Positions 1-64,000 of a DNA stretch of 64,000 nucleotides are shown here, piece by piece. Positions within the stretch are counted from its first letter, which is position 1. Every line of letters begins with the position of its first letter. The DNA is taken from positions 23,722,251-23,786,250 of the forward strand of contig NC_133941.1 in the NCBI RefSeq assembly GCF_031877795.1, written 5' to 3'. Source of the stretch: Strix aluco. Taxonomy: Eukaryota > Chordata > Aves > Strigiformes > Strigidae. The notes below the pieces were generated by a model, which searched no databases, was not told the origin of the DNA, and saw nothing but the letters and a program-made list of their open reading frames with translations. A program made the position numbers and the translations under genes.

Positions 1-2654
1 ACAGTTAGCAAGCTGTAGTAGTGACAGCATAGCCCTGCGGCACATCACTGAGCCCAGCCCTCTCCTCCTCCGCTCTTCTGCACGTCTGCGCGCATCGGCC
101 ACAGAAGGAGCAACTTGCACTGCACACGGAAAGACGACGAAAAGGTAGATGCTCCCTCCTCCCACTGACTTACCTGTGGGACTGCTCTCAGGCTCCGGGA
201 CAGGAACAGATGAAGATGTCGGGAAACCTTCGACAACAAGAGGATTTGAAGGGAAATTGCACCTGAATAAGCTCTTGCCACCTTGTCAGCGTTTACTCTT
301 TCAAGGAAAGGGACATTGAGAACTTACCTCTGGGATGCCCCAAGGGCTCCAAACCAACATCCAGCCGAGAAGCTGGATAACCGCTGCCCCCAGCCTCATC
401 TAGAAGCAAGCAGAGATGAGAATCATTGCCCCTGCATGCTGGGATCCACTTCTGCCTTAGGCAACTGCAGGCACGGCAAGGGGCTCGCGTAACCACGTCG
501 GGGGCAGACAAAGGTGGAGGCTGTCAAAGCCGCAGAGGGGCCTGGTGAGCTCTTGGCTGGCACCCGGCAGCTCTCCACAAACTCCTTCCGGGCCATGTGC
601 AACGTCCCTCGAGGAGCAGATGGACCAACGTACGGCTCCTGGGGGCTTTCGTACAGGGAGAGCTCTCGCACACGGAGACAAAGCCCTCGCTGAAGCACTG
701 GAGGGGAAAAGCCACCATCCACGCTTCTCGGGGAGAAGAGCCCGCTGGCCCGTGAAAGGCTGCGCCAGTGGCCGCTGGCTTACCTGCTCCCCGCGGTCGC
801 CACGGAGCAGCCCGGGCAGCCCCGGCGTGCAGGGCCACCAGGAGGAGGCGGCGGCAGTGGCAGCCGACAGCCATGGCCTCCCTCCCCCATCCAGACACAG
901 CACAGCAGCAGCGCAAGCGGCACAGAAATCACCACTGCTGCTGTGCCGACCAGGCAGCGCCTCCACACACCTGGGGCAAGTTCTCCATCTCCCCCAGTGC
1001 TGGTGCCTGGGGCCACGCTCCCACCCTTTGGCGCAGTGCGGGACCGATCTGTGTCCGGCAGCACTGGGGCCGCCCGCCCGTGCCGCCATTTTGGGGCTGC
1101 GCCCGACGGCGCCTCGGCAGAAATGCCCGAGGGGGCGGACACCATTTTCCCGCTGAGGAGAGAGAGTCCCGCGGGGGGGCGGTGCCGTGCGGCCCCACAC
1201 CCAATGGGCGTGAGACGCGGCGGATGACAGACGGGTGACCGCCCTCCCTCACAAACTCCCTTCGAAATGGCTTCCGACAAAAACATATGGTGCTTCATCA
1301 GAGAAATCGGTCCATTTTTATCCGTGATCGAATTTTCAAGCAAATTAAGATGAACCTTCAAAAACAATACTGTTTCTTTAGCTTAATTAAACAGTATTTA
1401 GGGAACAGCGCTTCCTCTTCCTTGGTTCTCCGAGCAGGTATCAGCATCCCCAGCTGCCGGGGGGGTTCACCAGAGCAGTTACTTACCGGCGTGGCTCCTG
1501 TTGTCACGTGTGACACGTTCCGTTCACAGCAACGCTCGGGCGTTAAACAGCCTGAACTTACCCAAGGCGTTATCTACAGCGCGACTTCAAACTTGCTGCG
1601 GTCTTTCCAGCGTAGTCACCTGCGCTAAGCGATTTAAGATGACACCAAGCCGAGTGGTGTCGTTGACACGCCTGAGGGACGGGACGCCATCCAGGGGGAT
1701 CTGGGCAAGCACGAGAAAGAAACGCTGTAAAGTGTTGGGCTCTGCGTGTTTTTTTCGAGCGAGATGTAGCCTACTTGCTCCTCACGCACGGAGAATGGAA
1801 GGGCCTCCGGTATGTCGCGAGGCCTTTCACCGGGGGAGCTGGGAATAAAGCTGGGCTGCGGCTTTGCCAGGGTCAGCGCATCAGTGGAGTCACGTGAGAG
1901 ACGGCAGCACTTGTGGGAAGTGGGATCCCCTGCGGATCAGCCGGGCGGGAGCAGAGTAGAGGCTTGACGGCGCTGAGCGGGACACGAGCGTCTCCAGGTG
2001 ATGTCTGCGTGTCTTTCCCTCCAAGAATAAGGCACCTACTTGGAGAGCGGGGAACTGTTCCAACACAAGATCCCTTTGGGTGAAGATGAAAGAGTAGTGA
2101 GGTGGCAGCTTTTTCCACCAGCTCTTACGGGCCTCCCAGCAAGGCCACTTACCTAGCGAGGACGCTGGGCGCAAGGTCTTCTACGGGAATGTTTGTGCTC
2201 TGCGCGTGTGTTACTGGGAGTACTGGGGATGGCAGAGTGCCTGTACCGCGTGTTCTTTGCAGAGAACAGCGGTTCGAATTTGCAAGCCCACAGCCCGTAA
2301 TAGATCGTAGCACGTTTCTGCATCTACTTTGTGAACGTTAACAGACGTGGAAGACGTGGGAAAAGCTTTGGCACTCAAAACTCGTGTTGTACCTAGGTGA
2401 ACAAAAGACAAAGAGCCAGTTAGGCCAGGGCTATGTTAGACTCGCAGTAAGGATCAAAACATGGTCTTGCTCTCTTCCTGCTAAGCCGTTTTATCTCGTG
2501 TATCCTAAGCCTCTCCTGACGATCTGCAAATTCACAGCCTACTATGGGAATCAAGATGCAGCTCTCTGGTCTTCTGTCAAACGTCCAGGGATGGTGTTAG
2601 TCTGTTAGGATCATCCCAAAGGAGTCGCTTGTACCTTCCCGGCTGCTTCAGATT
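1..2654 (-). repeat. Inverted arm: reverse-complement copy of the T1 tail
   Basis: This block is the reverse complement of 9,945-12,598 (paired positions sum to 12,599), with only scattered base differences. It carries the T1 tail on the minus strand. The expected exon candidates are 2,153-2,392, the signal-peptide exon 784-874, 328-399, 174-262, and the start of the last exon at 1-119, cut by the window edge. The arm probably continues to the left. Its inner end is sharp: after about 2,654 the sequence switches to the end of a T2-type tail in plus orientation. With 9,945-12,598 it forms an imperfect palindrome whose 7.3-kb spacer is the body of unit 1. Confidence 0.9.
784..874 (-). CDS. Candidate signal-peptide exon, inverted T1 copy
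   Basis: Mirror copy of 11,725-11,815. It starts with ATG, encodes a short hydrophobic leader rich in Leu and Ala, and ends at a GCAG|GTAAG donor in phase 1. The protein family is not recognised. The minus orientation follows from the whole arm being inverted. Confidence 0.3.
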
Positions 2655-2837
2655 TTCAGATGCACCTCATTTTTTTCTCATGGACTCCTATTCCGAGCAA
2701 TTGTCCTTCAGGTCCTCTTGTTGTCGACAGTTCCCCGACATCTTCATCTGTTCCTGTCCCGGAGCCTGAGAGCAGTCCCACAGGTAAGTCAGTGGGAGGA
2801 GGGAGCATCTACCTTCTCGTCGTCTTTCCGTGTGCAG

Positions 2838-3043
2838 TGCAAGTTGCTCCTTCTGTGGCCGATGCGCGCAGACGTGCAGAAGAGCGGAGGAGGAGAGGGC
2901 TGGGCTCAGTGATGTGCCGCAGGGCTATGCTGTCACTACTACAGCTTGCTAACTGTCTAGAGATGAAATCTATTGAGACCCGAGCAATTCATAGAATTCT
3001 GAACTTGAGGCATCATCTGCTTTTAAGTAACATTTTTGGATGA
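2838..3043 (+). CDS. Candidate terminal coding exon, unit 1
   Basis: A pyrimidine-rich acceptor ending TGTGCAG at 2,837 precedes this stretch. In phase 1 it reads open for about 68 codons to TGA at 3,041-3,043: a basic region with an Arg/Glu run (ARRRAEERRRRG), then a Leu-rich end finishing in SNIFG. The upstream segment 2,714-2,782 ends at a CACAG|GTAAGT donor in matching phase 1 (frame PVPEPESSPT). A second frame across the same segment is also open, so the true frame is uncertain. Copies lie at 12,480-12,685, 25,586-25,791, 49,885-50,090 and 59,522-59,727. No family recognised. Confidence 0.3.
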
Positions 3044-3369
3044 CTGTGGAGAGTACGGGGAATGCTCTGCCAGCCCCATGCCTGGCTCCTGCCTGGTGAC
3101 GCCACGGACGGACACCGTGGGCATCCACGGCTGCGCCCGGGCCTGGAGCTCAGCCGGTGCTGGCGCCTCGGGGGGTTTGCCGTTGGTACCACCGCGACAC
3201 TTGTGCGACGGCTCTGTCCCTCTTTATCTGAGGACAAAGGGCTGAACCCCGAAGCTGTTGGTGGCGGGATTCTGTCACCAAACCACCGACCCCTGCCCTG
3301 GCGGGGCCACCTTCAGTCCCTGTCAGAGGGCCAGATCAGCGGGGGTGGGGGCCGGGGGCTGCTGGGTGG
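3044..3369 (+). other. GC-rich spacer between exon-like segment and LTR
   Basis: About 325 bp of GC-rich sequence with short overlapping open frames in several phases and no splice or promoter signal I can defend. It is conserved in all five units, which reflects recent duplication rather than coding constraint. Confidence 0.6.
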
Positions 3370-3374
3370 GGTGC

Positions 3375-4095
3375 TGAAGCGCTAAGGCTTGGACAACCGG
3401 CCCAAGCCAGAGTTGACCTATAGGTGGGTACTAAGTTATAACCACCTACCTATTCTGATGTAAAGAGTGGAAGTATTGAAGCCTGAACAACAGGCCCTGA
3501 GCCAAATGGATAAAGTAACAGGGCCTTGGGCACCATTGTCTGGCACTGTGGCCTGATGTGAGACCTTGCGCTTCATCCAGTTAGATAAGCAGAGAGGCTC
3601 CCTTAGCTTCTCCCTTGAGCCCTGGCCAGGCTCTGGGGGAATCTAATGTGAGATTGAAACCAGATATTTCTGCTTAAAACAAAGGTGCCAGTTATTCTGG
3701 CTTGCTGATTTTTGGGTATATAAGGCTGGACCCGCTCACAGCGACTTTGGGTGCCTCAGCTACGGGTGGACGCACCGCGTAGGATTTCCCACTTGCCGGG
3801 AAAGGCTCAACAAATCCTCGATGCAACCGGGGCTGCCCAGCGCCTGCGGGTCTGGATGATGGGAACGTACGCAAGTGGTGATGGATCTTTCTTAATCACT
3901 ATTCTCTCAGGTAGTAATGATTTGATGCATCACCCTGTATGTTCCTATTTGTTTGAGTGCACTGTTCTGTCTTTTCTTACTGTATGTTTTCCGTATTATT
4001 CTGTTATATTATTGAGTTATGTCTAGTAAAATACGCCTGCTCTTTTCACTCTGGTGTGAAAACTACTTTAATTAGTATCCCTAATCGCCAAAACA
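3375..4095 (+). mobile_element. Solo LTR, 721 bp (family L2), unit 1
   Basis: The element starts TGAAGCG, ends CAAAACA, and is flanked on both sides by the 5-bp direct repeat GGTGC (3,370-3,374 and 4,096-4,100), the mark of retroviral integration. A TATA box (TATATAAG) sits at 3,717-3,724, and the downstream AT-rich part would hold R and U5. The 5-bp duplication and overall look resemble class III (ERVL-type) LTRs of birds, but the family name is inference. No internal retroviral sequence remains. Confidence 0.85.
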
Positions 4096-4100
4096 GGTGC

Positions 4101-5040
4101 GCAGTGTCACAGCAGCTCGGGAATGGTGGACGGGGCACGGGAATGGCGGGGACAGTGGGGTGCTGGGTGGGTTGTGCAGTGTCATGGCAGCCGGGGACAG
4201 GTTGGGGGTGCAGTGGGGACATTGGGGAGGGTGGGCGCGCTGGGCTTCCCGGCATCTGCATTGGGTGTTGGTCCCAGCTCAGGGGTACCAGGGCGGCTGG
4301 TCCGGCTGTGGCAGGTGCAAGGGGGGGCCGCCGGTTTCGAGCCACTGTCCGGAGTCTGCCGCGGTGCGCCTGTGGAGAGAGGAGGCGGCTGAGGCCCTCG
4401 GCTGGAGGAGGCACAGGGGAACTCTCTTCCCCAGCGCGGCCCACAAGCAGCTATCCAAGAAGCAGCGGGGTGAGGGGTGAAAATCAACTCACCCTTTTCT
4501 CCTCCACCACTGCCGCACCTGGGTACAGCACAGCACCAGTGCAAATGTCACAGAACCCGCTAGTGCACTGAGGATGCAGACCGTCTGCACACCCAAGCGA
4601 AGGAAAAAACCTGTGATGCTCTGGAGAAGGGAATCCGTTCTCTCCCCGACCACACCTGGAGGAGCAATTCAGGACGTTAGTCCCTCCGGTGCACCACCAG
4701 TAAGCTTGCGGCACCCTCCCGCCCTTTGGGACAGGTTGTCCCTCTAAACAAAACTCCGGCAGCCAGGAGGAGAGCACGGGCGGGGGAGCGCAGCTGCCTG
4801 GCCAGTCACTGCTTCAAGGGACACGGACAAAAACCATCCCTGCAGCGGGTAGAGCCACCCACCCCCGACTCTCCCTGCCCTGGGGCCAGCTCCAACCCCC
4901 CGAGGGGACAGAGTCGGGCCTTTTCAAGAGACACTCGAGCCTTGCTCTCCCCTTTGATCTCTGCCCCAGCACGGGCACCGCCCGCAGCCACTGTCAGGTT
5001 TCAGGACACGTCTCCCACTTGGGGACCCCAGCGGGAATCT
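4101..5040 (-). other. Minus-strand exon-like region, unit 1
   Basis: Read on the minus strand this stretch has several short segments bounded by splice-like signals, including an AAAAG|GTGAGT donor near 4,490. That segment is Cys-rich with a short hydrophobic run (GAVLYPGAAVV) followed by EEKR, which could be a membrane segment. In unit 3 (27,719-28,500) the equivalent is clearer, with acceptor CTCTCCAG. A diverged relative of the same short segment lies just upstream of the plus-strand ATG near 11,680. No known domain was recognised, and the frames carry stops in places, so decayed exons are as likely as a live gene. Confidence 0.3.
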
Positions 5041-5046
5041 CAGTAC

Positions 5047-5986
5047 CTGAGTCTGCTCTTCTTGTCTTTTCTCGTCTGGGCTTTGAGATCACTGCCAAAA
5101 AGAAGAGATGAGAGGTAAAGCCTGGCTGAGGCACAGAGGAGCAACTTGCATTGCACACGGAAAGACGACGAAAAGGTACATGCTCCCTCCTCCCACTGAC
5201 TTACCTGTGGGACTGCTCTCAGGCTCCGGGACAGGAAGAGTTGAAGATGTCGGGAAACCGTCGACCTTGAGAGGATCTGATGGGAAATTGCACCTGAATA
5301 AGCTCTTGCCACCTTGTCAGTGTTTACTCTTTCAAGGAAAGGGACATTGAGAACTTACCTCTGGGATGCCCCAAGGGCTCCAAACCAACATCCAGCCGAG
5401 AAGCTGGATAACCGCTGCCCCCAGCCTCATCTAGAAGCAAGCAGAGATGAGAATCATTGCCCCTGCATGCTGGGATCCACTTCTGCCTTAGGCAAATGCA
5501 GGCACGGCAAGGGGCTCGCGTAACCACGTGGGGGGCAGACAAAGGTGGAGGCTGTCAAAGCCGCAGAGGGGCCTGGTGAGCTCTTGGCTGGCACCTGGCA
5601 GCTCTCCACAAACTCCTTCCGGGCCATGTGCAACGTCCCTCGAGGAGCAGATGGACCAACGTACGGCTCCTGGGGGCTTTTGTACAGGGAGAGCTCTCGC
5701 ACACAGAGACAAAGCCCTCGCTGAAGCACTGGAGGGAAAAAGCCACCATCCACGCTTCTCGGGGAGAAGAGCCCGCTGGCCCGTGAAAGGCTGCGCCAGT
5801 GGCCGCTGGCTTACCTGCTCCCCGCGGTCGCCACGGAGCAGCCCGGGCAGCCCTGGCGTGCAGGGCCACCAGGAGGAGGAGGATGAGGAGGAGGTGGCGG
5901 GTGAGGGCCATGGCTCCCTGCACTCGTACCATACTGCTGCTGCTGTCGCTGCAGTGGGGGCAGGGACTGAGCGGTCAGTATTTATA
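5047..5986 (-). CDS. Candidate secreted-protein gene, minus strand, unit 1
   Basis: A TATA box (TATAAATA on the minus strand, 5,979-5,986) lies 47 bp upstream of ATG 5,930-5,932; a second in-frame ATG is at 5,909-5,911. Exon 1 (5,932-5,815) encodes a strong signal peptide: a long Leu run (LLLILLLLVAL), then small residues ARAA. It ends at GCAG|GTAAG in phase 1. Exon 2 starts at 5,728 after CCCTCCAG and reads Cys-containing sequence. Exon 3 is 5,430-5,359 (72 nt), exon 4 is 5,293-5,205 (89 nt) ending CACAG|GTAAGT, and exon 5 is 5,091-5,047 (45 nt). Exons 3 and 5 keep phase 1, and exon 4 does too if a later acceptor is used. The end of exon 2 is unresolved. The gene family is not recognised, and it could be a decayed copy. 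Confidence 0.35.
5979..5986 (-). promoter_or_regulatory. TATA box of the minus-strand gene candidate
   Basis: TATAAATA on the minus strand, with the signal-peptide ATG 47 bp downstream. Copies are at 15,621-15,628, 32,190-32,197, 53,026-53,033 and 62,663-62,670. The plus-strand relative at 11,725 lacks this box and sits behind a CpG-rich promoter instead. Confidence 0.5.
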
Positions 5987-5999
5987 GCCAGCGTGCCCC

Positions 6000-6840
6000 C
6001 ACGGGGCTCTGTGACCTCACAGCCCTGCTCTGATGTCACGGCCCCACTGTGACCTCACGGCCGGGCGAGGCTGCGTGGGGATGGCTCTCGGGGTGCTCGA
6101 GGAGAGCCGCCGGAGCGATGCCGGGGGAGCTGCCCCCCAGGGAGGGGAGCTCGTCCCCTCGGGCAGCTCTGTCCTGTTTTCCGGGCACTGTCACGGGGCG
6201 GCGAGGAGCTCACAGCCCCCCAGAGCAGCAGGACAGCACAGCCAAGGGCTGCCTGACCTCCTCGGGTGCCCCATCTGCAGAGCGGGCGGGCAGGGGGGGC
6301 AAGTGCCGGGCGTCAAACGGCCTCGGGGGGGTCCCAGGGCGAGGAGGGCCTAGTCCCGGGAGGGGTGGGGGGTGTCCCAGTCCCGGGGGAAGGGCCCCGG
6401 CCGGGGAATCCCGCGCCCGCCCCTGGCCCGGGCGACGCGGGCGCCAGACCCTGGCGGGGCGTGTCCTGGGTGACCGGGCGGGGCCCGCAGCGGCCGCTCC
6501 TGCGGTTGGACGGGGCGTCCGGGGGCGGTGGCGTGGCCTGCCCGTAGCCGGGGCCCCGGCGGGGTCGAGGTCTCGCAGAGGAGCGGCGCCGGGCCTCGTC
6601 GGGGGCGGGGCCAGCGCTGGCCGCTCCTGCGCTCTTCTGCCCCGCCCCGGCCCCGTTTTCCCGCGCCGGGGCAAAGAGGGGCTGGGAGACCCCGGCGGGG
6701 CGCGGGGCGTGACACCAGGTAGTAACGAAGCGGCTTTATTGCCGCGGGGCGGTGAGCACAGTGCCTGCCGGGGGGGGGACGACACCCACGCATTTGGGGG
6801 GCCCCCGGAGCTGGGCAGGGGGACTGTGCCTCCCCTGAGG
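6000..6840. promoter_or_regulatory. CpG-rich block, unit 1
   Basis: Very GC-rich with many CpG and Sp1-like GGGGCGGGG boxes around 6,475-6,640. It lies directly upstream of the minus-strand TATA promoter and could be its CpG island. A minus-strand AATAAA is readable at about 6,735 (CTTTATTG on plus), so an antisense transcript could also end there. Long open frames on both strands are base-composition artefacts. Confidence 0.45.
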
Positions 6841-7440
6841 TGACACGGGGGGGATTGCGGGGAGCGGCGGGACACGGCGAGAAGACTGGGGGAGACCGGG
6901 AGAAACCTGGGGGGCCCCGAGGGGATGAAGCTGGAGCGGGGGACCCCCAGCAAGATTTTGGGGACCCCAAGGGGACCCAGCAGCACTGGAGGAAGATGGG
7001 GGCACCCCAGCAGGGACTCAGGGGGACCTCCAGGGACTTTGGGGACCCCAGGGGGACTCCAAGGGACAGTAGGGAGCCCGAAGGGGAACACGTGGGATCA
7101 GGGGGACGCTGGGTCCCAGCGGGGCAGCACATGGGGGACCCCAGGGGGGCCCCGCGACACATTGGGGACCCCGGGGTGACTGGTGGGGACCCCGAGAGGA
7201 ATGGGCAGGACCAGGGAGACCACAGGGCACAGCAGGGTGACCCGGGGGAAGCCAGCAGGACACTCTGGGGGTGACCCAGGGGGATACTGGGAACCCCGGA
7301 GGTGCCAGAGAGCATTTGGGGGACCCTGGGCTGACCCGAGAGGACATGTGGGGGGATCCAGGGCTGACGCAGGGGGACACTGGGGATCACGGGGGCACAG
7401 GGGACAACGGGACAGGTTGGGGGGGCTTTGTTAGCCCTAA
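6841..7440. repeat. G-rich degenerate minisatellite, unit 1
   Basis: About 600 bp built of irregular, roughly 15-30-bp copies around the core GGGGACCCCAGGGGGAC. The plus strand carries many runs of three to six G, so G-quadruplex formation is plausible. Predicted Gly/Pro-rich proteins here follow from the repeat and are not genes. Confidence 0.8.
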
Positions 7441-7558
7441 CGAGGCCGGGGGAGGGGCTTGAGGGGCATCCCTGTCACCGCTGCCACCCCCATCTCCCCC
7501 GCACGCACTGCATGGTGGCCCGCTTGGATGCCGTCCCCTGCCGCCTGGCTGCCGACCC
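7441..7558. other. Unique flank before the 452-bp LTR
   Basis: A short GC-rich stretch ending GCCGACCC, immediately 5' of the LTR in all copies. It fixes the same insertion site in units 1 to 4. Confidence 0.6.
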
Positions 7559-8010
7559 TGTGAAGAATATGGTGGTGATTCGTGTTAAAATACGATGACT
7601 TTGTTAAGAGTTTACCATGTACATAAGTTAAAGGAGATTGGTCCTAGTTTTATGGTTAAAAGGGGTTTGGAGGTTTTTTTCCTCAGTGACAGATGCTAAG
7701 CAGGTGGAAAATTGCTGGCGGGACCCCTGTCAGAAGACCCCAGCAACACCGGATTGCGCAGGTGAAATATGATTGGAGGAATCCCTGCCAGGAGCCCCGG
7801 CAACACCAGAAAGCCCGGGAAAGTTTGAGGGACCCCGCTGCGCATGTGAAGATGGGACTATGAAAGAGAGTGACGCAGCACCACCCGGTGCTCGTCGGTG
7901 TGGAGCGGGAAGCCCCCCGTGCCCCCCGGCGTGTCAGATTTTTTTTACTTGTTCTTATTGCAAATAAATTTATAAAAGATATTTTCGGCTCTGCCTCGGC
8001 ATTTATAACA
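7559..8010 (+). mobile_element. Solo LTR of the provirus family (L1, 452 bp), unit 1
   Basis: It begins TGTGAAGAAT and ends TATAACA, and is essentially identical to both LTRs of the provirus at 33,770-41,714 (I saw one difference from the 5' LTR). Poly(A) signal AATAAA is at 7,963-7,968. The flanks match those of the provirus, so this is the same insertion reduced to one LTR by recombination. The target duplication is not clean: GACCC on the left, CACAC followed by a C-run on the right. Confidence 0.9.
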
Positions 8011-8954
8011 CACACAAACCCCCCCCCCCCCCTTCACGTGTTCTCCATCCCCAGGTTCCTCCGCGAGGCTCCCCAAGCTCCCACGTCCCCTCCCCGCCAC
8101 CGGACAGGCTGCACCCACTTCCATCGTATCCCGCCGGACGCCTGAGTCCCTTGGGGGGGGCAGGTGGTCCCCGAGTCCCCTCGCAGGCACCTGCTATTGG
8201 CTGTGCGTGCTGGCTCAGGCCTCGAGGCCCAAGAAGAATTGAGGGGGGGCCCGGACACACCCTCCCCCCCCAACAATAAAAGGCTCCGATGAATTTCCAC
8301 TTGAGCCAGCAGAACACGATGATCCCGTTCACGTGTTTCTTCTTGCGGGGTTGTCTCTGTCTCCCCGTGCCCGCTGTCCCCGCGGTGTCCCCCCCATCCC
8401 ACGGCCACCCTGGGGGTCACGGGGCTGCCATTGGCCGCTGCCCCCTGCGGTGCCACTGCTGGGACCTGCAAGGACACTCGTGTCCCCTGGGGGGGGTGGG
8501 TGCGTGTGGCATTGGGAGGGGGTAACGCTGGGGGGGGGGTGACGGTCCCCACCCGCGGGCTGACAGAGGCGTCTGCAAAGCGGGCTGGGGGGGGCGCAGA
8601 CACACTGTCTGGCACCCGCGGGGCGGCGTGGCCTGCGCGTAGCACTGCCCTTCCTACACCAGCACTCGGGGAGAAAGCGACAGCACCAATAGCTCAGAGA
8701 CACAAAAACCCGTCCTCGTCCTCCCTTCCACGGGCCGGCAGAGCCAGTGCCACAGACGGGGCTCAGTCACCGCTTTTTAGACCCATCTGTCTTTGAAAAC
8801 GGCATCTCCTCTTTGAATTCTCCCACCGGCTCCCCATTTCACTGCGTCCCCCTCGAGCCCCTCATTCACACGCTCCCCAATGTTTTTTTTACAAAGCCCC
8901 ATCTGCCTTCTGGTCTGCTCTTCAGTCTCACAATGCCATTTCAGTAACTCCTCC
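8011..8954 (+). other. Poly-C tract and non-coding spacer, unit 1
   Basis: It opens with a run of about 14 C (12 in unit 3) and continues GC-rich with several G-runs near 8,490-8,600. From about 8,660 it is an inverted, diverged homologue of the T2 stretch 23,470-23,740. No gene was recognised. Confidence 0.6.
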
Positions 8955-9645
8955 TGATACCGTAAAAGTCGGTCAGAGAAGAACTCTCTAAAACTCCGAA
9001 GTCAGAGTGTTAGAAAGCAGGCATTCTTTATTTCAGTGCTGGGTGCATGGGGGATCTCTCCACCAAACATGCACACCTTAAGCCAGTGAAACCCCGACTT
9101 AAATGCAGGTATCTCATACATATCCACGGGGTCTTACAATACAAACATACATATTCATAATGATGTGTAAATAGTCCTAGAATTTTCTGTATTAACAGTG
9201 TCTTCCGTCTTGTCTGAGACGTGATGTGTATCCTTGAGATTGATGTCATCCGCTTACCAACATTGTCATGCTTTCCTCCATCTTATCGAAACGTGATCTG
9301 ATGCGCATCCTTGAGCGGTGCCATCTTCCTTGGTTCTCGGTTTGATGTGTGATGCATATCCTTGAATGGGGAGTCATCCTTTGGGTTGCGAATCACAGGT
9401 GCCCCTCGTCTGCAGGGGGGGCTGCAGATGTCCTCCATCTCCGGGTATGCAGATGTCCTCCATCTCCAGGTGTCAGAGGCCCCAGTCCTTTGTCCTTGTT
9501 TTACAATTCAGAAATGCCTTGCTTTTACAGCTCAGAGATGCCTTGCTTTTACAGCTTAAAGGAATTTTAGTTTAAAGTACAATTTAAATTTACTATAGCT
9601 AACTATTTTGCAGTTATGCTTCACTTTCTTAATATACCTATACCA
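8955..9645 (-). mobile_element. Solo LTR in reverse orientation, 691 bp (L3), unit 1
   Basis: Flanked by CTCC on both sides (8,951-8,954 and 9,646-9,649), with TGATACC at one end and ATACCA at the other, giving TG...CA termini on the minus strand. A minus-strand AATAAA lies at 9,027-9,032. The unoccupied site exists in the window: the T2 tail at 23,420-23,435 and 47,471-47,486 joins the two flanks directly. A 4-bp duplication fits a class I (gamma-like) element. No internal part remains. Confidence 0.85.
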
Positions 9646-9944
9646 CTCCCGTTCCACCAGCAAAGCCATCGCCCACTGCGTCCCACACAGACGCGGGTCT
9701 TCAGCATTCGGGCGCGAAAACCACTTCCTGAGCTAAGGCACAAATCAGAGTTCCCTCCCTCCCTCCCATAGAACATCTCCTCGGTGAGTGCCCCAACTCT
9801 GAGCTGTTAATAAAGCCCGCCTAGAGATACCCACAGGCTGGTGAAGGTCTTTAACACCACCATGCTGCAAAAGTAGCAGCAGCTTACAAGGCAAGAAAAA
9901 AAAACCCACAACATTTCTAAACAAATTCCACCTAGTTCATAAGA
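9646..9944 (+). other. Spacer between reverse LTR and T1 tail
   Basis: Its first part is an inverted homologue of 23,290-23,420. It contains AATAAA at about 9,811 and a short A-run near 9,896. Part of it (from TTTAACACCACC at 9,851) was re-used in the patchwork junction at 49,653-49,813. No gene seen. Confidence 0.5.
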
Positions 9945-10206
9945 AATCTGAAGCAGCCGGGAAGGTACAAGCGACTCCTTTGGGACGATCCTAACAGACT
10001 AACACCATCCCTGGACGTTTGACAGAAGACCAGAGAGCTGCATCTTGATTCCCATAGTAGGCTGTGAATTTGCAGATCGTCAGGAGAGGCTTAGGATACA
10101 CGAGATAAAACGGCTTAGCAGGAAGAGAGCAAGACCATGTTTTGATCCTTACTGCGAGTCTAACATAGCCCTGGCCTAACTGGCTCTTTGTCTTTTGTTC
10201 ACCTAG

Positions 10207-10446
10207 GTACAACACGAGTTTTGAGTGCCAAAGCTTTTCCCACGTCTTCCACGTCTGTTAACGTTCACGAAGTAGATGCAGAAACGTGCTACGATCTATT
10301 ACGGGCTGTGGGCTTGCAAATTCGAACCGCTGTTCTCTGCAAAGAACACGCGGTACAGGCACTCTGCCATCCCCAGTACTCCCAGTAACACACGTGCAGA
10401 GCACAAACATTCCCGTAGAAGACCTTGCGCCCAGCGTCCTCGCTAG
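10207..10446 (+). CDS. Candidate exon of unknown gene, T1 tail unit 1
   Basis: It starts after the acceptor GTTCACCTAG at 10,206 and ends at a strong donor CGCTAG|GTAAGT. In phase 1 it reads about 60 codons (core ETCYDLLRAVGLQIRTAVLC) to TAA at 10,386-10,388. That stop is 58 nt before the donor, so this would be an early stop or the exon is largely untranslated. Copies: 2,153-2,392 (minus), 19,844-20,083, 43,902-44,141 and 57,249-57,488. Further GTAAGT donors lie at 11,037 and 11,112. The family is not recognised. Confidence 0.3.
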
Positions 10447-11319
10447 GTAAGTGGCCTTGCTGGGAGGCCCGTAAGAGCTGGTGGAAAAAGCTGCCACCTC
10501 ACTACTCTTTCATCTTCACCCAAAGGGATCTTGTGTTGGAACAGTTCCCCGCTCTCCAAGTAGGTGCCTTATTCTTGGAGGGAAAGACACGCAGACATCA
10601 CCTGGAGACGCTCGTGTCCCGCTCAGCGCCGTCAAGCCTCTACTCTGCTCCCGCCCGGCTGATCCGCAGGGGATCCCACTTCCCGCAAGTGCTGCCGTCT
10701 CTCACGTGACTCCACTGATGCGCTGACCCTGGCAAAGCCGCAGCCCAGCTTTATTCCCAGCTCCCCCGGTGAAAGGCCTCGCGACATACCGGAGGCTCTT
10801 CCATTCTCCGTGCGTGAGGAGCAAGTAGGCTACATGTCGCCCGAAAAAAACACGCAGAGCCCAACACTTTACAGCGTTTCTTTCTCGTGCTTGCCCAGAT
10901 CCCCCTGGATGGCGTCCCGTCCCTCAGGCGTGTCAACGACACCACTCGGCTTGGTGTCATCTTAAATCGCTTAGCGCAGGTGACTACGCTGGAAAGACCG
11001 CAGCAAGTTTGAAGTCGCGCTGTAGATAACGCCTTGGGTAAGTTCAGGCTGTTTAACGCCCGAGCGTTGCTGTGAACGGAACGTGTCACACGTGACAACA
11101 GGAGCCACGCCGGTAAGTAACTGCTCTGGTGAACCCCCCCGGCAGCTGGGGATGCTGATACCTGCTCGGAGAACCAAGGAAGAGGAAGCGCTGTTCCCTA
11201 AATACTGTTTAATTAAGCTAAAGAAACAGTATTGTTTTTGAAGGTTCATCTTAATTTGCTTGAAAATTCGATCACGGATAAAAATGGACCGATTTCTCTG
11301 ATGAAGCACCATATGTTTT

Positions 11320-11560
11320 TGTCGGAAGCCATTTCGAAGGGAGTTTGTGAGGGAGGGCGGTCACCCGTCTGTCATCCGCCGCGTCTCACGCCCATTGGGT
11401 GTGGGGCCGCACGGCACCGCCCCCCCGCGGGACTCTCTCTCCTCAGCGGGAAAATGGTGTCCGCCCCCTCGGGCATTTCTGCCGAGGCGCCGTCGGGCGC
11501 AGCCCCAAAATGGCGGCACGGGCGGGCGGCCCCAGTGCTGCCGGACACAGATCGGTCCCG
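11320..11560 (+). promoter_or_regulatory. CpG-island promoter, T1 tail unit 1
   Basis: CpG-dense, with AAAATGGCGG and AAAATGGTGT motifs typical of YY1-bound TATA-less housekeeping promoters. Homologous to T2 promoter 21,309-21,500 and, more distantly, to 22,605-22,770. It lies upstream of the plus-strand signal-peptide exon at 11,725. Confidence 0.5.
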
Positions 11561-11724
11561 CACTGCGCCAAAGGGTGGGAGCGTGGCCCCAGGCACCAGC
11601 ACTGGGGGAGATGGAGAACTTGCCCCAGGTGTGTGGAGGCGCTGCCTGGTCGGCACAGCAGCAGTGGTGATTTCTGTGCCGCTTGCGCTGCTGCTGTGCT
11701 GTGTCTGGATGGGGGAGGGAGGCC

Positions 11725-12425
11725 ATGGCTGTCGGCTGCCACTGCCGCCGCCTCCTCCTGGTGGCCCTGCACGCCGGGGCTGCCCGGGCTGCTCCGTGGC
11801 GACCGCGGGGAGCAGGTAAGCCAGCGGCCACTGGCGCAGCCTTTCACGGGCCAGCGGGCTCTTCTCCCCGAGAAGCGTGGATGGTGGCTTTTCCCCTCCA
11901 GTGCTTCAGCGAGGGCTTTGTCTCCGTGTGCGAGAGCTCTCCCTGTACGAAAGCCCCCAGGAGCCGTACGTTGGTCCATCTGCTCCTCGAGGGACGTTGC
12001 ACATGGCCCGGAAGGAGTTTGTGGAGAGCTGCCGGGTGCCAGCCAAGAGCTCACCAGGCCCCTCTGCGGCTTTGACAGCCTCCACCTTTGTCTGCCCCCG
12101 ACGTGGTTACGCGAGCCCCTTGCCGTGCCTGCAGTTGCCTAAGGCAGAAGTGGATCCCAGCATGCAGGGGCAATGATTCTCATCTCTGCTTGCTTCTAGA
12201 TGAGGCTGGGGGCAGCGGTTATCCAGCTTCTCGGCTGGATGTTGGTTTGGAGCCCTTGGGGCATCCCAGAGGTAAGTTCTCAATGTCCCTTTCCTTGAAA
12301 GAGTAAACGCTGACAAGGTGGCAAGAGCTTATTCAGGTGCAATTTCCCTTCAAATCCTCTTGTTGTCGAAGGTTTCCCGACATCTTCATCTGTTCCTGTC
12401 CCGGAGCCTGAGAGCAGTCCCACAG
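11725..12425 (+). CDS. Candidate secreted-protein gene, plus strand, T1 tail unit 1
   Basis: Plus-strand counterpart of the gene at 5,047-5,932. Exon 1 (11,725-11,815) encodes a signal peptide with LLLVALHAGAARAA and ends GCAG|GTAAG in phase 1. Exon 2 starts 11,902 after TTCCCCTCCAG, exon 3 is 12,200-12,271, and exon 4 is 12,337-12,425 ending CACAG|GTAAGT. The chain could run on into 12,480-12,685. Compared with the minus copy, several differences in exon 2 change amino acids (for example Lys/Glu, Cys/Arg, His/Gln), which argues against strong constraint. The promoter is the CpG island, with no TATA box. The family is unknown. Confidence 0.35.
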
Positions 12426-12479
12426 GTAAGTCAGTGGGAGGAGGGAGCATCTACCTTCTCGTCGTCTTTCCGTGTGCAG

Positions 12480-12685
12480 TGCAAGTTGCTCCTTCTGTGG
12501 CCGATGCGCGCAGACGTGCAGAAGAGCGGAGGAGGAGAGGGCTGGGCTCAGTGATGTGCCGCAGGGCTATGCTGTCACTACTACAGCTTGCTAACTGTCT
12601 AGAGATGAAATCTATTGAGACTCGAGCAATTTGTAAAATTCTGAACTTGAGGCATCATCTGCTTTTAAGTAACATTTTTGGATGA
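12480..12685 (+). CDS. Candidate terminal coding exon, unit 2
   Basis: Copy of 2,838-3,043. Near its end this copy and unit 3 read ICKILN, where units 1, 4 and 5 read IHRILN; the linked base changes mark two sequence types. Confidence 0.3.
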
Positions 12686-13016
12686 CTGTGGAGAGTACGG
12701 GGAATGCTCTGCCAGCCCCATGCCTGGCTCCTGCCTGGTGACGCCACGGACGGACACCGTGGGCATCCACGGCTGCGCCCGGGCCTGGAGCTCAGCCGGT
12801 GCTGGCGCCTCGGGGGGTTTGCCGTTGGTACCACCGCGACACTTGTGCGACGGCTCTGTCCCTCTTTATCTGAGGACAAAGGGCTGAACCCCGAAGCTGT
12901 TGGTGGCGGGATTCTGTCACCAAACCACCGACCCCTGCCCTGGCGGGGCCACCTTCAGTCCCTGTCAGAGGGCCAGATCAGCGGGGGTGGGGGCCGGGGG
13001 CTGCTGGGTGGGGTGC

Positions 13017-13737
13017 TGAAGCGCTAAGGCTTGGACAACCGGCCCAAGCCAGAGTTGACCTATAGGTGGGTACTAAGTTATAACCACCTACCTATTCTGA
13101 TGTAAAGAGTGGAAGTATTGAAGCCTGAACAACAGGCCCTGAGCCAAATGGATAAAGTAACAGGGCCTTGGGCACCATTGTCTGGCACTGTGGCCTGATG
13201 TGAGACCTTGCGCTTCATCCAGTTAGATAAGCAGAGAGGCTCCCTTAGCTTCTCCCTTGAGCCCTGGCCAGGCTCTGGGGGAATCTAATGTGAGATTGAA
13301 ACCAGATATTTCTGCTTAAAACAAAGGTGCCAGTTATTCTGGCTTGCTGATTTTTGGGTATATAAGGCTGGACCCGCTCACAGCGACTTTGGGTGCCTCA
13401 GCTACGGGTGGACGCACCGCGTAGGATTTCCCACTTGCCGGGAAAGGCTCAACAAATCCTCGATGCAACCGGGGCTGCCCAGCGCCTGCGGGTCTGGATG
13501 ATGGGAACGTACGCAAGTGGTGATGGATCTTTCTTAATCACTATTCTCTCAGGTAGTAATGATTTGATGCATCACCCTGTATGTTCCTATTTGTTTGAGT
13601 GCACTGTTCTGTCTTTTCTTACTGTATGTTTTCCGTATTATTCTGTTATATTATTGAGTTATGTCTAGTAAAATACGCCTGCTCTTTTCACTCTGGTGTG
13701 AAAACTACTTTAATTAGTATCCCTAATCGCCAAAACA
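13017..13737 (+). mobile_element. Solo LTR L2, unit 2
   Basis: Copy of 3,375-4,095 with GGTGC duplications on both sides; inherited by unit duplication. Confidence 0.85.
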
Positions 13738-13742
13738 GGTGC

Positions 13743-14682
13743 GCAGTGTCACAGCAGCTCGGGAATGGTGGACGGGGCACGGGAATGGCGGGGACAGTGG
13801 GGTGCTGGGTGGGTTGTGCAGTGTCATGGCAGCCGGGGACAGGTTGGGGGTGCAGTGGGGACATTGGGGAGGGTGGGCGCGCTGGGCTTCCCGGCATCTG
13901 CATTGGGTGTTGGTCCCAGCTCAGGGGTACCAGGGCGGCTGGTCCGGCTGTGGCAGGTGCAAGGGGGGGCCGCCGGTTTCGAGCCACTGTCCGGAGTCTG
14001 CCGCGGTGCGCCTGTGGAGAGAGGAGGCGGCTGAGGCCCTCGGCTGGAGGAGGCACAGGGGAACTCTCTTCCCCAGCGCGGCCCACAAGCAGCTATCCAA
14101 GAAGCAGCGGGGTGAGGGGTGAAAATCAACTCACCCTTTTCTCCTCCACCACTGCCGCACCTGGGTACAGCACAGCACCAGTGCAAATGTCACAGAACCC
14201 GCTAGTGCACTGAGGATGCAGACCGTCTGCACACCCAAGCGAAGGAAAAAACCTGTGATGCTCTGGAGAAGGGAATCCGTTCTCTCCCCGACCACACCTG
14301 GAGGAGCAATTCAGGACGTTAGTCCCTCCGGTGCACCACCAGTAAGCTTGCGGCACCCTCCCGCCCTTTGGGACAGGTTGTCCCTCTAAACAAAACTCCG
14401 GCAGCCAGGAGGAGAGCACGGGCGGGGGAGCGCAGCTGCCTGGCCAGTCACTGCTTCAAGGGACACGGACAAAAACCATCCCTGCAGCGGGTAGAGCCAC
14501 CCACCCCCGACTCTCCCTGCCCTGGGGCCAGCTCCAACCCCCCGAGGGGACAGAGTCGGGCCTTTTCAAGAGACACTCGAGCCTTGCTCTCCCCTTTGAT
14601 CTCTGCCCCAGCACGGGCACCGCCCGCAGCCACTGTCAGGTTTCAGGACACGTCTCCCACTTGGGGACCCCAGCGGGAATCT
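13743..14682 (-). other. Minus-strand exon-like region, unit 2
   Basis: Copy of 4,101-5,040; same splice-like borders and same doubts. Confidence 0.3.
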
Positions 14683-14688
14683 CAGTAC

Positions 14689-15628
14689 CTGAGTCTGCTC
14701 TTCTTGTCTTTTCTCGTCTGGGCTTTGAGATCACTGCCAAAAAGAAGAGATGAGAGGTAAAGCCTGGCTGAGGCACAGAGGAGCAACTTGCATTGCACAC
14801 GGAAAGACGACGAAAAGGTACATGCTCCCTCCTCCCACTGACTTACCTGTGGGACTGCTCTCAGGCTCCGGGACAGGAAGAGTTGAAGATGTCGGGAAAC
14901 CGTCGACCTTGAGAGGATCTGATGGGAAATTGCACCTGAATAAGCTCTTGCCACCTTGTCAGTGTTTACTCTTTCAAGGAAAGGGACATTGAGAACTTAC
15001 CTCTGGGATGCCCCAAGGGCTCCAAACCAACATCCAGCCGAGAAGCTGGATAACCGCTGCCCCCAGCCTCATCTAGAAGCAAGCAGAGATGAGAATCATT
15101 GCCCCTGCATGCTGGGATCCACTTCTGCCTTAGGCAAATGCAGGCACGGCAAGGGGCTCGCGTAACCACGTGGGGGGCAGACAAAGGTGGAGGCTGTCAA
15201 AGCCGCAGAGGGGCCTGGTGAGCTCTTGGCTGGCACCTGGCAGCTCTCCACAAACTCCTTCCGGGCCATGTGCAACGTCCCTCGAGGAGCAGATGGACCA
15301 ACGTACGGCTCCTGGGGGCTTTTGTACAGGGAGAGCTCTCGCACACAGAGACAAAGCCCTCGCTGAAGCACTGGAGGGAAAAAGCCACCATCCACGCTTC
15401 TCGGGGAGAAGAGCCCGCTGGCCCGTGAAAGGCTGCGCCAGTGGCCGCTGGCTTACCTGCTCCCCGCGGTCGCCACGGAGCAGCCCGGGCAGCCCTGGCG
15501 TGCAGGGCCACCAGGAGGAGGAGGATGAGGAGGAGGTGGCGGGTGAGGGCCATGGCTCCCTGCACTCGTACCATACTGCTGCTGCTGTCGCTGCAGTGGG
15601 GGCAGGGACTGAGCGGTCAGTATTTATA
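14689..15628 (-). CDS. Candidate secreted-protein gene, minus strand, unit 2
   Basis: Copy of 5,047-5,986, with signal-peptide exon 15,457-15,574 and TATA box 15,621-15,628. Confidence 0.35.
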
Positions 15629-15641
15629 GCCAGCGTGCCCC

Positions 15642-17082
15642 CACGGGGCTCTGTGACCTCACAGCCCTGCTCTGATGTCACGGCCCCACTGTGACCTCAC
15701 GGCCGGGCGAGGCTGCGTGGGGATGGCTCTCGGGGTGCTCGAGGAGAGCCGCCGGAGCGATGCCGGGGGAGCTGCCCCCCAGGGAGGGGAGCTCGTCCCC
15801 TCGGGCAGCTCTGTCCTGTTTTCCGGGCACTGTCACGGGGCGGCGAGGAGCTCACAGCCCCCCAGAGCAGCAGGACAGCACAGCCAAGGGCTGCCTGACC
15901 TCCTCGGGTGCCCCATCTGCAGAGCGGGCGGGCAGGGGGGGCAAGTGCCGGGCGTCAAACGGCCTCGGGGGGGTCCCAGGGCGAGGAGGGCCTAGTCCCG
16001 GGAGGGGTGGGGGGTGTCCCAGTCCCGGGGGAAGGGCCCCGGCCGGGGAATCCCGCGCCCGCCCCTGGCCCGGGCGACGCGGGCGCCAGACCCTGGCGGG
16101 GCGTGTCCTGGGTGACCGGGCGGGGCCCGCAGCGGCCGCTCCTGCGGTTGGACGGGGCGTCCGGGGGCGGTGGCGTGGCCTGCCCGTAGCCGGGGCCCCG
16201 GCGGGGTCGAGGTCTCGCAGAGGAGCGGCGCCGGGCCTCGTCGGGGGCGGGGCCAGCGCTGGCCGCTCCTGCGCTCTTCTGCCCCGCCCCGGCCCCGTTT
16301 TCCCGCGCCGGGGCAAAGAGGGGCTGGGAGACCCCGGCGGGGCGCGGGGCGTGACACCAGGTAGTAACGAAGCGGCTTTATTGCCGCGGGGCGGTGAGCA
16401 CAGTGCCTGCCGGGGGGGGGACGACACCCACGCATTTGGGGGGCCCCCGGAGCTGGGCAGGGGGACTGTGCCTCCCCTGAGGTGACACGGGGGGGATTGC
16501 GGGGAGCGGCGGGACACGGCGAGAAGACTGGGGGAGACCGGGAGAAACCTGGGGGGCCCCGAGGGGATGAAGCTGGAGCGGGGGACCCCCAGCAAGATTT
16601 TGGGGACCCCAAGGGGACCCAGCAGCACTGGAGGAAGATGGGGGCACCCCAGCAGGGACTCAGGGGGACCTCCAGGGACTTTGGGGACCCCAGGGGGACT
16701 CCAAGGGACAGTAGGGAGCCCGAAGGGGAACACGTGGGATCAGGGGGACGCTGGGTCCCAGCGGGGCAGCACATGGGGGACCCCAGGGGGGCCCCGCGAC
16801 ACATTGGGGACCCCGGGGTGACTGGTGGGGACCCCGAGAGGAATGGGCAGGACCAGGGAGACCACAGGGCACAGCAGGGTGACCCGGGGGAAGCCAGCAG
16901 GACACTCTGGGGGTGACCCAGGGGGATACTGGGAACCCCGGAGGTGCCAGAGAGCATTTGGGGGACCCTGGGCTGACCCGAGAGGACATGTGGGGGGATC
17001 CAGGGCTGACGCAGGGGGACACTGGGGATCACGGGGGCACAGGGGACAACGGGACAGGTTGGGGGGGCTTTGTTAGCCCTAA
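15642..17082. repeat. CpG-rich block and G-rich minisatellite, unit 2
   Basis: Copy of 6,000-7,440. The CpG block is 15,642-16,482 and the minisatellite 16,483-17,082. Confidence 0.75.
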
Positions 17083-17200
17083 CGAGGCCGGGGGAGGGGC
17101 TTGAGGGGCATCCCTGTCACCGCTGCCACCCCCATCTCCCCCGCACGCACTGCATGGTGGCCCGCTTGGATGCCGTCCCCTGCCGCCTGGCTGCCGACCC

Positions 17201-17652
17201 TGTGAAGAATATGGTGGTGATTCGTGTTAAAATACGATGACTTTGTTAAGAGTTTACCATGTACATAAGTTAAAGGAGATTGGTCCTAGTTTTATGGTTA
17301 AAAGGGGTTTGGAGGTTTTTTTCCTCAGTGACAGATGCTAAGCAGGTGGAAAATTGCTGGCGGGACCCCTGTCAGAAGACCCCAGCAACACCGGATTGCG
17401 CAGGTGAAATATGATTGGAGGAATCCCTGCCAGGAGCCCCGGCAACACCAGAAAGCCCGGGAAAGTTTGAGGGACCCCGCTGCGCATGTGAAGATGGGAC
17501 TATGAAAGAGAGTGACGCAGCACCACCCGGTGCTCGTCGGTGTGGAGCGGGAAGCCCCCCGTGCCCCCCGGCGTGTCAGATTTTTTTTACTTGTTCTTAT
17601 TGCAAATAAATTTATAAAAGATATTTTCGGCTCTGCCTCGGCATTTATAACA
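17201..17652 (+). mobile_element. Solo LTR L1, unit 2
   Basis: Same insertion site and same 452-bp LTR as unit 1; internal retroviral sequence absent. Confidence 0.9.
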
Positions 17653-18596
17653 CACACAAACCCCCCCCCCCCCCTTCACGTGTTCTCCATCCCCAGGTTC
17701 CTCCGCGAGGCTCCCCAAGCTCCCACGTCCCCTCCCCGCCACCAGACAGGCTGCACCCACTTCCATCGTATCCCGCCGGACGCCTGAGTCCCTTGGGGGG
17801 GGCAGGTGGTCCCCGAGTCCCCTCGCAGGCACCTGCTATTGGCTGTGCGTGCTGGCTCAGGCCTCGAGGCCCAAGAAGAATTGAGGGGGGGCCCGGACAC
17901 ACCCTCCCCCCCCAACAATAAAAGGCTCCGATGAATTTCCACTTGAGCCAGCAGAACACGATGATCCCGTTCACGTGTTTCTTCTTGCGGGGTTGTCTCT
18001 GTCTCCCCGTGCCCGCTGTCCCCGCGGTGTCCCCCCCATCCCACGGCCACCCTGGGGGTCACGGGGCTGCCATTGGCCGCTGCCCCCTGCGGTGCCACTG
18101 CTGGGACCTGCAAGGACACTCGTGTCCCCTGGGGGGGGTGGGTGCGTGTGGCATTGGGAGGGGGTAACGCTGGGGGGGGGGTGACGGTCCCCACCCGCGG
18201 GCTGACAGAGGCGTCTGCAAAGCGGGCTGGGGGGGGCGCAGACACACTGTCTGGCACCCGCGGGGCGGCGTGGCCTGCGCGTAGCACTGCCCTTCCTACA
18301 CCAGCACTCGGGGAGAAAGCGACAGCACCAATAGCTCAGAGACACAAAAACCCGTCCTCGTCCTCCCTTCCACGGGCCGGCAGAGCCAGTGCCACAGACG
18401 GGGCTCAGTCACCGCTTTTTAGACCCATCTGTCTTTGAAAACGGCATCTCCTCTTTGAATTCTCCCACCGGCTCCCCATTTCACTGCGTCCCCCTCGAGC
18501 CCCTCATTCACACGCTCCCCAATGTTTTTTTTACAAAGCCCCATCTGCCTTCTGGTCTGCTCTTCAGTCTCACAATGCCATTTCAGTAACTCCTCC

Positions 18597-19287
18597 TGAT
18601 ACCGTAAAAGTCGGTCAGAGAAGAACTCTCTAAAACTCCGAAGTCAGAGTGTTAGAAAGCAGGCATTCTTTATTTCAGTGCTGGGTGCATGGGGGATCTC
18701 TCCACCAAACATGCACACCTTAAGCCAGTGAAACCCCGACTTAAATGCAGGTATCTCATACATATCCACGGGGTCTTACAATACAAACATACATATTCAT
18801 AATGATGTGTAAATAGTCCTAGAATTTTCTGTATTAACAGTCTCTTCCGTCTTGTCTGAGACGTGATGTGTATCCTTGAGATTGATGTCATCCGCTTACC
18901 AACATTGTCATGCTTTCCTCCATCTTATCGAAACGTGATCTGATGCGCATCCTTGAGCGGTGCCATCTTCCTTGGTTCTCGGTTTGATGTGTGATGCATA
19001 TCCTTGAATGGGGAGTCATCCTTTGGGTTGCGAATCACAGGTGCCCCTCGTCTGCAGGGGGGGCTGCAGATGTCCTCCATCTCCGGGTATGCAGATGTCC
19101 TCCATCTCCAGGTGTCAGAGGCCCCAGTCCTTTGTCCTTGTTTTACAATTCAGAAATGCCTTGCTTTTACAGCTCAGAGATGCCTTGCTTTTACAGCTTA
19201 AAGGAATTTTAGTTTAAAGTACAATTTAAGTTTACTATAGCTAACTATTTTACAGTTATGCTTCACTTTCTTAATATACCTATATCA
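18597..19287 (-). mobile_element. Reverse solo LTR L3, unit 2
   Basis: Copy of 8,955-9,645. Its far end reads TATATCA, giving TGATATA...TATCA inverted ends on the minus strand; CTCC duplications flank it. Confidence 0.85.
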
Positions 19288-19843
19288 CTCCCGTTCCACC
19301 AGCAAAGCCATCGCCCACTGCGTCCCACACAGACGCGGGTCTTCAGCATTCGGGCGCGAAAACCACTTCCTGAGCAAAGGCACAAATCAGAGTTCCCTCC
19401 CTCCCTCCCATAGAACATCTCCTCGGTGAGTGCCCCAACTCTGAGCTGTTAATAAAGCCCGCCTAGAGATACCCACAGGCTGGTGAAGTTCTTTAACACC
19501 ACCATGCTGCAAAAGTAGCAGCAGCTTACAAGGCAAGAAAAAACCCAACATTTCTAAACAAATTCCACCTAGTTCATAAGAAATCTGAAGCAGCCAGGAA
19601 GGTACAAGCGACTCCTTTGGGATGATCCTAACAGACTAACACCATCCCTGGACGTTTGACAGAAGACCAGAGAGCTGCATCTTGATTCCCATAGTAGGCT
19701 GTGAATTTGCAGATCGTCAGGAGAGGCTTAGGATACACGAGATAAAACGGCTTAGCAGGAAGAGAGTAAGGGCATATTTTGATCCTTACTGCGAGTCTAA
19801 CATAGCCCTGGCCTAACTGGCTCTTTGTCTTTTGTTCACCTAG

Positions 19844-20083
19844 GTACAACACGAGTTTTGAGTGCCAAAGCTTTTCCCACGTCTTCCACGTCTGTTAACG
19901 TTCACGAAGTAGATGCAGAAACGTGCTACGATCTATTACGGGCTGTGGGCTTGCAAATTCGAACCGCTGTTCTCTGCAAAGAACACGCGGTACAGGCACT
20001 CTGCCATCCCCAGTACTCCCAGTAACACACGCGCAGAGCACAAACATTCCCGTAGAAGACCTTGCGCCCAGCGTCCTCGCTAG
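19844..20083 (+). CDS. Candidate exon of unknown gene, unit 2
   Basis: Copy of 10,207-10,446 with the same acceptor, early stop and GTAAGT donor. Confidence 0.28.
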
Positions 20084-20873
20084 GTAAGTGGCCTTGCTGG
20101 GAGGCCCGTAAGAGCTGGTGGAAAAAGCTGCCACCTCATTACTCTTTCATCTTCACCCAAAGGGATCTTGTGTTGGAACAGTTCCCCGCTCTCCAAGTAG
20201 GTGCCTTATTCTTGGAGAGAAAGACACGCAGACATCACCTGGAGACGCTCGTGTCCCCGTCAGCGCCATCAAGCCTCTACTCTGCTCCCGCCCGGCTGAT
20301 CCGCAGGGGATCCCACTTCCCACAAGTGCTGCCGTCTCTCACGTGACTCCACTGATGCGCTGACCCTGGCAAAGCCGCAGCCCAGCTTTATTCCCAGCTC
20401 CCCCGGTGAAAGGCCTCGCGACATACCGGAGGCCCTTCCATTCTCCGTGCGTGAGGAGCAAGTAGGCTACATGTCGCCCGAAAAAAACACGCAGAGCCCA
20501 ACACTTTACAGCGTTTCTTTCTCGTGCTTGCCCAGATCCCCCTGGATGGCGTCCCGTCCCTCAGGCGTGTCAACGACACCACTCGGCTTGGTGTCATCTT
20601 AAATCGCTTAGCGCAGGTGACTACGCTGGAAAGACCGCAGCAAGTTTGAAGTCACGCTGTAGATAACGCCTTGGGTAAGTTCAGGCTGTTTAACGCCCGA
20701 GCGTTGCTGTGAACGGAACGTGTCACACGTGACAACAGGAGCCACGCCGGTAAGTAACTGCTCTGGTGAACCCCCCCGGCAGCTGGGGATGCTGATACCT
20801 GCTCGGAGAACCAAGGAAGAGGAAGCGCTGTTCCCTAAATACTGTTTAAATAAGTTAAAGAAACAGCATTGCT

Positions 20874-21204
20874 TGTCGGGGAAGGCAGCTGGGCTGCCGA
20901 TAACCTGATTGAAGAAGAGTTTGACCTTGACAAGCTTCCGGTGTACCCTTGAGATAAGGAAGCTATGCTTAAAGCAAATAACTTTCAAGGAGCTGCTGAC
21001 TACATAGCAGGATGAAGCAAGCAGGGAGGAAACTGATCAAGGTTATCCAATGAGAATGTTAAAAACAACTTTTTGACCAATTCTGTTGTAACACTCTGGC
21101 ACCTGAAATATATAAAAATGCATGCTTTTAGTAATAAAAAAAACTAGCCGCTTGTTCAGCCATGTGAGTGTGTGTGTGTCGCTTTGTCTGTCTCTACAGC
21201 AACA
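20874..21204 (+). mobile_element. Solo LTR, 331 bp (L4), unit 2
   Basis: Starts TGTCGGGG, ends GCAACA, flanked by TTGCT on both sides (20,869-20,873 and 21,205-21,209). TATA box TATATAAAAA is at 21,108-21,117 and AATAAA at 21,133-21,138, followed by a GT-rich stretch, so promoter and poly(A) signals point along plus. The T1 tail at about 11,225-11,260 is a diverged empty site, aligning across the gap. Small size and 5-bp duplication; the family is not named. Confidence 0.85.
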
Positions 21205-21308
21205 TTGCTTTGGAAAGGACAGCTTCATTCGCTCCAAGCTTCTGTCATGGATGACGTTTGGCGCATTTTTATGCTTAGGCGTCGCCCTGTGGGATTTCCA
21301 GGTCTGTT

Positions 21309-22900
21309 TTTGTCGGAAGCCATTTCGAAGGGAGTTTGGGAGGGAGGGCGGTCACCCGTCTGTCATCCGCCACCTCTCGCGCCCACTGGGTGTGGGGCCG
21401 CACGGCACCGCCCCCTCGCGGGACTCTCTCTCCTCACCGGAGAGCGGGAAAATGGTGTCCGCCCCCTCGGGCATTTCTGCCGAGGCGCCGCCGGGCGCTG
21501 TGGTAAAATGGCGGCGTGGAGCGGGCTGCTCGCTCTCTCGCTCGCAAACGGTGGGAGCGTGGCTCCAGGCTCCGGACACCGGCTGGAAAGCGGCGTCCGC
21601 CCCTCGCGGCCGCACAGCCGCCCCAGCGCCCCTGTGAGAGCTGGAGCCAGCGCCACCTCGAAAGTTGCTCCTGTTGTCTTCGCAGCCGGGTGAGAGAAAC
21701 CTGTGGCTCGCTGTCGATGCTCTGTTGCGAACTGTGTATTTTTGACGGGGTTTGTCTGTGCTTGTCTCTCTCTGCCTCTGCGCTTGGGTTTTATGCCGCT
21801 CCCCTTCGGGAGCGATCTGACTCGGAAGCGTTAGGTCAGCGTGGCGTCACTACTCGATCAGAATCCCTTTTCTGTTGCGTGGTAGGAGTTGCCCCCCGCC
21901 CCCCCCCGGCACCCGGCGCAGGAGCTGGGGCTTCTAAGATGGCGGCGGCCGGCTCCTCCTTTTGGCGCCTCTGGCGGCACACCGCGGCTGCCGTGACGGC
22001 CGCAGCCTGGCCGGGTGCAGAGCAGCGCGCAGCCGCGCCCTCGTGGCGGGAAGAGGGAGGCGGGAGCGCTGGTGTAGAGACAAGGCCCTCAGGCAGCGGC
22101 ACTGGCCTGGCTCGAGTCCGTCCGTCCCGTCCCGTCCCGTCTCGTCCCCCCGCTTGACGAGCGACCACTTCCTCTGATCCCCTTGAAATGGTACCGGCGG
22201 GTTGTTTTGGTTGCCCCATCCCCATCGTCTGGTCACGAACGGCGGTTTGTTGAGGTTTATGATCGGTGTGAAGCCGCCTTGGTATACCTCTGTAAGGCGG
22301 GTTGACTTTTTTGCTGTTTGGGGGGTGCCCGTCAAAGTCTGTGGGAGGAGGAGAGGCGGTGGTTCGGCTCGTTAGCGTGTCTGCAGTGTGGGAGTCCTCG
22401 GGACTGACGGGGCTCGGGGAGGGGAATGGCGTGTGTCCGTCCCGGCCGCGCCCCGCCGTGGGTTTCCCGCGAGCTACCGGCAGCTCGCCGCCCGCCAGGC
22501 GGGCGATGGCGGGGCCCGCGCACGGCGCCGGAGCCCCGTTGCCTGCCGCGGCGGGAGCCGGAGCCGCGCCGGGAGCCGGCTGGAGTAGGCGCCGGGCGGA
22601 AGGGGCCACCCGTCCATCATCCCGTTCCTGTCGCGGCCGTTGGGTGTGGGGCCGCGCGGCACCGCCTGCCCGCGGGGCTCTCTCTCCTCGCTGGAGAGCG
22701 GGAAAATGGCGTCGGCCCCCTCCGGCATTTGTGTGGAGGCTTGTGTGTTCAAGCGCAGCGGCCAGATGGCGGCCCCGGCTGCGGGCCGGCCGCTGCGGCG
22801 CGGCGCTCGGCGGGGCTGAGCGGGCCGGGGCCGCTGCCCTGTAGTCCCGCGCCGCGGGGGTGCCTCTCGGCGGCCGTGCCGGTGGCGGGCAGGGGCCCGC
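21309..22900 (+). promoter_or_regulatory. T2 CpG-island promoter with internal duplication, unit 2
   Basis: CpG-dense for about 1.6 kb with three ATGGCGGC-type YY1-like motifs (near 21,508, 21,939 and 22,766). The segment 21,345-21,520 recurs in diverged form at 22,605-22,770, both with GGTGTGGGGCCGC, CGGGAAAATGG and a Cys-coding GGCATTT stretch. Two candidate start codons follow: one at about 21,508 giving MAAWSGLLALSL, one at about 21,939 giving MAAAGSSFWRLW. Either could be a leader or targeting peptide. The island may fire in both directions. Confidence 0.5.
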
Positions 22901-24422
22901 GGGCTGGCGTCCCCTCGTCCGGAAGGGGCTGCGCGGCCCGGCGCGGGTGGCCTTGCGTTGCCAGGCCGGGGAGTGTGTCGTGCAGGCCGCGGTCGCTCGG
23001 GTGTTGGTGGGCAGTCTTGGTGCCAGCGGTGGCTCGGGCTTCCAGGACGGCCACTAGCCCTGGTTCTCGTTAGCACCGTGACCGGGCTTAGGGGCTTTGG
23101 ATCCCCTCCGGCCCATCGCCACTGCCCTTCTGGCCGCTTGCGTGTTGATTCGCATCAGCTGCTCAGACTGGAGATTAGTCCTTACCCGGAAAACTTGACC
23201 TGCAGGAAGGATAACGTCTTGTGTTTTTCCTGCATTGTACTGTGGTGTCCGTGTCGATAGGGTCACGCACGCCTACGCTAGCGCGCTCAAACCGAGATGT
23301 TCTATGGGAGGGAGGGAGGGAAGTGTGATTTTGTGCCTTAGCTCGGGAAGTGCTTTTCGCGCCTGAATGCTGAAGGCCCGCGTCTGTGTGGGACGCAGTG
23401 GGCAATGGCTTTGCTGGTGGAACGGGAGGAGTTACTGAAATGGCATTGTGAGACTGAAGAGCAGACCAGAAGGCAGATGGGGTTTTGTAAAAAAAAAAAA
23501 AAAAATGTGGGAGCGTGTGAATGAGGGGGTCATGGGGGGTGCAGTGAAATGGGGAGCCGGTGGGAGAATTCGAAGAGGAGATGCAGTTTTCAAAGACAAA
23601 GGGGCAGTATGCGTCCACAGTGGGTCTAAAGAGCGGTGACTGATCCCTGTCTGTGGCACTGGGTCTGCCGGCCCTAGAATGAAGGAAGGGTTTTTTGTGT
23701 CTTTGAGCTATTCGTGGTGTTGCTTTCTCTCCTGAGTGCTGGTGTAGGAATGGCAGTAGAGTGTTTGAACTCCTTGAGGCGTGAGAGCTTGGACCTCTTG
23801 GAGGATTGATTTCAGTGGGACTGCTTGCGCGCTGACCTCTAGCCATGCTTCTGTGGCTTCTGCAGGTAACTTCGTGAGTGGATTATTGGGGAATGGAGCG
23901 TTCAGTATGAACGAGGGAAGGAAACTCTGGTCCTTTTTAGTCACAGGTTGGCGTATGAATGCCCAGAGATGCCACCTTACCGCTGTAGTTTGCTTTGGCA
24001 CCGACGTAATTCTTGCTAGCACACACGCAGCATTTACTAGAAGTCGTAGTTATGAAGTGTTCTTTTTCAGAGTCCTGTGCAGAAGGGTGGTGAGAGGTGT
24101 GTGTCAATTCAAGTACCCGTCTCTAGTCACGTACAGGTTGCGCTGCCTGTGGTGAGGGTTGCTGGAGGGCTGGATTTGCCGGAGGAGCAGGGTGCTGTCA
24201 TGAGGGCAGGCAGTCGCAGCTGTCAGATCAGCGAGGAGGGATACAGAAGCGTTTTTCAAAAAGGAAGCATTCCGTGGACAAGACGTGTCTTTCCAAAGCG
24301 GGAGACGCTTGCTGAGCGTCGGTGTTGTTTTGGGCCTGCGCTTTGGCCAGAGGCACGCTGGTGCGTTGGTGGCCATTGCTCGTTACACCCGTAACTGGGA
24401 AGTGGCTTTGGTTTTGGCTTAG
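22901..24422 (+). other. T2 intron-like stretch, unit 2
   Basis: Mixed composition with an A-run of about 17 at 23,489-23,505. The part 23,280-23,740 is an inverted homologue of 8,660-8,954 plus 9,646-9,800 and lacks the L3 LTR, giving its empty site at about 23,424-23,431. A possible short exon follows the acceptor TTCTTTTTCAG at 24,070. Nothing firmer was found. Confidence 0.4.
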
Positions 24423-24525
24423 AGAAGAGACCGCTTCCACGGTATGTCCAGTCAGGCACCGGAGAGTTGTTGACGTGAGAGATTTTTCTTTGGAAACTGA
24501 ACTGCTTTATCGCTTTTTGGCCAAG
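24423..24525 (+). CDS. Candidate T2 exon, unit 2
   Basis: It follows the acceptor-like GGTTTTGGCTTAG and ends at the strong donor GCCAAG|GTAAGT (24,526) in phase 0. It reads about 34 open codons, including RRVVDVRDFSLETELLYRF. The copy in unit 3 (48,476-48,578) differs by one conservative Thr-to-Ser change. The next exon would be the segment ending at 25,531, but its acceptor is lost in this copy (CTCATGG where unit 3 has TCACAGG). Protein not recognised. Confidence 0.3.
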
Positions 24526-25420
24526 GTAAGTCTTGCATTATAAAAGAAGTGCCAGCGCAGCTGTTTTACTGCAGCACACGGTGGTGGTAGTGGATTAGCG
24601 GGCCGTTCTCGGTAGCGCCGATTGTTTGAAAAGCAGATCAAGGGACTCGGAAAGTAGGTACGGAAGAAGGAAATTGAGCTGTATAAAGCGCTTGTTAGGA
24701 TAAGTGTGTCAAGTGAAGTTCTCTGGCACAGGGGTGAGGTGGAAAGCCTGAGTTCTGACCCAAACTGGTAGGAGCAGTGAAGAGGCGGAAGGTTGCCGCT
24801 GGCTGCCGCGCATTTATTTCCTCGTACCGTACTTGTTTGCACCGAGTGTCGAAGATCAGAAATGACGGGGAGGTGGCTCTGCGCAGCTGCCTTGCTAAGC
24901 GCTGCTTGGCTGCAGCAGCAAGGGATGGCGAGCCGTAAGGGTAGTAGCCACGTGAAGCTCAGGTTACCTTCGGAGCACAACAGTGGTGACAGTTGAACAG
25001 CACCTGAGCAGCACCTGGGGGCAGCACCTTGGCAGGCTCGAAGTGAGAAGCAAGAGGTCAGGGTGATGAAACTCGTGGCTGGTCTCCCGGGTCTGTTCAG
25101 AAGGAACGGTGGAAATGTCAGTACGTGGGCCTTTACGAGTTATGCAAAATTAGGTGGTGGTCCAAAGAGTAAAGAGGAAAAAGCGTGAAGAGACCTGGCA
25201 GCGTTGGGACTGGAGGGAGTGTCTCAGCCTAGAGACTGTGGAAGCGCACGGTGGCGTAGCACTGGAACTGATGACGGCGGCATTCCTGTTTCCTGTTTGC
25301 TTCTGGATTGTCCGTTACCTCCTAAGGTGCGAGTGACAGCTGAAGCTCTTGTCACAACTGGGGCATTTGTATTTCTCCACCGTTTGAAAAGAAATGGTTG
25401 AACTTATGATGCACCTTCTT
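24526..25420 (+). other. T2 intron-like spacer, unit 2
   Basis: About 0.9 kb without a defensible gene. Open frames such as 24,793-24,996 lack supporting signals. Confidence 0.5.
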
Positions 25421-25585
25421 TTTTCTCATGGACTCCTATTCGGAGCAATTGTCCTTAAGGTCCTCTTGTTGTCGACAGTTCCCCGACATCTTCATCTGTT
25501 CCTGTCCCGGAGCCTGAGAGCAGTCCCACAGGTAAGTCAGTGGGAGGAGGGAGCATCTACCTTTTCGTCGTCTTTCCGTGTGCAG

Positions 25586-25791
25586 TGCAAGTTGCTCCTT
25601 CTGTGGCCGATGCGCGCAGACGTGCAGAAGAGCGGAGGAGGAGAGGGCTGGGCTCAGTGATGTGCCGCAGGGCTATGCTGTCACTACTACAGCTTGCTAA
25701 CTGTCTAGAGATGAAATCTATTGAGACTCGAGCAATTTGTAAAATTCTGAACTTGAGGCATCATCTGCTTTTAAGTAACATTTTTGGATGA
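25586..25791 (+). CDS. Candidate terminal coding exon, unit 3
   Basis: Copy of 2,838-3,043, ICKILN type shared with unit 2. Confidence 0.3.
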
Positions 25792-26122
25792 CTGTGGAGA
25801 GTACGGGGAATGCTCTGCCAGCCCCATGCCTGGCTCCTGCCTGGTGACGCCACGGACGGACACCGTGGGCATCCACGGCTGCGCCCGGGCCTGGAGCTCA
25901 GCCGGTGCTGGCGCCTCGGGGGGTTTGCCGTTGGTACCACCGCGACACTTGTGCGACGGCTCTGTCCCTCTTTATCTGAGGACAAAGGGCTGAACCCCGA
26001 AGCTGTTGGTGGCGGGATTCTGTCACCAAACCACCGACCCCTGCCCTGGCGGGGCCACCTTCAGTCCCTGTCAGAGGGCCAGATCAGCGGGGGTGGGGGC
26101 CGGGGGCTGCTGGGTGGGGTGC

Positions 26123-26854
26123 TGAAGCGCTAAGGCTTGGACAACCGGCCCAAGCCAGAGTTGACCTATAGGTGGGTACTAAGTTATAACCACCTACCTA
26201 TTCTGATGTAAAGAGTGGAAGTATTGAAGCCTGAACAACAGGCCCTGAGCCAAATGGATAAAGTAACAGGGCCTTGGGCACCATTGTCTGGCACTGTGGC
26301 CTGATGTGAGACCTTGCGCTTCATCCAGTTAGATAAGCAGAGAGGCTCCCTTAGCTTCTCCCTTGAGCCCTGGCCAGGCTCTGGGGGAATCTAATGTGAG
26401 ATTGAAACCAGATATTTCTGCTTAAAACAAAGGTGCCAGTTATTCTGGCTTGCTGATTTTTGGGTATATAAGGCTGGACCCGCTCACAGCGACTTTGGGT
26501 GCCTCAGCTACGGGTGGACGCACCGCGTAGGATTTCCCACTTGCCGGGAAAGGCTCAACAAATCCTCGATGCAACCGGGGCTGCCCAGCGCCTGCGGGTC
26601 TGGATGATGGGAACGTACGCAAGTGGTGATGGATCTTTCTTAATCACTATTCTCTCAGGTAGTAATGATTTGATGCATCACCCTGTATGTTCCTATTTGT
26701 TTGAGTGCACTCTTCTGTCTTTTCTTACTGTATGTTTTCTTACTGTATGTTTTCTGTATTATTCTGTTATATTATTGAGATATTTCTACTAAAATACGCC
26801 TGCTATTTTCACTCTGGTGTTTGAGTTTAATTGGTATCCCTAATCGCCAAAACA
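26123..26854 (+). mobile_element. Solo LTR L2, unit 3 (diverged copy)
   Basis: Same insertion as 3,375-4,095 but more diverged near its 3' end, with a short tandem duplication of TTCTTACTGTATG near 26,720. The right-hand target copy has decayed to GGCGC. At 732 bp it is the most distinct L2 copy in the window. Confidence 0.82.
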
Positions 26855-27037
26855 GGCGCGCAGCGTCACAGCAGCTGGGGAAGGGTGGGCGGGGCACGGG
26901 GATGGTGGGGACAGTGGGGTGCTGGGTGGGTTGTGTGGTGTCACGGCAGCCGGGGACGGGTTGGGGGTGAAGTGGGGACAGTGGGGAGCGGGGCGCACTG
27001 GGCTTCCCAGCATCTGCAGTGGTTGCTGGCATTGGGC

Positions 27038-27713
27038 TGTGGCAGGTGCATCCGCCCAGTGAAAGCAGAGCTTCTTGGCTGCTGAAGTGTGGCAGCCTCT
27101 GGCTGTCTTTGTTTTCAAGGTCTCGCGGTAGTTGAGACCTTTGGCCAATGGAGCCGCTATTGACTGCAGGTCGGATTCGGCCTGGGTATAAATGGAGTCC
27201 CCTGGGGGAGCCATTTTGAGCTCGTCCCCCTGGAGCTGCACGCTGCGGTCGAGGACTCTCCCCTTGCGTTCGGGCCGCCGCCCAAGGAAACTCCTCGAGG
27301 TGCCTTGGGTCGGGATGCTGCCCTGAGCAGGTCCTCGAGGTTGAGAGCCCTCACTTGTCAGGTGGGTGATAGAGCGTTTTGGGTTGTCGTTAAACCCTAG
27401 GGAGTGAAGTTTTGTTTGCGTTTGGGGTTGCCGTGAAACCCCTGGGGTGTGAGGCTTTGTTTTACGTTTCGGGTTCCCGTTAAACCCCAGGAAGTGAAGC
27501 TTGCGTTTGGGGTTGCCGTTAAACCCCTGGGGAGTGGGGATTTGTAAAGTATTTTGGGTTGTTGTTAAACCCCAGAAAGTTATTCTGTTCTCCTCTTGCG
27601 GACATTCGAATCTGTAATTTACGGAGAGCTGGTTGGCTCTTTTATTAAAAAATAAATTTAGTTATTTTTTTAAAAATTGGTGGTGGATTCCTCATTTGGA
27701 AGCCTCCGTAACA
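27038..27713 (+). mobile_element. Solo LTR, 676 bp (L5), only in unit 3
   Basis: Starts TGTGGCAGG, ends CCGTAACA, flanked by TGGGC on both sides (27,033-27,037 and 27,714-27,718). TATA box TATAAA is at 27,187-27,192 and AATAAA at 27,651-27,656. Between them lie five tandem copies, about 40-46 bp each, of a GGGTTGCCGTTAAACCCC core. The other units show the empty site near 4,275. The insertion therefore postdates the split of unit 3 from the others, or was lost from them by conversion. Confidence 0.88.
27381..27590 (+). repeat. Tandem 40-46-bp repeats inside L5
   Basis: Five imperfect copies, each with GTTAAACCC or GTGAAACCC preceded by GGGGTTGCC and followed by an AGTGAAG-like segment. They lie downstream of the TATA box, in what would be the R/U5 part of the LTR. 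Confidence 0.75.
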
Positions 27714-27718
27714 TGGGC

Positions 27719-28509
27719 CCAGCTCAGGGGTACCAGGGCGGCTGGTCCGGCTGTGGTGGGTGCGAGGGGGGGCCGCCAGTTTCCAGCCCCTGTCCGGAGG
27801 CTGCCGCGGCGCGCCTGTGGAGAGAGGAGGCGGCTGAGGCCCTCGGCTGGAGGAGGCACAGGGGAACTCTCTTCCCCAGCGCGGCCCACAAGCAGCTATC
27901 CAAGAAGTAGCGGGGTGAGGGGGGAAAAATCATCAACTCACCCTTTTCTCCTCCACCGCCGCCGCACCCAGGTACAGCACAGCAGCAGCGCAACTGTCAC
28001 AGAAATCACTAGTGATACTGCGCTGAGCATGCAGTACATCCACACATCCTGGGGACAGGAAACAGCTGCGATGATCTGGAGAGGGGAAACCGTCGCTGTT
28101 CTCTCCCCGACCACACCTGGAGGAGCAATTCAGGACGTTAGTCCCTCCGGTGCACCACCAGTAAGCTTGCGGCACCCTCCCGCCCTTTGGGACAGGTTGT
28201 CCCTCCAAACAAAACTCCGGCGGCCAGAAGGACAGCACGGGCGGGGGAGCGCAGCTGCCTGGCCAGTCGCTGCTTGGAGGGACACGGACAAAAACCATCC
28301 CTGCAGCGGGCAGAGCCACCCACCCCCGACTCTCCCTGCCCCCGGGCCAGCTCCCACCCCCCGAGGGGACGGAGTTGGGCCTTCTCAAGAGACACTCGAG
28401 CCTTGCTCTCCCCTTTGACCTTTGCCCCAGCACAGGCACCGCCCGCAGCCGCTGCCAGGTTTCGGGACGCGTCTCCCACTTGGGGACCCCAGCGGGAATC
28501 TTAGTACCT
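27719..28509 (-). other. Minus-strand exon-like region, unit 3 (best preserved)
   Basis: Counterpart of 4,270-5,040. On the minus strand a segment starting after CCTCTCCAG near 28,080 and ending at AAAAG|GTGAGT near 27,942 reads Cys-rich sequence (FCDSCAAAVLYLGAAAVEEK), which could end in a membrane helix. A minus frame is open across 27,933-28,601. No named family. Confidence 0.35.
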
Positions 28510-30712
28510 GAGTCTGCTCTGCTTGGGTTGTCTTGTCTGGGCTTTGAGATCACTGCCAAAAAGAAGAGACGACAGGTAAAGCCTGCGCATGGCTGAGGCA
28601 CAGAGGATGCAGGGGGACGGGGAGGTGCCCTCGAAGCCCCTGCCCAGTCTGGCAGTCAGGGCATCGCTCTGGGCCTCGGCTCGCGGGAGGGCTCCCGCTC
28701 TGCGCTGCTCTGGCAGACACACAGCGATCCCGACGGGCGACGCCGGCTGACCGCGGGGCAGCAATTACCTGGCGTGCCGGGGGCTCGCGTCGCCTCCGTT
28801 TCTGCGGCAGAGGCTGGCAGGGAGCCACTGCTTCCTTTGGGAAACGCCGTCTCCTGCGCAGCCTCTCGGTCCGTCCCTTGAGGAAGCAAGCGGGACAGTT
28901 GGGTCAGATGGAGCCGCTCCCTGTTGGGGAGATGGTGCCTTCAGGAGGCCACACTGTTCAGAGACCTCGATCAGGTTTAGGAAAATCTGCCTGCTGACGT
29001 CTGCACAAACCAGCGCTGAGCAGTCACGGGACAACCGGGGACCAGCTGCCCTTGGGACTTGGCCTGAGCCATGACTGGCAGCAGAGGCTCTGCACCAGCT
29101 CTGGGGCTCGCCAGCGCCTGCAAGGCGTGAAACACGGCATCGCTGCTGCGAGGCTCTGCTCAACCCCCTCCCGCTGTCCCAGGCTACGGCGTCTCCAGAC
29201 GAGTATCTGAGCGCTCCGGCTGTCTTGTGGCTAAGGCTGAGTGAAAGAAATACACCCACCGTGTCCTCTCTCCAATTCCTCCAGGGTTTTCTTGACATTG
29301 TCCGAGGGCTCCGGGGACTTTTTCCCTCCTTCTGCAGGGTCCTTTTCTCTTGCAGCACCTTAACAGAAAATATTGGGCTCAATTTCCCATGAACAAATTA
29401 CAGAACACCAACGCACAGCCCGTGAGGGCAGCAGAGACAGACTACACACCCTTGCGACGCCAGCCGGACTGTGGTGCAAGATGCAGCCGAGGAGCTGGGA
29501 AAGCCCTCCCTGCGGGCACGTCTGTAACGAAACACCCAGAGAAGCTCAAGAGACACTCGAGCCTTGCTCTCCCCTTCGACCTTTGCCCTAGCACGGGCAC
29601 CGCCCGCAGCCGCTGCCAGGTTTCGGGATGTGTCTCCCACTTGGGGACCCCAGCGGGAATGCTCAGTACCTGAGTCTGCTCTGCTTGGGTTGTCTCGTCT
29701 GGGCTTTGAGATCACTGCCAAAAAGAAGAGACGACAGGTAAAGCCTGCGCATGGCTGAGGCACAGAGGATGCAGGGGGACGGGGAGGTGCCCTCGAAGCC
29801 CCTGCCCAGTCTGGCAGTCAGGGCATCGCTCTGGGCCTCGGCTCGCGGGAGGGCTCCCGCTCTGCGCTGCTCTGGCAGACACACAGCGATCCCGACGGGT
29901 GACACCGGCTGACCGCGGGGCAGCAATTACCTGGCGTGACGGGGGCTCGCGTCGCCTCCGTTTCTGCGGCAGAGGCTGGCAGGGAGCCACTGCTTCCTTT
30001 GGGAAACGCCGTCTCCTGCGCAGCCTCTCGGTCCGTCCCTTGAGGAAGCAAGCGGGACGGTTGGGTCAGATGGAGCCGCTCCCCGTTGGGGAGATGGCGC
30101 CTTCAGGCCGCCACACTGTTCAGAGACCTCGATCAGGTTTAGGAAAATCTGCCTGCTGACGTCTGCACAAACCAGCGCTGAGCTGTCATGGGACAACGGG
30201 GGACCAGCTGCCCTTGGGACTTGGCCTGAGCCACGACTGGCAGCAGAGGCTCTGCACCAGCTCTGGGGCTCGCCAGTGCCCGCAAGGCGTGAAACACGGC
30301 ATCGCTGCTGCGAGGCTCTGCTCGACCCCCTCCCGCTGTCCCAGGCCACAGCGTCTCCAGACGAGTATCTCAGAGCTCTGGCTGCCGAGCCTCATGGCTA
30401 AGGCTGAGTGAAAGAAATACACCCACCGTGTCCTCTCTCCAATTCCTCCAGGGTTTTCTTGACATTGTCCAAGGGCTCCGGGGACTTTTTCCCTCCTTCT
30501 GCAGGGTTCTTTGCTCTCGCAGGACCTTAACAGAAAATATTGGGCTCAGTTTCCCATGAACAAATTACAGAACACCAGCGCACAGCCCGTGAGGGCAGCA
30601 GAGACAGACTACTCACCCCTGCGACGCCAGTCGGACTCTGGCGCCGGATGCGGCCGAGGAGCTGGGAAAGCCCTCCCTGCGGGCACGTCTGTAACCAAAC
30701 ACCCAGAGAAGC
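28386..30712. repeat. Tandem duplication of about 1.16 kb, unit 3
   Basis: 28,386-29,547 and 29,548-30,712 are two direct copies (offset 1,162, drifting to about 1,171 by small indels). The second begins at AAGAGACACTCGAG exactly where the first copy's end meets it (29,548). Both contain the 45-nt phase-1 exon (minus strand) of the secreted-protein gene and extra splice-like sites, for example CGCCAG|GTAATT on the minus strand near 28,767 and 29,934. Other units lack this material. No gene was recognised inside. Confidence 0.85.
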
Positions 30713-31290
30713 TCCCGTCACCTCCTCTGATCTACATCGCCAGAACCGAATCGCTGAAGCGGCGAGGGGACCACGCAAGGAGAGGGCACCCACGGGCAGG
30801 TCTCCCTCCTCACACCCGCAGAGGCGCCCGGCTGCCTGAGCTTTGGGCTTTGAGCTGGCGGCTCTCGCAGGGAGGAAAACAAAACCCCGGACGTACCCAC
30901 GCCATCTCCCGCAGGCTCGGTCCCAGGACCTGGTCGGGAAGCTGCGTCGCCTTCACCCACGGGCACGTCTGCAAAGAAGCGCACGACAGATCAGCTCCCG
31001 GGACACCGCTCAAGGAACTTCCTCGGAGCGGAGTGGCAGCCAGTGGAAGTCAAGGACTCCGCAGCACTCCCCTTTCCCTTCCCCTCAGGAGCACGGTGCA
31101 AAGAGTTACCGCGTGCCTGCAGCGGCACCACGCTGGGACCAACGAGCCACGCGCGGAGCTGCCGGGAGAAAGGGCTCCCCGGAGCTCACACCAGCTCTGA
31201 ACTCGGCCCCAACAAGCCCACCGGGAGCAGCTCAGGCTCCCAGGGGCCGGCAAAAACAGCTTCGCAAGGGAAAGCGCCCCGGGGCACATC
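30713..31290. other. Unit-3-only spacer
   Basis: About 580 bp of GC-rich sequence found once in the window. Open frames exist in several phases, and I see no promoter or dependable splice pair. Confidence 0.5.
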
Positions 31291-31415
31291 GCTGAGCCCA
31301 ACCCCTTCCCTCTCGGCTCTTCTGCCCAGCTGCGCATCGGCCAGAGCAGCAGCAACTTGCACTGCACACGGAAAGACGACAAAAAGGTACATGCTCCCTC
31401 CTCCCACCGACTTAC

Positions 31416-32197
31416 CTGTGGGACTGCTCTCAGGCTCCAGGACAGGAACAGATGATGATGTTGGGAAACCGTCGACCTCGAGAGGATCTGATGGGAAATT
31501 GCACCTGAATAAGCTCTTGCCACCTTGTCAGCGTTTACTCTTTCGAGGAAAAGGACATTGAGAACTTACCTCTGGGATGCCCCAAGGGCTCCAAACCAAC
31601 ATCCAGCCGAGAAGCTGGATAACCGCTGCCCCCAGCCTCATCTAGAAGCAAGCAGAGATGAGAATCATTGCCCCTGCATGCTGGGATCCACTTCTGCCTT
31701 AGGCAAATGCAGGCACGGCAAGGGGCTCGCGTAACCACGTGGGGGGCAGACAAAGGTGGAGGCTGTCAAAGCCGCAGAGGGGCCTGGTGAGCTCTTGGCT
31801 GGCACCCGGCAGCTCTCCACAAACTCCTTCCGGGCCATGTGCAACGTCCCTCGAGGAGCAGATGGACCAATGTACGGCTCCTGGGGGCTTTTGTACAGGG
31901 AGAGCTCTCGCACACAGAGACAAAGCCCTCGCTGAAGCACTGGAGGGAAAAAGCCACCATCCACGCTTCTCGGGGAGAAGAGCCCGCTGGCCCGTGAAAG
32001 GCTGCGCCAGTGGCCGCTGGCTTACCTGCTCCCCGCGGTCGCCACGGAGCAGCCCGGGCAGCCCTGGCGTGCAGGGCCACCAGGAGGAGGAGGATGAGGA
32101 GGAGGTGGCGGGTGAGGGCCATGGCTCCCTGCACTCGTACCATACTGCTGCTGCTGTCGCTGCAGTGGGGGCAGGGACTGAGCGGTCAGTATTTATA
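31416..32197 (-). CDS. Candidate secreted-protein gene, minus strand, unit 3
   Basis: Copy of 5,205-5,986 (offset 26,211), with signal-peptide exon 32,026-32,143 and TATA box 32,190-32,197. The minus-strand sequence further down (31,290-31,390) resembles the terminal exon at 2,838, as in the window's first 120 bases, so this copy keeps a longer 3' part than units 1, 2, 4 and 5. Confidence 0.35.
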
Positions 32198-32210
32198 GCC
32201 AGCGTGCCCC

Positions 32211-33651
32211 CACGGGGCTCTGTGACCTCACAGCCCTGCTCTGATGTCACGGCCCCACTGTGACCTCACGGCCGGGCGAGGCTGCGTGGGGATGGCTCTC
32301 GGGGTGCTCGAGGAGAGCCGCCGGAGCGATGCCGGGGGAGCTGCCCCCCAGGGAGGGGAGCTCGTCCCCTCGGGCAGCTCTGTCCTGTTTTCCGGGCACT
32401 GTCACGGGGCGGCGAGGAGCTCACAGCCCCCCAGAGCAGCAGGACAGCACAGCCAAGGGCTGCCTGACCTCCTCGGGTGCCCCATCTGCAGAGCGGGCGG
32501 GCAGGGGGGGCAAGTGCCGGGCGTCAAACGGCCTCGGGGGGGTCCCAGGGCGAGGAGGGCCTAGTCCCGGGAGGGGTGGGGGGTGTCCCAGTCCCGGGGG
32601 AAGGGCCCCGGCCGGGGAATCCCGCGCCCGCCCCTGGCCCGGGCGACGCGGGCGCCAGACCCTGGCGGGGCGTGTCCTGGGTGACCGGGCGGGGCCCGCA
32701 GCGGCCGCTCCTGCGGTTGGACGGGGCGTCCGGGGGCGGTGGCGTGGCCTGCCCGTAGCCGGGGCCCCGGCGGGGTCGAGGTCTCGCAGAGGAGCGGCGC
32801 CGGGCCTCGTCGGGGGCGGGGCCAGCGCTGGCCGCTCCTGCGCTCTTCTGCCCCGCCCCGGCCCCGTTTTCCCGCGCCGGGGCAAAGAGGGGCTGGGAGA
32901 CCCCGGCGGGGCGCGGGGCGTGACACCAGGTAGTAACGAAGCGGCTTTATTGCCGCGGGGCGGTGAGCACAGTGCCTGCCGGGGGGGGGACGACACCCAC
33001 GCATTTGGGGGGCCCCCGGAGCTGGGCAGGGGGACTGTGCCTCCCCTGAGGTGACACGGGGGGGATTGCGGGGAGCGGCGGGACACGGCGAGAAGACTGG
33101 GGGAGACCGGGAGAAACCTGGGGGGCCCCGAGGGGATGAAGCTGGAGCGGGGGACCCCCAGCAAGATTTTGGGGACCCCAAGGGGACCCAGCAGCACTGG
33201 AGGAAGATGGGGGCACCCCAGCAGGGACTCAGGGGGACCTCCAGGGACTTTGGGGACCCCAGGGGGACTCCAAGGGACAGTAGGGAGCCCGAAGGGGAAC
33301 ACGTGGGATCAGGGGGACGCTGGGTCCCAGCGGGGCAGCACATGGGGGACCCCAGGGGGGCCCCGCGACACATTGGGGACCCCGGGGTGACTGGTGGGGA
33401 CCCCGAGAGGAATGGGCAGGACCAGGGAGACCACAGGGCACAGCAGGGTGACCCGGGGGAAGCCAGCAGGACACTCTGGGGGTGACCCAGGGGGATACTG
33501 GGAACCCCGGAGGTGCCAGAGAGCATTTGGGGGACCCTGGGCTGACCCGAGAGGACATGTGGGGGGATCCAGGGCTGACGCAGGGGGACACTGGGGATCA
33601 CGGGGGCACAGGGGACAACGGGACAGGTTGGGGGGGCTTTGTTAGCCCTAA
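32211..33651. repeat. CpG-rich block and G-rich minisatellite, unit 3
   Basis: Copy of 6,000-7,440 (CpG block to 33,051, minisatellite 33,052-33,651). I saw no length change in the minisatellite between units. Confidence 0.75.
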
Positions 33652-33769
33652 CGAGGCCGGGGGAGGGGCTTGAGGGGCATCCCTGTCACCGCTGCCACCC
33701 CCATCTCCCCCGCACGCACTGCATGGTGGCCCGCTTGGATGCCGTCCCCTGCCGCCTGGCTGCCGACCC

Positions 33770-34221
33770 TGTGAAGAATATGGTGGTGATTCGTGTTAAA
33801 ATACGATGACTTTGTTAAGAGTTTACCATGTACATAAGTTAAAGGAGATTGGTCCTAGTTTTATGGTTAAAAGGGGTTTGGAGGTTTTTTTCCTCAGTGA
33901 CAGATGCTAAGCAGGTGGAAAATTGCTGGCGGGACCCCTGTCAGAAGACCCCAGCAACACCGGATTGCGCAGGTGAAATATGATTGGAGGAATCCCTGCC
34001 AGGAGCCCCGGCAACACCAGAAAGCCCGGGAAAGTTTGAGGGACCCCGCTGCGCATGTGAAGATGGGACTATGAAAGAGAGTGACGCAGCACCACCCGGT
34101 GCTCGTCGGTGCGGAGCGGGAAGCCCCCCGTGCCCCCCGGCGTGTCAGATTTTTTTTACTTGTTCTTATTGCAAATAAATTTATAAAAGATATTTTCGGC
34201 TCTGCCTCGGCATTTATAACA
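33770..34221 (+). repeat. 5' LTR of the provirus
   Basis: TGTGAAG to TATAACA, 452 bp, with AATAAA near its 3' end. One base differs from the unit 1 solo LTR in the stretches I compared (GTGCGGAG against GTGTGGAG). Confidence 0.95.
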
Positions 34222-34224
34222 ATT

Positions 34225-34242
34225 TGGTGACCCCGACGTGAT
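34225..34242 (+). promoter_or_regulatory. Primer-binding site, tRNA-Trp type
   Basis: TGGTGACCCCGACGTGAT begins three bases after the LTR. It is the complement expected for the 3' end of tRNA-Trp, the primer used by avian alpharetroviruses and by some class I elements. Confidence 0.85.
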
Positions 34243-34693
34243 ACTTCGGGACCCGTGGAGTGTTGGTTTTCAGGGGAGGCGCCCCACCTTATAGGTGGCC
34301 CCTGGACTCCGGTACTTCCTCGGACCGACAGTATCACAAACACAAGGCAATAAGAACAAGCGAAAGAAAAGCGAAATCCCCAGACGACACTCCCCGGAGA
34401 TTCCCCGCGAAGGATCCAGGCGAAGACCTCGGACTGTGAGTGACACCTGGTGCGGGAGGGGTGACTTTCTGCCTGAGTGAGTGCGGTGTGACTGAGACGT
34501 GACACTGTCACGAAGCGAGTGCGGAGCCTGTGTAGCCGCGTTTCCAGAGTCTCGCGAGAGGCCTGGCTGGCGAAGGGGCGAAGCGAAAGAAAAAAAAAAA
34601 AAAGGTTTGAAAGGACTCAGGCCAGGGTTTTCAGGATAGGCATTATCCTAGGGTTTACGGGATCAGTCTTACCTCAGGACGCCGGCAAAGACT
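34243..34693 (+). other. Proviral leader
   Basis: Untranslated leader of about 450 bp. A splice-donor-like CTGTGAGTG at about 34,434-34,442 could serve the env mRNA. An A-run of about 17 lies near 34,588-34,604. Confidence 0.5.
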
Positions 34694-35863
34694 ATGGGCC
34701 AGAAAGGGAGTAAATCCCGCGGCTCGGGGAACCCACGGAGAGGTTCCCAGAGAGGGAGCGATTTGCCCGACACTTCTCAGGACAGTCCCCTGGGTTGTAT
34801 GCTAAAGAATTGGTATAATTGGCCTGAAACAAAAGGAAAAAGTAAATTAAAAATGATTCAGTATTGCATGGTCGAGTGGACTAAAGAACCTATCAAATCT
34901 GATCATTTATTTTGGCCAAAATTTGGAACTACTGACGATTGGACGTCAGGCATTAAATTCATATGTAAGCAATAAAAAACCTTATAATCAAGAAGAATGT
35001 AACTATGCTCAGGTGTGGAGAGGTTCCCGAATAACCTCAAAAATCCTATTACTAAAGAATAAAAACACTAATAAGAAAACTTTCAAAGAAAAAGAATGGG
35101 AACCTTTGGAAAATCTTCCTCCTCCTCATGAGGGAAGCTCAGAGGATGAGGAACCAAAGCCTACCGCTCCTTCCCCTCCACCAGCTAGCAGAACCAGTGT
35201 AACCAAGAAAAACCGAAACAATTAAAAAATTGTGGAGCAGAGGTTTGGGAAGGCGTTGGCGGCGGCGGGCGGCCCCTAGGACCGCGGCACGACCCCGCAC
35301 CAGGACCCGGCCCCCCCGCGTCACCGCAGGGAGGGGGCCCGACGGCGGCTGCACCCCCGCGGGGGCTGCGCCGAGCGCTGCGGTCTGAGCGCGGTGCTGG
35401 AGGAGCCCGGCCGGGGAATAAAGCAGAGAGCGAGCAACAGATTTTACAAATACGTTCGGGGGTAGACCCGACCTCCCCGGTGGGAGAGGCTTTGCTGAAA
35501 ACTCAGTTCGTGGCCAAATCGTGGGGTGATACCAGAGAGAAATTAAAAAAGTTAGATGACTGGCAAGATCAGGGTCTGCAGGAGCTGTTGAGAGAAGCAC
35601 TGAAGGTGTATGTTAGAAGGGACGAAGAAAAGCAGAGAGTGAAGGCGAAAATATTTGTTGCAGCAGTCAGAGAAACTCAGCGGAGAGAGGAGAAGCCTCC
35701 GAGATCTCGCTCTAATGAATCACCTGGAGCGTTAGGTGGTGAAAAGAGAGGGACAGTAATTGGGGAAAACACATCAGCCTGCTATTATTGTGGAAAGAAG
35801 GGACATTTACAACGGAATTGTAGAAAGCGAGAGCGGGATGAAAGGATGTTTAAAGAAGAGTAG
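34694..35863 (+). pseudogene. gag: gag remnant (matrix, Pro-rich region, end of capsid, nucleocapsid)
   Basis: Starts MGQ, a myristoylation-type start usual for gammaretrovirus-like matrix. The matrix frame runs to a stop at 34,975. A +1-shifted frame (34,923-35,225) continues into an acidic, Pro-rich segment (ENLPPPHEG) ending in TAA. Most of the capsid is absent, with a GC-rich segment in its place (35,226-35,430). The first frame then resumes at about 35,430 with the end of capsid and a nucleocapsid carrying one zinc knuckle, CX2CX4HX4C, at 35,780-35,821. It ends at TAG 35,861-35,863. No functional Gag can come from this copy as it stands. Confidence 0.9.
35226..35430 (+). other. GC-rich segment replacing most of capsid
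   Basis: About 200 bp of strongly GC-rich sequence (runs such as GGCGGCGGGCGG) inside an otherwise A-rich gag. It sits where roughly 190 codons of capsid would be expected. It does not resemble retroviral gag and looks like host sequence. Confidence 0.7.
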
Positions 35864-36864
35864 GGGTGTCAGGGGCTCTATTTCCTGGGACAAAGACATC
35901 AGAGGAGCCCTTGATAAAATTGAAATTAGGTCCCCAGGGAGAGGAGTTTGAGTTTTTAGTAGATGTGGGTGCCGAAAAATCAACTGTGAAAAGTATTCCG
36001 AGGGGATGTAAAGTGAAAAAAGAAACTGCTCTAGTAATAGGAGCTAAAGGGGAACCATTTAAAGTACCAGTTGTCGGGGATGTAGAAATAGAATCCCAAC
36101 ACCGTATCGTTATGGGGGATTTATTGTTGCTACCAGAGGCTGAAAATAACCTTCTGGGAAGAGATTTAATTACGGAGTTAAAATTAAAAATAATAGTACA
36201 AGAAAAAGAAATAAAAAATTATACATTAACAGAAAAAGACGAACAACAGATAGATCCCAAAGTTTGGTATACAAAAGGAGAGACTGGAAAACTTGAAATA
36301 AAACCTATTAAAATTAATTTAATTGATCCGGAGACACCAATTCGGATAAAACAATACCCCATTCCCCTAAAGGGCCGAGAGGGGTTGAAACCAATAATAG
36401 ACGAATTACTAAGTAAAGGCACATTGGAGCCTTGCATGTCTCCACATAATACACCTATTTTACCAGTTTTAAAATCAGACGGATCTTACAGATCGGTGCA
36501 AGATTTAAGGGCTGTGAATCAGCGAACTGTGGCTCGATTCCCTGTGGTAGCAAACCCCTATATGCTACTTAACCAACTATCCCCTGACTATATTTGGTAC
36601 AGTGTCATTGATTTAAAAGATGCATTTTGGTCCTGCCCCCTAGACGAAGGGAGCAGAGACTATTTTGCATTTGAATGGGAAGATCCATTTAATAATAGGA
36701 AGCAACAACTTAGGTGGACAGTACTTCCCCAGGGGTTTACTGAATCACCCAACCTCTTTGGACAGGCATTAGAGAAATTATTGCTGACATTCAAACCATC
36801 CTCAGGAATAAAACTCCTACAATATCTGGACAGACTGAGGATGATGTCAGGACAGGGACTATAG
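35854..36864 (+). pseudogene. pol: pro-pol part 1: protease and reverse transcriptase N-terminal half
   Basis: The frame opens at 35,854, overlaps the gag end by 10 bases and lies in a different frame, unlike simple stop-codon readthrough. The protease has LVDVGA at 35,956-35,973, where the catalytic triplet should be DTG, so the Thr is replaced. The second motif LLGRDL is kept. RT fingers and palm follow, with LPQGFTESP intact, but the catalytic box reads YLDR at 36,823-36,834 instead of YXDD. The frame stops at 36,862-36,864. Both active sites appear dead. Confidence 0.9.
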
Positions 36865-38231
36865 AATTATTGAACTTTCTAGGAGAAAAGGGATTAAAGG
36901 TTTCAAAGTCTAAATTACAGTTTGTAGAAAATGAAGTAAAGTACTTGGGACACTGGCTCAGTAAAGGGGAGAAGAAATTACATCCTGAAAGGATATCAGG
37001 AATATTGTCTTTGTCACCACCCAAAACAAAAAGAGAAATTCGTCAGGTATTAGGATTATTAGGCTACTGCAGACAATGGATAGAAGGATATAGTGAAAAG
37101 GTAAAATTTTTATATGAAAAGCTAGTGTCTGACAGGTTGAAATGGACTGAGGAGGATGAGAATAAGTTTCAGAAACTAAAAGAAACACTGGCTGAGCCTC
37201 CAGTGTTAAGTTTACCAGATGTTAAAAGACCTTTTCAATTATTTATAACTACCTCAAATCAAACTGCTTATGGGGTTCTGCCCCAAGACTGGGCTGGAAG
37301 TAAAAAACCAATTGGATATTTTTCAAAATCGTTAGATCCCGTAAGCAGGGGCTGGCCAACATGCTTACAGTCTTTAGTGGCAGCCGCCTTACTAATTGAG
37401 GAGGCACGAAAAGTGACCTTCGGAGCCAATATTACAGTGTTTTCTCCTCATGATGTGCGTAGCGTACTACAACAAAAAGCTGAGAAATGGCCCACTGATA
37501 GTTGACTATTGAGGTATGAGACTATCCTAATAGAAGCACCAGAATTAGAACTGAGAGTAACCGGTGCTCAGAACCCTGCTCAATTTTTATATGGGGATCC
37601 TAGAGGTGAATTGAGTCACGACTGCATTGAAGCAATAGAATTACAGACCAAGATAAGACCAGATCTAGAAGAAGCCGAATTATCTGAAGGCAAACGGTTG
37701 TTTATAGATGGGTCCTCTAGAGGTGTAGATGGGAAAAGGAAATCAGGATATGCAATAGTCGATGGAACCAAGTTAGTGGTTAAAGAATCAGGCCCTCTCA
37801 GTCCTGCATGGTCAGCTCAAGCATGTGAACTATACACTCTATATCGAGCTCTTGAAATTTTGAAAGACACGAAACGCACTATATATACAGATTCTAAATA
37901 TGCCTTTGGGGTGGTTCACACCTTTGGAAAGATCTGGGAAGAAAGAGGAATGATTAATACTCAGGGAAAAGATCTGGTGCATCAAGAATTGATAGTTCAA
38001 GTGTTGCAGGCATTGAGAGGTCCTGAAGAAATAGCCGTAGTGCACATAAAAGGACATCAAAAAGGAACAGGATATCAAACTAGAGGTAATAATCTAGCAG
38101 ATGAAGGGGCAAAAAAGGCAGCTTTAAGGGAACCAATAAAGCTATATGTAATTGAACAGGAGGTAGGTTATGGGAAAATGTATATAACCCTCAAGAACAA
38201 ACCGAGATTCAGAAGCTGGGGGCTACTATGA
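36865..38231 (+). pseudogene. pol: pol part 2: RT thumb/connection and RNase H
   Basis: Shifted one frame from part 1. The first piece to 37,505 is RT thumb and connection (LGHWLSKG, LGLLGYCRQW). A single in-frame TGA (37,503-37,505), plausibly a former Trp, interrupts it. The second piece carries RNase H with the expected acidic residues: FIDGSS, ACELYTL, YTDSKYAF, and the Asp of NNLADEGA. The frame ends at 38,231, where integrase starts four bases earlier in another frame, so a further indel lies here. Confidence 0.9.
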
Positions 38232-39316
38232 TAGATGGGAAATGGATTCTTCCAGACAAGAGGGAAATACTACCTAAAGGATATACTAGAAGAATAATAA
38301 ATAGATTACACCAAAGCACTCATTGGGGCACTAAGGCTTTAAGTGATCATTTCCTAAGGCATTTTGGTTGTATTGGAATGTATGAAATTGCGAAACAAGC
38401 TACTTATGGTTGTTTAACATGTCAAAAAATTAACAAAAGAACTATGAGACAGGCCGCAGCTGGTGGAAGGAAAACAGCTTATCGACCTTTTGAAAGGATC
38501 CAAGTAGATTTTACAGAACTACCAAAAGTTGGGAGGTACAGATACTTACTGGTAATGGTGGATCAGTTAACTCACTGGGTAGAGGCATTTCCTACCACCA
38601 GAGCGACTGCTCAATCAGTAGCTAAAATATTGCTAGAACAAATTATACCACGATTTGGAATTATAAAAGTATTTGATTCGGATCAGGGTACTCATTTTAC
38701 ATCTAAAATTATAAAATTAATTACAGAAGCCCTAGGCATTACTTGGGAATATCACACTCCATGGCATCCACAAAGTTCTGGACGGGTAGAGCGAATGAAT
38801 CGGACCTTGAAACAACAGTTATCTAAATTAATGATAGAAACCAAACTCTCATGGATTAAATGCCTACCCTTAGCCCTACTTCATATTAGGACTATGCCAA
38901 ACTCGGAGACAGGCCTCTCGCCTTTTGAAATGTTATATGGAATGCCATATTCCCACGGTATGCCTCTGGGGCATCCACTGATAGAAGACGTAACGATTCA
39001 ACAATACATTAAAACTATTGAGAAAAATCTAAAAGAATTAAGAATGAAGGGAATATTGGCCCAGACGACTCCTTTAGGGTTTGCAGTGCATAAAATACAA
39101 CCTGGAGATAAAGTAATGATTAAAACCTGGAAGGAGGAAGGCTTATCTCGTAGGTGGGAAGGACCATTCCTGGTATTGACTGCGGAGACAGCTGTAAGAA
39201 CTGCTGAAAGAGGATGGACTCGTATTTCCAGGATGAAAGGACCAGTCACAGGTGAATCAAATTGGAAGATCGAGTCAACGCCTGGAGATTTGAAGCTCCG
39301 AATGCAACGGAGTTAA
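38228..39316 (+). CDS. pol: pol part 3: integrase, uninterrupted open frame
   Basis: 362 codons, without a stop. The N-terminal zinc-binding motif is complete (H28, H32, C62, C65). The catalytic triad is Asp94, Asp152 and Glu188, with the usual 35-residue spacing between the last two. The C-terminal domain carries WEGPFLVL, the GPY/F motif of gammaretroviral and some other integrases. Cut off from the rest of pol by a frameshift, it has no start signal of its own. It is the best-kept part of the provirus. Confidence 0.92.
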   Translation: MIDGKWILPDKREILPKGYTRRIINRLHQSTHWGTKALSDHFLRHFGCIGMYEIAKQATYGCLTCQKINKRTMRQAAAGGRKTAYRPFERIQVDFTELPKVGRYRYLLVMVDQLTHWVEAFPTTRATAQSVAKILLEQIIPRFGIIKVFDSDQGTHFTSKIIKLITEALGITWEYHTPWHPQSSGRVERMNRTLKQQLSKLMIETKLSWIKCLPLALLHIRTMPNSETGLSPFEMLYGMPYSHGMPLGHPLIEDVTIQQYIKTIEKNLKELRMKGILAQTTPLGFAVHKIQPGDKVMIKTWKEEGLSRRWEGPFLVLTAETAVRTAERGWTRISRMKGPVTGESNWKIESTPGDLKLRMQRS

Positions 39317-39624
39317 AATAGGACTGGACTTACCGAGGCAGACAGAGCGACATCAACAGTAGTAAAGATCTTGAATCATCCACATGAACCCTGTGTGTAT
39401 GTATATATGTTAAAAGGTTGTAACATTCACAGGGTTTTTTTTGGTTTTAGACTGTTTTGCATGAAAACATAAGTCAGTTTGTGTAGTTGGACAAAGAAAC
39501 CGAAAGAAAAGGGAAGTAAGAGAGTGAGGGAAAAGCTGAGAGTAAGTCCAAGTGAGGGCAAGACCGGGTTGGCCTCCATTTTTGCTGTTAAGACGACACA
39601 AACCCGACCGTTGGCAGCAACCCA
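39317..39624 (+). other. pol-env spacer with env splice acceptor
   Basis: A strong acceptor, TTTTTTTTGGTTTTAG, ends at 39,450, placed as expected for spliced env mRNA. Confidence 0.6.
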
Positions 39625-40494
39625 ATGGGTCCAGGGATAAACAGAAAAATGTGCCACACCGGACCTCACGATGGCGACTGGCTTTTTCTCCTCATTTTGT
39701 GTGTTGGCCTCGTGATGGCTAAAAAGGGTCAAAACACTACCAGCTTATCTGACCCCTTTGAAGAGAACGAGTTTGTTCTGTTAGCAAAAACTATAAGTAA
39801 AACTCTCAATTTAAGTCATTGCTGGGTTTGTGGGGGACCTTTGGGATTGTCAAGTTGGCCGTGGGTTTCTGTGCCGCTTTCCCCATCACAAATTGTAAGT
39901 AACTATAGTGATGTTAATAATACTACCTGGGAAGATAGTGAAAAATGGCCAGTTCAATTTCCTAACAAGGGTAAATTTTGTCTGAACCGAACTCAGACAG
40001 GAGGAGTTGATGTGGGAGAGAGTAAGTGTCGATGGACACTTACACATAAATTAATTAACAAAGATAGAGGTATCTATATATGGTTGTGGCTTAGTGAACA
40101 AGGACGCAGCAAAGGATTCAAGGGGTTCTGGGCAGACAAAAATGAAACTGAATATGCCAAACTACGAGGAAACAGTTTTTATAATTGAACTTGCGAATGG
40201 AAAAATGACACTGGGTCCTGGTATTGTACTATACGGATAAATAATAATTTAAAGGAAGTTTTTAGCCCTTTGGGTGACAAAAATACGACTTATTTTCAAA
40301 CCCCAAGGACTGCAGAGGGACCGTTTGCCAAAGGTACAAAGGCCAAAAAAGGCCACTATTGGATATGCGGACATACTGCCTACAAACAATTGCCAACGAA
40401 CTGGTCAGGAATTTGTTATATAGGGATTATCCGACCTCTATTTTTCCTTCTTCCAGAGGCGGATGGCCCCCAATTAGGAATAAAACTTATATGA
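39625..40494 (+). pseudogene. env: env surface subunit (SU)
   Basis: Starts with a signal peptide (hydrophobic WLFLLILCVGLVMA). CWVC at residues 66-69 is the CXXC type of gammaretrovirus-like SU. Several N-glycosylation sites follow (NTT, NLS, NYS, NTT, NRT, NET). TGA at 40,186-40,188 interrupts the frame, probably a former Trp codon. The same frame then continues with WICGH, LPTNW and GICYIG to a stop at 40,492-40,494. Confidence 0.9.
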
Positions 40495-40502
40495 TAAATT
40501 AG

Positions 40503-41066
40503 GAAATAAAGAGTATTACCCGTCGTGAGCGATCCATTGATTTCAGAATAGGTGGAACACAAAAGTGGGGGGAAAATGAGTGGCCTCCTGAGAGAATAAT
40601 TAAACACTATGGACCTGCCTCCTGGAACCCTAATGAACCAGTATCAGGGGCAAGAGAACCAATTTATAATTTAAATCGTATAATTAGACTGCAAGCAGTT
40701 TTAGAAATCATTACGAATAAAACTGCTAATGCCATAGATCTTTTGGCTCAACAGATGCGCACTGCGACCCTCCAGCATCGCATGGTCCTGGACTACCTGC
40801 TCGCTGAAGAGGGAGGGGTATGTGGAAAATTAAATGTCTCCAATTGTTGCCTAGAAATAGATGATGTAGGAGAAGTGGTCCTTCAATTGACCACAGATAT
40901 CAGAAAACTGGCTCATGTCCCTGTCCAAACATGGAGTGGCTGGAATGGCGATCTATGGTCCTGGTTACCTGGAGCCCCGTGGGTAAAACAGCTTTTATTT
41001 TACTTGTTGTGTGCATTTGCTGCCCTAATGTTTATACCATGTATGATACCATCCATGTTTTATTAG
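40503..41066 (+). pseudogene. env: env transmembrane subunit (TM)
   Basis: In another frame from SU. A furin-like RRER (40,521-40,532) could be the SU/TM boundary. A heptad-like helix region ([20 protein letters not shown]) leads to [12 protein letters not shown]. The disulfide motif is CX7CC (40,821-40,850), one residue longer than the usual CX6CC, with an NVS glycosylation site inside the loop. A membrane anchor ([15 protein letters not shown]) precedes the stop at 41,064-41,066. No obvious long hydrophobic fusion peptide follows the RRER. Confidence 0.88.
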
Positions 41067-41292
41067 ATTGATTCATTCATTTGTTCAAGGGATGCAAATC
41101 TCTGCGATACCAATGGATCCTGAATTAGCCAAAGGAGGAAAGATACACCCACTAATGATAGTTAAAATAAAGAAAACAGAACACCCAAATCCCATACAAC
41201 AGACCCTAGCACGTTTTGAAACCCAAACACGAATCAATTTAATAAAACAAAAGGCGAGGGATTGTGAAGAATATGGTGGTGATTCGTGTTAA
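41060..41292 (+). pseudogene. env: env cytoplasmic tail, frame-shifted
   Basis: Just after the TM stop, the next frame stays open for about 75 codons into the 3' LTR. It reads a polar tail (ELAKGGKIHPLMIVKIKKT), which fits a former cytoplasmic tail separated by an indel near 41,060. Confidence 0.5.
41247..41261 (+). promoter_or_regulatory. Polypurine tract
   Basis: Purine-rich AACAAAAGGCGAGGGA lies just before the 3' LTR, where plus-strand DNA synthesis would start. Confidence 0.65.
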
Positions 41293-41714
41293 AATACGAT
41301 GACTTTGTTGAGAGTTTACCATGTGCATAAGTTAAAGGAGATTGGTCCTAGTTTTATGGTTAAAAGGGGTTTGGAGGTTTTTTTCCTCAGTGACAGATGC
41401 TAAGCAGGTGGAAAATTGCTGGCGGGACCCCTGTCAGAAGACCCCAGCAACACCGGATTGCGCAGGTGAAATATGATTGGAGGAATCCCTGCCAGGAGCC
41501 CCGGCAACACCAGAAAGCCCGGGAAAGTTTGAGGGACCCCGCTGCGCATGTGAAGATGGGACTATGCAAGAGAGTGACGCAGCACCACCCGGTGCTCGTC
41601 GGTGCGGAGCGGGAAGCCCCCCGTGCCCCCCGGCGTGTCAGATTTTTTTTACTTGTTCTTATTGCAAATAAATTTATAAAAGATATTTTCGGCTCTGCCT
41701 CGGCATTTATAACA
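41263..41714 (+). repeat. 3' LTR of the provirus
   Basis: 452 bp. Differs from the 5' LTR at three places I found: TTGAGAG/TTAAGAG, GTGCATA/GTACATA, TATGCAAG/TATGAAAG. The flank after it is CACC plus a C-run, about six bases shorter than in the solo-LTR units. Confidence 0.95.
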
Positions 41715-42650
41715 CACCCCCCCCCCCCTTCACGTGTTCTCCATCCCCAGGTTCCTCCGCGAGGCTCCCCAAGCCCCCACGTCCCCTCCCCGCCACCGGA
41801 CAGGCTGCACCCACTTCCATCGTATCCCGCCGGACGCCTGAGTCCCTTGGGGGGGGCAGGTGGTCCCCGAGCCCCCTCGCAGGCACCTGCTACTGGCTGT
41901 GCGTGCTGGCTCAGGCCTCGAGGCCCAAGAAGAATTGAGGGGGGGCCCGGACACACCCTCCCCCCCCAACAATAAAAGGCTCCGATGAATTTCCACTTGA
42001 GCCAGCAGAACACGATGATCCCGTTCACGTGTTTCTTCTTGCGGGGTTGTCTCTGTCTCCCCGTGCCCGCTGTCCCCACGGTGTCCCCCCCATCCCACGG
42101 CCACCCTGGGGGTCACGGGGCTGCCATTGGCCGCTGCCCCCTGCGGTGCCACTGCTGGGACCTGCAAGGACACTCGTGTCCCCTGGGGGGGGTGGGTGCG
42201 TGTGGCATTGGGAGGGGGTAACGCTGGGGGGGGGGTGACGGTCCCCACCCGCGGGCTGACAGAGGCGTCTGCAAAGCGGGCTGGGGGGGGCGCAGACACA
42301 CTGTCTGGCATCCGCGGGGCGGCGTGGCCTGCGCGTAGCACTGCCCTTCCTACACCAGCACTCGGGGAGAAAGCGACAGCACCAATAGCTCAGAGACACA
42401 AAAACCCGTCCTCGTCCTCCCTTCCACGGGCCGGCAGAGCCAGTGCCACAGACGGGGCTCAGTCACCGCTTTTTAGACCCATCTGTCTTTGAAAACGGCG
42501 TCTCCTCTTTGAATTCTCCCACCGGCTCCCCATTTCACTGCGTCCCCCTCGAGCCCCTCATTCACACGCTCCCCAATGTTTTTTTTACAAAGCCCCATCT
42601 GCCTTCTGGTCTGCTCTTCAGTCTCACAATGCCATTTCAGTAACTCCTCC
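41715..42650 (+). other. Poly-C tract and non-coding spacer, unit 3
   Basis: Copy of 8,011-8,954 (offset 33,696); no gene recognised. Confidence 0.6.
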
Positions 42651-43341
42651 TGATACCGTAAAAGTCGGTCAGAGAAGAACTCTCTAAAACTCCGAAGTCA
42701 GAGTGTTAGAAAGCAGGCATTCTTTATTTCAGCGCTGGGTGCATGGGGGATCTCTCCACCAAACATGCACACCTTAAGCCAGTGAAACCCCGACTTAAAT
42801 GCAGGTATCTCATACATATCCACGAGGTCTTACAATACAAACATACATATTCATAATGATGTGTAAATAGTCCTAGAATTTTCTGTATTAACAGTGTCTT
42901 CCGTCTTGTCTGAGACGTGATGTGTATCCTTGAGATTGATGTCATCCGCTTACCAACATTGTCATGCTTTCCTCCATCTTATCGAAACGTGATCTGATGC
43001 GCATCCTTGAGCGGTGCCATCTTCCTTGGTTCTCGGTTTGATGTGTGATGCATATCCTTGAATGGGGAGTCATCCTTTGGGTTGCGAATCACAGGTGCCC
43101 CTCGTCTGCAGGGGGGGCTGCAGATGTCCTCCATCTCCGGGTATGCAGATGTCCTCCATCTCCAGGTGTCAGAGGCCCCAGTCCTTTGTCCTTGTTTTAC
43201 AATTCAGAAATGCCTTGCTTTTACAGCTCAGAGATGCCTTGCTTTTACAGCTTAAAGGAATTTTAGTTTAAAGTACAATTTAAGTTTACTATAGCTAACT
43301 ATTTTACAGTTATGCTTCACTTTCTTAATATACCTATATCA
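42651..43341 (-). mobile_element. Reverse solo LTR L3, unit 3
   Basis: Copy of 8,955-9,645 with CTCC on both sides. Confidence 0.85.
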
Positions 43342-43901
43342 CTCCCGTTCCACCAGCAAAGCCATCGCCCACTGCGTCCCACACAGACGCGGGCCTTCAG
43401 CATTCGGGCGCGAAAACCACTTCCTGAGCAAAGGCACAAATCAGAGTTCCCTCCCTCCCTCCCTCCCATAGAACATCTCCTCGGTGAGTGCCCCAACTCT
43501 GAGCTGTTAATAAAGCCCGCCTAGAGATACCCACAGGCTGGTGAAGGTCTTTAACACCACCATGCTGCAAAAGTAGCAGCAGCTTACAAGGCAAGAAAAA
43601 ACCCAACATTTCTAAACAAATTCCACCTAGTTCATAAGAAATCTGAAGCAGCCGGGAAGGTACAAGCGACTCCTTTGGGATGATCCTAACAGACTAACAC
43701 CATCCCTGGACGTTTGACAGAAGACCAGAGAGCTGCATCTTGATTCCCATAGTAGGCTGTGAATTTGCAGATTTTCAGGAGAGGCTTAGGATACACGAGA
43801 TAAAACGGCTTAGCAGGAACAGAGCAAGACCATATTTTAATCCTTACTGCGAGTCTAACATAGCCCTGGCCTAACTGGCTCTTTGTCTTTTGTTCGCCTA
43901 G

Positions 43902-44141
43902 GTACAACACGAGTTTTGAGTGCCAAAGCTTTTCCCACGTCTTCCACGTCTGTTAACGTTCACGAAGTAGATGCAGAAACGTGCTACGATCTATTACGGG
44001 CTGTGGGCTTGCAAATTCGAACCGCTGTTCTCTGCAAAGAACACGCGGTACAGGCACTCTGCCATCCCCAGTACTCCCAGTAACACACGTGCAGAGCACA
44101 AACATTCCCGTAGAAGACCTTGCGCCCAGTGTCCTCACTAG
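43902..44141 (+). CDS. Candidate exon of unknown gene, unit 3
   Basis: Copy of 10,207-10,446. The acceptor reads GTTCGCCTAG and the donor CACTAG|GTAAGT. Same early stop. Confidence 0.28.
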
Positions 44142-44930
44142 GTAAGTGGCCTTGCTGGAGGCCCGTAAGAGCTGGTGGAAAAAGCTGCCACCTCACTACT
44201 CTTTCATCTTCACCCAAAGGGATCTTGTGTTGGAACAGTTCCCCGCTCTCCAAGTAGGTGCCTTATTCTTGGAGGGAAAGACACGCAGACATCACCTGGA
44301 GACGCTCGTGTCCCGCTCAGCGCCGTCAAGCCTCTACTCTGCTCCCGCCCGGCTGATCCGCAGGGGATCCCACTTCCCACAAGTGCTGCCGTCTCTCACG
44401 TGACTCCACTGATGCGCTGACCCTGGCAAAGCCGCAGCCCAGCTTTATTCCCAGCTCCCCCGGTGAAAGGCCTCGCGACATACCGGTAGCCCTTCCATTC
44501 TCCGTGCGTGAGGAGCAAGTAGGTTACATGTCGCCCGAAAAAAACACGCAGAGCCCAACACTTTACAGCGTTTCTTTCTCGTGCTTGCCCAGATCCCCCT
44601 GGATGGCGTCCCGTCCCTCAGGCGTGTCAACGACACCACTCGGCTTGGTCTCATCTTAAATCGCTTAGCGCAGGTGACTACGCTGGAAAGACCGCAGCAA
44701 GTTTGAAGTCGCGCTGTAGATAACGCCTTGGATAAGTTCAGGCTGTTTAACGCCCGAGCGTTGCTGTGAACGGAACGTGTCACACGTGACAACAGGAGCC
44801 ACGCCGGTAAGTAACTGCTCTGGTGAACCCCCCCGGCAGCTGGGGATGCTGATACCTGCTCGGAGAACCAAGGAAGAGGAAGCGCTGTTCCCTAAATACT
44901 GTTTAAATAAGTTAAAGAAACAGCATTGCT

Positions 44931-45261
44931 TGTCGGGGAAGGCAGCTGGGCTGCCGATAACCTGATTGAAGAAGAGTTTGACCTTGACAAGCTTCCGGTG
45001 TACCCTTGAGATAAGGAAGCTATGCTTAAAGCAAATAACTTTCAAGGAGCTGCTGACTACATAGCAGGATGAAGCAAGCAGGGAGGAAACTGATCAAGGT
45101 TATCCAATGAGAATGTTAAAAACAACTTTTTGACCAATTCTGTTGTAACACTCTGGCACCTGAAATATATAAAAATGCATGCTTTTAGTAATAAAAAAAA
45201 CTAGCCGCTTGTTCAGCCATGTGAGTGTGTGTGTGTCGCTTTGTCTGTCTCTACAGCAACA
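44931..45261 (+). mobile_element. Solo LTR L4, unit 3
   Basis: Copy of 20,874-21,204 with TTGCT on both sides (44,926-44,930 and 45,262-45,266). Confidence 0.85.
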
Positions 45262-45365
45262 TTGCTTTGGAAAGGACAGCTTCATTCGCTCCAAGCTTCT
45301 GTCATGGATGACGTTTGGCGCATTTTTATGCTTAGGCGTCGCCCTGTGGGATTTCCAGGTCTGTT

Positions 45366-46951
45366 TTTGTCGGAAGCCATTTCGAAGGGAGTTTGGGAGG
45401 GAGGGCGGTCACCCGTCTGTCATCCGCCACCTCTCGCGCCCACTGGGTGTGGGGCCGCACGGCACCGCCCCCCCGCGGGACTCTCTCTCCTCACCGGAGA
45501 GTGGGAAAATGGTGTCCGCCCCCTCGGGCATTTCTGCCGAGGCGCCGCTGGGCGCTGCGGTAAAATGGCGGCGTGGAGCGGGCTGCTCGCTCTCTCGCTC
45601 GCAAACGGTGGGAGCGTGGCTCCAGGCTCCGGACACCGGCTGGAAAGCGGCGTCCGCCCCTCGCGGCCGCACAGCCGCCCCAGCGCCCCTGTGAGAGCTG
45701 GAGCCAGCGCCACCTCGAAAGTTGCTCCTGTTGTCTTCGCAGCCGGGTGAGAGAAACCTGTGGCTCGCTGTCGATGCTCTGTTGCGAACTGCGTATTTTT
45801 GGAGGGGTTTGTCTGTGCTTGTCTCTCTCTGCCTCTGCGCTTGGGTTTTACGCCGCTCCCCTTCGGGAGCGATCTGACTCGGAAGCGTTAGGTCAGCGTG
45901 GCGTCACTACTCGATCAGAATCCCTTTTCTGGTGCGTGGTAGGAGTTGCCCCCCCGCCCCCCCGGCACCCGGCGCAGGAGCTGGGGCTTCTAAGATGGCG
46001 GCGGCCGGCTCCTCCTTTTGGCGCCTCTGGCGGCACACCGCGGCTGCCGTGACGGCCGCAGCCTGGCCGGGTGCAGAGCAGCGCGCAGCCGCGCCCTCGT
46101 GGCGGGAAGAGGGAGGCGGGAGCGCTGGTGTAGAGACAAGGCCCTCAGGCAGCGGCACTGGCCTGGCTCGAGTCCGTCCGTCCCGTCCCGTCCCGTCTCG
46201 TCCCCCCGCTTGACGAGCGACCACTTCCTCTGATCCCCTTGAAATGGTACCGGCGGGTTGTTTTGGTTGCCCCATCCCCATCGTCTGGTCACGAACGGCG
46301 GTTTGTTGAGGTTTATGATCGGTGTGAAGCCGCCTTGGTATACCTCCGTAAGGCGGGTTGACTTTTTTGCTGTTTGGGGGGTGCCCGTCAAAGTCTGTGG
46401 GAGGAGGAGAGGCGGTGGTTCGGCTCGTTAGCGTGTCTGCAGTGTGGGAGTCCTCGGGACTGACGGGGCTCGGGGAGGGGAATGGCGTGTGTCCGTCCCG
46501 GCCGCGCCCCGCCGTGGGTTTCCCGCGAGCTACCGGCAGCTCGCCGCCCGCCAGGCGGGCGATGGCGGGGCCCGCGCACGGCGCCGGAGCCCCGTTGCCT
46601 GCCGCGGCGGGAGCCGGAGCCGCACCGGGAGCTGGCTGGAGTAGGCGCCGGGCGGAAGGGGCCACCCGTCCATCATCCCGTTCCTGTCGCGGCCGTTGGG
46701 TGTGGGGCCGCGCGGCACCGCCTGCCCGCGGGACTCTCTGTCCTCGCTGGAGAGCGGGAAAATGGCGTCGGCCCCCTCCGGCATTTGTGTGGAGGCTTGT
46801 GTGTTCAAGCGCAGCGGCCAAATGGCGGCCCCGGCTGCGGGCCGGCCGCTGCGGCGCTCGGCGGGGCTGAGCGGGCCGGGGCCGCTGCCCTGTAGTCCCG
46901 CGCCGCGGGGGTGCCTCTCGGCGGCCGTGCCGGTGGCGGGCAGGGGCCCGC
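45366..46951 (+). promoter_or_regulatory. T2 CpG-island promoter, unit 3
   Basis: Copy of 21,309-22,900, again with the duplicated promoter core (45,402-45,577 and 46,661-46,826). Confidence 0.5.
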
Positions 46952-48475
46952 GGGCTGGCGTCCCCTCGTCCGGAAGGGGCTGCGCGGCCCGGCGCGGGTG
47001 GCCTTGCGTTGCCAGGCCGGGGAGTGTGTCGTGCAGGCCGCGGTCGCTCGGGTGTTGGTGGGCAGTCTTGGTGCCAGCGGTGGCTCGGGCTTCCAGGACG
47101 GCCACTAGCCCTGGTTCTCGTTAGCACCGTGACCGGGCTTAGGGGCTTTGGATCCCCTCCGGCCCATCGCCACTGCCCTTCTGGCCGCTTGCGTGTTGAT
47201 TCGCATCAGCTGCTCAGACTGGAGATTAGTCCTTACCCGGAAAACTTGACCTGCAGGAAGGATAACGTCTTGTGTTTTTCCTGCATTGTACTGTGGTGTC
47301 CGTGTCGGTACGGTGATGCCCGCCTACGCTAGCGCGCTCAAACCGAGATGTTCTATGGGAGGGAGGGAGGGAAGTGTGATTTTGTGCCTTAGCTCGGGAA
47401 GTGCTTTTCGCGCCCGAATGCTGAAGGCCCGCGTCTGTGTGGGACGCAGTGGACGATGGCTTTGCTGGTGGAACGGGAGGAGTTACTGAAATGGCATTGT
47501 GAGACTGAAGAGCAGACCAGAAGGCAGATGGGGTTTTGTAAAAAAAAAAATAAATAAAATGTGGGAGCGTGTGAATGATGGGCTCGAGGGAGGTGCAGTG
47601 AAATGGGGAGCTGGTAGGAGAATTCGAAGAGGAGATGCAGTTTTCAAAGACAAAGGGGCAGTATGCGTCCACAGTGGGTCTAAAGAGCGGTGAGTGATCC
47701 CCGTCTGTGGCACGGGGTCTGCCGGCCCTAGAATGAAGGAAGGGTTTTTTGTGTCTTTGAGCTATTCGTGGTGTTGCTTTCTCTCCTGAGTGCTGGTGTA
47801 GGAATGGCAGTAGAATGTTTGAACTCCTTGAGGCGTGAGAGCTTGGACCTCTCGGAGGATTGATTTCAGTGGGACTGCTCGCGCGCTGACCTCTAGCCAT
47901 GCTTCTGTGGCTTCTGCAGGTAACTTCGTGAGTGGATTATTGGGGAATGGAGCGTTCAGTATGAACGAGGGAAGGAAACTCTGGTCCTTTTGAGTCAGAG
48001 GTTGGCGTATGAATACCCAGAGATGCCGCCTTACCGCTGTAGTTTGCTTTGGCACCGACGTAATTCTTGCTAGCACACACGCAGCATTTACTAGAAGTCG
48101 TAGTTATGAAGTGTTCTTTTTCAGAGTCCTGTGCAGAAGGGGGTGAGAGGTGTGTGTCAATTCAAGTACCCGTCTCTAGTCACGTACAGGTTGTGCTGCC
48201 TGTGGTGAGGGTTGCTGGGGGGCTGGATTTGCCGGAGGAGCAGGGTGCTGTCATGAGGGCAGGCAGTCGCAGCTGTCAGATCAGCGAGGAGGGATACAGA
48301 AGCGTTTTTCAAAGAGGAAGCATTCCGTGGACGAGACGTGTCTTTCCAAAGTGGGAGACGCTTGCTGAGCGTCGGTGTTGTTTTGGGCCTGTGCTTTGGC
48401 CAGAGGCACGCTGGTTCGTTGGTGGCCGTTGCTCGTTACACCCGTAACTGGGAAGTGGCTTTGGTTTTGGCTTAG
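46952..48475 (+). other. T2 intron-like stretch, unit 3
   Basis: Copy of 22,901-24,422. The L3 empty site is at about 47,475-47,482, and the A-run is interrupted (AAATAAATAAAA near 47,545). Confidence 0.4.
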
Positions 48476-49584
48476 AGAAGAGACCGCTTCCACGGTATGT
48501 CCAGTCAGGCACCGGAGAGTTGTTGACGTGAGAGATTTTTCTTTGGAAAGTGAACTGCTTTATCGCTTTTTGGCCAAGGTAAGTCTTGCATTTTAAAAGA
48601 AGTGCCAGCGCAGCTGTTTTACTGCAGCGCACGGTGGCGGTGGTGGATTAGCGGGCCGTTCTCGGTAGCGCCGATTGTTTGAAAAGCAGATCAAGGGACG
48701 CGGAAAGTAGGTACGGAAGAAGGAAATTGAGCTGTATAAAGCGCTTGTTAGGATAAGTGCGTCAAGTGAAGTTCTCTGGCACAGGGGTGAGGTGGAAAGC
48801 CCGAGTTCTGACCCGAACTGGTAGGAGCAGTGAAGAGGCGGAAGGTTGCCGCTGGCTGCCGCGCATTTATTTCCTCGTGCCGTACTTGTTTGCACCGAGT
48901 GTCGAAGATCAGAAATGACGGGGAGGTGGCTCTGCGCAGCTGCCTTGCTAAGCGCTGCTTGGCTGCAGCAGCAAGGGATGGCGAGCCGTAAGGGTAGTAG
49001 CCACGTGAAGCTCAGGTTACCTTCGGAGCACAACAGTGGTGACAGTTGAACAGCACCTGAGCAGCACCTGGGGGCAGCACCTTGGCAGGCTCGAAGTGAG
49101 AAGCAAGAGGTCAGGGTGATGAAAGTCGTGGCTGGTCTCCCAGGTCTGTTCAGAAGGAACGGTGGAAATGTCAGTACGTGGGCCTTTACGAGTTATGCAA
49201 AATTAGGTGGTGGTCCAAAGAGTAAAGAGGAAAAAGCGTGAAGAGACCTGGCAGCGTTGGGACTGGAGGGAGTGTCTCGGCCTGGAGACTGTGGAAGCGC
49301 ACGGTGGCGTAGCACTGGAACTGGTGACGGCGGCATTCCTGTTTCCTGTTTGCTTCTGGATTGTCCGTTACCTCCTAAGGTGTGAGTGACAGCTGAAGCT
49401 CTTGTCACAACTGAGGCATTTGTATTTCTCCACCGTTTGAAAAGAAATGGTTGAACTTACGATGCACCTTCTTTTTTCACAGGGACTCCTGTTCCGAGCA
49501 ATTGTCCTTAAGGTCCTCTTGTTGTCGACGGTTTCCCGACATCTTCATCTGTTCCTGTCCCGGAGCCTGAGAGCAGTCCCACAG
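48476..49584 (+). CDS. Candidate T2 exon pair, unit 3
   Basis: First exon 48,476-48,578 ends GCCAAG|GTAAGT in phase 0. A good acceptor (CTTTTTTCACAG, 49,471-49,482) opens a second exon, 49,483-49,584 (102 nt, 34 codons, phase 0 to 0), ending CACAG|GTAAGT. Joined they read open, the second part being hydrophobic and basic (FRAIVLKVLLLSTV). This acceptor is lost in unit 2 and in the T2 fragment at 2,683. The downstream exon would end in a stop soon after the splice. The protein is unknown. Confidence 0.33.
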
Positions 49585-49652
49585 GTAAGTCAGTGGGAGG
49601 AGGGAGCATCTACCTTTTCGTCGTCTTTCCGTGTGCAGTGCAAGTTGCTCCT

Positions 49653-49813
49653 CTGTGCCTCAGCCAGGCTTTAACACCACCATGCTGCAAAAGTAGCAGC
49701 AGCTTACAAGGCAAGAAAAAAACCCTGAGCTGGGACCAACGCCACCACCCAATGCAGATGCTGGGAAGCCCAGTGCGCCCACCCTCCCCACTGTCCCCAC
49801 TGCACCCCCAACC
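49653..49813 (+). repeat. Patchwork junction from three templates
   Basis: Between two direct copies of an 83-bp segment (49,570-49,652 and 49,814-49,897) lie three pieces: reverse complement of about 5,110-5,135; then a plus copy of about 9,847-9,900; then reverse complement of a 4,195-4,290-like stretch. The joins share short identities (CTTTA, an A-run/CCC, CCT). Such order and strand changes are the mark of replication template switching. Confidence 0.8.
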
Positions 49814-49884
49814 TGAGAGCAGTCCCACAGGTAAGTCAGTGGGAGGAGGGAGCATCTACCTTTTCGTCGTCTTTCCGTGTGCAG

Positions 49885-50090
49885 TGCAAGTTGCTCCTTC
49901 TGTGGCCGATGCGCGCAGACGTGCAGAAGAGCGGAGGAGGAGAGGGCTGGGCTCAGTGATGTGCCGCAGGGCTATGCTGTCACTACTACAGCTTGCTAAC
50001 CGTCTAGAGATGAAATCTATTGAGACCCGAGCAATTCATAGAATTCTGAACTTGAGGCATCATCTGCTTTTAAGTAACATTTTTGGATGA
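49885..50090 (+). CDS. Candidate terminal coding exon, unit 4
   Basis: Copy of 2,838-3,043, IHRILN type. One Cys-to-Arg change (TGT to CGT) near 50,000 is private to this copy. Confidence 0.3.
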
Positions 50091-50421
50091 CTGTGGAGAG
50101 TACGGGGAATGCTCTGCCAGCCCCATGCCTGGCTCCTGCCTGGTGACGCCACGGACGGACACCGTGGGCATCCACGGCTGCGCCCGGGCCTGGAGCTCAG
50201 CCGGTGCTGGCGCCTCGGGGGGTTTGCCGTTGGTACCACCGCGACACTTGTGCGACGGCTCTGTCCCTCTTTATCTGAGGACAAAGGGCTGAACCCCGAA
50301 GCTGTTGGTGGCGGGATTCTGTCACCAAACCACCGACCCCTGCCCTGGCGGGGCCACCTTCAGTCCCTGTCAGAGGGCCAGATCAGCGGGGGTGGGGGCC
50401 GGGGGCTGCTGGGTGGGGTGC

Positions 50422-51142
50422 TGAAGCGCTAAGGCTTGGACAACCGGCCCAAGCCAGAGTTGACCTATAGGTGGGTACTAAGTTATAACCACCTACCTAT
50501 TCTGATGTAAAGAGTGGAAGTATTGAAGCCTGAACAACAGGCCCTGAGCCAAATGGATAAAGTAACAGGGCCTTGGGCACCATTGTCTGGCACTGTGGCC
50601 TGATGTGAGACCTTGCGCTTCATCCAGTTAGATAAGCAGAGAGGCTCCCTTAGCTTCTCCCTTGAGCCCTGGCCAGGCTCTGGGGGAATCTAATGTGAGA
50701 TTGAAACCAGATATTTCTGCTTAAAACAAAGGTGCCAGTTATTCTGGCTTGCTGATTTTTGGGTATATAAGGCTGGACCCGCTCACAGCGACTTTGGGTG
50801 CCTCAGCTACGGGTGGACGCACCGCGTAGGATTTCCCACTTGCCGGGAAAGGCTCAACAAATCCTCGATGCAACCGGGGCTGCCCAGCGCCTGCGGGTCT
50901 GGATGATGGGAACGTACGCAAGTGGTGATGGATCTTTCTTAATCACTATTCTCTCAGGTAGTAATGATTTGATGCATCACCCTGTATGTTCCTATTTGTT
51001 TGAGTGCACTGTTCTGTCTTTTCTTACTGTATGTTTTCCGTATTATTCTGTTATATTATTGAGTTATGTCTAGTAAAATACGCCTGCTCTTTTCACTCTG
51101 GTGTGAAAACTACTTTAATTAGTATCCCTAATCGCCAAAACA
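50422..51142 (+). mobile_element. Solo LTR L2, unit 4
   Basis: Copy of 3,375-4,095 with GGTGC on both sides. Confidence 0.85.
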
Positions 51143-51147
51143 GGTGC

Positions 51148-52087
51148 GCAGTGTCACAGCAGCTCGGGAATGGTGGACGGGGCACGGGAATGGCGGGGAC
51201 AGTGGGGTGCTGGGTGGGTTGTGCAGTGTCATGGCAGCCGGGGACAGGTTGGGGGTGCAGTGGGGACAGTGGGGAGGGTGGGCGCGCTGGGCTTCCCGGC
51301 ATCTGCATTGGGTGTTGGTCCCAGCTCAGGGGTACCAGGGCGGCTGGTCCGGCTGTGGCAGGTGCAAGGGGGGGCCGCCGGTTTCGAGCCACTGTCCGGA
51401 GTCTGCCGCGGTGCGCCTGTGGAGAGAGGAGGCGGCTGAGGCCCTCGGCTGGAGGAGGCACAGGGGAACTCTCTTCCCCAGCGCGGCCCACAAGCAGCTA
51501 TCCAAGAAGCAGCGGGGTGAGGGGTGAAAATCAACTCACCCTTTTCTCCTCCACCACTGCCGCACCTGGGTACAGCACAGCACCAGTGCAAATGTCACAG
51601 AACCCGCTAGTGCACTGAGGATGCAGACCGTCTGCACACCCAAGCGAAGGAAAAAACCTGTGATGCTCTGGAGAAGGGAATCCGTTCTCTCCCCGACCAC
51701 ACCTGGAGGAGCAATTCAGGACGTTAGTCCCTCCGGTGCACCACCAGTAAGCTTGCGGCACCCTCCCGCCCTTTGGGACAGGTTGTCCCTCTAAACAAAA
51801 CTCCGGCAGCCAGGAGGAGAGCACGGGCGGGGGAGCGCAGCTGCCTGGCCAGTCACTGCTTCAAGGGACACGGACAAAAACCATCCCTGCAGCGGGTAGA
51901 GCCACCCACCCCCGACTCTCCCTGCCCTGGGGCCAGCTCCAACCCCCCGAGGGGACAGAGTCGGGCCTTTTCAAGAGACACTCGAGCCTTGCTCTCCCCT
52001 TTGATCTCTGCCCCAGCACGGGCACCGCCCGCAGCCACTGTCAGGTTTTAGGACACGTCTCCCACTTGGGGACCCCAGCGGGAATCT
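51148..52087 (-). other. Minus-strand exon-like region, unit 4
   Basis: Copy of 4,101-5,040. A private T near 52,050 creates a stop in one plus frame, showing no constraint on that frame. Confidence 0.3.
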
Positions 52088-52093
52088 CAGTAC

Positions 52094-53033
52094 CTGAGTC
52101 TGCTCTTCTTGTCTTTTCTCGTCTGGGCTTTGAGATCACTGCCAAAAAGAAGAGATGAGAGGTAAAGCCTGGCTGAGGCACAGAGGAGCAACTTGCATTG
52201 CACACGGAAAGACGACGAAAAGGTACATGCTCCCTCCTCCCACTGACTTACCTGTGGGACTGCTCTCAGGCTCCGGGACAGGAAGAGTTGAAGATGTCGG
52301 GAAACCGTCGACCTTGAGAGGATCTGATGGGAAATTGCACCTGAATAAGCTCTTGCCACCTTGTCAGTGTTTACTCTTTCAAGGAAAGGGACATTGAGAA
52401 CTTACCTCTGGGATGCCCCAAGGGCTCCAAACCAACATCCAGCCGAGAAGCTGGATAACCGCTGCCCCCAGCCTCATCTAGAAGCAAGCAGAGATGAGAA
52501 TCATTGCCCCTGCATGCTGGGATCCACTTCTGCCTTAGGCAAATGCAGGCACGGCAAGGGGCTCGCGTAACCACGTGGGGGGCAGACAAAGGTGGAGGCT
52601 GTCAAAGCCGCAGAGGGGCCTGGTGAGCTCTTGGCTGGCACCCGGCAGCTCTCCACAAACTCCTTCCGGGCCATGTGCAACGTCCCTCGAGGAGCAGATG
52701 GACCAATGTACGGCTCCTGGGGGCTTTTGTACAGGGAGAGCTCTCGCACACAGAGACAAAGCCCTCGCTGAAGCACTGGAGGGAAAAAGCCACCATCCAC
52801 GCTTCTCGGGGAGAAGAGCCCGCTGGCCCGTGAAAGGCTGCGCCAGTGGCCGCTGGCTTACCTGCTCCCCGCGGTCGCCACGGAGCAGCCCGGGCAGCCC
52901 TGGCGTGCAGGGCCACCAGGAGGAGGAGGATGAGGAGGAGGCGGCGGGTGAGGGCCATGGCTCCCTGCACTCGTACCATACTGCTGCTGCTGTCGCTGCA
53001 GTGGGGGCAGGGACTGAGCGGTCAGTATTTATA
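52094..53033 (-). CDS. Candidate secreted-protein gene, minus strand, unit 4
   Basis: Copy of 5,047-5,986. Signal-peptide exon 52,862-52,979 (one His-to-Arg change in the leader); TATA box 53,026-53,033. Confidence 0.35.
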
Positions 53034-53046
53034 GCCAGCGTGCCCC

Positions 53047-54487
53047 CACGGGGCTCTGTGACCTCACAGCCCTGCTCTGATGTCACGGCCCCACTGTGAC
53101 CTCACGGCCGGGCGAGGCTGCGTGGGGATGGCTCTCGGGGTGCTCGAGGAGAGCCGCCGGAGCGATGCCGGGGGAGCTGCCCCCCAGGGAGGGGAGCTCG
53201 TCCCCTCGGGCAGCTCTGTCCTGTTTTCCGGGCACTGTCACGGGGCGGCGAGGAGCTCACAGCCCCCCAGAGCAGCAGGACAGCACAGCCAAGGGCTGCC
53301 TGACCTCCTCGGGTGCCCCATCTGCAGAGCGGGCGGGCAGGGGGGGCAAGTGCCGGGCGTCAAACGGCCTCGGGGGGGTCCCAGGGCGAGGAGGGCCTAG
53401 TCCCGGGAGGGGTGGGGGGTGTCCCAGTCCCGGGGGAAGGGCCCCGGCCGGGGAATCCCGCGCCCGCCCCTGGCCCGGGCGACGCGGGCGCCAGACCCTG
53501 GCGGGGCGTGTCCTGGGTGACCGGGCGGGGCCCGCAGCGGCCGCTCCTGCGGTTGGACGGGGCGTCCGGGGGCGGTGGCGTGGCCTGCCCGTAGCCGGGG
53601 CCCCGGCGGGGTCGAGGTCTCGCAGAGGAGCGGCGCCGGGCCTCGTCGGGGGCGGGGCCAGCGCTGGCCGCTCCTGCGCTCTTCTGCCCCGCCCCGGCCC
53701 CGTTTTCCCGCGCCGGGGCAAAGAGGGGCTGGGAGACCCCGGCGGGGCGCGGGGCGTGACACCAGGTAGTAACGAAGCGGCTTTATTGCCGCGGGGCGGT
53801 GAGCACAGTGCCTGCCGGGGGGGGGACGACACCCACGCATTTGGGGGGCCCCCGGAGCTGGGCAGGGGGACTGTGCCTCCCCTGAGGTGACACGGGGGGG
53901 ATTGCGGGGAGCGGCGGGACACGGCGAGAAGACTGGGGGAGACCGGGAGAAACCTGGGGGGCCCCGAGGGGATGAAGCTGGAGCGGGGGACCCCCAGCAA
54001 GATTTTGGGGACCCCAAGGGGACCCAGCAGCACTGGAGGAAGATGGGGGCACCCCAGCAGGGACTCAGGGGGACCTCCAGGGACTTTGGGGACCCCAGGG
54101 GGACTCCAAGGGACAGTAGGGAGCCCGAAGGGGAACACGTGGGATCAGGGGGACGCTGGGTCCCAGCGGGGCAGCACATGGGGGACCCCAGGGGGGCCCC
54201 GCGACACATTGGGGACCCCGGGGTGACTGGTGGGGACCCCGAGAGGAATGGGCAGGACCAGGGAGACCACAGGGCACAGCAGGGTGACCCGGGGGAAGCC
54301 AGCAGGACACTCTGGGGGTGACCCAGGGGGATACTGGGAACCCCGGAGGTGCCAGAGAGCATTTGGGGGACCCTGGGCTGACCCGAGAGGACATGTGGGG
54401 GGATCCAGGGCTGACGCAGGGGGACACTGGGGATCACGGGGGCACAGGGGACAACGGGACAGGTTGGGGGGGCTTTGTTAGCCCTAA
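53047..54487. repeat. CpG-rich block and G-rich minisatellite, unit 4
   Basis: Copy of 6,000-7,440. Confidence 0.75.
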
Positions 54488-54605
54488 CGAGGCCGGGGGA
54501 GGGGCTTGAGGGGCATCCCTGTCACCGCTGCCACCCCCATCTCCCCCGCACGCACTGCATGGTGGCCCGCTTGGATGCCGTCCCCTGCCGCCTGGCTGCC
54601 GACCC

Positions 54606-55057
54606 TGTGAAGAATATGGTGGTGATTCGTGTTAAAATACGATGACTTTGTTAAGAGTTTACCATGTACATAAGTTAAAGGAGATTGGTCCTAGTTTTAT
54701 GGTTAAAAGGGGTTTGGAGGTTTTTTTCCTCAGTGACAGATGCTAAGCAGGTGGAAAATTGCTGGCGGGACCCCTGTCAGAAGACCCCAGCAACACCGGA
54801 TTGCGCAGGTGAAATATGATTGGAGGAATCCCTGCCAGGAGCCCCGGCAACACCAGAAAGCCCGGGAAAGTTTGAGGGACCCCGCTGCGCATGTGAAGAT
54901 GGGACTATGAAAGAGAGTGACGCAGCACCACCCGGTGCTCGTCGGTGTGGAGCGGGAAGCCCCCCGTGCCCCCCGGCGTGTCAGATTTTTTTTACTTGTT
55001 CTTATTGCAAATAAATTTATAAAAGATATTTTCGGCTCTGCCTCGGCATTTATAACA
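54606..55057 (+). mobile_element. Solo LTR L1, unit 4
   Basis: Same site and LTR as units 1 and 2; no proviral interior. Confidence 0.9.
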
Positions 55058-56001
55058 CACACAAACCCCCCCCCCCCCCTTCACGTGTTCTCCATCCCCA
55101 GGTTCCTCCGCGAGGCTCCCCAAGCTCCCACGTCCCCTCCCCGCCACCAGACAGGCTGCACCCACTTCCATCGTATCCCGCCGGACGCCTGAGTCCCTTG
55201 GGGGGGGCAGGTGGTCCCCGAGTCCCCTCGCAGGCACCTGCTATTGGCTGTGCGTGCTGGCTCAGGCCTCGAGGCCCAAGAAGAATTGAGGGGGGGCCCG
55301 GACACACCCTCCCCCCCCAACAATAAAAGGCTCCGATGAATTTCCACTTGAGCCAGCAGAACACGATGATCCCGTTCACGTGTTTCTTCTTGCGGGGTTG
55401 TCTCTGTCTCCCCGTGCCCGCTGTCCCCGCGGTGTCCCCCCCATCCCACGGCCACCCTGGGGGTCACGGGGCTGCCATTGGCCGCTGCCCCCTGCGGTGC
55501 CACTGCTGGGACCTGCAAGGACACTCGTGTCCCCTGGGGGGGGTGGGTGCGTGTGGCATTGGGAGGGGGTAACGCTGGGGGGGGGGTGACGGTCCCCACC
55601 CGCGGGCTGACAGAGGCGTCTGCAAAGCGGGCTGGGGGGGGCGCAGACACACTGTCTGGCACCCGCGGGGCGGCGTGGCCTGCGCGTAGCACTGCCCTTC
55701 CTACACCAGCACTCGGGGAGAAAGCGACAGCACCAATAGCTCAGAGACACAAAAACCCGTCCTCGTCCTCCCTTCCACGGGCCGGCAGAGCCAGTGCCAC
55801 AGACGGGGCTCAGTCACCGCTTTTTAGACCCATCTGTCTTTGAAAACGGCATCTCCTCTTTGAATTCTCCCACCGGCTCCCCATTTCACTGCGTCCCCCT
55901 CGAGCCCCTCATTCACACGCTCCCCAATGTTTTTTTTACAAAGCCCCATCTGCCTTCTGGTCTGCTCTTCAGTCTCACAATGCCATTTCAGTAACTCCTC
56001 C

Positions 56002-56692
56002 TGATACCGTAAAAGTCGGTCAGAGAAGAACTCTCTAAAACTCCGAAGTCAGAGTGTTAGAAAGCAGGCATTCTTTATTTCAGTGCTGGGTGCATGGGGG
56101 ATCTCTCCACCAAACATGCACACCTTAAGCCAGTGAAACCCCGACTTAAATGCAGGTATCTCATACATATCCACGGGGTCTTACAATACAAACATACATA
56201 TTCATAATGATGTGTAAATAGTCCTAGAATTTTCTGTATTAACAGTCTCTTCCGTCTTGTCTGAGACGTGATGTGTATCCTTGAGATTGATGTCATCCGC
56301 TTACCAACATTGTCATGCTTTCCTCCATCTTATCGAAACGTGATCTGATGCGCATCCTTGAGCGGTGCCATCTTCCTTGGTTCTCGGTTTGATGTGTGAT
56401 GCATATCCTTGAATGGGGAGTCATCCTTTGGGTTGCGAATCACAGGTGCCCCTCGTCTGCAGGGGGGGCTGCAGATGTCCTCCATCTCCGGGTATGCAGA
56501 TGTCCTCCATCTCCAGGTGTCAGAGGCCCCAGTCCTTTGTCCTTGTTTTACAATTCAGAAATGCCTTGCTTTTACAGCTCAGAGATGCCTTGCTTTTACA
56601 GCTTAAAGGAATTTTAGTTTAAAGTACAATTTAAGTTTACTATAGCTAACTATTTTACAGTTATGCTTCACTTTCTTAATATACCTATATCA
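56002..56692 (-). mobile_element. Reverse solo LTR L3, unit 4
   Basis: Copy of 8,955-9,645; shares the unit 2 variant end TATATCA and the TCTCTTCC variant. Confidence 0.85.
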
Positions 56693-57248
56693 CTCCCGTT
56701 CCACCAGCAAAGCCATCGCCCACTGCGTCCCACACAGACGCGGGTCTTCAGCATTCGGGCGCGAAAACCACTTCCTGAGCAAAGGCACAAATCAGAGTTC
56801 CCTCCCTCCCTCCCATAGAACATCTCCTCGGTGAGTGCCCCAACTCTGAGCTGTTAATAAAGCCCGCCTAGAGATACCCACAGGCTGGTGAAGTTCTTTA
56901 ACACCACCATGCTGCAAAAGTAGCAGCAGCTTACAAGGCAAGAAAAAACCCAACATTTCTAAACAAATTCCACCTAGTTCATAAGAAATCTGAAGCAGCC
57001 AGGAAGGTACAAGCGACTCCTTTGGGATGATCCTAACAGACTAACACCATCCCTGGACGTTTGACAGAAGACCAGAGAGCTGCATCTTGATTCCCATAGT
57101 AGGCTGTGAATTTGCAGATCGTCAGGAGAGGCTTAGGATACACGAGATAAAACGGCTTAGCAGGAAGAGAGCAAGACCATGTTTTGATCCTTACTGCGAG
57201 TCTAACATAGCCCTGGCCTAACTGGCTCTTTGTCTTTTGTTCACCTAG

Positions 57249-57488
57249 GTACAACACGAGTTTTGAGTGCCAAAGCTTTTCCCACGTCTTCCACGTCTGT
57301 TAACGTTCACGAAGTAGATGCAGAAACGTGCTACGATCTATTACGGGCTGTGGGCTTGCAAATTCGAACCGCTGTTCTCTGCAAAGAACACGCGGTACAG
57401 GCACTCTGCCATCCCCAGTACTCCCAGTAACACACGTGCAGAGCACAAACATTCCCGTAGAAGACCTTGCGCCCAGCGTCCTCGCTAG
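57249..57488 (+). CDS. Candidate exon of unknown gene, unit 4
   Basis: Copy of 10,207-10,446. Confidence 0.28.
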
Positions 57489-58766
57489 GTAAGTGGCCTT
57501 GCTGGGAGGCCCGTAAGAGCTGGTGGAAAAAGCTGCCACCTCACTACTCTTTCATCTTCACCCAAAGGGATCTTGTGTTGGAACAGTTCCCCGCTCTCCA
57601 AGTAGGTGCCTTATTCTTGGAGGGAAAGACACGCAGACATCACCTGGAGACGCTCGTGTCCCGCTCAGCGCCGTCAAGCCTCTACTCTGCTCCCGCCCGG
57701 CTGATCCGCAGGGGATCCCACTTCCCACAAGTGCTGCCGTCTCTCACGTGACTCCACTGATGCGCTGACCCTGGCAAAGCCGCAGCCCAGCTTTATTCCC
57801 AGCTCCCCCGGTGAAAGGCCTCGCGACATACCGGAGGCTCTTCCATTCTCCGTGCGTGAGGAGCAAGTAGGCTACATGTCGCCCGAAAAAAACACGCAGA
57901 GCCCAACACTTTACAGCGTTTCTTTCTCGTGCTTGCCCAGATCCCCCTGGATGGCGTCCCGTCCCTCAGGCGTGTCAACGACACCACTCGGCTTGGTGTC
58001 ATCTTAAATCGCTTAGCGCAGGTGACTACGCTGGAAAGACCGCAGCAAGTTTGAAGTCGCGCTGTAGATAACGCCTTGGGTAAGTTCAGGCTGTTTAACG
58101 CCCGAGCGTTGCTGTGAACGGAACGTGTCACACGTGACAACAGGAGCCACGCCGGTAAGTAACTGCTCTGGTGAACCCCCCCGGCAGCTGGGGATGCTGA
58201 TACCTGCTCGGAGAACCAAGGAAGAGGAAGCGCTGTTCCCTAAATACTGTTTAATTAAGCTAAAGAAACAGTATTGTTTTTGAAGGTTCATCTTAATTTG
58301 CTTGAAAATTCGATCACGGATAAAAATGGACCGATTTCTCTGATGAAGCACCATATGTTTTTGTCGGAAGCCATTTCGAAGGGAGTTTGTGAGGGAGGGC
58401 GGTCACCCGTCTGTCATCCGCCGCGTCTCACGCCCATTGGGTGTGGGGCCGCACGGCACCGCCCCCCCGCGGGACTCTCTCTCCTCAGCGGGAAAATGGT
58501 GTCCGCCCCCTCGGGCATTTCTGCCGAGGCGCCGTCGGGCGCAGCCCCAAAATGGCGGCACGGGCGGGCGGCCCCAGTGCTGCCGGACACAGATCGGTCC
58601 CGCACTGCGCCAAAGGGTGGGAGCGTGGCCCCAGGCACCAGCACTGGGGGAGATGGAGAACTTGCCCCAGGTGTGTGGAGGCGCTGCCTGGTCGGCACAG
58701 CAGCAGTGGTGATTTCTGTGCCGCTTGCGCTGCTGCTGTGCTGTGTCTGGATGGGGGAGGGAGGCC

Positions 58767-59467
58767 ATGGCTGTCGGCTGCCACTGCCGCCGCCTCCTCC
58801 TGGTGGCCCTGCACGCCGGGGCTGCCCGGGCTGCTCCGTGGCGACCGCGGGGAGCAGGTAAGCCAGCGGCCACTGGCGCAGCCTTTCACGGGCCAGCGGG
58901 CTCTTCTCCCCGAGAAGCGTGGATGGTGGCTTTTCCCCTCCAGTGCTTCAGCGAGGGCTTTGTCTCCGTGTGCGAGAGCTCTCCCTGTACGAAAGCCCCC
59001 AGGAGCCGTACGTTGGTCCATCTGCTCCTCGAGGGACGTTGCACATGGCCCGGAAGGAGTTTGTGGAGAGCTGCCGGGTGCCAGCCAAGAGCTCACCAGG
59101 CCCCTCTGCGGCTTTGACAGCCTCCACCTTTGTCTGCCCCCGACGTGGTTACGCGAGCCCCTTGCCGTGCCTGCAGTTGCCTAAGGCAGAAGTGGATCCC
59201 AGCATGCAGGGGCAATGATTCTCATCTCTGCTTGCTTCTAGATGAGGCTGGGGGCAGCGGTTATCCAGCTTCTCGGCTGGATGTTGGTTTGGAGCCCTTG
59301 GGGCATCCCAGAGGTAAGTTCTCAATGTCCCTTTCCTTGAAAGAGTAAACGCTGACAAGGTGGCAAGAGCTTATTCAGGTGCAATTTCCCTTCAAATCCT
59401 CTTGTTGTCGAAGGTTTCCCGACATCTTCATCTGTTCCTGTCCCGGAGCCTGAGAGCAGTCCCACAG
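58767..59467 (+). CDS. Candidate secreted-protein gene, plus strand, unit 4
   Basis: Copy of 11,725-12,425: signal-peptide exon 58,767-58,857, exon 2 from 58,944, exons 59,242-59,313 and 59,379-59,467. Confidence 0.33.
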
Positions 59468-59521
59468 GTAAGTCAGTGGGAGGAGGGAGCATCTACCTTT
59501 TCGTCGTCTTTCCGTGTGCAG

Positions 59522-59727
59522 TGCAAGTTGCTCCTTCTGTGGCCGATGCGCGCAGACGTGCAGAAGAGCGGAGGAGGAGAGGGCTGGGCTCAGTGATGTG
59601 CCGCAGGGCTATGCTGTCACTACTACAGCTTGCTAACTGTCTAGAGATGAAATCTATTGAGACCCGAGCAATTCATAGAATTCTGAACTTGAGGCATCAT
59701 CTGCTTTTAAGTAACATTTTTGGATGA
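59522..59727 (+). CDS. Candidate terminal coding exon, unit 5
   Basis: Copy of 2,838-3,043, IHRILN type, although the rest of unit 5 aligns with unit 2 (ICKILN type). Confidence 0.3.
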
Positions 59728-60058
59728 CTGTGGAGAGTACGGGGAATGCTCTGCCAGCCCCATGCCTGGCTCCTGCCTGGTGACGCCACGGACGGACACC
59801 GTGGGCATCCACGGCTGCGCCCGGGCCTGGAGCTCAGCCGGTGCTGGCGCCTCGGGGGGTTTGCCGTTGGTACCACCGCGACACTTGTGCGACGGCTCTG
59901 TCCCTCTTTATCTGAGGACAAAGGGCTGAACCCCGAAGCTGTTGGTGGCGGGATTCTGTCACCAAACCACCGACCCCTGCCCTGGCGGGGCCACCTTCAG
60001 TCCCTGTCAGAGGGCCAGATCAGCGGGGGTGGGGGCCGGGGGCTGCTGGGTGGGGTGC

Positions 60059-60779
60059 TGAAGCGCTAAGGCTTGGACAACCGGCCCAAGCCAGAGTTGA
60101 CCTATAGGTGGGTACTAAGTTATAACCACCTACCTATTCTGATGTAAAGAGTGGAAGTATTGAAGCCTGAACAACAGGCCCTGAGCCAAATGGATAAAGT
60201 AACAGGGCCTTGGGCACCATTGTCTGGCACTGTGGCCTGATGTGAGACCTTGCGCTTCATCCAGTTAGATAAGCAGAGAGGCTCCCTTAGCTTCTCCCTT
60301 GAGCCCTGGCCAGGCTCTGGGGGAATCTAATGTGAGATTGAAACCAGATATTTCTGCTTAAAACAAAGGTGCCAGTTATTCTGGCTTGCTGATTTTTGGG
60401 TATATAAGGCTGGACCCGCTCACAGCGACTTTGGGTGCCTCAGCTACGGGTGGACGCACCGCGTAGGATTTCCCACTTGCCGGGAAAGGCTCAACAAATC
60501 CTCGATGCAACCGGGGCTGCCCAGCGCCTGCGGGTCTGGATGATGGGAACGTACGCAAGTGGTGATGGATCTTTCTTAATCACTATTCTCTCAGGTAGTA
60601 ATGATTTGATGCATCACCCTGTATGTTCCTATTTGTTTGAGTGCACTGTTCTGTCTTTTCTTACTGTATGTTTTCCGTATTATTCTGTTATATTATTGAG
60701 TTATGTCTAGTAAAATACGCCTGCTCTTTTCACTCTGGTGTGAAAACTACTTTAATTAGTATCCCTAATCGCCAAAACA
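60059..60779 (+). mobile_element. Solo LTR L2, unit 5
   Basis: Copy of 3,375-4,095 with GGTGC on both sides. Confidence 0.85.
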
Positions 60780-60784
60780 GGTGC

Positions 60785-61724
60785 GCAGTGTCACAGCAGC
60801 TCGGGAATGGTGGACGGGGCACGGGAATGGCGGGGACAGTGGGGTGCTGGGTGGGTTGTGCAGTGTCATGGCAGCCGGGGACAGGTTGGGGGTGCAGTGG
60901 GGACAGTGGGGAGGGTGGGCGCGCTGGGCTTCCCGGCATCTGCATTGGGTGTTGGTCCCAGCTCAGGGGTACCAGGGCGGCTGGTCCGGCTGTGGCAGGT
61001 GCAAGGGGGGGCCGCCGGTTTCGAGCCACTGTCCGGAGTCTGCCGCGGTGCGCCTGTGGAGAGAGGAGGCGGCTGAGGCCCTCGGCTGGAGGAGGCACAG
61101 GGGAACTCTCTTCCCCAGCGCGGCCCACAAGCAGCTATCCAAGAAGCAGCGGGGTGAGGGGTGAAAATCAACTCACCCTTCTCTCCTCCACCACTGCCGC
61201 ACCTGGGTACAGCACAGCACCAGTGCAAATGTCACAGAACCCGCTAGTGCACTGAGGATGCAGACCGTCTGCACACCCAAGCGAAGGAAAAAACCTGTGA
61301 TGCTCTGGAGAAGGGAATCCGTTCTCTCCCCGACCACACCTGGAGGAGCAATTCAGGACGTTAGTCCCTCCGGTGCACCACCAGTAAGCTTGCGGCACCC
61401 TCCCGCCCTTTGGGACAGGTTGTCCCTCTAAACAAAACTCCGGCAGCCAGGAGGAGAGCACGGGCGGGGGAGCGCAGCTGCCTGGCCAGTCACTGCTTCA
61501 AGGGACACGGACAAAAACCATCCCTGCAGCGGGTAGAGCCACCCACCCCCGACTCTCCCTGCCCTGGGGCCAGCTCCAACCCCCCGAGGGGACAGAGTCG
61601 GGCCTTTTCAAGAGACACTCGAGCCTTGCTCTCCCCTTTGATCTCTGCCCCAGCACGGGCACCGCCCGCAGCCACTGTCAGGTTTCAGGACACGTCTCCC
61701 ACTTGGGGACCCCAGCGGGAATCT
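60785..61724 (-). other. Minus-strand exon-like region, unit 5
   Basis: Copy of 4,101-5,040. Confidence 0.3.
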
Positions 61725-61730
61725 CAGTAC

Positions 61731-62670
61731 CTGAGTCTGCTCTTCTTGTCTTTTCTCGTCTGGGCTTTGAGATCACTGCCAAAAAGAAGAGATGAGAGGT
61801 AAAGCCTGGCTGAGGCACAGAGGAGCAACTTGCATTGCACACGGAAAGACGACGAAAAGGTACATGCTCCCTCCTCCCACTGACTTACCTGTGGGACTGC
61901 TCTCAGGCTCCGGGACAGGAAGAGTTGAAGATGTCGGGAAACCGTCGACCTTGAGAGGATCTGATGGGAAATTGCACCTGAATAAGCTCTTGCCACCTTG
62001 TCAGTGTTTACTCTTTCAAGGAAAGGGACATTGAGAACTTACCTCTGGGATGCCCCAAGGGCTCCAAACCAACATCCAGCCGAGAAGCTGGATAACCGCT
62101 GCCCCCAGCCTCATCTAGAAGCAAGCAGAGATGAGAATCATTGCCCCTGCATGCTGGGATCCACTTCTGCCTTAGGCAAATGCAGGCACGGCAAGGGGCT
62201 CGCGTAACCACGTGGGGGGCAGACAAAGGTGGAGGCTGTCAAAGCCGCAGAGGGGCCTGGTGAGCTCTTGGCTGGCACCCGGCAGCTCTCCACAAACTCC
62301 TTCCGGGCCATGTGCAACGTCCCTCGAGGAGCAGATGGACCAATGTACGGCTCCTGGGGGCTTTTGTACAGGGAGAGCTCTCGCACACAGAGACAAAGCC
62401 CTCGCTGAAGCACTGGAGGGAAAAAGCCACCATCCACGCTTCTCGGGGAGAAGAGCCCGCTGGCCCGTGAAAGGCTGCGCCAGTGGCCGCTGGCTTACCT
62501 GCTCCCCGCGGTCGCCACGGAGCAGCCCGGGCAGCCCTGGCGTGCAGGGCCACCAGGAGGAGGAGGATGAGGAGGAGGTGGCGGGTGAGGGCCATGGCTC
62601 CCTGCACTCGTACCATACTGCTGCTGCTGTCGCTGCAGTGGGGGCAGGGACTGAGCGGTCAGTATTTATA
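61731..62670 (-). CDS. Candidate secreted-protein gene, minus strand, unit 5
   Basis: Copy of 5,047-5,986; signal-peptide exon 62,499-62,616; TATA box 62,663-62,670. Confidence 0.35.
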
Positions 62671-62683
62671 GCCAGCGTGCCCC

Positions 62684-64000
62684 CACGGGGCTCTGTGACC
62701 TCACAGCCCTGCTCTGATGTCACGGCCCCACTGTGACCTCACGGCCGGGCGAGGCTGCGTGGGGATGGCTCTCGGGGTGCTCGAGGAGAGCCGCCGGAGC
62801 GATGCCGGGGGAGCTGCCCCCCAGGGAGGGGAGCTCGTCCCCTCGGGCAGCTCTGTCCTGTTTTCCGGGCACTGTCACGGGGCGGCGAGGAGCTCACAGC
62901 CCCCCAGAGCAGCAGGACAGCACAGCCAAGGGCTGCCTGACCTCCTCGGGTGCCCCATCTGCAGAGCGGGCGGGCAGGGGGGGCAAGTGCCGGGCGTCAA
63001 ACGGCCTCGGGGGGGTCCCAGGGCGAGGAGGGCCTAGTCCCGGGAGGGGTGGGGGGTGTCCCAGTCCCGGGGGAAGGGCCCCGGCCGGGGAATCCCGCGC
63101 CCGCCCCTGGCCCGGGCGACGCGGGCGCCAGACCCTGGCGGGGCGTGTCCTGGGTGACCGGGCGGGGCCCGCAGCGGCCGCTCCTGCGGTTGGACGGGGC
63201 GTCCGGGGGCGGTGGCGTGGCCTGCCCGTAGCCGGGGCCCCGGCGGGGTCGAGGTCTCGCAGAGGAGCGGCGCCGGGCCTCGTCGGGGGCGGGGCCAGCG
63301 CTGGCCGCTCCTGCGCTCTTCTGCCCCGCCCCGGCCCCGTTTTCCCGCGCCGGGGCAAAGAGGGGCTGGGAGACCCCGGCGGGGCGCGGGGCGTGACACC
63401 AGGTAGTAACGAAGCGGCTTTATTGCCGCGGGGCGGTGAGCACAGTGCCTGCCGGGGGGGGGACGACACCCACGCATTTGGGGGGCCCCCGGAGCTGGGC
63501 AGGGGGACTGTGCCTCCCCTGAGGTGACACGGGGGGGATTGCGGGGAGCGGCGGGACACGGCGAGAAGACTGGGGGAGACCGGGAGAAACCTGGGGGGCC
63601 CCGAGGGGATGAAGCTGGAGCGGGGGACCCCCAGCAAGATTTTGGGGACCCCAAGGGGACCCAGCAGCACTGGAGGAAGATGGGGGCACCCCAGCAGGGA
63701 CTCAGGGGGACCTCCAGGGACTTTGGGGACCCCAGGGGGACTCCAAGGGACAGTAGGGAGCCCGAAGGGGAACACGTGGGATCAGGGGGACGCTGGGTCC
63801 CAGCGGGGCAGCACATGGGGGACCCCAGGGGGGCCCCGCGACACATTGGGGACCCCGGGGTGACTGGTGGGGACCCCGAGAGGAATGGGCAGGACCAGGG
63901 AGACCACAGGGCACAGCAGGGTGACCCGGGGGAAGCCAGCAGGACACTCTGGGGGTGACCCAGGGGGATACTGGGAACCCCGGAGGTGCCAGAGAGCATT
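62684..64000. repeat. CpG-rich block and partial minisatellite, unit 5
   Basis: Copy of 6,000-7,316; the window ends inside it. Confidence 0.75.

Follow-up and report, generated by a model that had tools for sequence, protein, structure and literature searches.

The analysed window, 64,000 nucleotides of a Strix aluco chromosome, holds four units of an array in which the same 452-bp LTR lies between the same flanks, and only unit 3 retains the 7-kb interior (7,041 bp) between two such LTRs, as the earlier note had described. A predicted host gene starts about 1.6 kb to the left of the LTR, on the opposite strand, and a Pfam search with ten host open reading frames returned a single weak match, below its cut-off. 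Rfam and tRNA scans of the window found nothing. The features of the window are listed in Table 1.

Table 1. Positions and strands of the features discussed, numbered from the first letter of the window
Feature	Position	Strand	Remarks
Predicted host gene exons	4493..5911	-	Signal peptide, one hydrophobic segment; splice sites and segments read by eye
Solo LTR, unit 1	7559..8010	+	452 bp; identical to the solo LTRs of units 2 and 4
Solo-state right junction	8011..8032	+	Without target-site duplication; 248 bp of the original site absent; same place in the other units
Solo LTR, unit 2	17201..17652	+	452 bp
Unit 2 long right tail	20872..25605	+	
Unit 3 older, diverged upstream part	25437..31552	+	Recurs in solo unit F
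Unit 3 left flank adjoining the 5' LTR	31553..33769	+	0 differences from the array majority in 2,217 bp
Unit 3 provirus 5' LTR	33770..34221	+	452 bp
Unit 3 proviral interior	34222..41262	+	7,041 bp
Unit 3 provirus 3' LTR	41263..41714	+	452 bp; private changes at LTR positions 48, 63 and 305
Unit 3 right flank	41715..44928	+	28 differences from the array majority in ~3,180 bp; 17 private to unit 3
Unit 3 long right tail	44929..49657	+	Also present in unit 2
Solo LTR, unit 4	54606..55057	+	452 bp

Composition of the provirus and of the array

The interior of unit 3 presents pieces of gag, pol and env in order, broken and spread over frames with stops. Six of the eight reading-frame pieces scanned match Gag, protease, RT, RNase H, integrase and Env families in retroviral order, and the other two match no family. 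RVP, RVT_1, RNase_H and rve scored above their cut-offs and in order; TLV_coat was also above its cut-off (24.7 against 22.5 bits), and Gag_p30 (23.1 against 27.4) and MLVIN_C (23.5 against 29.2) were both below theirs. The paired LTRs carry TG...CA ends. Judged by its sequence, the element appears to be a gammaretrovirus-like (class I) endogenous retrovirus.

The three solo LTRs of the window are all identical, and the proviral 5' and 3' LTRs show one and four differences from them, respectively. The sole difference of the 5' LTR lies at LTR position 343, where it carries the commoner base of the family. The two proviral LTRs differ from each other at three positions, all of them derived changes of the 3' LTR. 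At the solo units one complete LTR stands between the flanks of the provirus, as expected for LTR-LTR recombination; read as a mosaic of the 5' and 3' LTRs, the solo LTR leaves the crossover point unreadable, because the three 3' LTR differences are private to the 3' LTR.

The array exceeds the window. Thirteen LTR-bearing units were found, six inverted and seven direct, of which 12 are solo and one is proviral, and a left-flank search in which all 25 candidates were scored returned the same 13 sites and weaker relatives. Solo units are about 9.64 kb long, their 12 copies lie in two opposed arms, and flank identity extends for kilobases, far beyond chance. Excepting units A and F, solo units differ from one another at 0-3 positions in the 2.4-kb left flank. 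Unit 2 presents solo-type sequence through its LTR and for about 2.1 kb past it, followed by older sequence, and old sequence is found as well at the end of U7 and in units 3 and F. U7 departs from the array about 2 kb to the right of its LTR, with 160 private differences. Near-identical units, hybrids and older sequence at the array end thus characterise a concertedly evolving gene array.

All these data derive from a single assembly, in which the sequence past unit A, at the left end, reads N and the window itself is N-free. Unit A, with 19 left substitutions in tight clusters and 64 gap columns, looks like poor-quality sequence; it was left out of some counts, as were unit F in the left-flank range and the end of U7. 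Right-flank counts end at about 3,185 bp, where short-unit homology stops, which lowers the private sites of unit 3 from 20 to 17 and its differences from 48 to 28.

A shared junction and an empty relative

Across the units of the window the left flanks are identical to the base at the LTR junction, and the right junction lies at the same place, unit 3 reading CACCCC and the solo units reading CACACAAACCCC. The same left junction and the same place for the right junction were observed at 13 of the 13 LTR sites found. No 4-bp target-site duplication is present at the array locus, which reads ACCC on the left and CACA or CACC on the right. Elsewhere, members of this LTR family do show a 4-bp duplication, at nine of the ten solo-type loci among 20 fetched (six of seven different insertions) and at one probable LTR pair on C11.

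A related, unamplified locus about 174 kb from the nearest LTR (C11:23490186-23491529) keeps the empty site, with both flanks, 248 bp between them and no LTR. These 248 bp find only a 19-bp match within the array, at one fixed place in the left flank; outside it, 148 bp of them are matched at 82% identity at two places on C37, and 108 bp at 81% in C27. Compared with the array, the empty relative presents 47 differences in 902 positions of the left flank and 22 in 922 of the right, indicating that the left flank is not slow. Every one of the 13 units hence carries the LTR and lacks the same 248 bp on its right side. This loss accounts for the missing target-site duplication, and together the shared LTR and the shared loss imply one insertion before the present units spread, as the earlier note had proposed. 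Neither the different flanks nor the independent target-site duplications that the note had named as contrary evidence were found at the solo copies, whose junctions are one and the same, without duplication.

The solo units also bear on the number of solo formations. At LTR position 343, 11 of the 12 solo LTRs carry T; the two proviral LTRs carry C, as do 16 of 20 relatives. Unit 3 has 17 private bases in its right flank; there the empty relative matches the solo units at seven sites and unit 3 at three, presents a third state at two and is unreadable at five. At the three sites where it agrees with unit 3, all 12 solo units therefore share a derived base, and these three shared derived bases, absent from unit 3, fit descent from one solo ancestor. 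U6 carries 343C, and its LTR equals the 5' LTR of unit 3; a small conversion, or solo formation for a second time, may lie behind this. At LTR position 348 the more frequent base in the family is T (13 of 20), and units A, B and C carry it; the base is C in the remaining solo LTRs and in the two proviral ones. We take the T as a later shared change, yet it misfits a simple single line. At 11 further right-flank sites F, U1, U7, B, U2, U5 or U6 sides with unit 3 and departs from the majority; the empty relative has the base of unit 3 at eight of these, is unreadable at two and presents a third state at one. Some solo units thus kept older right-flank bases, and not all can stem from one uniform copy without exchange. 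In the unrooted right-flank tree unit 3 falls next to F and U1, at a weak support value of 55.

Exchange between units and the age of the insertion

Compared with the array majority, unit 3 presents no differences in the 2,217 bp adjoining its 5' LTR, 13 in the outer 204 bp of the left flank and 28 in about 3,180 bp on the right. The boundary of the clean run was noticed before testing, and a shuffle test was hence used: when the 41 differences were shuffled 20,000 times, a clean run of that length never arose. Taken whole, the two flanks do not differ (13/2,421 versus 28/~3,180; Fisher P 0.16), and the evidence for a hybrid is the clean tract, not the flank side. Unit F, which lies mostly to the left of the window in inverted orientation and whose matching stretch reaches window position 269, joins the left half of unit 3 to a solo LTR. 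The two agree at 99.6% over 8.8 kb, LTR included; the 3.5 kb preceding the final 286 columns is free of substitutions, and those columns hold one (LTR 343). Unit 3 is thus a hybrid, and the recurrence of its left half in a solo unit implies that state changed through exchange between units, bearing out the suggestion that the solo state spread between units. The comparison with the array majority replaces a count of changes private to unit 3 (0/2,666 left, 20/3,632 right; Fisher P 2.9e-5, with hand-entered lengths), which was set aside because unit F copies the left half of unit 3 and nothing there can be counted as private.

The clock that the earlier note had also claimed for the array is weak, and a clean one is not supported. 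Since the solo units and the 5' LTR with the 2.2 kb to its left have a very recent common ancestor, the two LTRs cannot time the insertion independently. With the Ural owl values given in a section of PMC12455985, a rate of 4.6e-9 (read as a per-generation figure) and a generation time of 3 years, the three differences in 452 bp convert to 2.2 (0.45-6.3) million years, a figure rejected as an insertion date, and the 28 differences in about 3,180 bp of right flank to 2.9 (1.9-4.2) million years. At most, these ages provide a rough date for the divergence of unit 3's right side from the solo units. Three 2-kb pieces yielded no 3' LTR of the C21 array. An ancient retrovirus insertion has here left a scar that gives an order of events and no reliable date. 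The case warns against LTR-pair dating in homogenised arrays: in this provirus only one of the two LTRs partakes of the recent history of the array.

Proposed history and comparable systems

The history outlined below, to which we assign a probability of roughly 80%, builds on three direct observations: the single shared junction, the empty relative and the hybrid pattern. One gammaretrovirus-like element would have inserted once into the ancestor of the gene block, with 248 bp of host DNA to its right lost, probably at integration, and would then have been present as a provirus. LTR-LTR recombination, most simply a single event, would have removed the interior to yield a solo-LTR unit, and this ~9.64-kb unit would have spread to 12 copies in two opposed arms through duplication and exchange. 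Unit 3 would have kept the provirus. Solo-type sequence would have replaced, or been exchanged with, the 2.2 kb adjoining its 5' LTR and probably the 5' LTR as well, and its 3' LTR and right flank would retain an older history. The polarity from empty site to provirus to solo LTR holds, and with it the earlier claim that solo formation followed insertion; gene conversion or crossing over would have been the route of exchange. More tentatively, and with the odds against it, the 7-kb provirus may have acted as a barrier to homogenisation, with exchange tracts entering from the left stopping at the heterologous interior and old bases to its right sheltered, although the array around them is homogenised. 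If so, the solo form would have spread since it alone pairs along its whole length.

Several independent LTR-LTR deletions after amplification of a provirus-bearing block could also produce solo units. Such deletions are common in endogenous retroviruses, as stated in part of PMC6298018, and the deviations of U6 at 343 and of A, B and C at 348, together with the older right-flank bases that several solo units keep in common with unit 3, would agree with them. Against this, the right junction is one and the same in all 12 solo units and unlike that of unit 3, the three derived right-flank bases are present in all 12, and 11 of the 12 carry 343T. Homogenisation could mimic a single solo origin; the weakened case for several deletions is nevertheless unlikely. 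A different origin for the junction itself, in which two proviruses 248 bp apart recombined through their LTRs and thereby lost the duplication and the 248 bp, is compatible with the 4-bp duplications of family members elsewhere and with LTR ends lying exactly at the terminal CA, which either route predicts. It requires two independent insertions at most 248 bp apart, nothing else indicates a second one, and we regard it as quite improbable beside aberrant integration.

Near-identical inverted and direct repeats are hard to assemble, and the N sequence beyond unit A and the clustered differences within it could suggest that an assembly error or a mixture of haplotypes produced the single proviral unit. 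Unit 3 is, however, no copy of its neighbours, with 17 private substitutions in the right flank and three in the LTR, its flanks match the array junction and the window contains no N, which makes such an error highly improbable. It is also conceivable, if doubtful, that unit 3 regained its provirus through a crossover, within the LTR or close to it, between a solo unit with an F-like left half and an older unit that bore the provirus. The solo-like left flank next to the LTR, the old 3' LTR and right flank, and the presence in F of the same left half with a solo LTR would all follow; but a conversion tract ending inside the provirus yields the same pattern, F could equally derive from unit 3, and the crossover point is unplaceable. 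This alternative amounts to the crossing-over form of the preferred history, and the odds of the two overlap.

Three states of a single insertion, empty, proviral and solo, are found within about 320 kb on the same bird chromosome, and the order of events in a gene array can therefore be read without another species. In the primate RNU2 (U2 snRNA) array, units presumably carry a solo LTR in apes and a provirus in the baboon, states that we take to differ between species, whereas both occur in one owl array. RNU2 is likewise a tandem array with concerted evolution, according to a portion of PMC4132748. The owl case is of a known kind, and the primate amylase endogenous retrovirus (ERV) is the one to compare. 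Part of a preprint (PMC12363942) describes a gene-plus-ERV segment that was duplicated, with the ERV then partly deleted in AMY2A, and a passage of a HERV-E review (PMC4379568) gives the AMY1B element as full length. The amylase cluster (AMY1 and AMY2A) thus shares an ERV insertion beside a gene, segment duplication and later ERV deletion in one descendant, but there the proviral copies (AMY1) were further amplified, whereas in the owl the solo unit was, with one hybrid-flank proviral unit found. Pericentromeric HERV-K111/K222 proviruses were copied together with the flanking DNA through recombination or gene conversion, and both solo LTRs and hybrids from flank exchange occur among them (an excerpt of PMC4425911), although on many chromosomes and within satellite flanks rather than in one local gene array. 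Human dimorphic loci hold provirus or solo LTR at one site via LTR recombination (the same part of PMC6298018), but as alleles of one locus, whereas the owl states occupy paralogous units on one chromosome.

Finally, units 2 and 3 are 98.4% identical over 8.4 kb, and the difference between unit 3 and the solo units beside the LTR is 0.88%. Because units 2 and 3 differ more from each other, the long form may already have been duplicated before the insertion.

The insertion site and its scar

The window corresponds to C11:23722251-23786250. Thirteen LTR sites with common flanks were found on C11, in six inverted units (A-F) lying left of the window and seven direct units (U1-U7), with a provirus in only one of them (unit 3). 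The genome search with the left flank, in which all 25 candidates were scored, returned the identical 13 sites and weaker relatives; for the LTR search, the best 40 of 229 candidates were scored. The usual unit is ~9.64 kb long. A long right tail is present in units 2 and 3, and a long, older left part in units 3 and F; in unit 3 this part contains about two repeats of an 85-bp unit. Because the sequence beyond unit A reads N, the array may hold additional units. Near this left end, the LTR and left flank of unit A present clustered substitutions and gaps that look like poor sequence.

Coordinates of the array features and related loci (window positions unless prefixed by a contig)
Feature	Position	Strand	Remark
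452-bp LTR copies	7559, 17201, 33770, 41263, 54606		start positions
Predicted small membrane protein gene	4493-5911	-	units also carry an inverted partial copy
Partial inverted copy of predicted gene	11748-12499
TGACCTCACGG-type repeats	6012-6062		four further copies
85-bp repeat, unit 3	27416-27580
Unit A LTR	C11:23665518-23665974
U6 solo LTR	C11:23796130-23796581
Empty relative	C11:23490186-23491529		both flanks, 265 bases between matches
LTR series on C21	C21:6254050-6453974		seven LTRs
LTRs with identical surroundings	C6:44976187, C10:4036804, C16:21697289

The bases preceding the LTR are GCCGACCC at all 13 sites, and those following it are CACACAAACCCC in the 12 solo units (one with an extra C) and CACCCC in unit 3. 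The earlier note's reading of one insertion site in two states, proviral in unit 3 and solo in units 1, 2 and 4, was borne out. A 4-bp target-site duplication was not seen in the comparison of the 13 array sites; elsewhere in the family, 20 relatives were retrieved, 10 of them solo-type loci, and 9 of these 10 have it (6 of 7 different insertions). A genome search with the flanks also identified a related locus ~174 kb from the LTR of unit A, in which both flanks are matched and the LTR is absent. In this empty relative, GACCC is followed by 248 bases and then by the right flank. Parts of the 248 bases were found again at two places on C37 (148 bp, 82%) and on C27 (108 bp, 81%), which marks them as old sequence that the array has lost.

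The resulting odd scar, common to all 13 units, is stronger evidence than the common flanks alone, and it argues against repeated insertion. The identical scar in all 13 units, including the proviral one, together with the empty C11 locus, upholds the proposal that the retrovirus inserted before the array spread. The LTR is complete up to its terminal base, consistent with a probable loss of the 248 bp at integration; aberrant integration events that delete host DNA have been described, for instance in HIV whose integrase is weakened (PMC5041404). A merger of two insertions could possibly have produced the same loss, but it requires more events.

Contents of the proviral and usual units

The interior of unit 3 spans 7,041 bases between its two LTRs. 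Retroviral family matches were obtained in six of its eight reading-frame pieces, encompassing Gag_p30 (with a match below the cut-off) and zinc knuckle, protease with RT, RNase H, integrase and an Env piece. These pieces are spread over several frames with intervening stops, indicating that the provirus is broken. The stretch after the 5' LTR resembles a tryptophan-tRNA primer site.

Each usual unit harbors a predicted gene on the strand opposite to the LTR, starting ~1.6 kb from it. The protein read from the unit matches a Strix aluco record, pieces of which were found in the units. Its relatives in other birds are nearly all unnamed or uncharacterised, the exception among 30 bird-type matches being one named PRRC2C (Athene). 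Short TGACCTCACGG-type repeats, which resemble cAMP-response elements, immediately precede the start of the predicted gene in all five units in the window.

Exchange between units and the order of states

Judged by the distribution of its differences from the array majority, unit 3 is a hybrid. No differences were found from 31553 to the LTR (2,217 bp), while the 204 bp to the left of this clean tract contain 13, all of them also present in unit F, and the right flank presents 28 in ~3,180. When the 41 differences were shuffled 20,000 times, an equally long clean run never arose, nor did all 13 left differences ever land inside the outer 204 bp. The two whole flanks did not differ (P 0.16), and the sign of hybrid origin is therefore the clean tract adjoining the 5' LTR. 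A generally slow left flank was rejected, given 47/902 differences from the empty relative on the left versus 22/922 on the right. The 5' LTR of unit 3 has no private changes and the 3' LTR has three; relatives carry A at two of these positions in 20/20 cases and at the third in 17/20, and the three changes look derived on this comparison.

Unit F carries the left half of unit 3 (0 substitutions in 3.5 kb), followed by a solo LTR and a right flank that is identical to that of U1. Unit 2 is the mirror image, being of solo type through the LTR and ~2.1 kb beyond, and then continuing into the type of long tail seen in unit 3. These patterns indicate that units exchanged sequence within the LTR or close to it, which joined one left half to both states; the earlier note had allowed for this by naming gene conversion as one option. 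The old bases of unit 3 are kept directly behind the provirus, and the 2.2 kb in front match the rest of the array. A partnerless 7-kb stretch would halt an exchange tract at the provirus, which may thereby shelter the sequence behind it, a point that one unit cannot prove.

The order of states is empty, provirus and solo, because the LTR-less site is ancestral and a solo LTR cannot regain its interior; solo formation after insertion, as previously proposed, follows from the same reasoning. Three derived right-flank bases are common to all 12 solo units and absent from unit 3, and T at LTR position 343 is found in 11 of the 12, whereas the two proviral LTRs and 16/20 relatives have C. U6 retains 343C, counter to a simple single line of solo units. 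Furthermore, the three outermost inverted units (A, B and C) have T at position 348, the family's commoner base (13/20), where C is found in both proviral LTRs and the remaining solo LTRs. In the right flank, the base of unit 3 is present in at least one solo unit at 11 sites, the common base being ancestral at 8 of them as judged by the empty relative. Collectively, these retentions indicate that solo units kept exchanging sequence and that some retained older bases. The best fit is a single origin of the solo state with uneven homogenisation thereafter, although there may have been a second origin. The U6 LTR is identical to the 5' LTR of unit 3, and its base at 343 is the family's commoner one.

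Since the 5' LTR of unit 3 is solo-like, the LTR pair depends on the array. Between the 3' LTR and the solo LTRs in the window, 4/452 positions differ (0.88%), and the right-flank divergence from the majority is also 0.88%. This value reflects how long ago the right side of unit 3 parted from the solo units, ~two to four million years at a rate quoted for the Ural owl, and for the insertion it is only a minimum. Of the clock and polarity anticipated in the earlier note, the polarity stands, and the array-dependent LTR pair is weak as a clock.

Comparable systems and other loci of the family

The owl array belongs to the same kind of system as several primate and human loci. In the primate amylase cluster, a single ERV insertion was duplicated with the gene and later part-deleted in one copy (PMC12363942, preprint); K111 and K222 are proviruses in repeats that were copied and exchanged flanks (PMC4425911); and for HML-2 it is standard practice to recognise duplicated and recombinant proviruses by their LTRs (PMC3228705). 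Judged by titles and the opening lines of abstracts, nothing on the owl locus was found in the literature searched on owl endogenous retroviruses and solo LTRs, or in that on solo LTR/provirus in tandem arrays, gene conversion and concerted evolution.

On C21, same-family LTRs are spaced 31.8-33.6 kb apart, and a primer-site-like stretch follows both LTRs fetched (two of the seven); no 3' LTR was found in three 2-kb pieces. These LTRs form a second array, each unit possibly with a proviral 5' end. The LTRs on C6, C10 and C16 have identical 16 bases on both sides and probably represent one insertion copied by segmental duplication.
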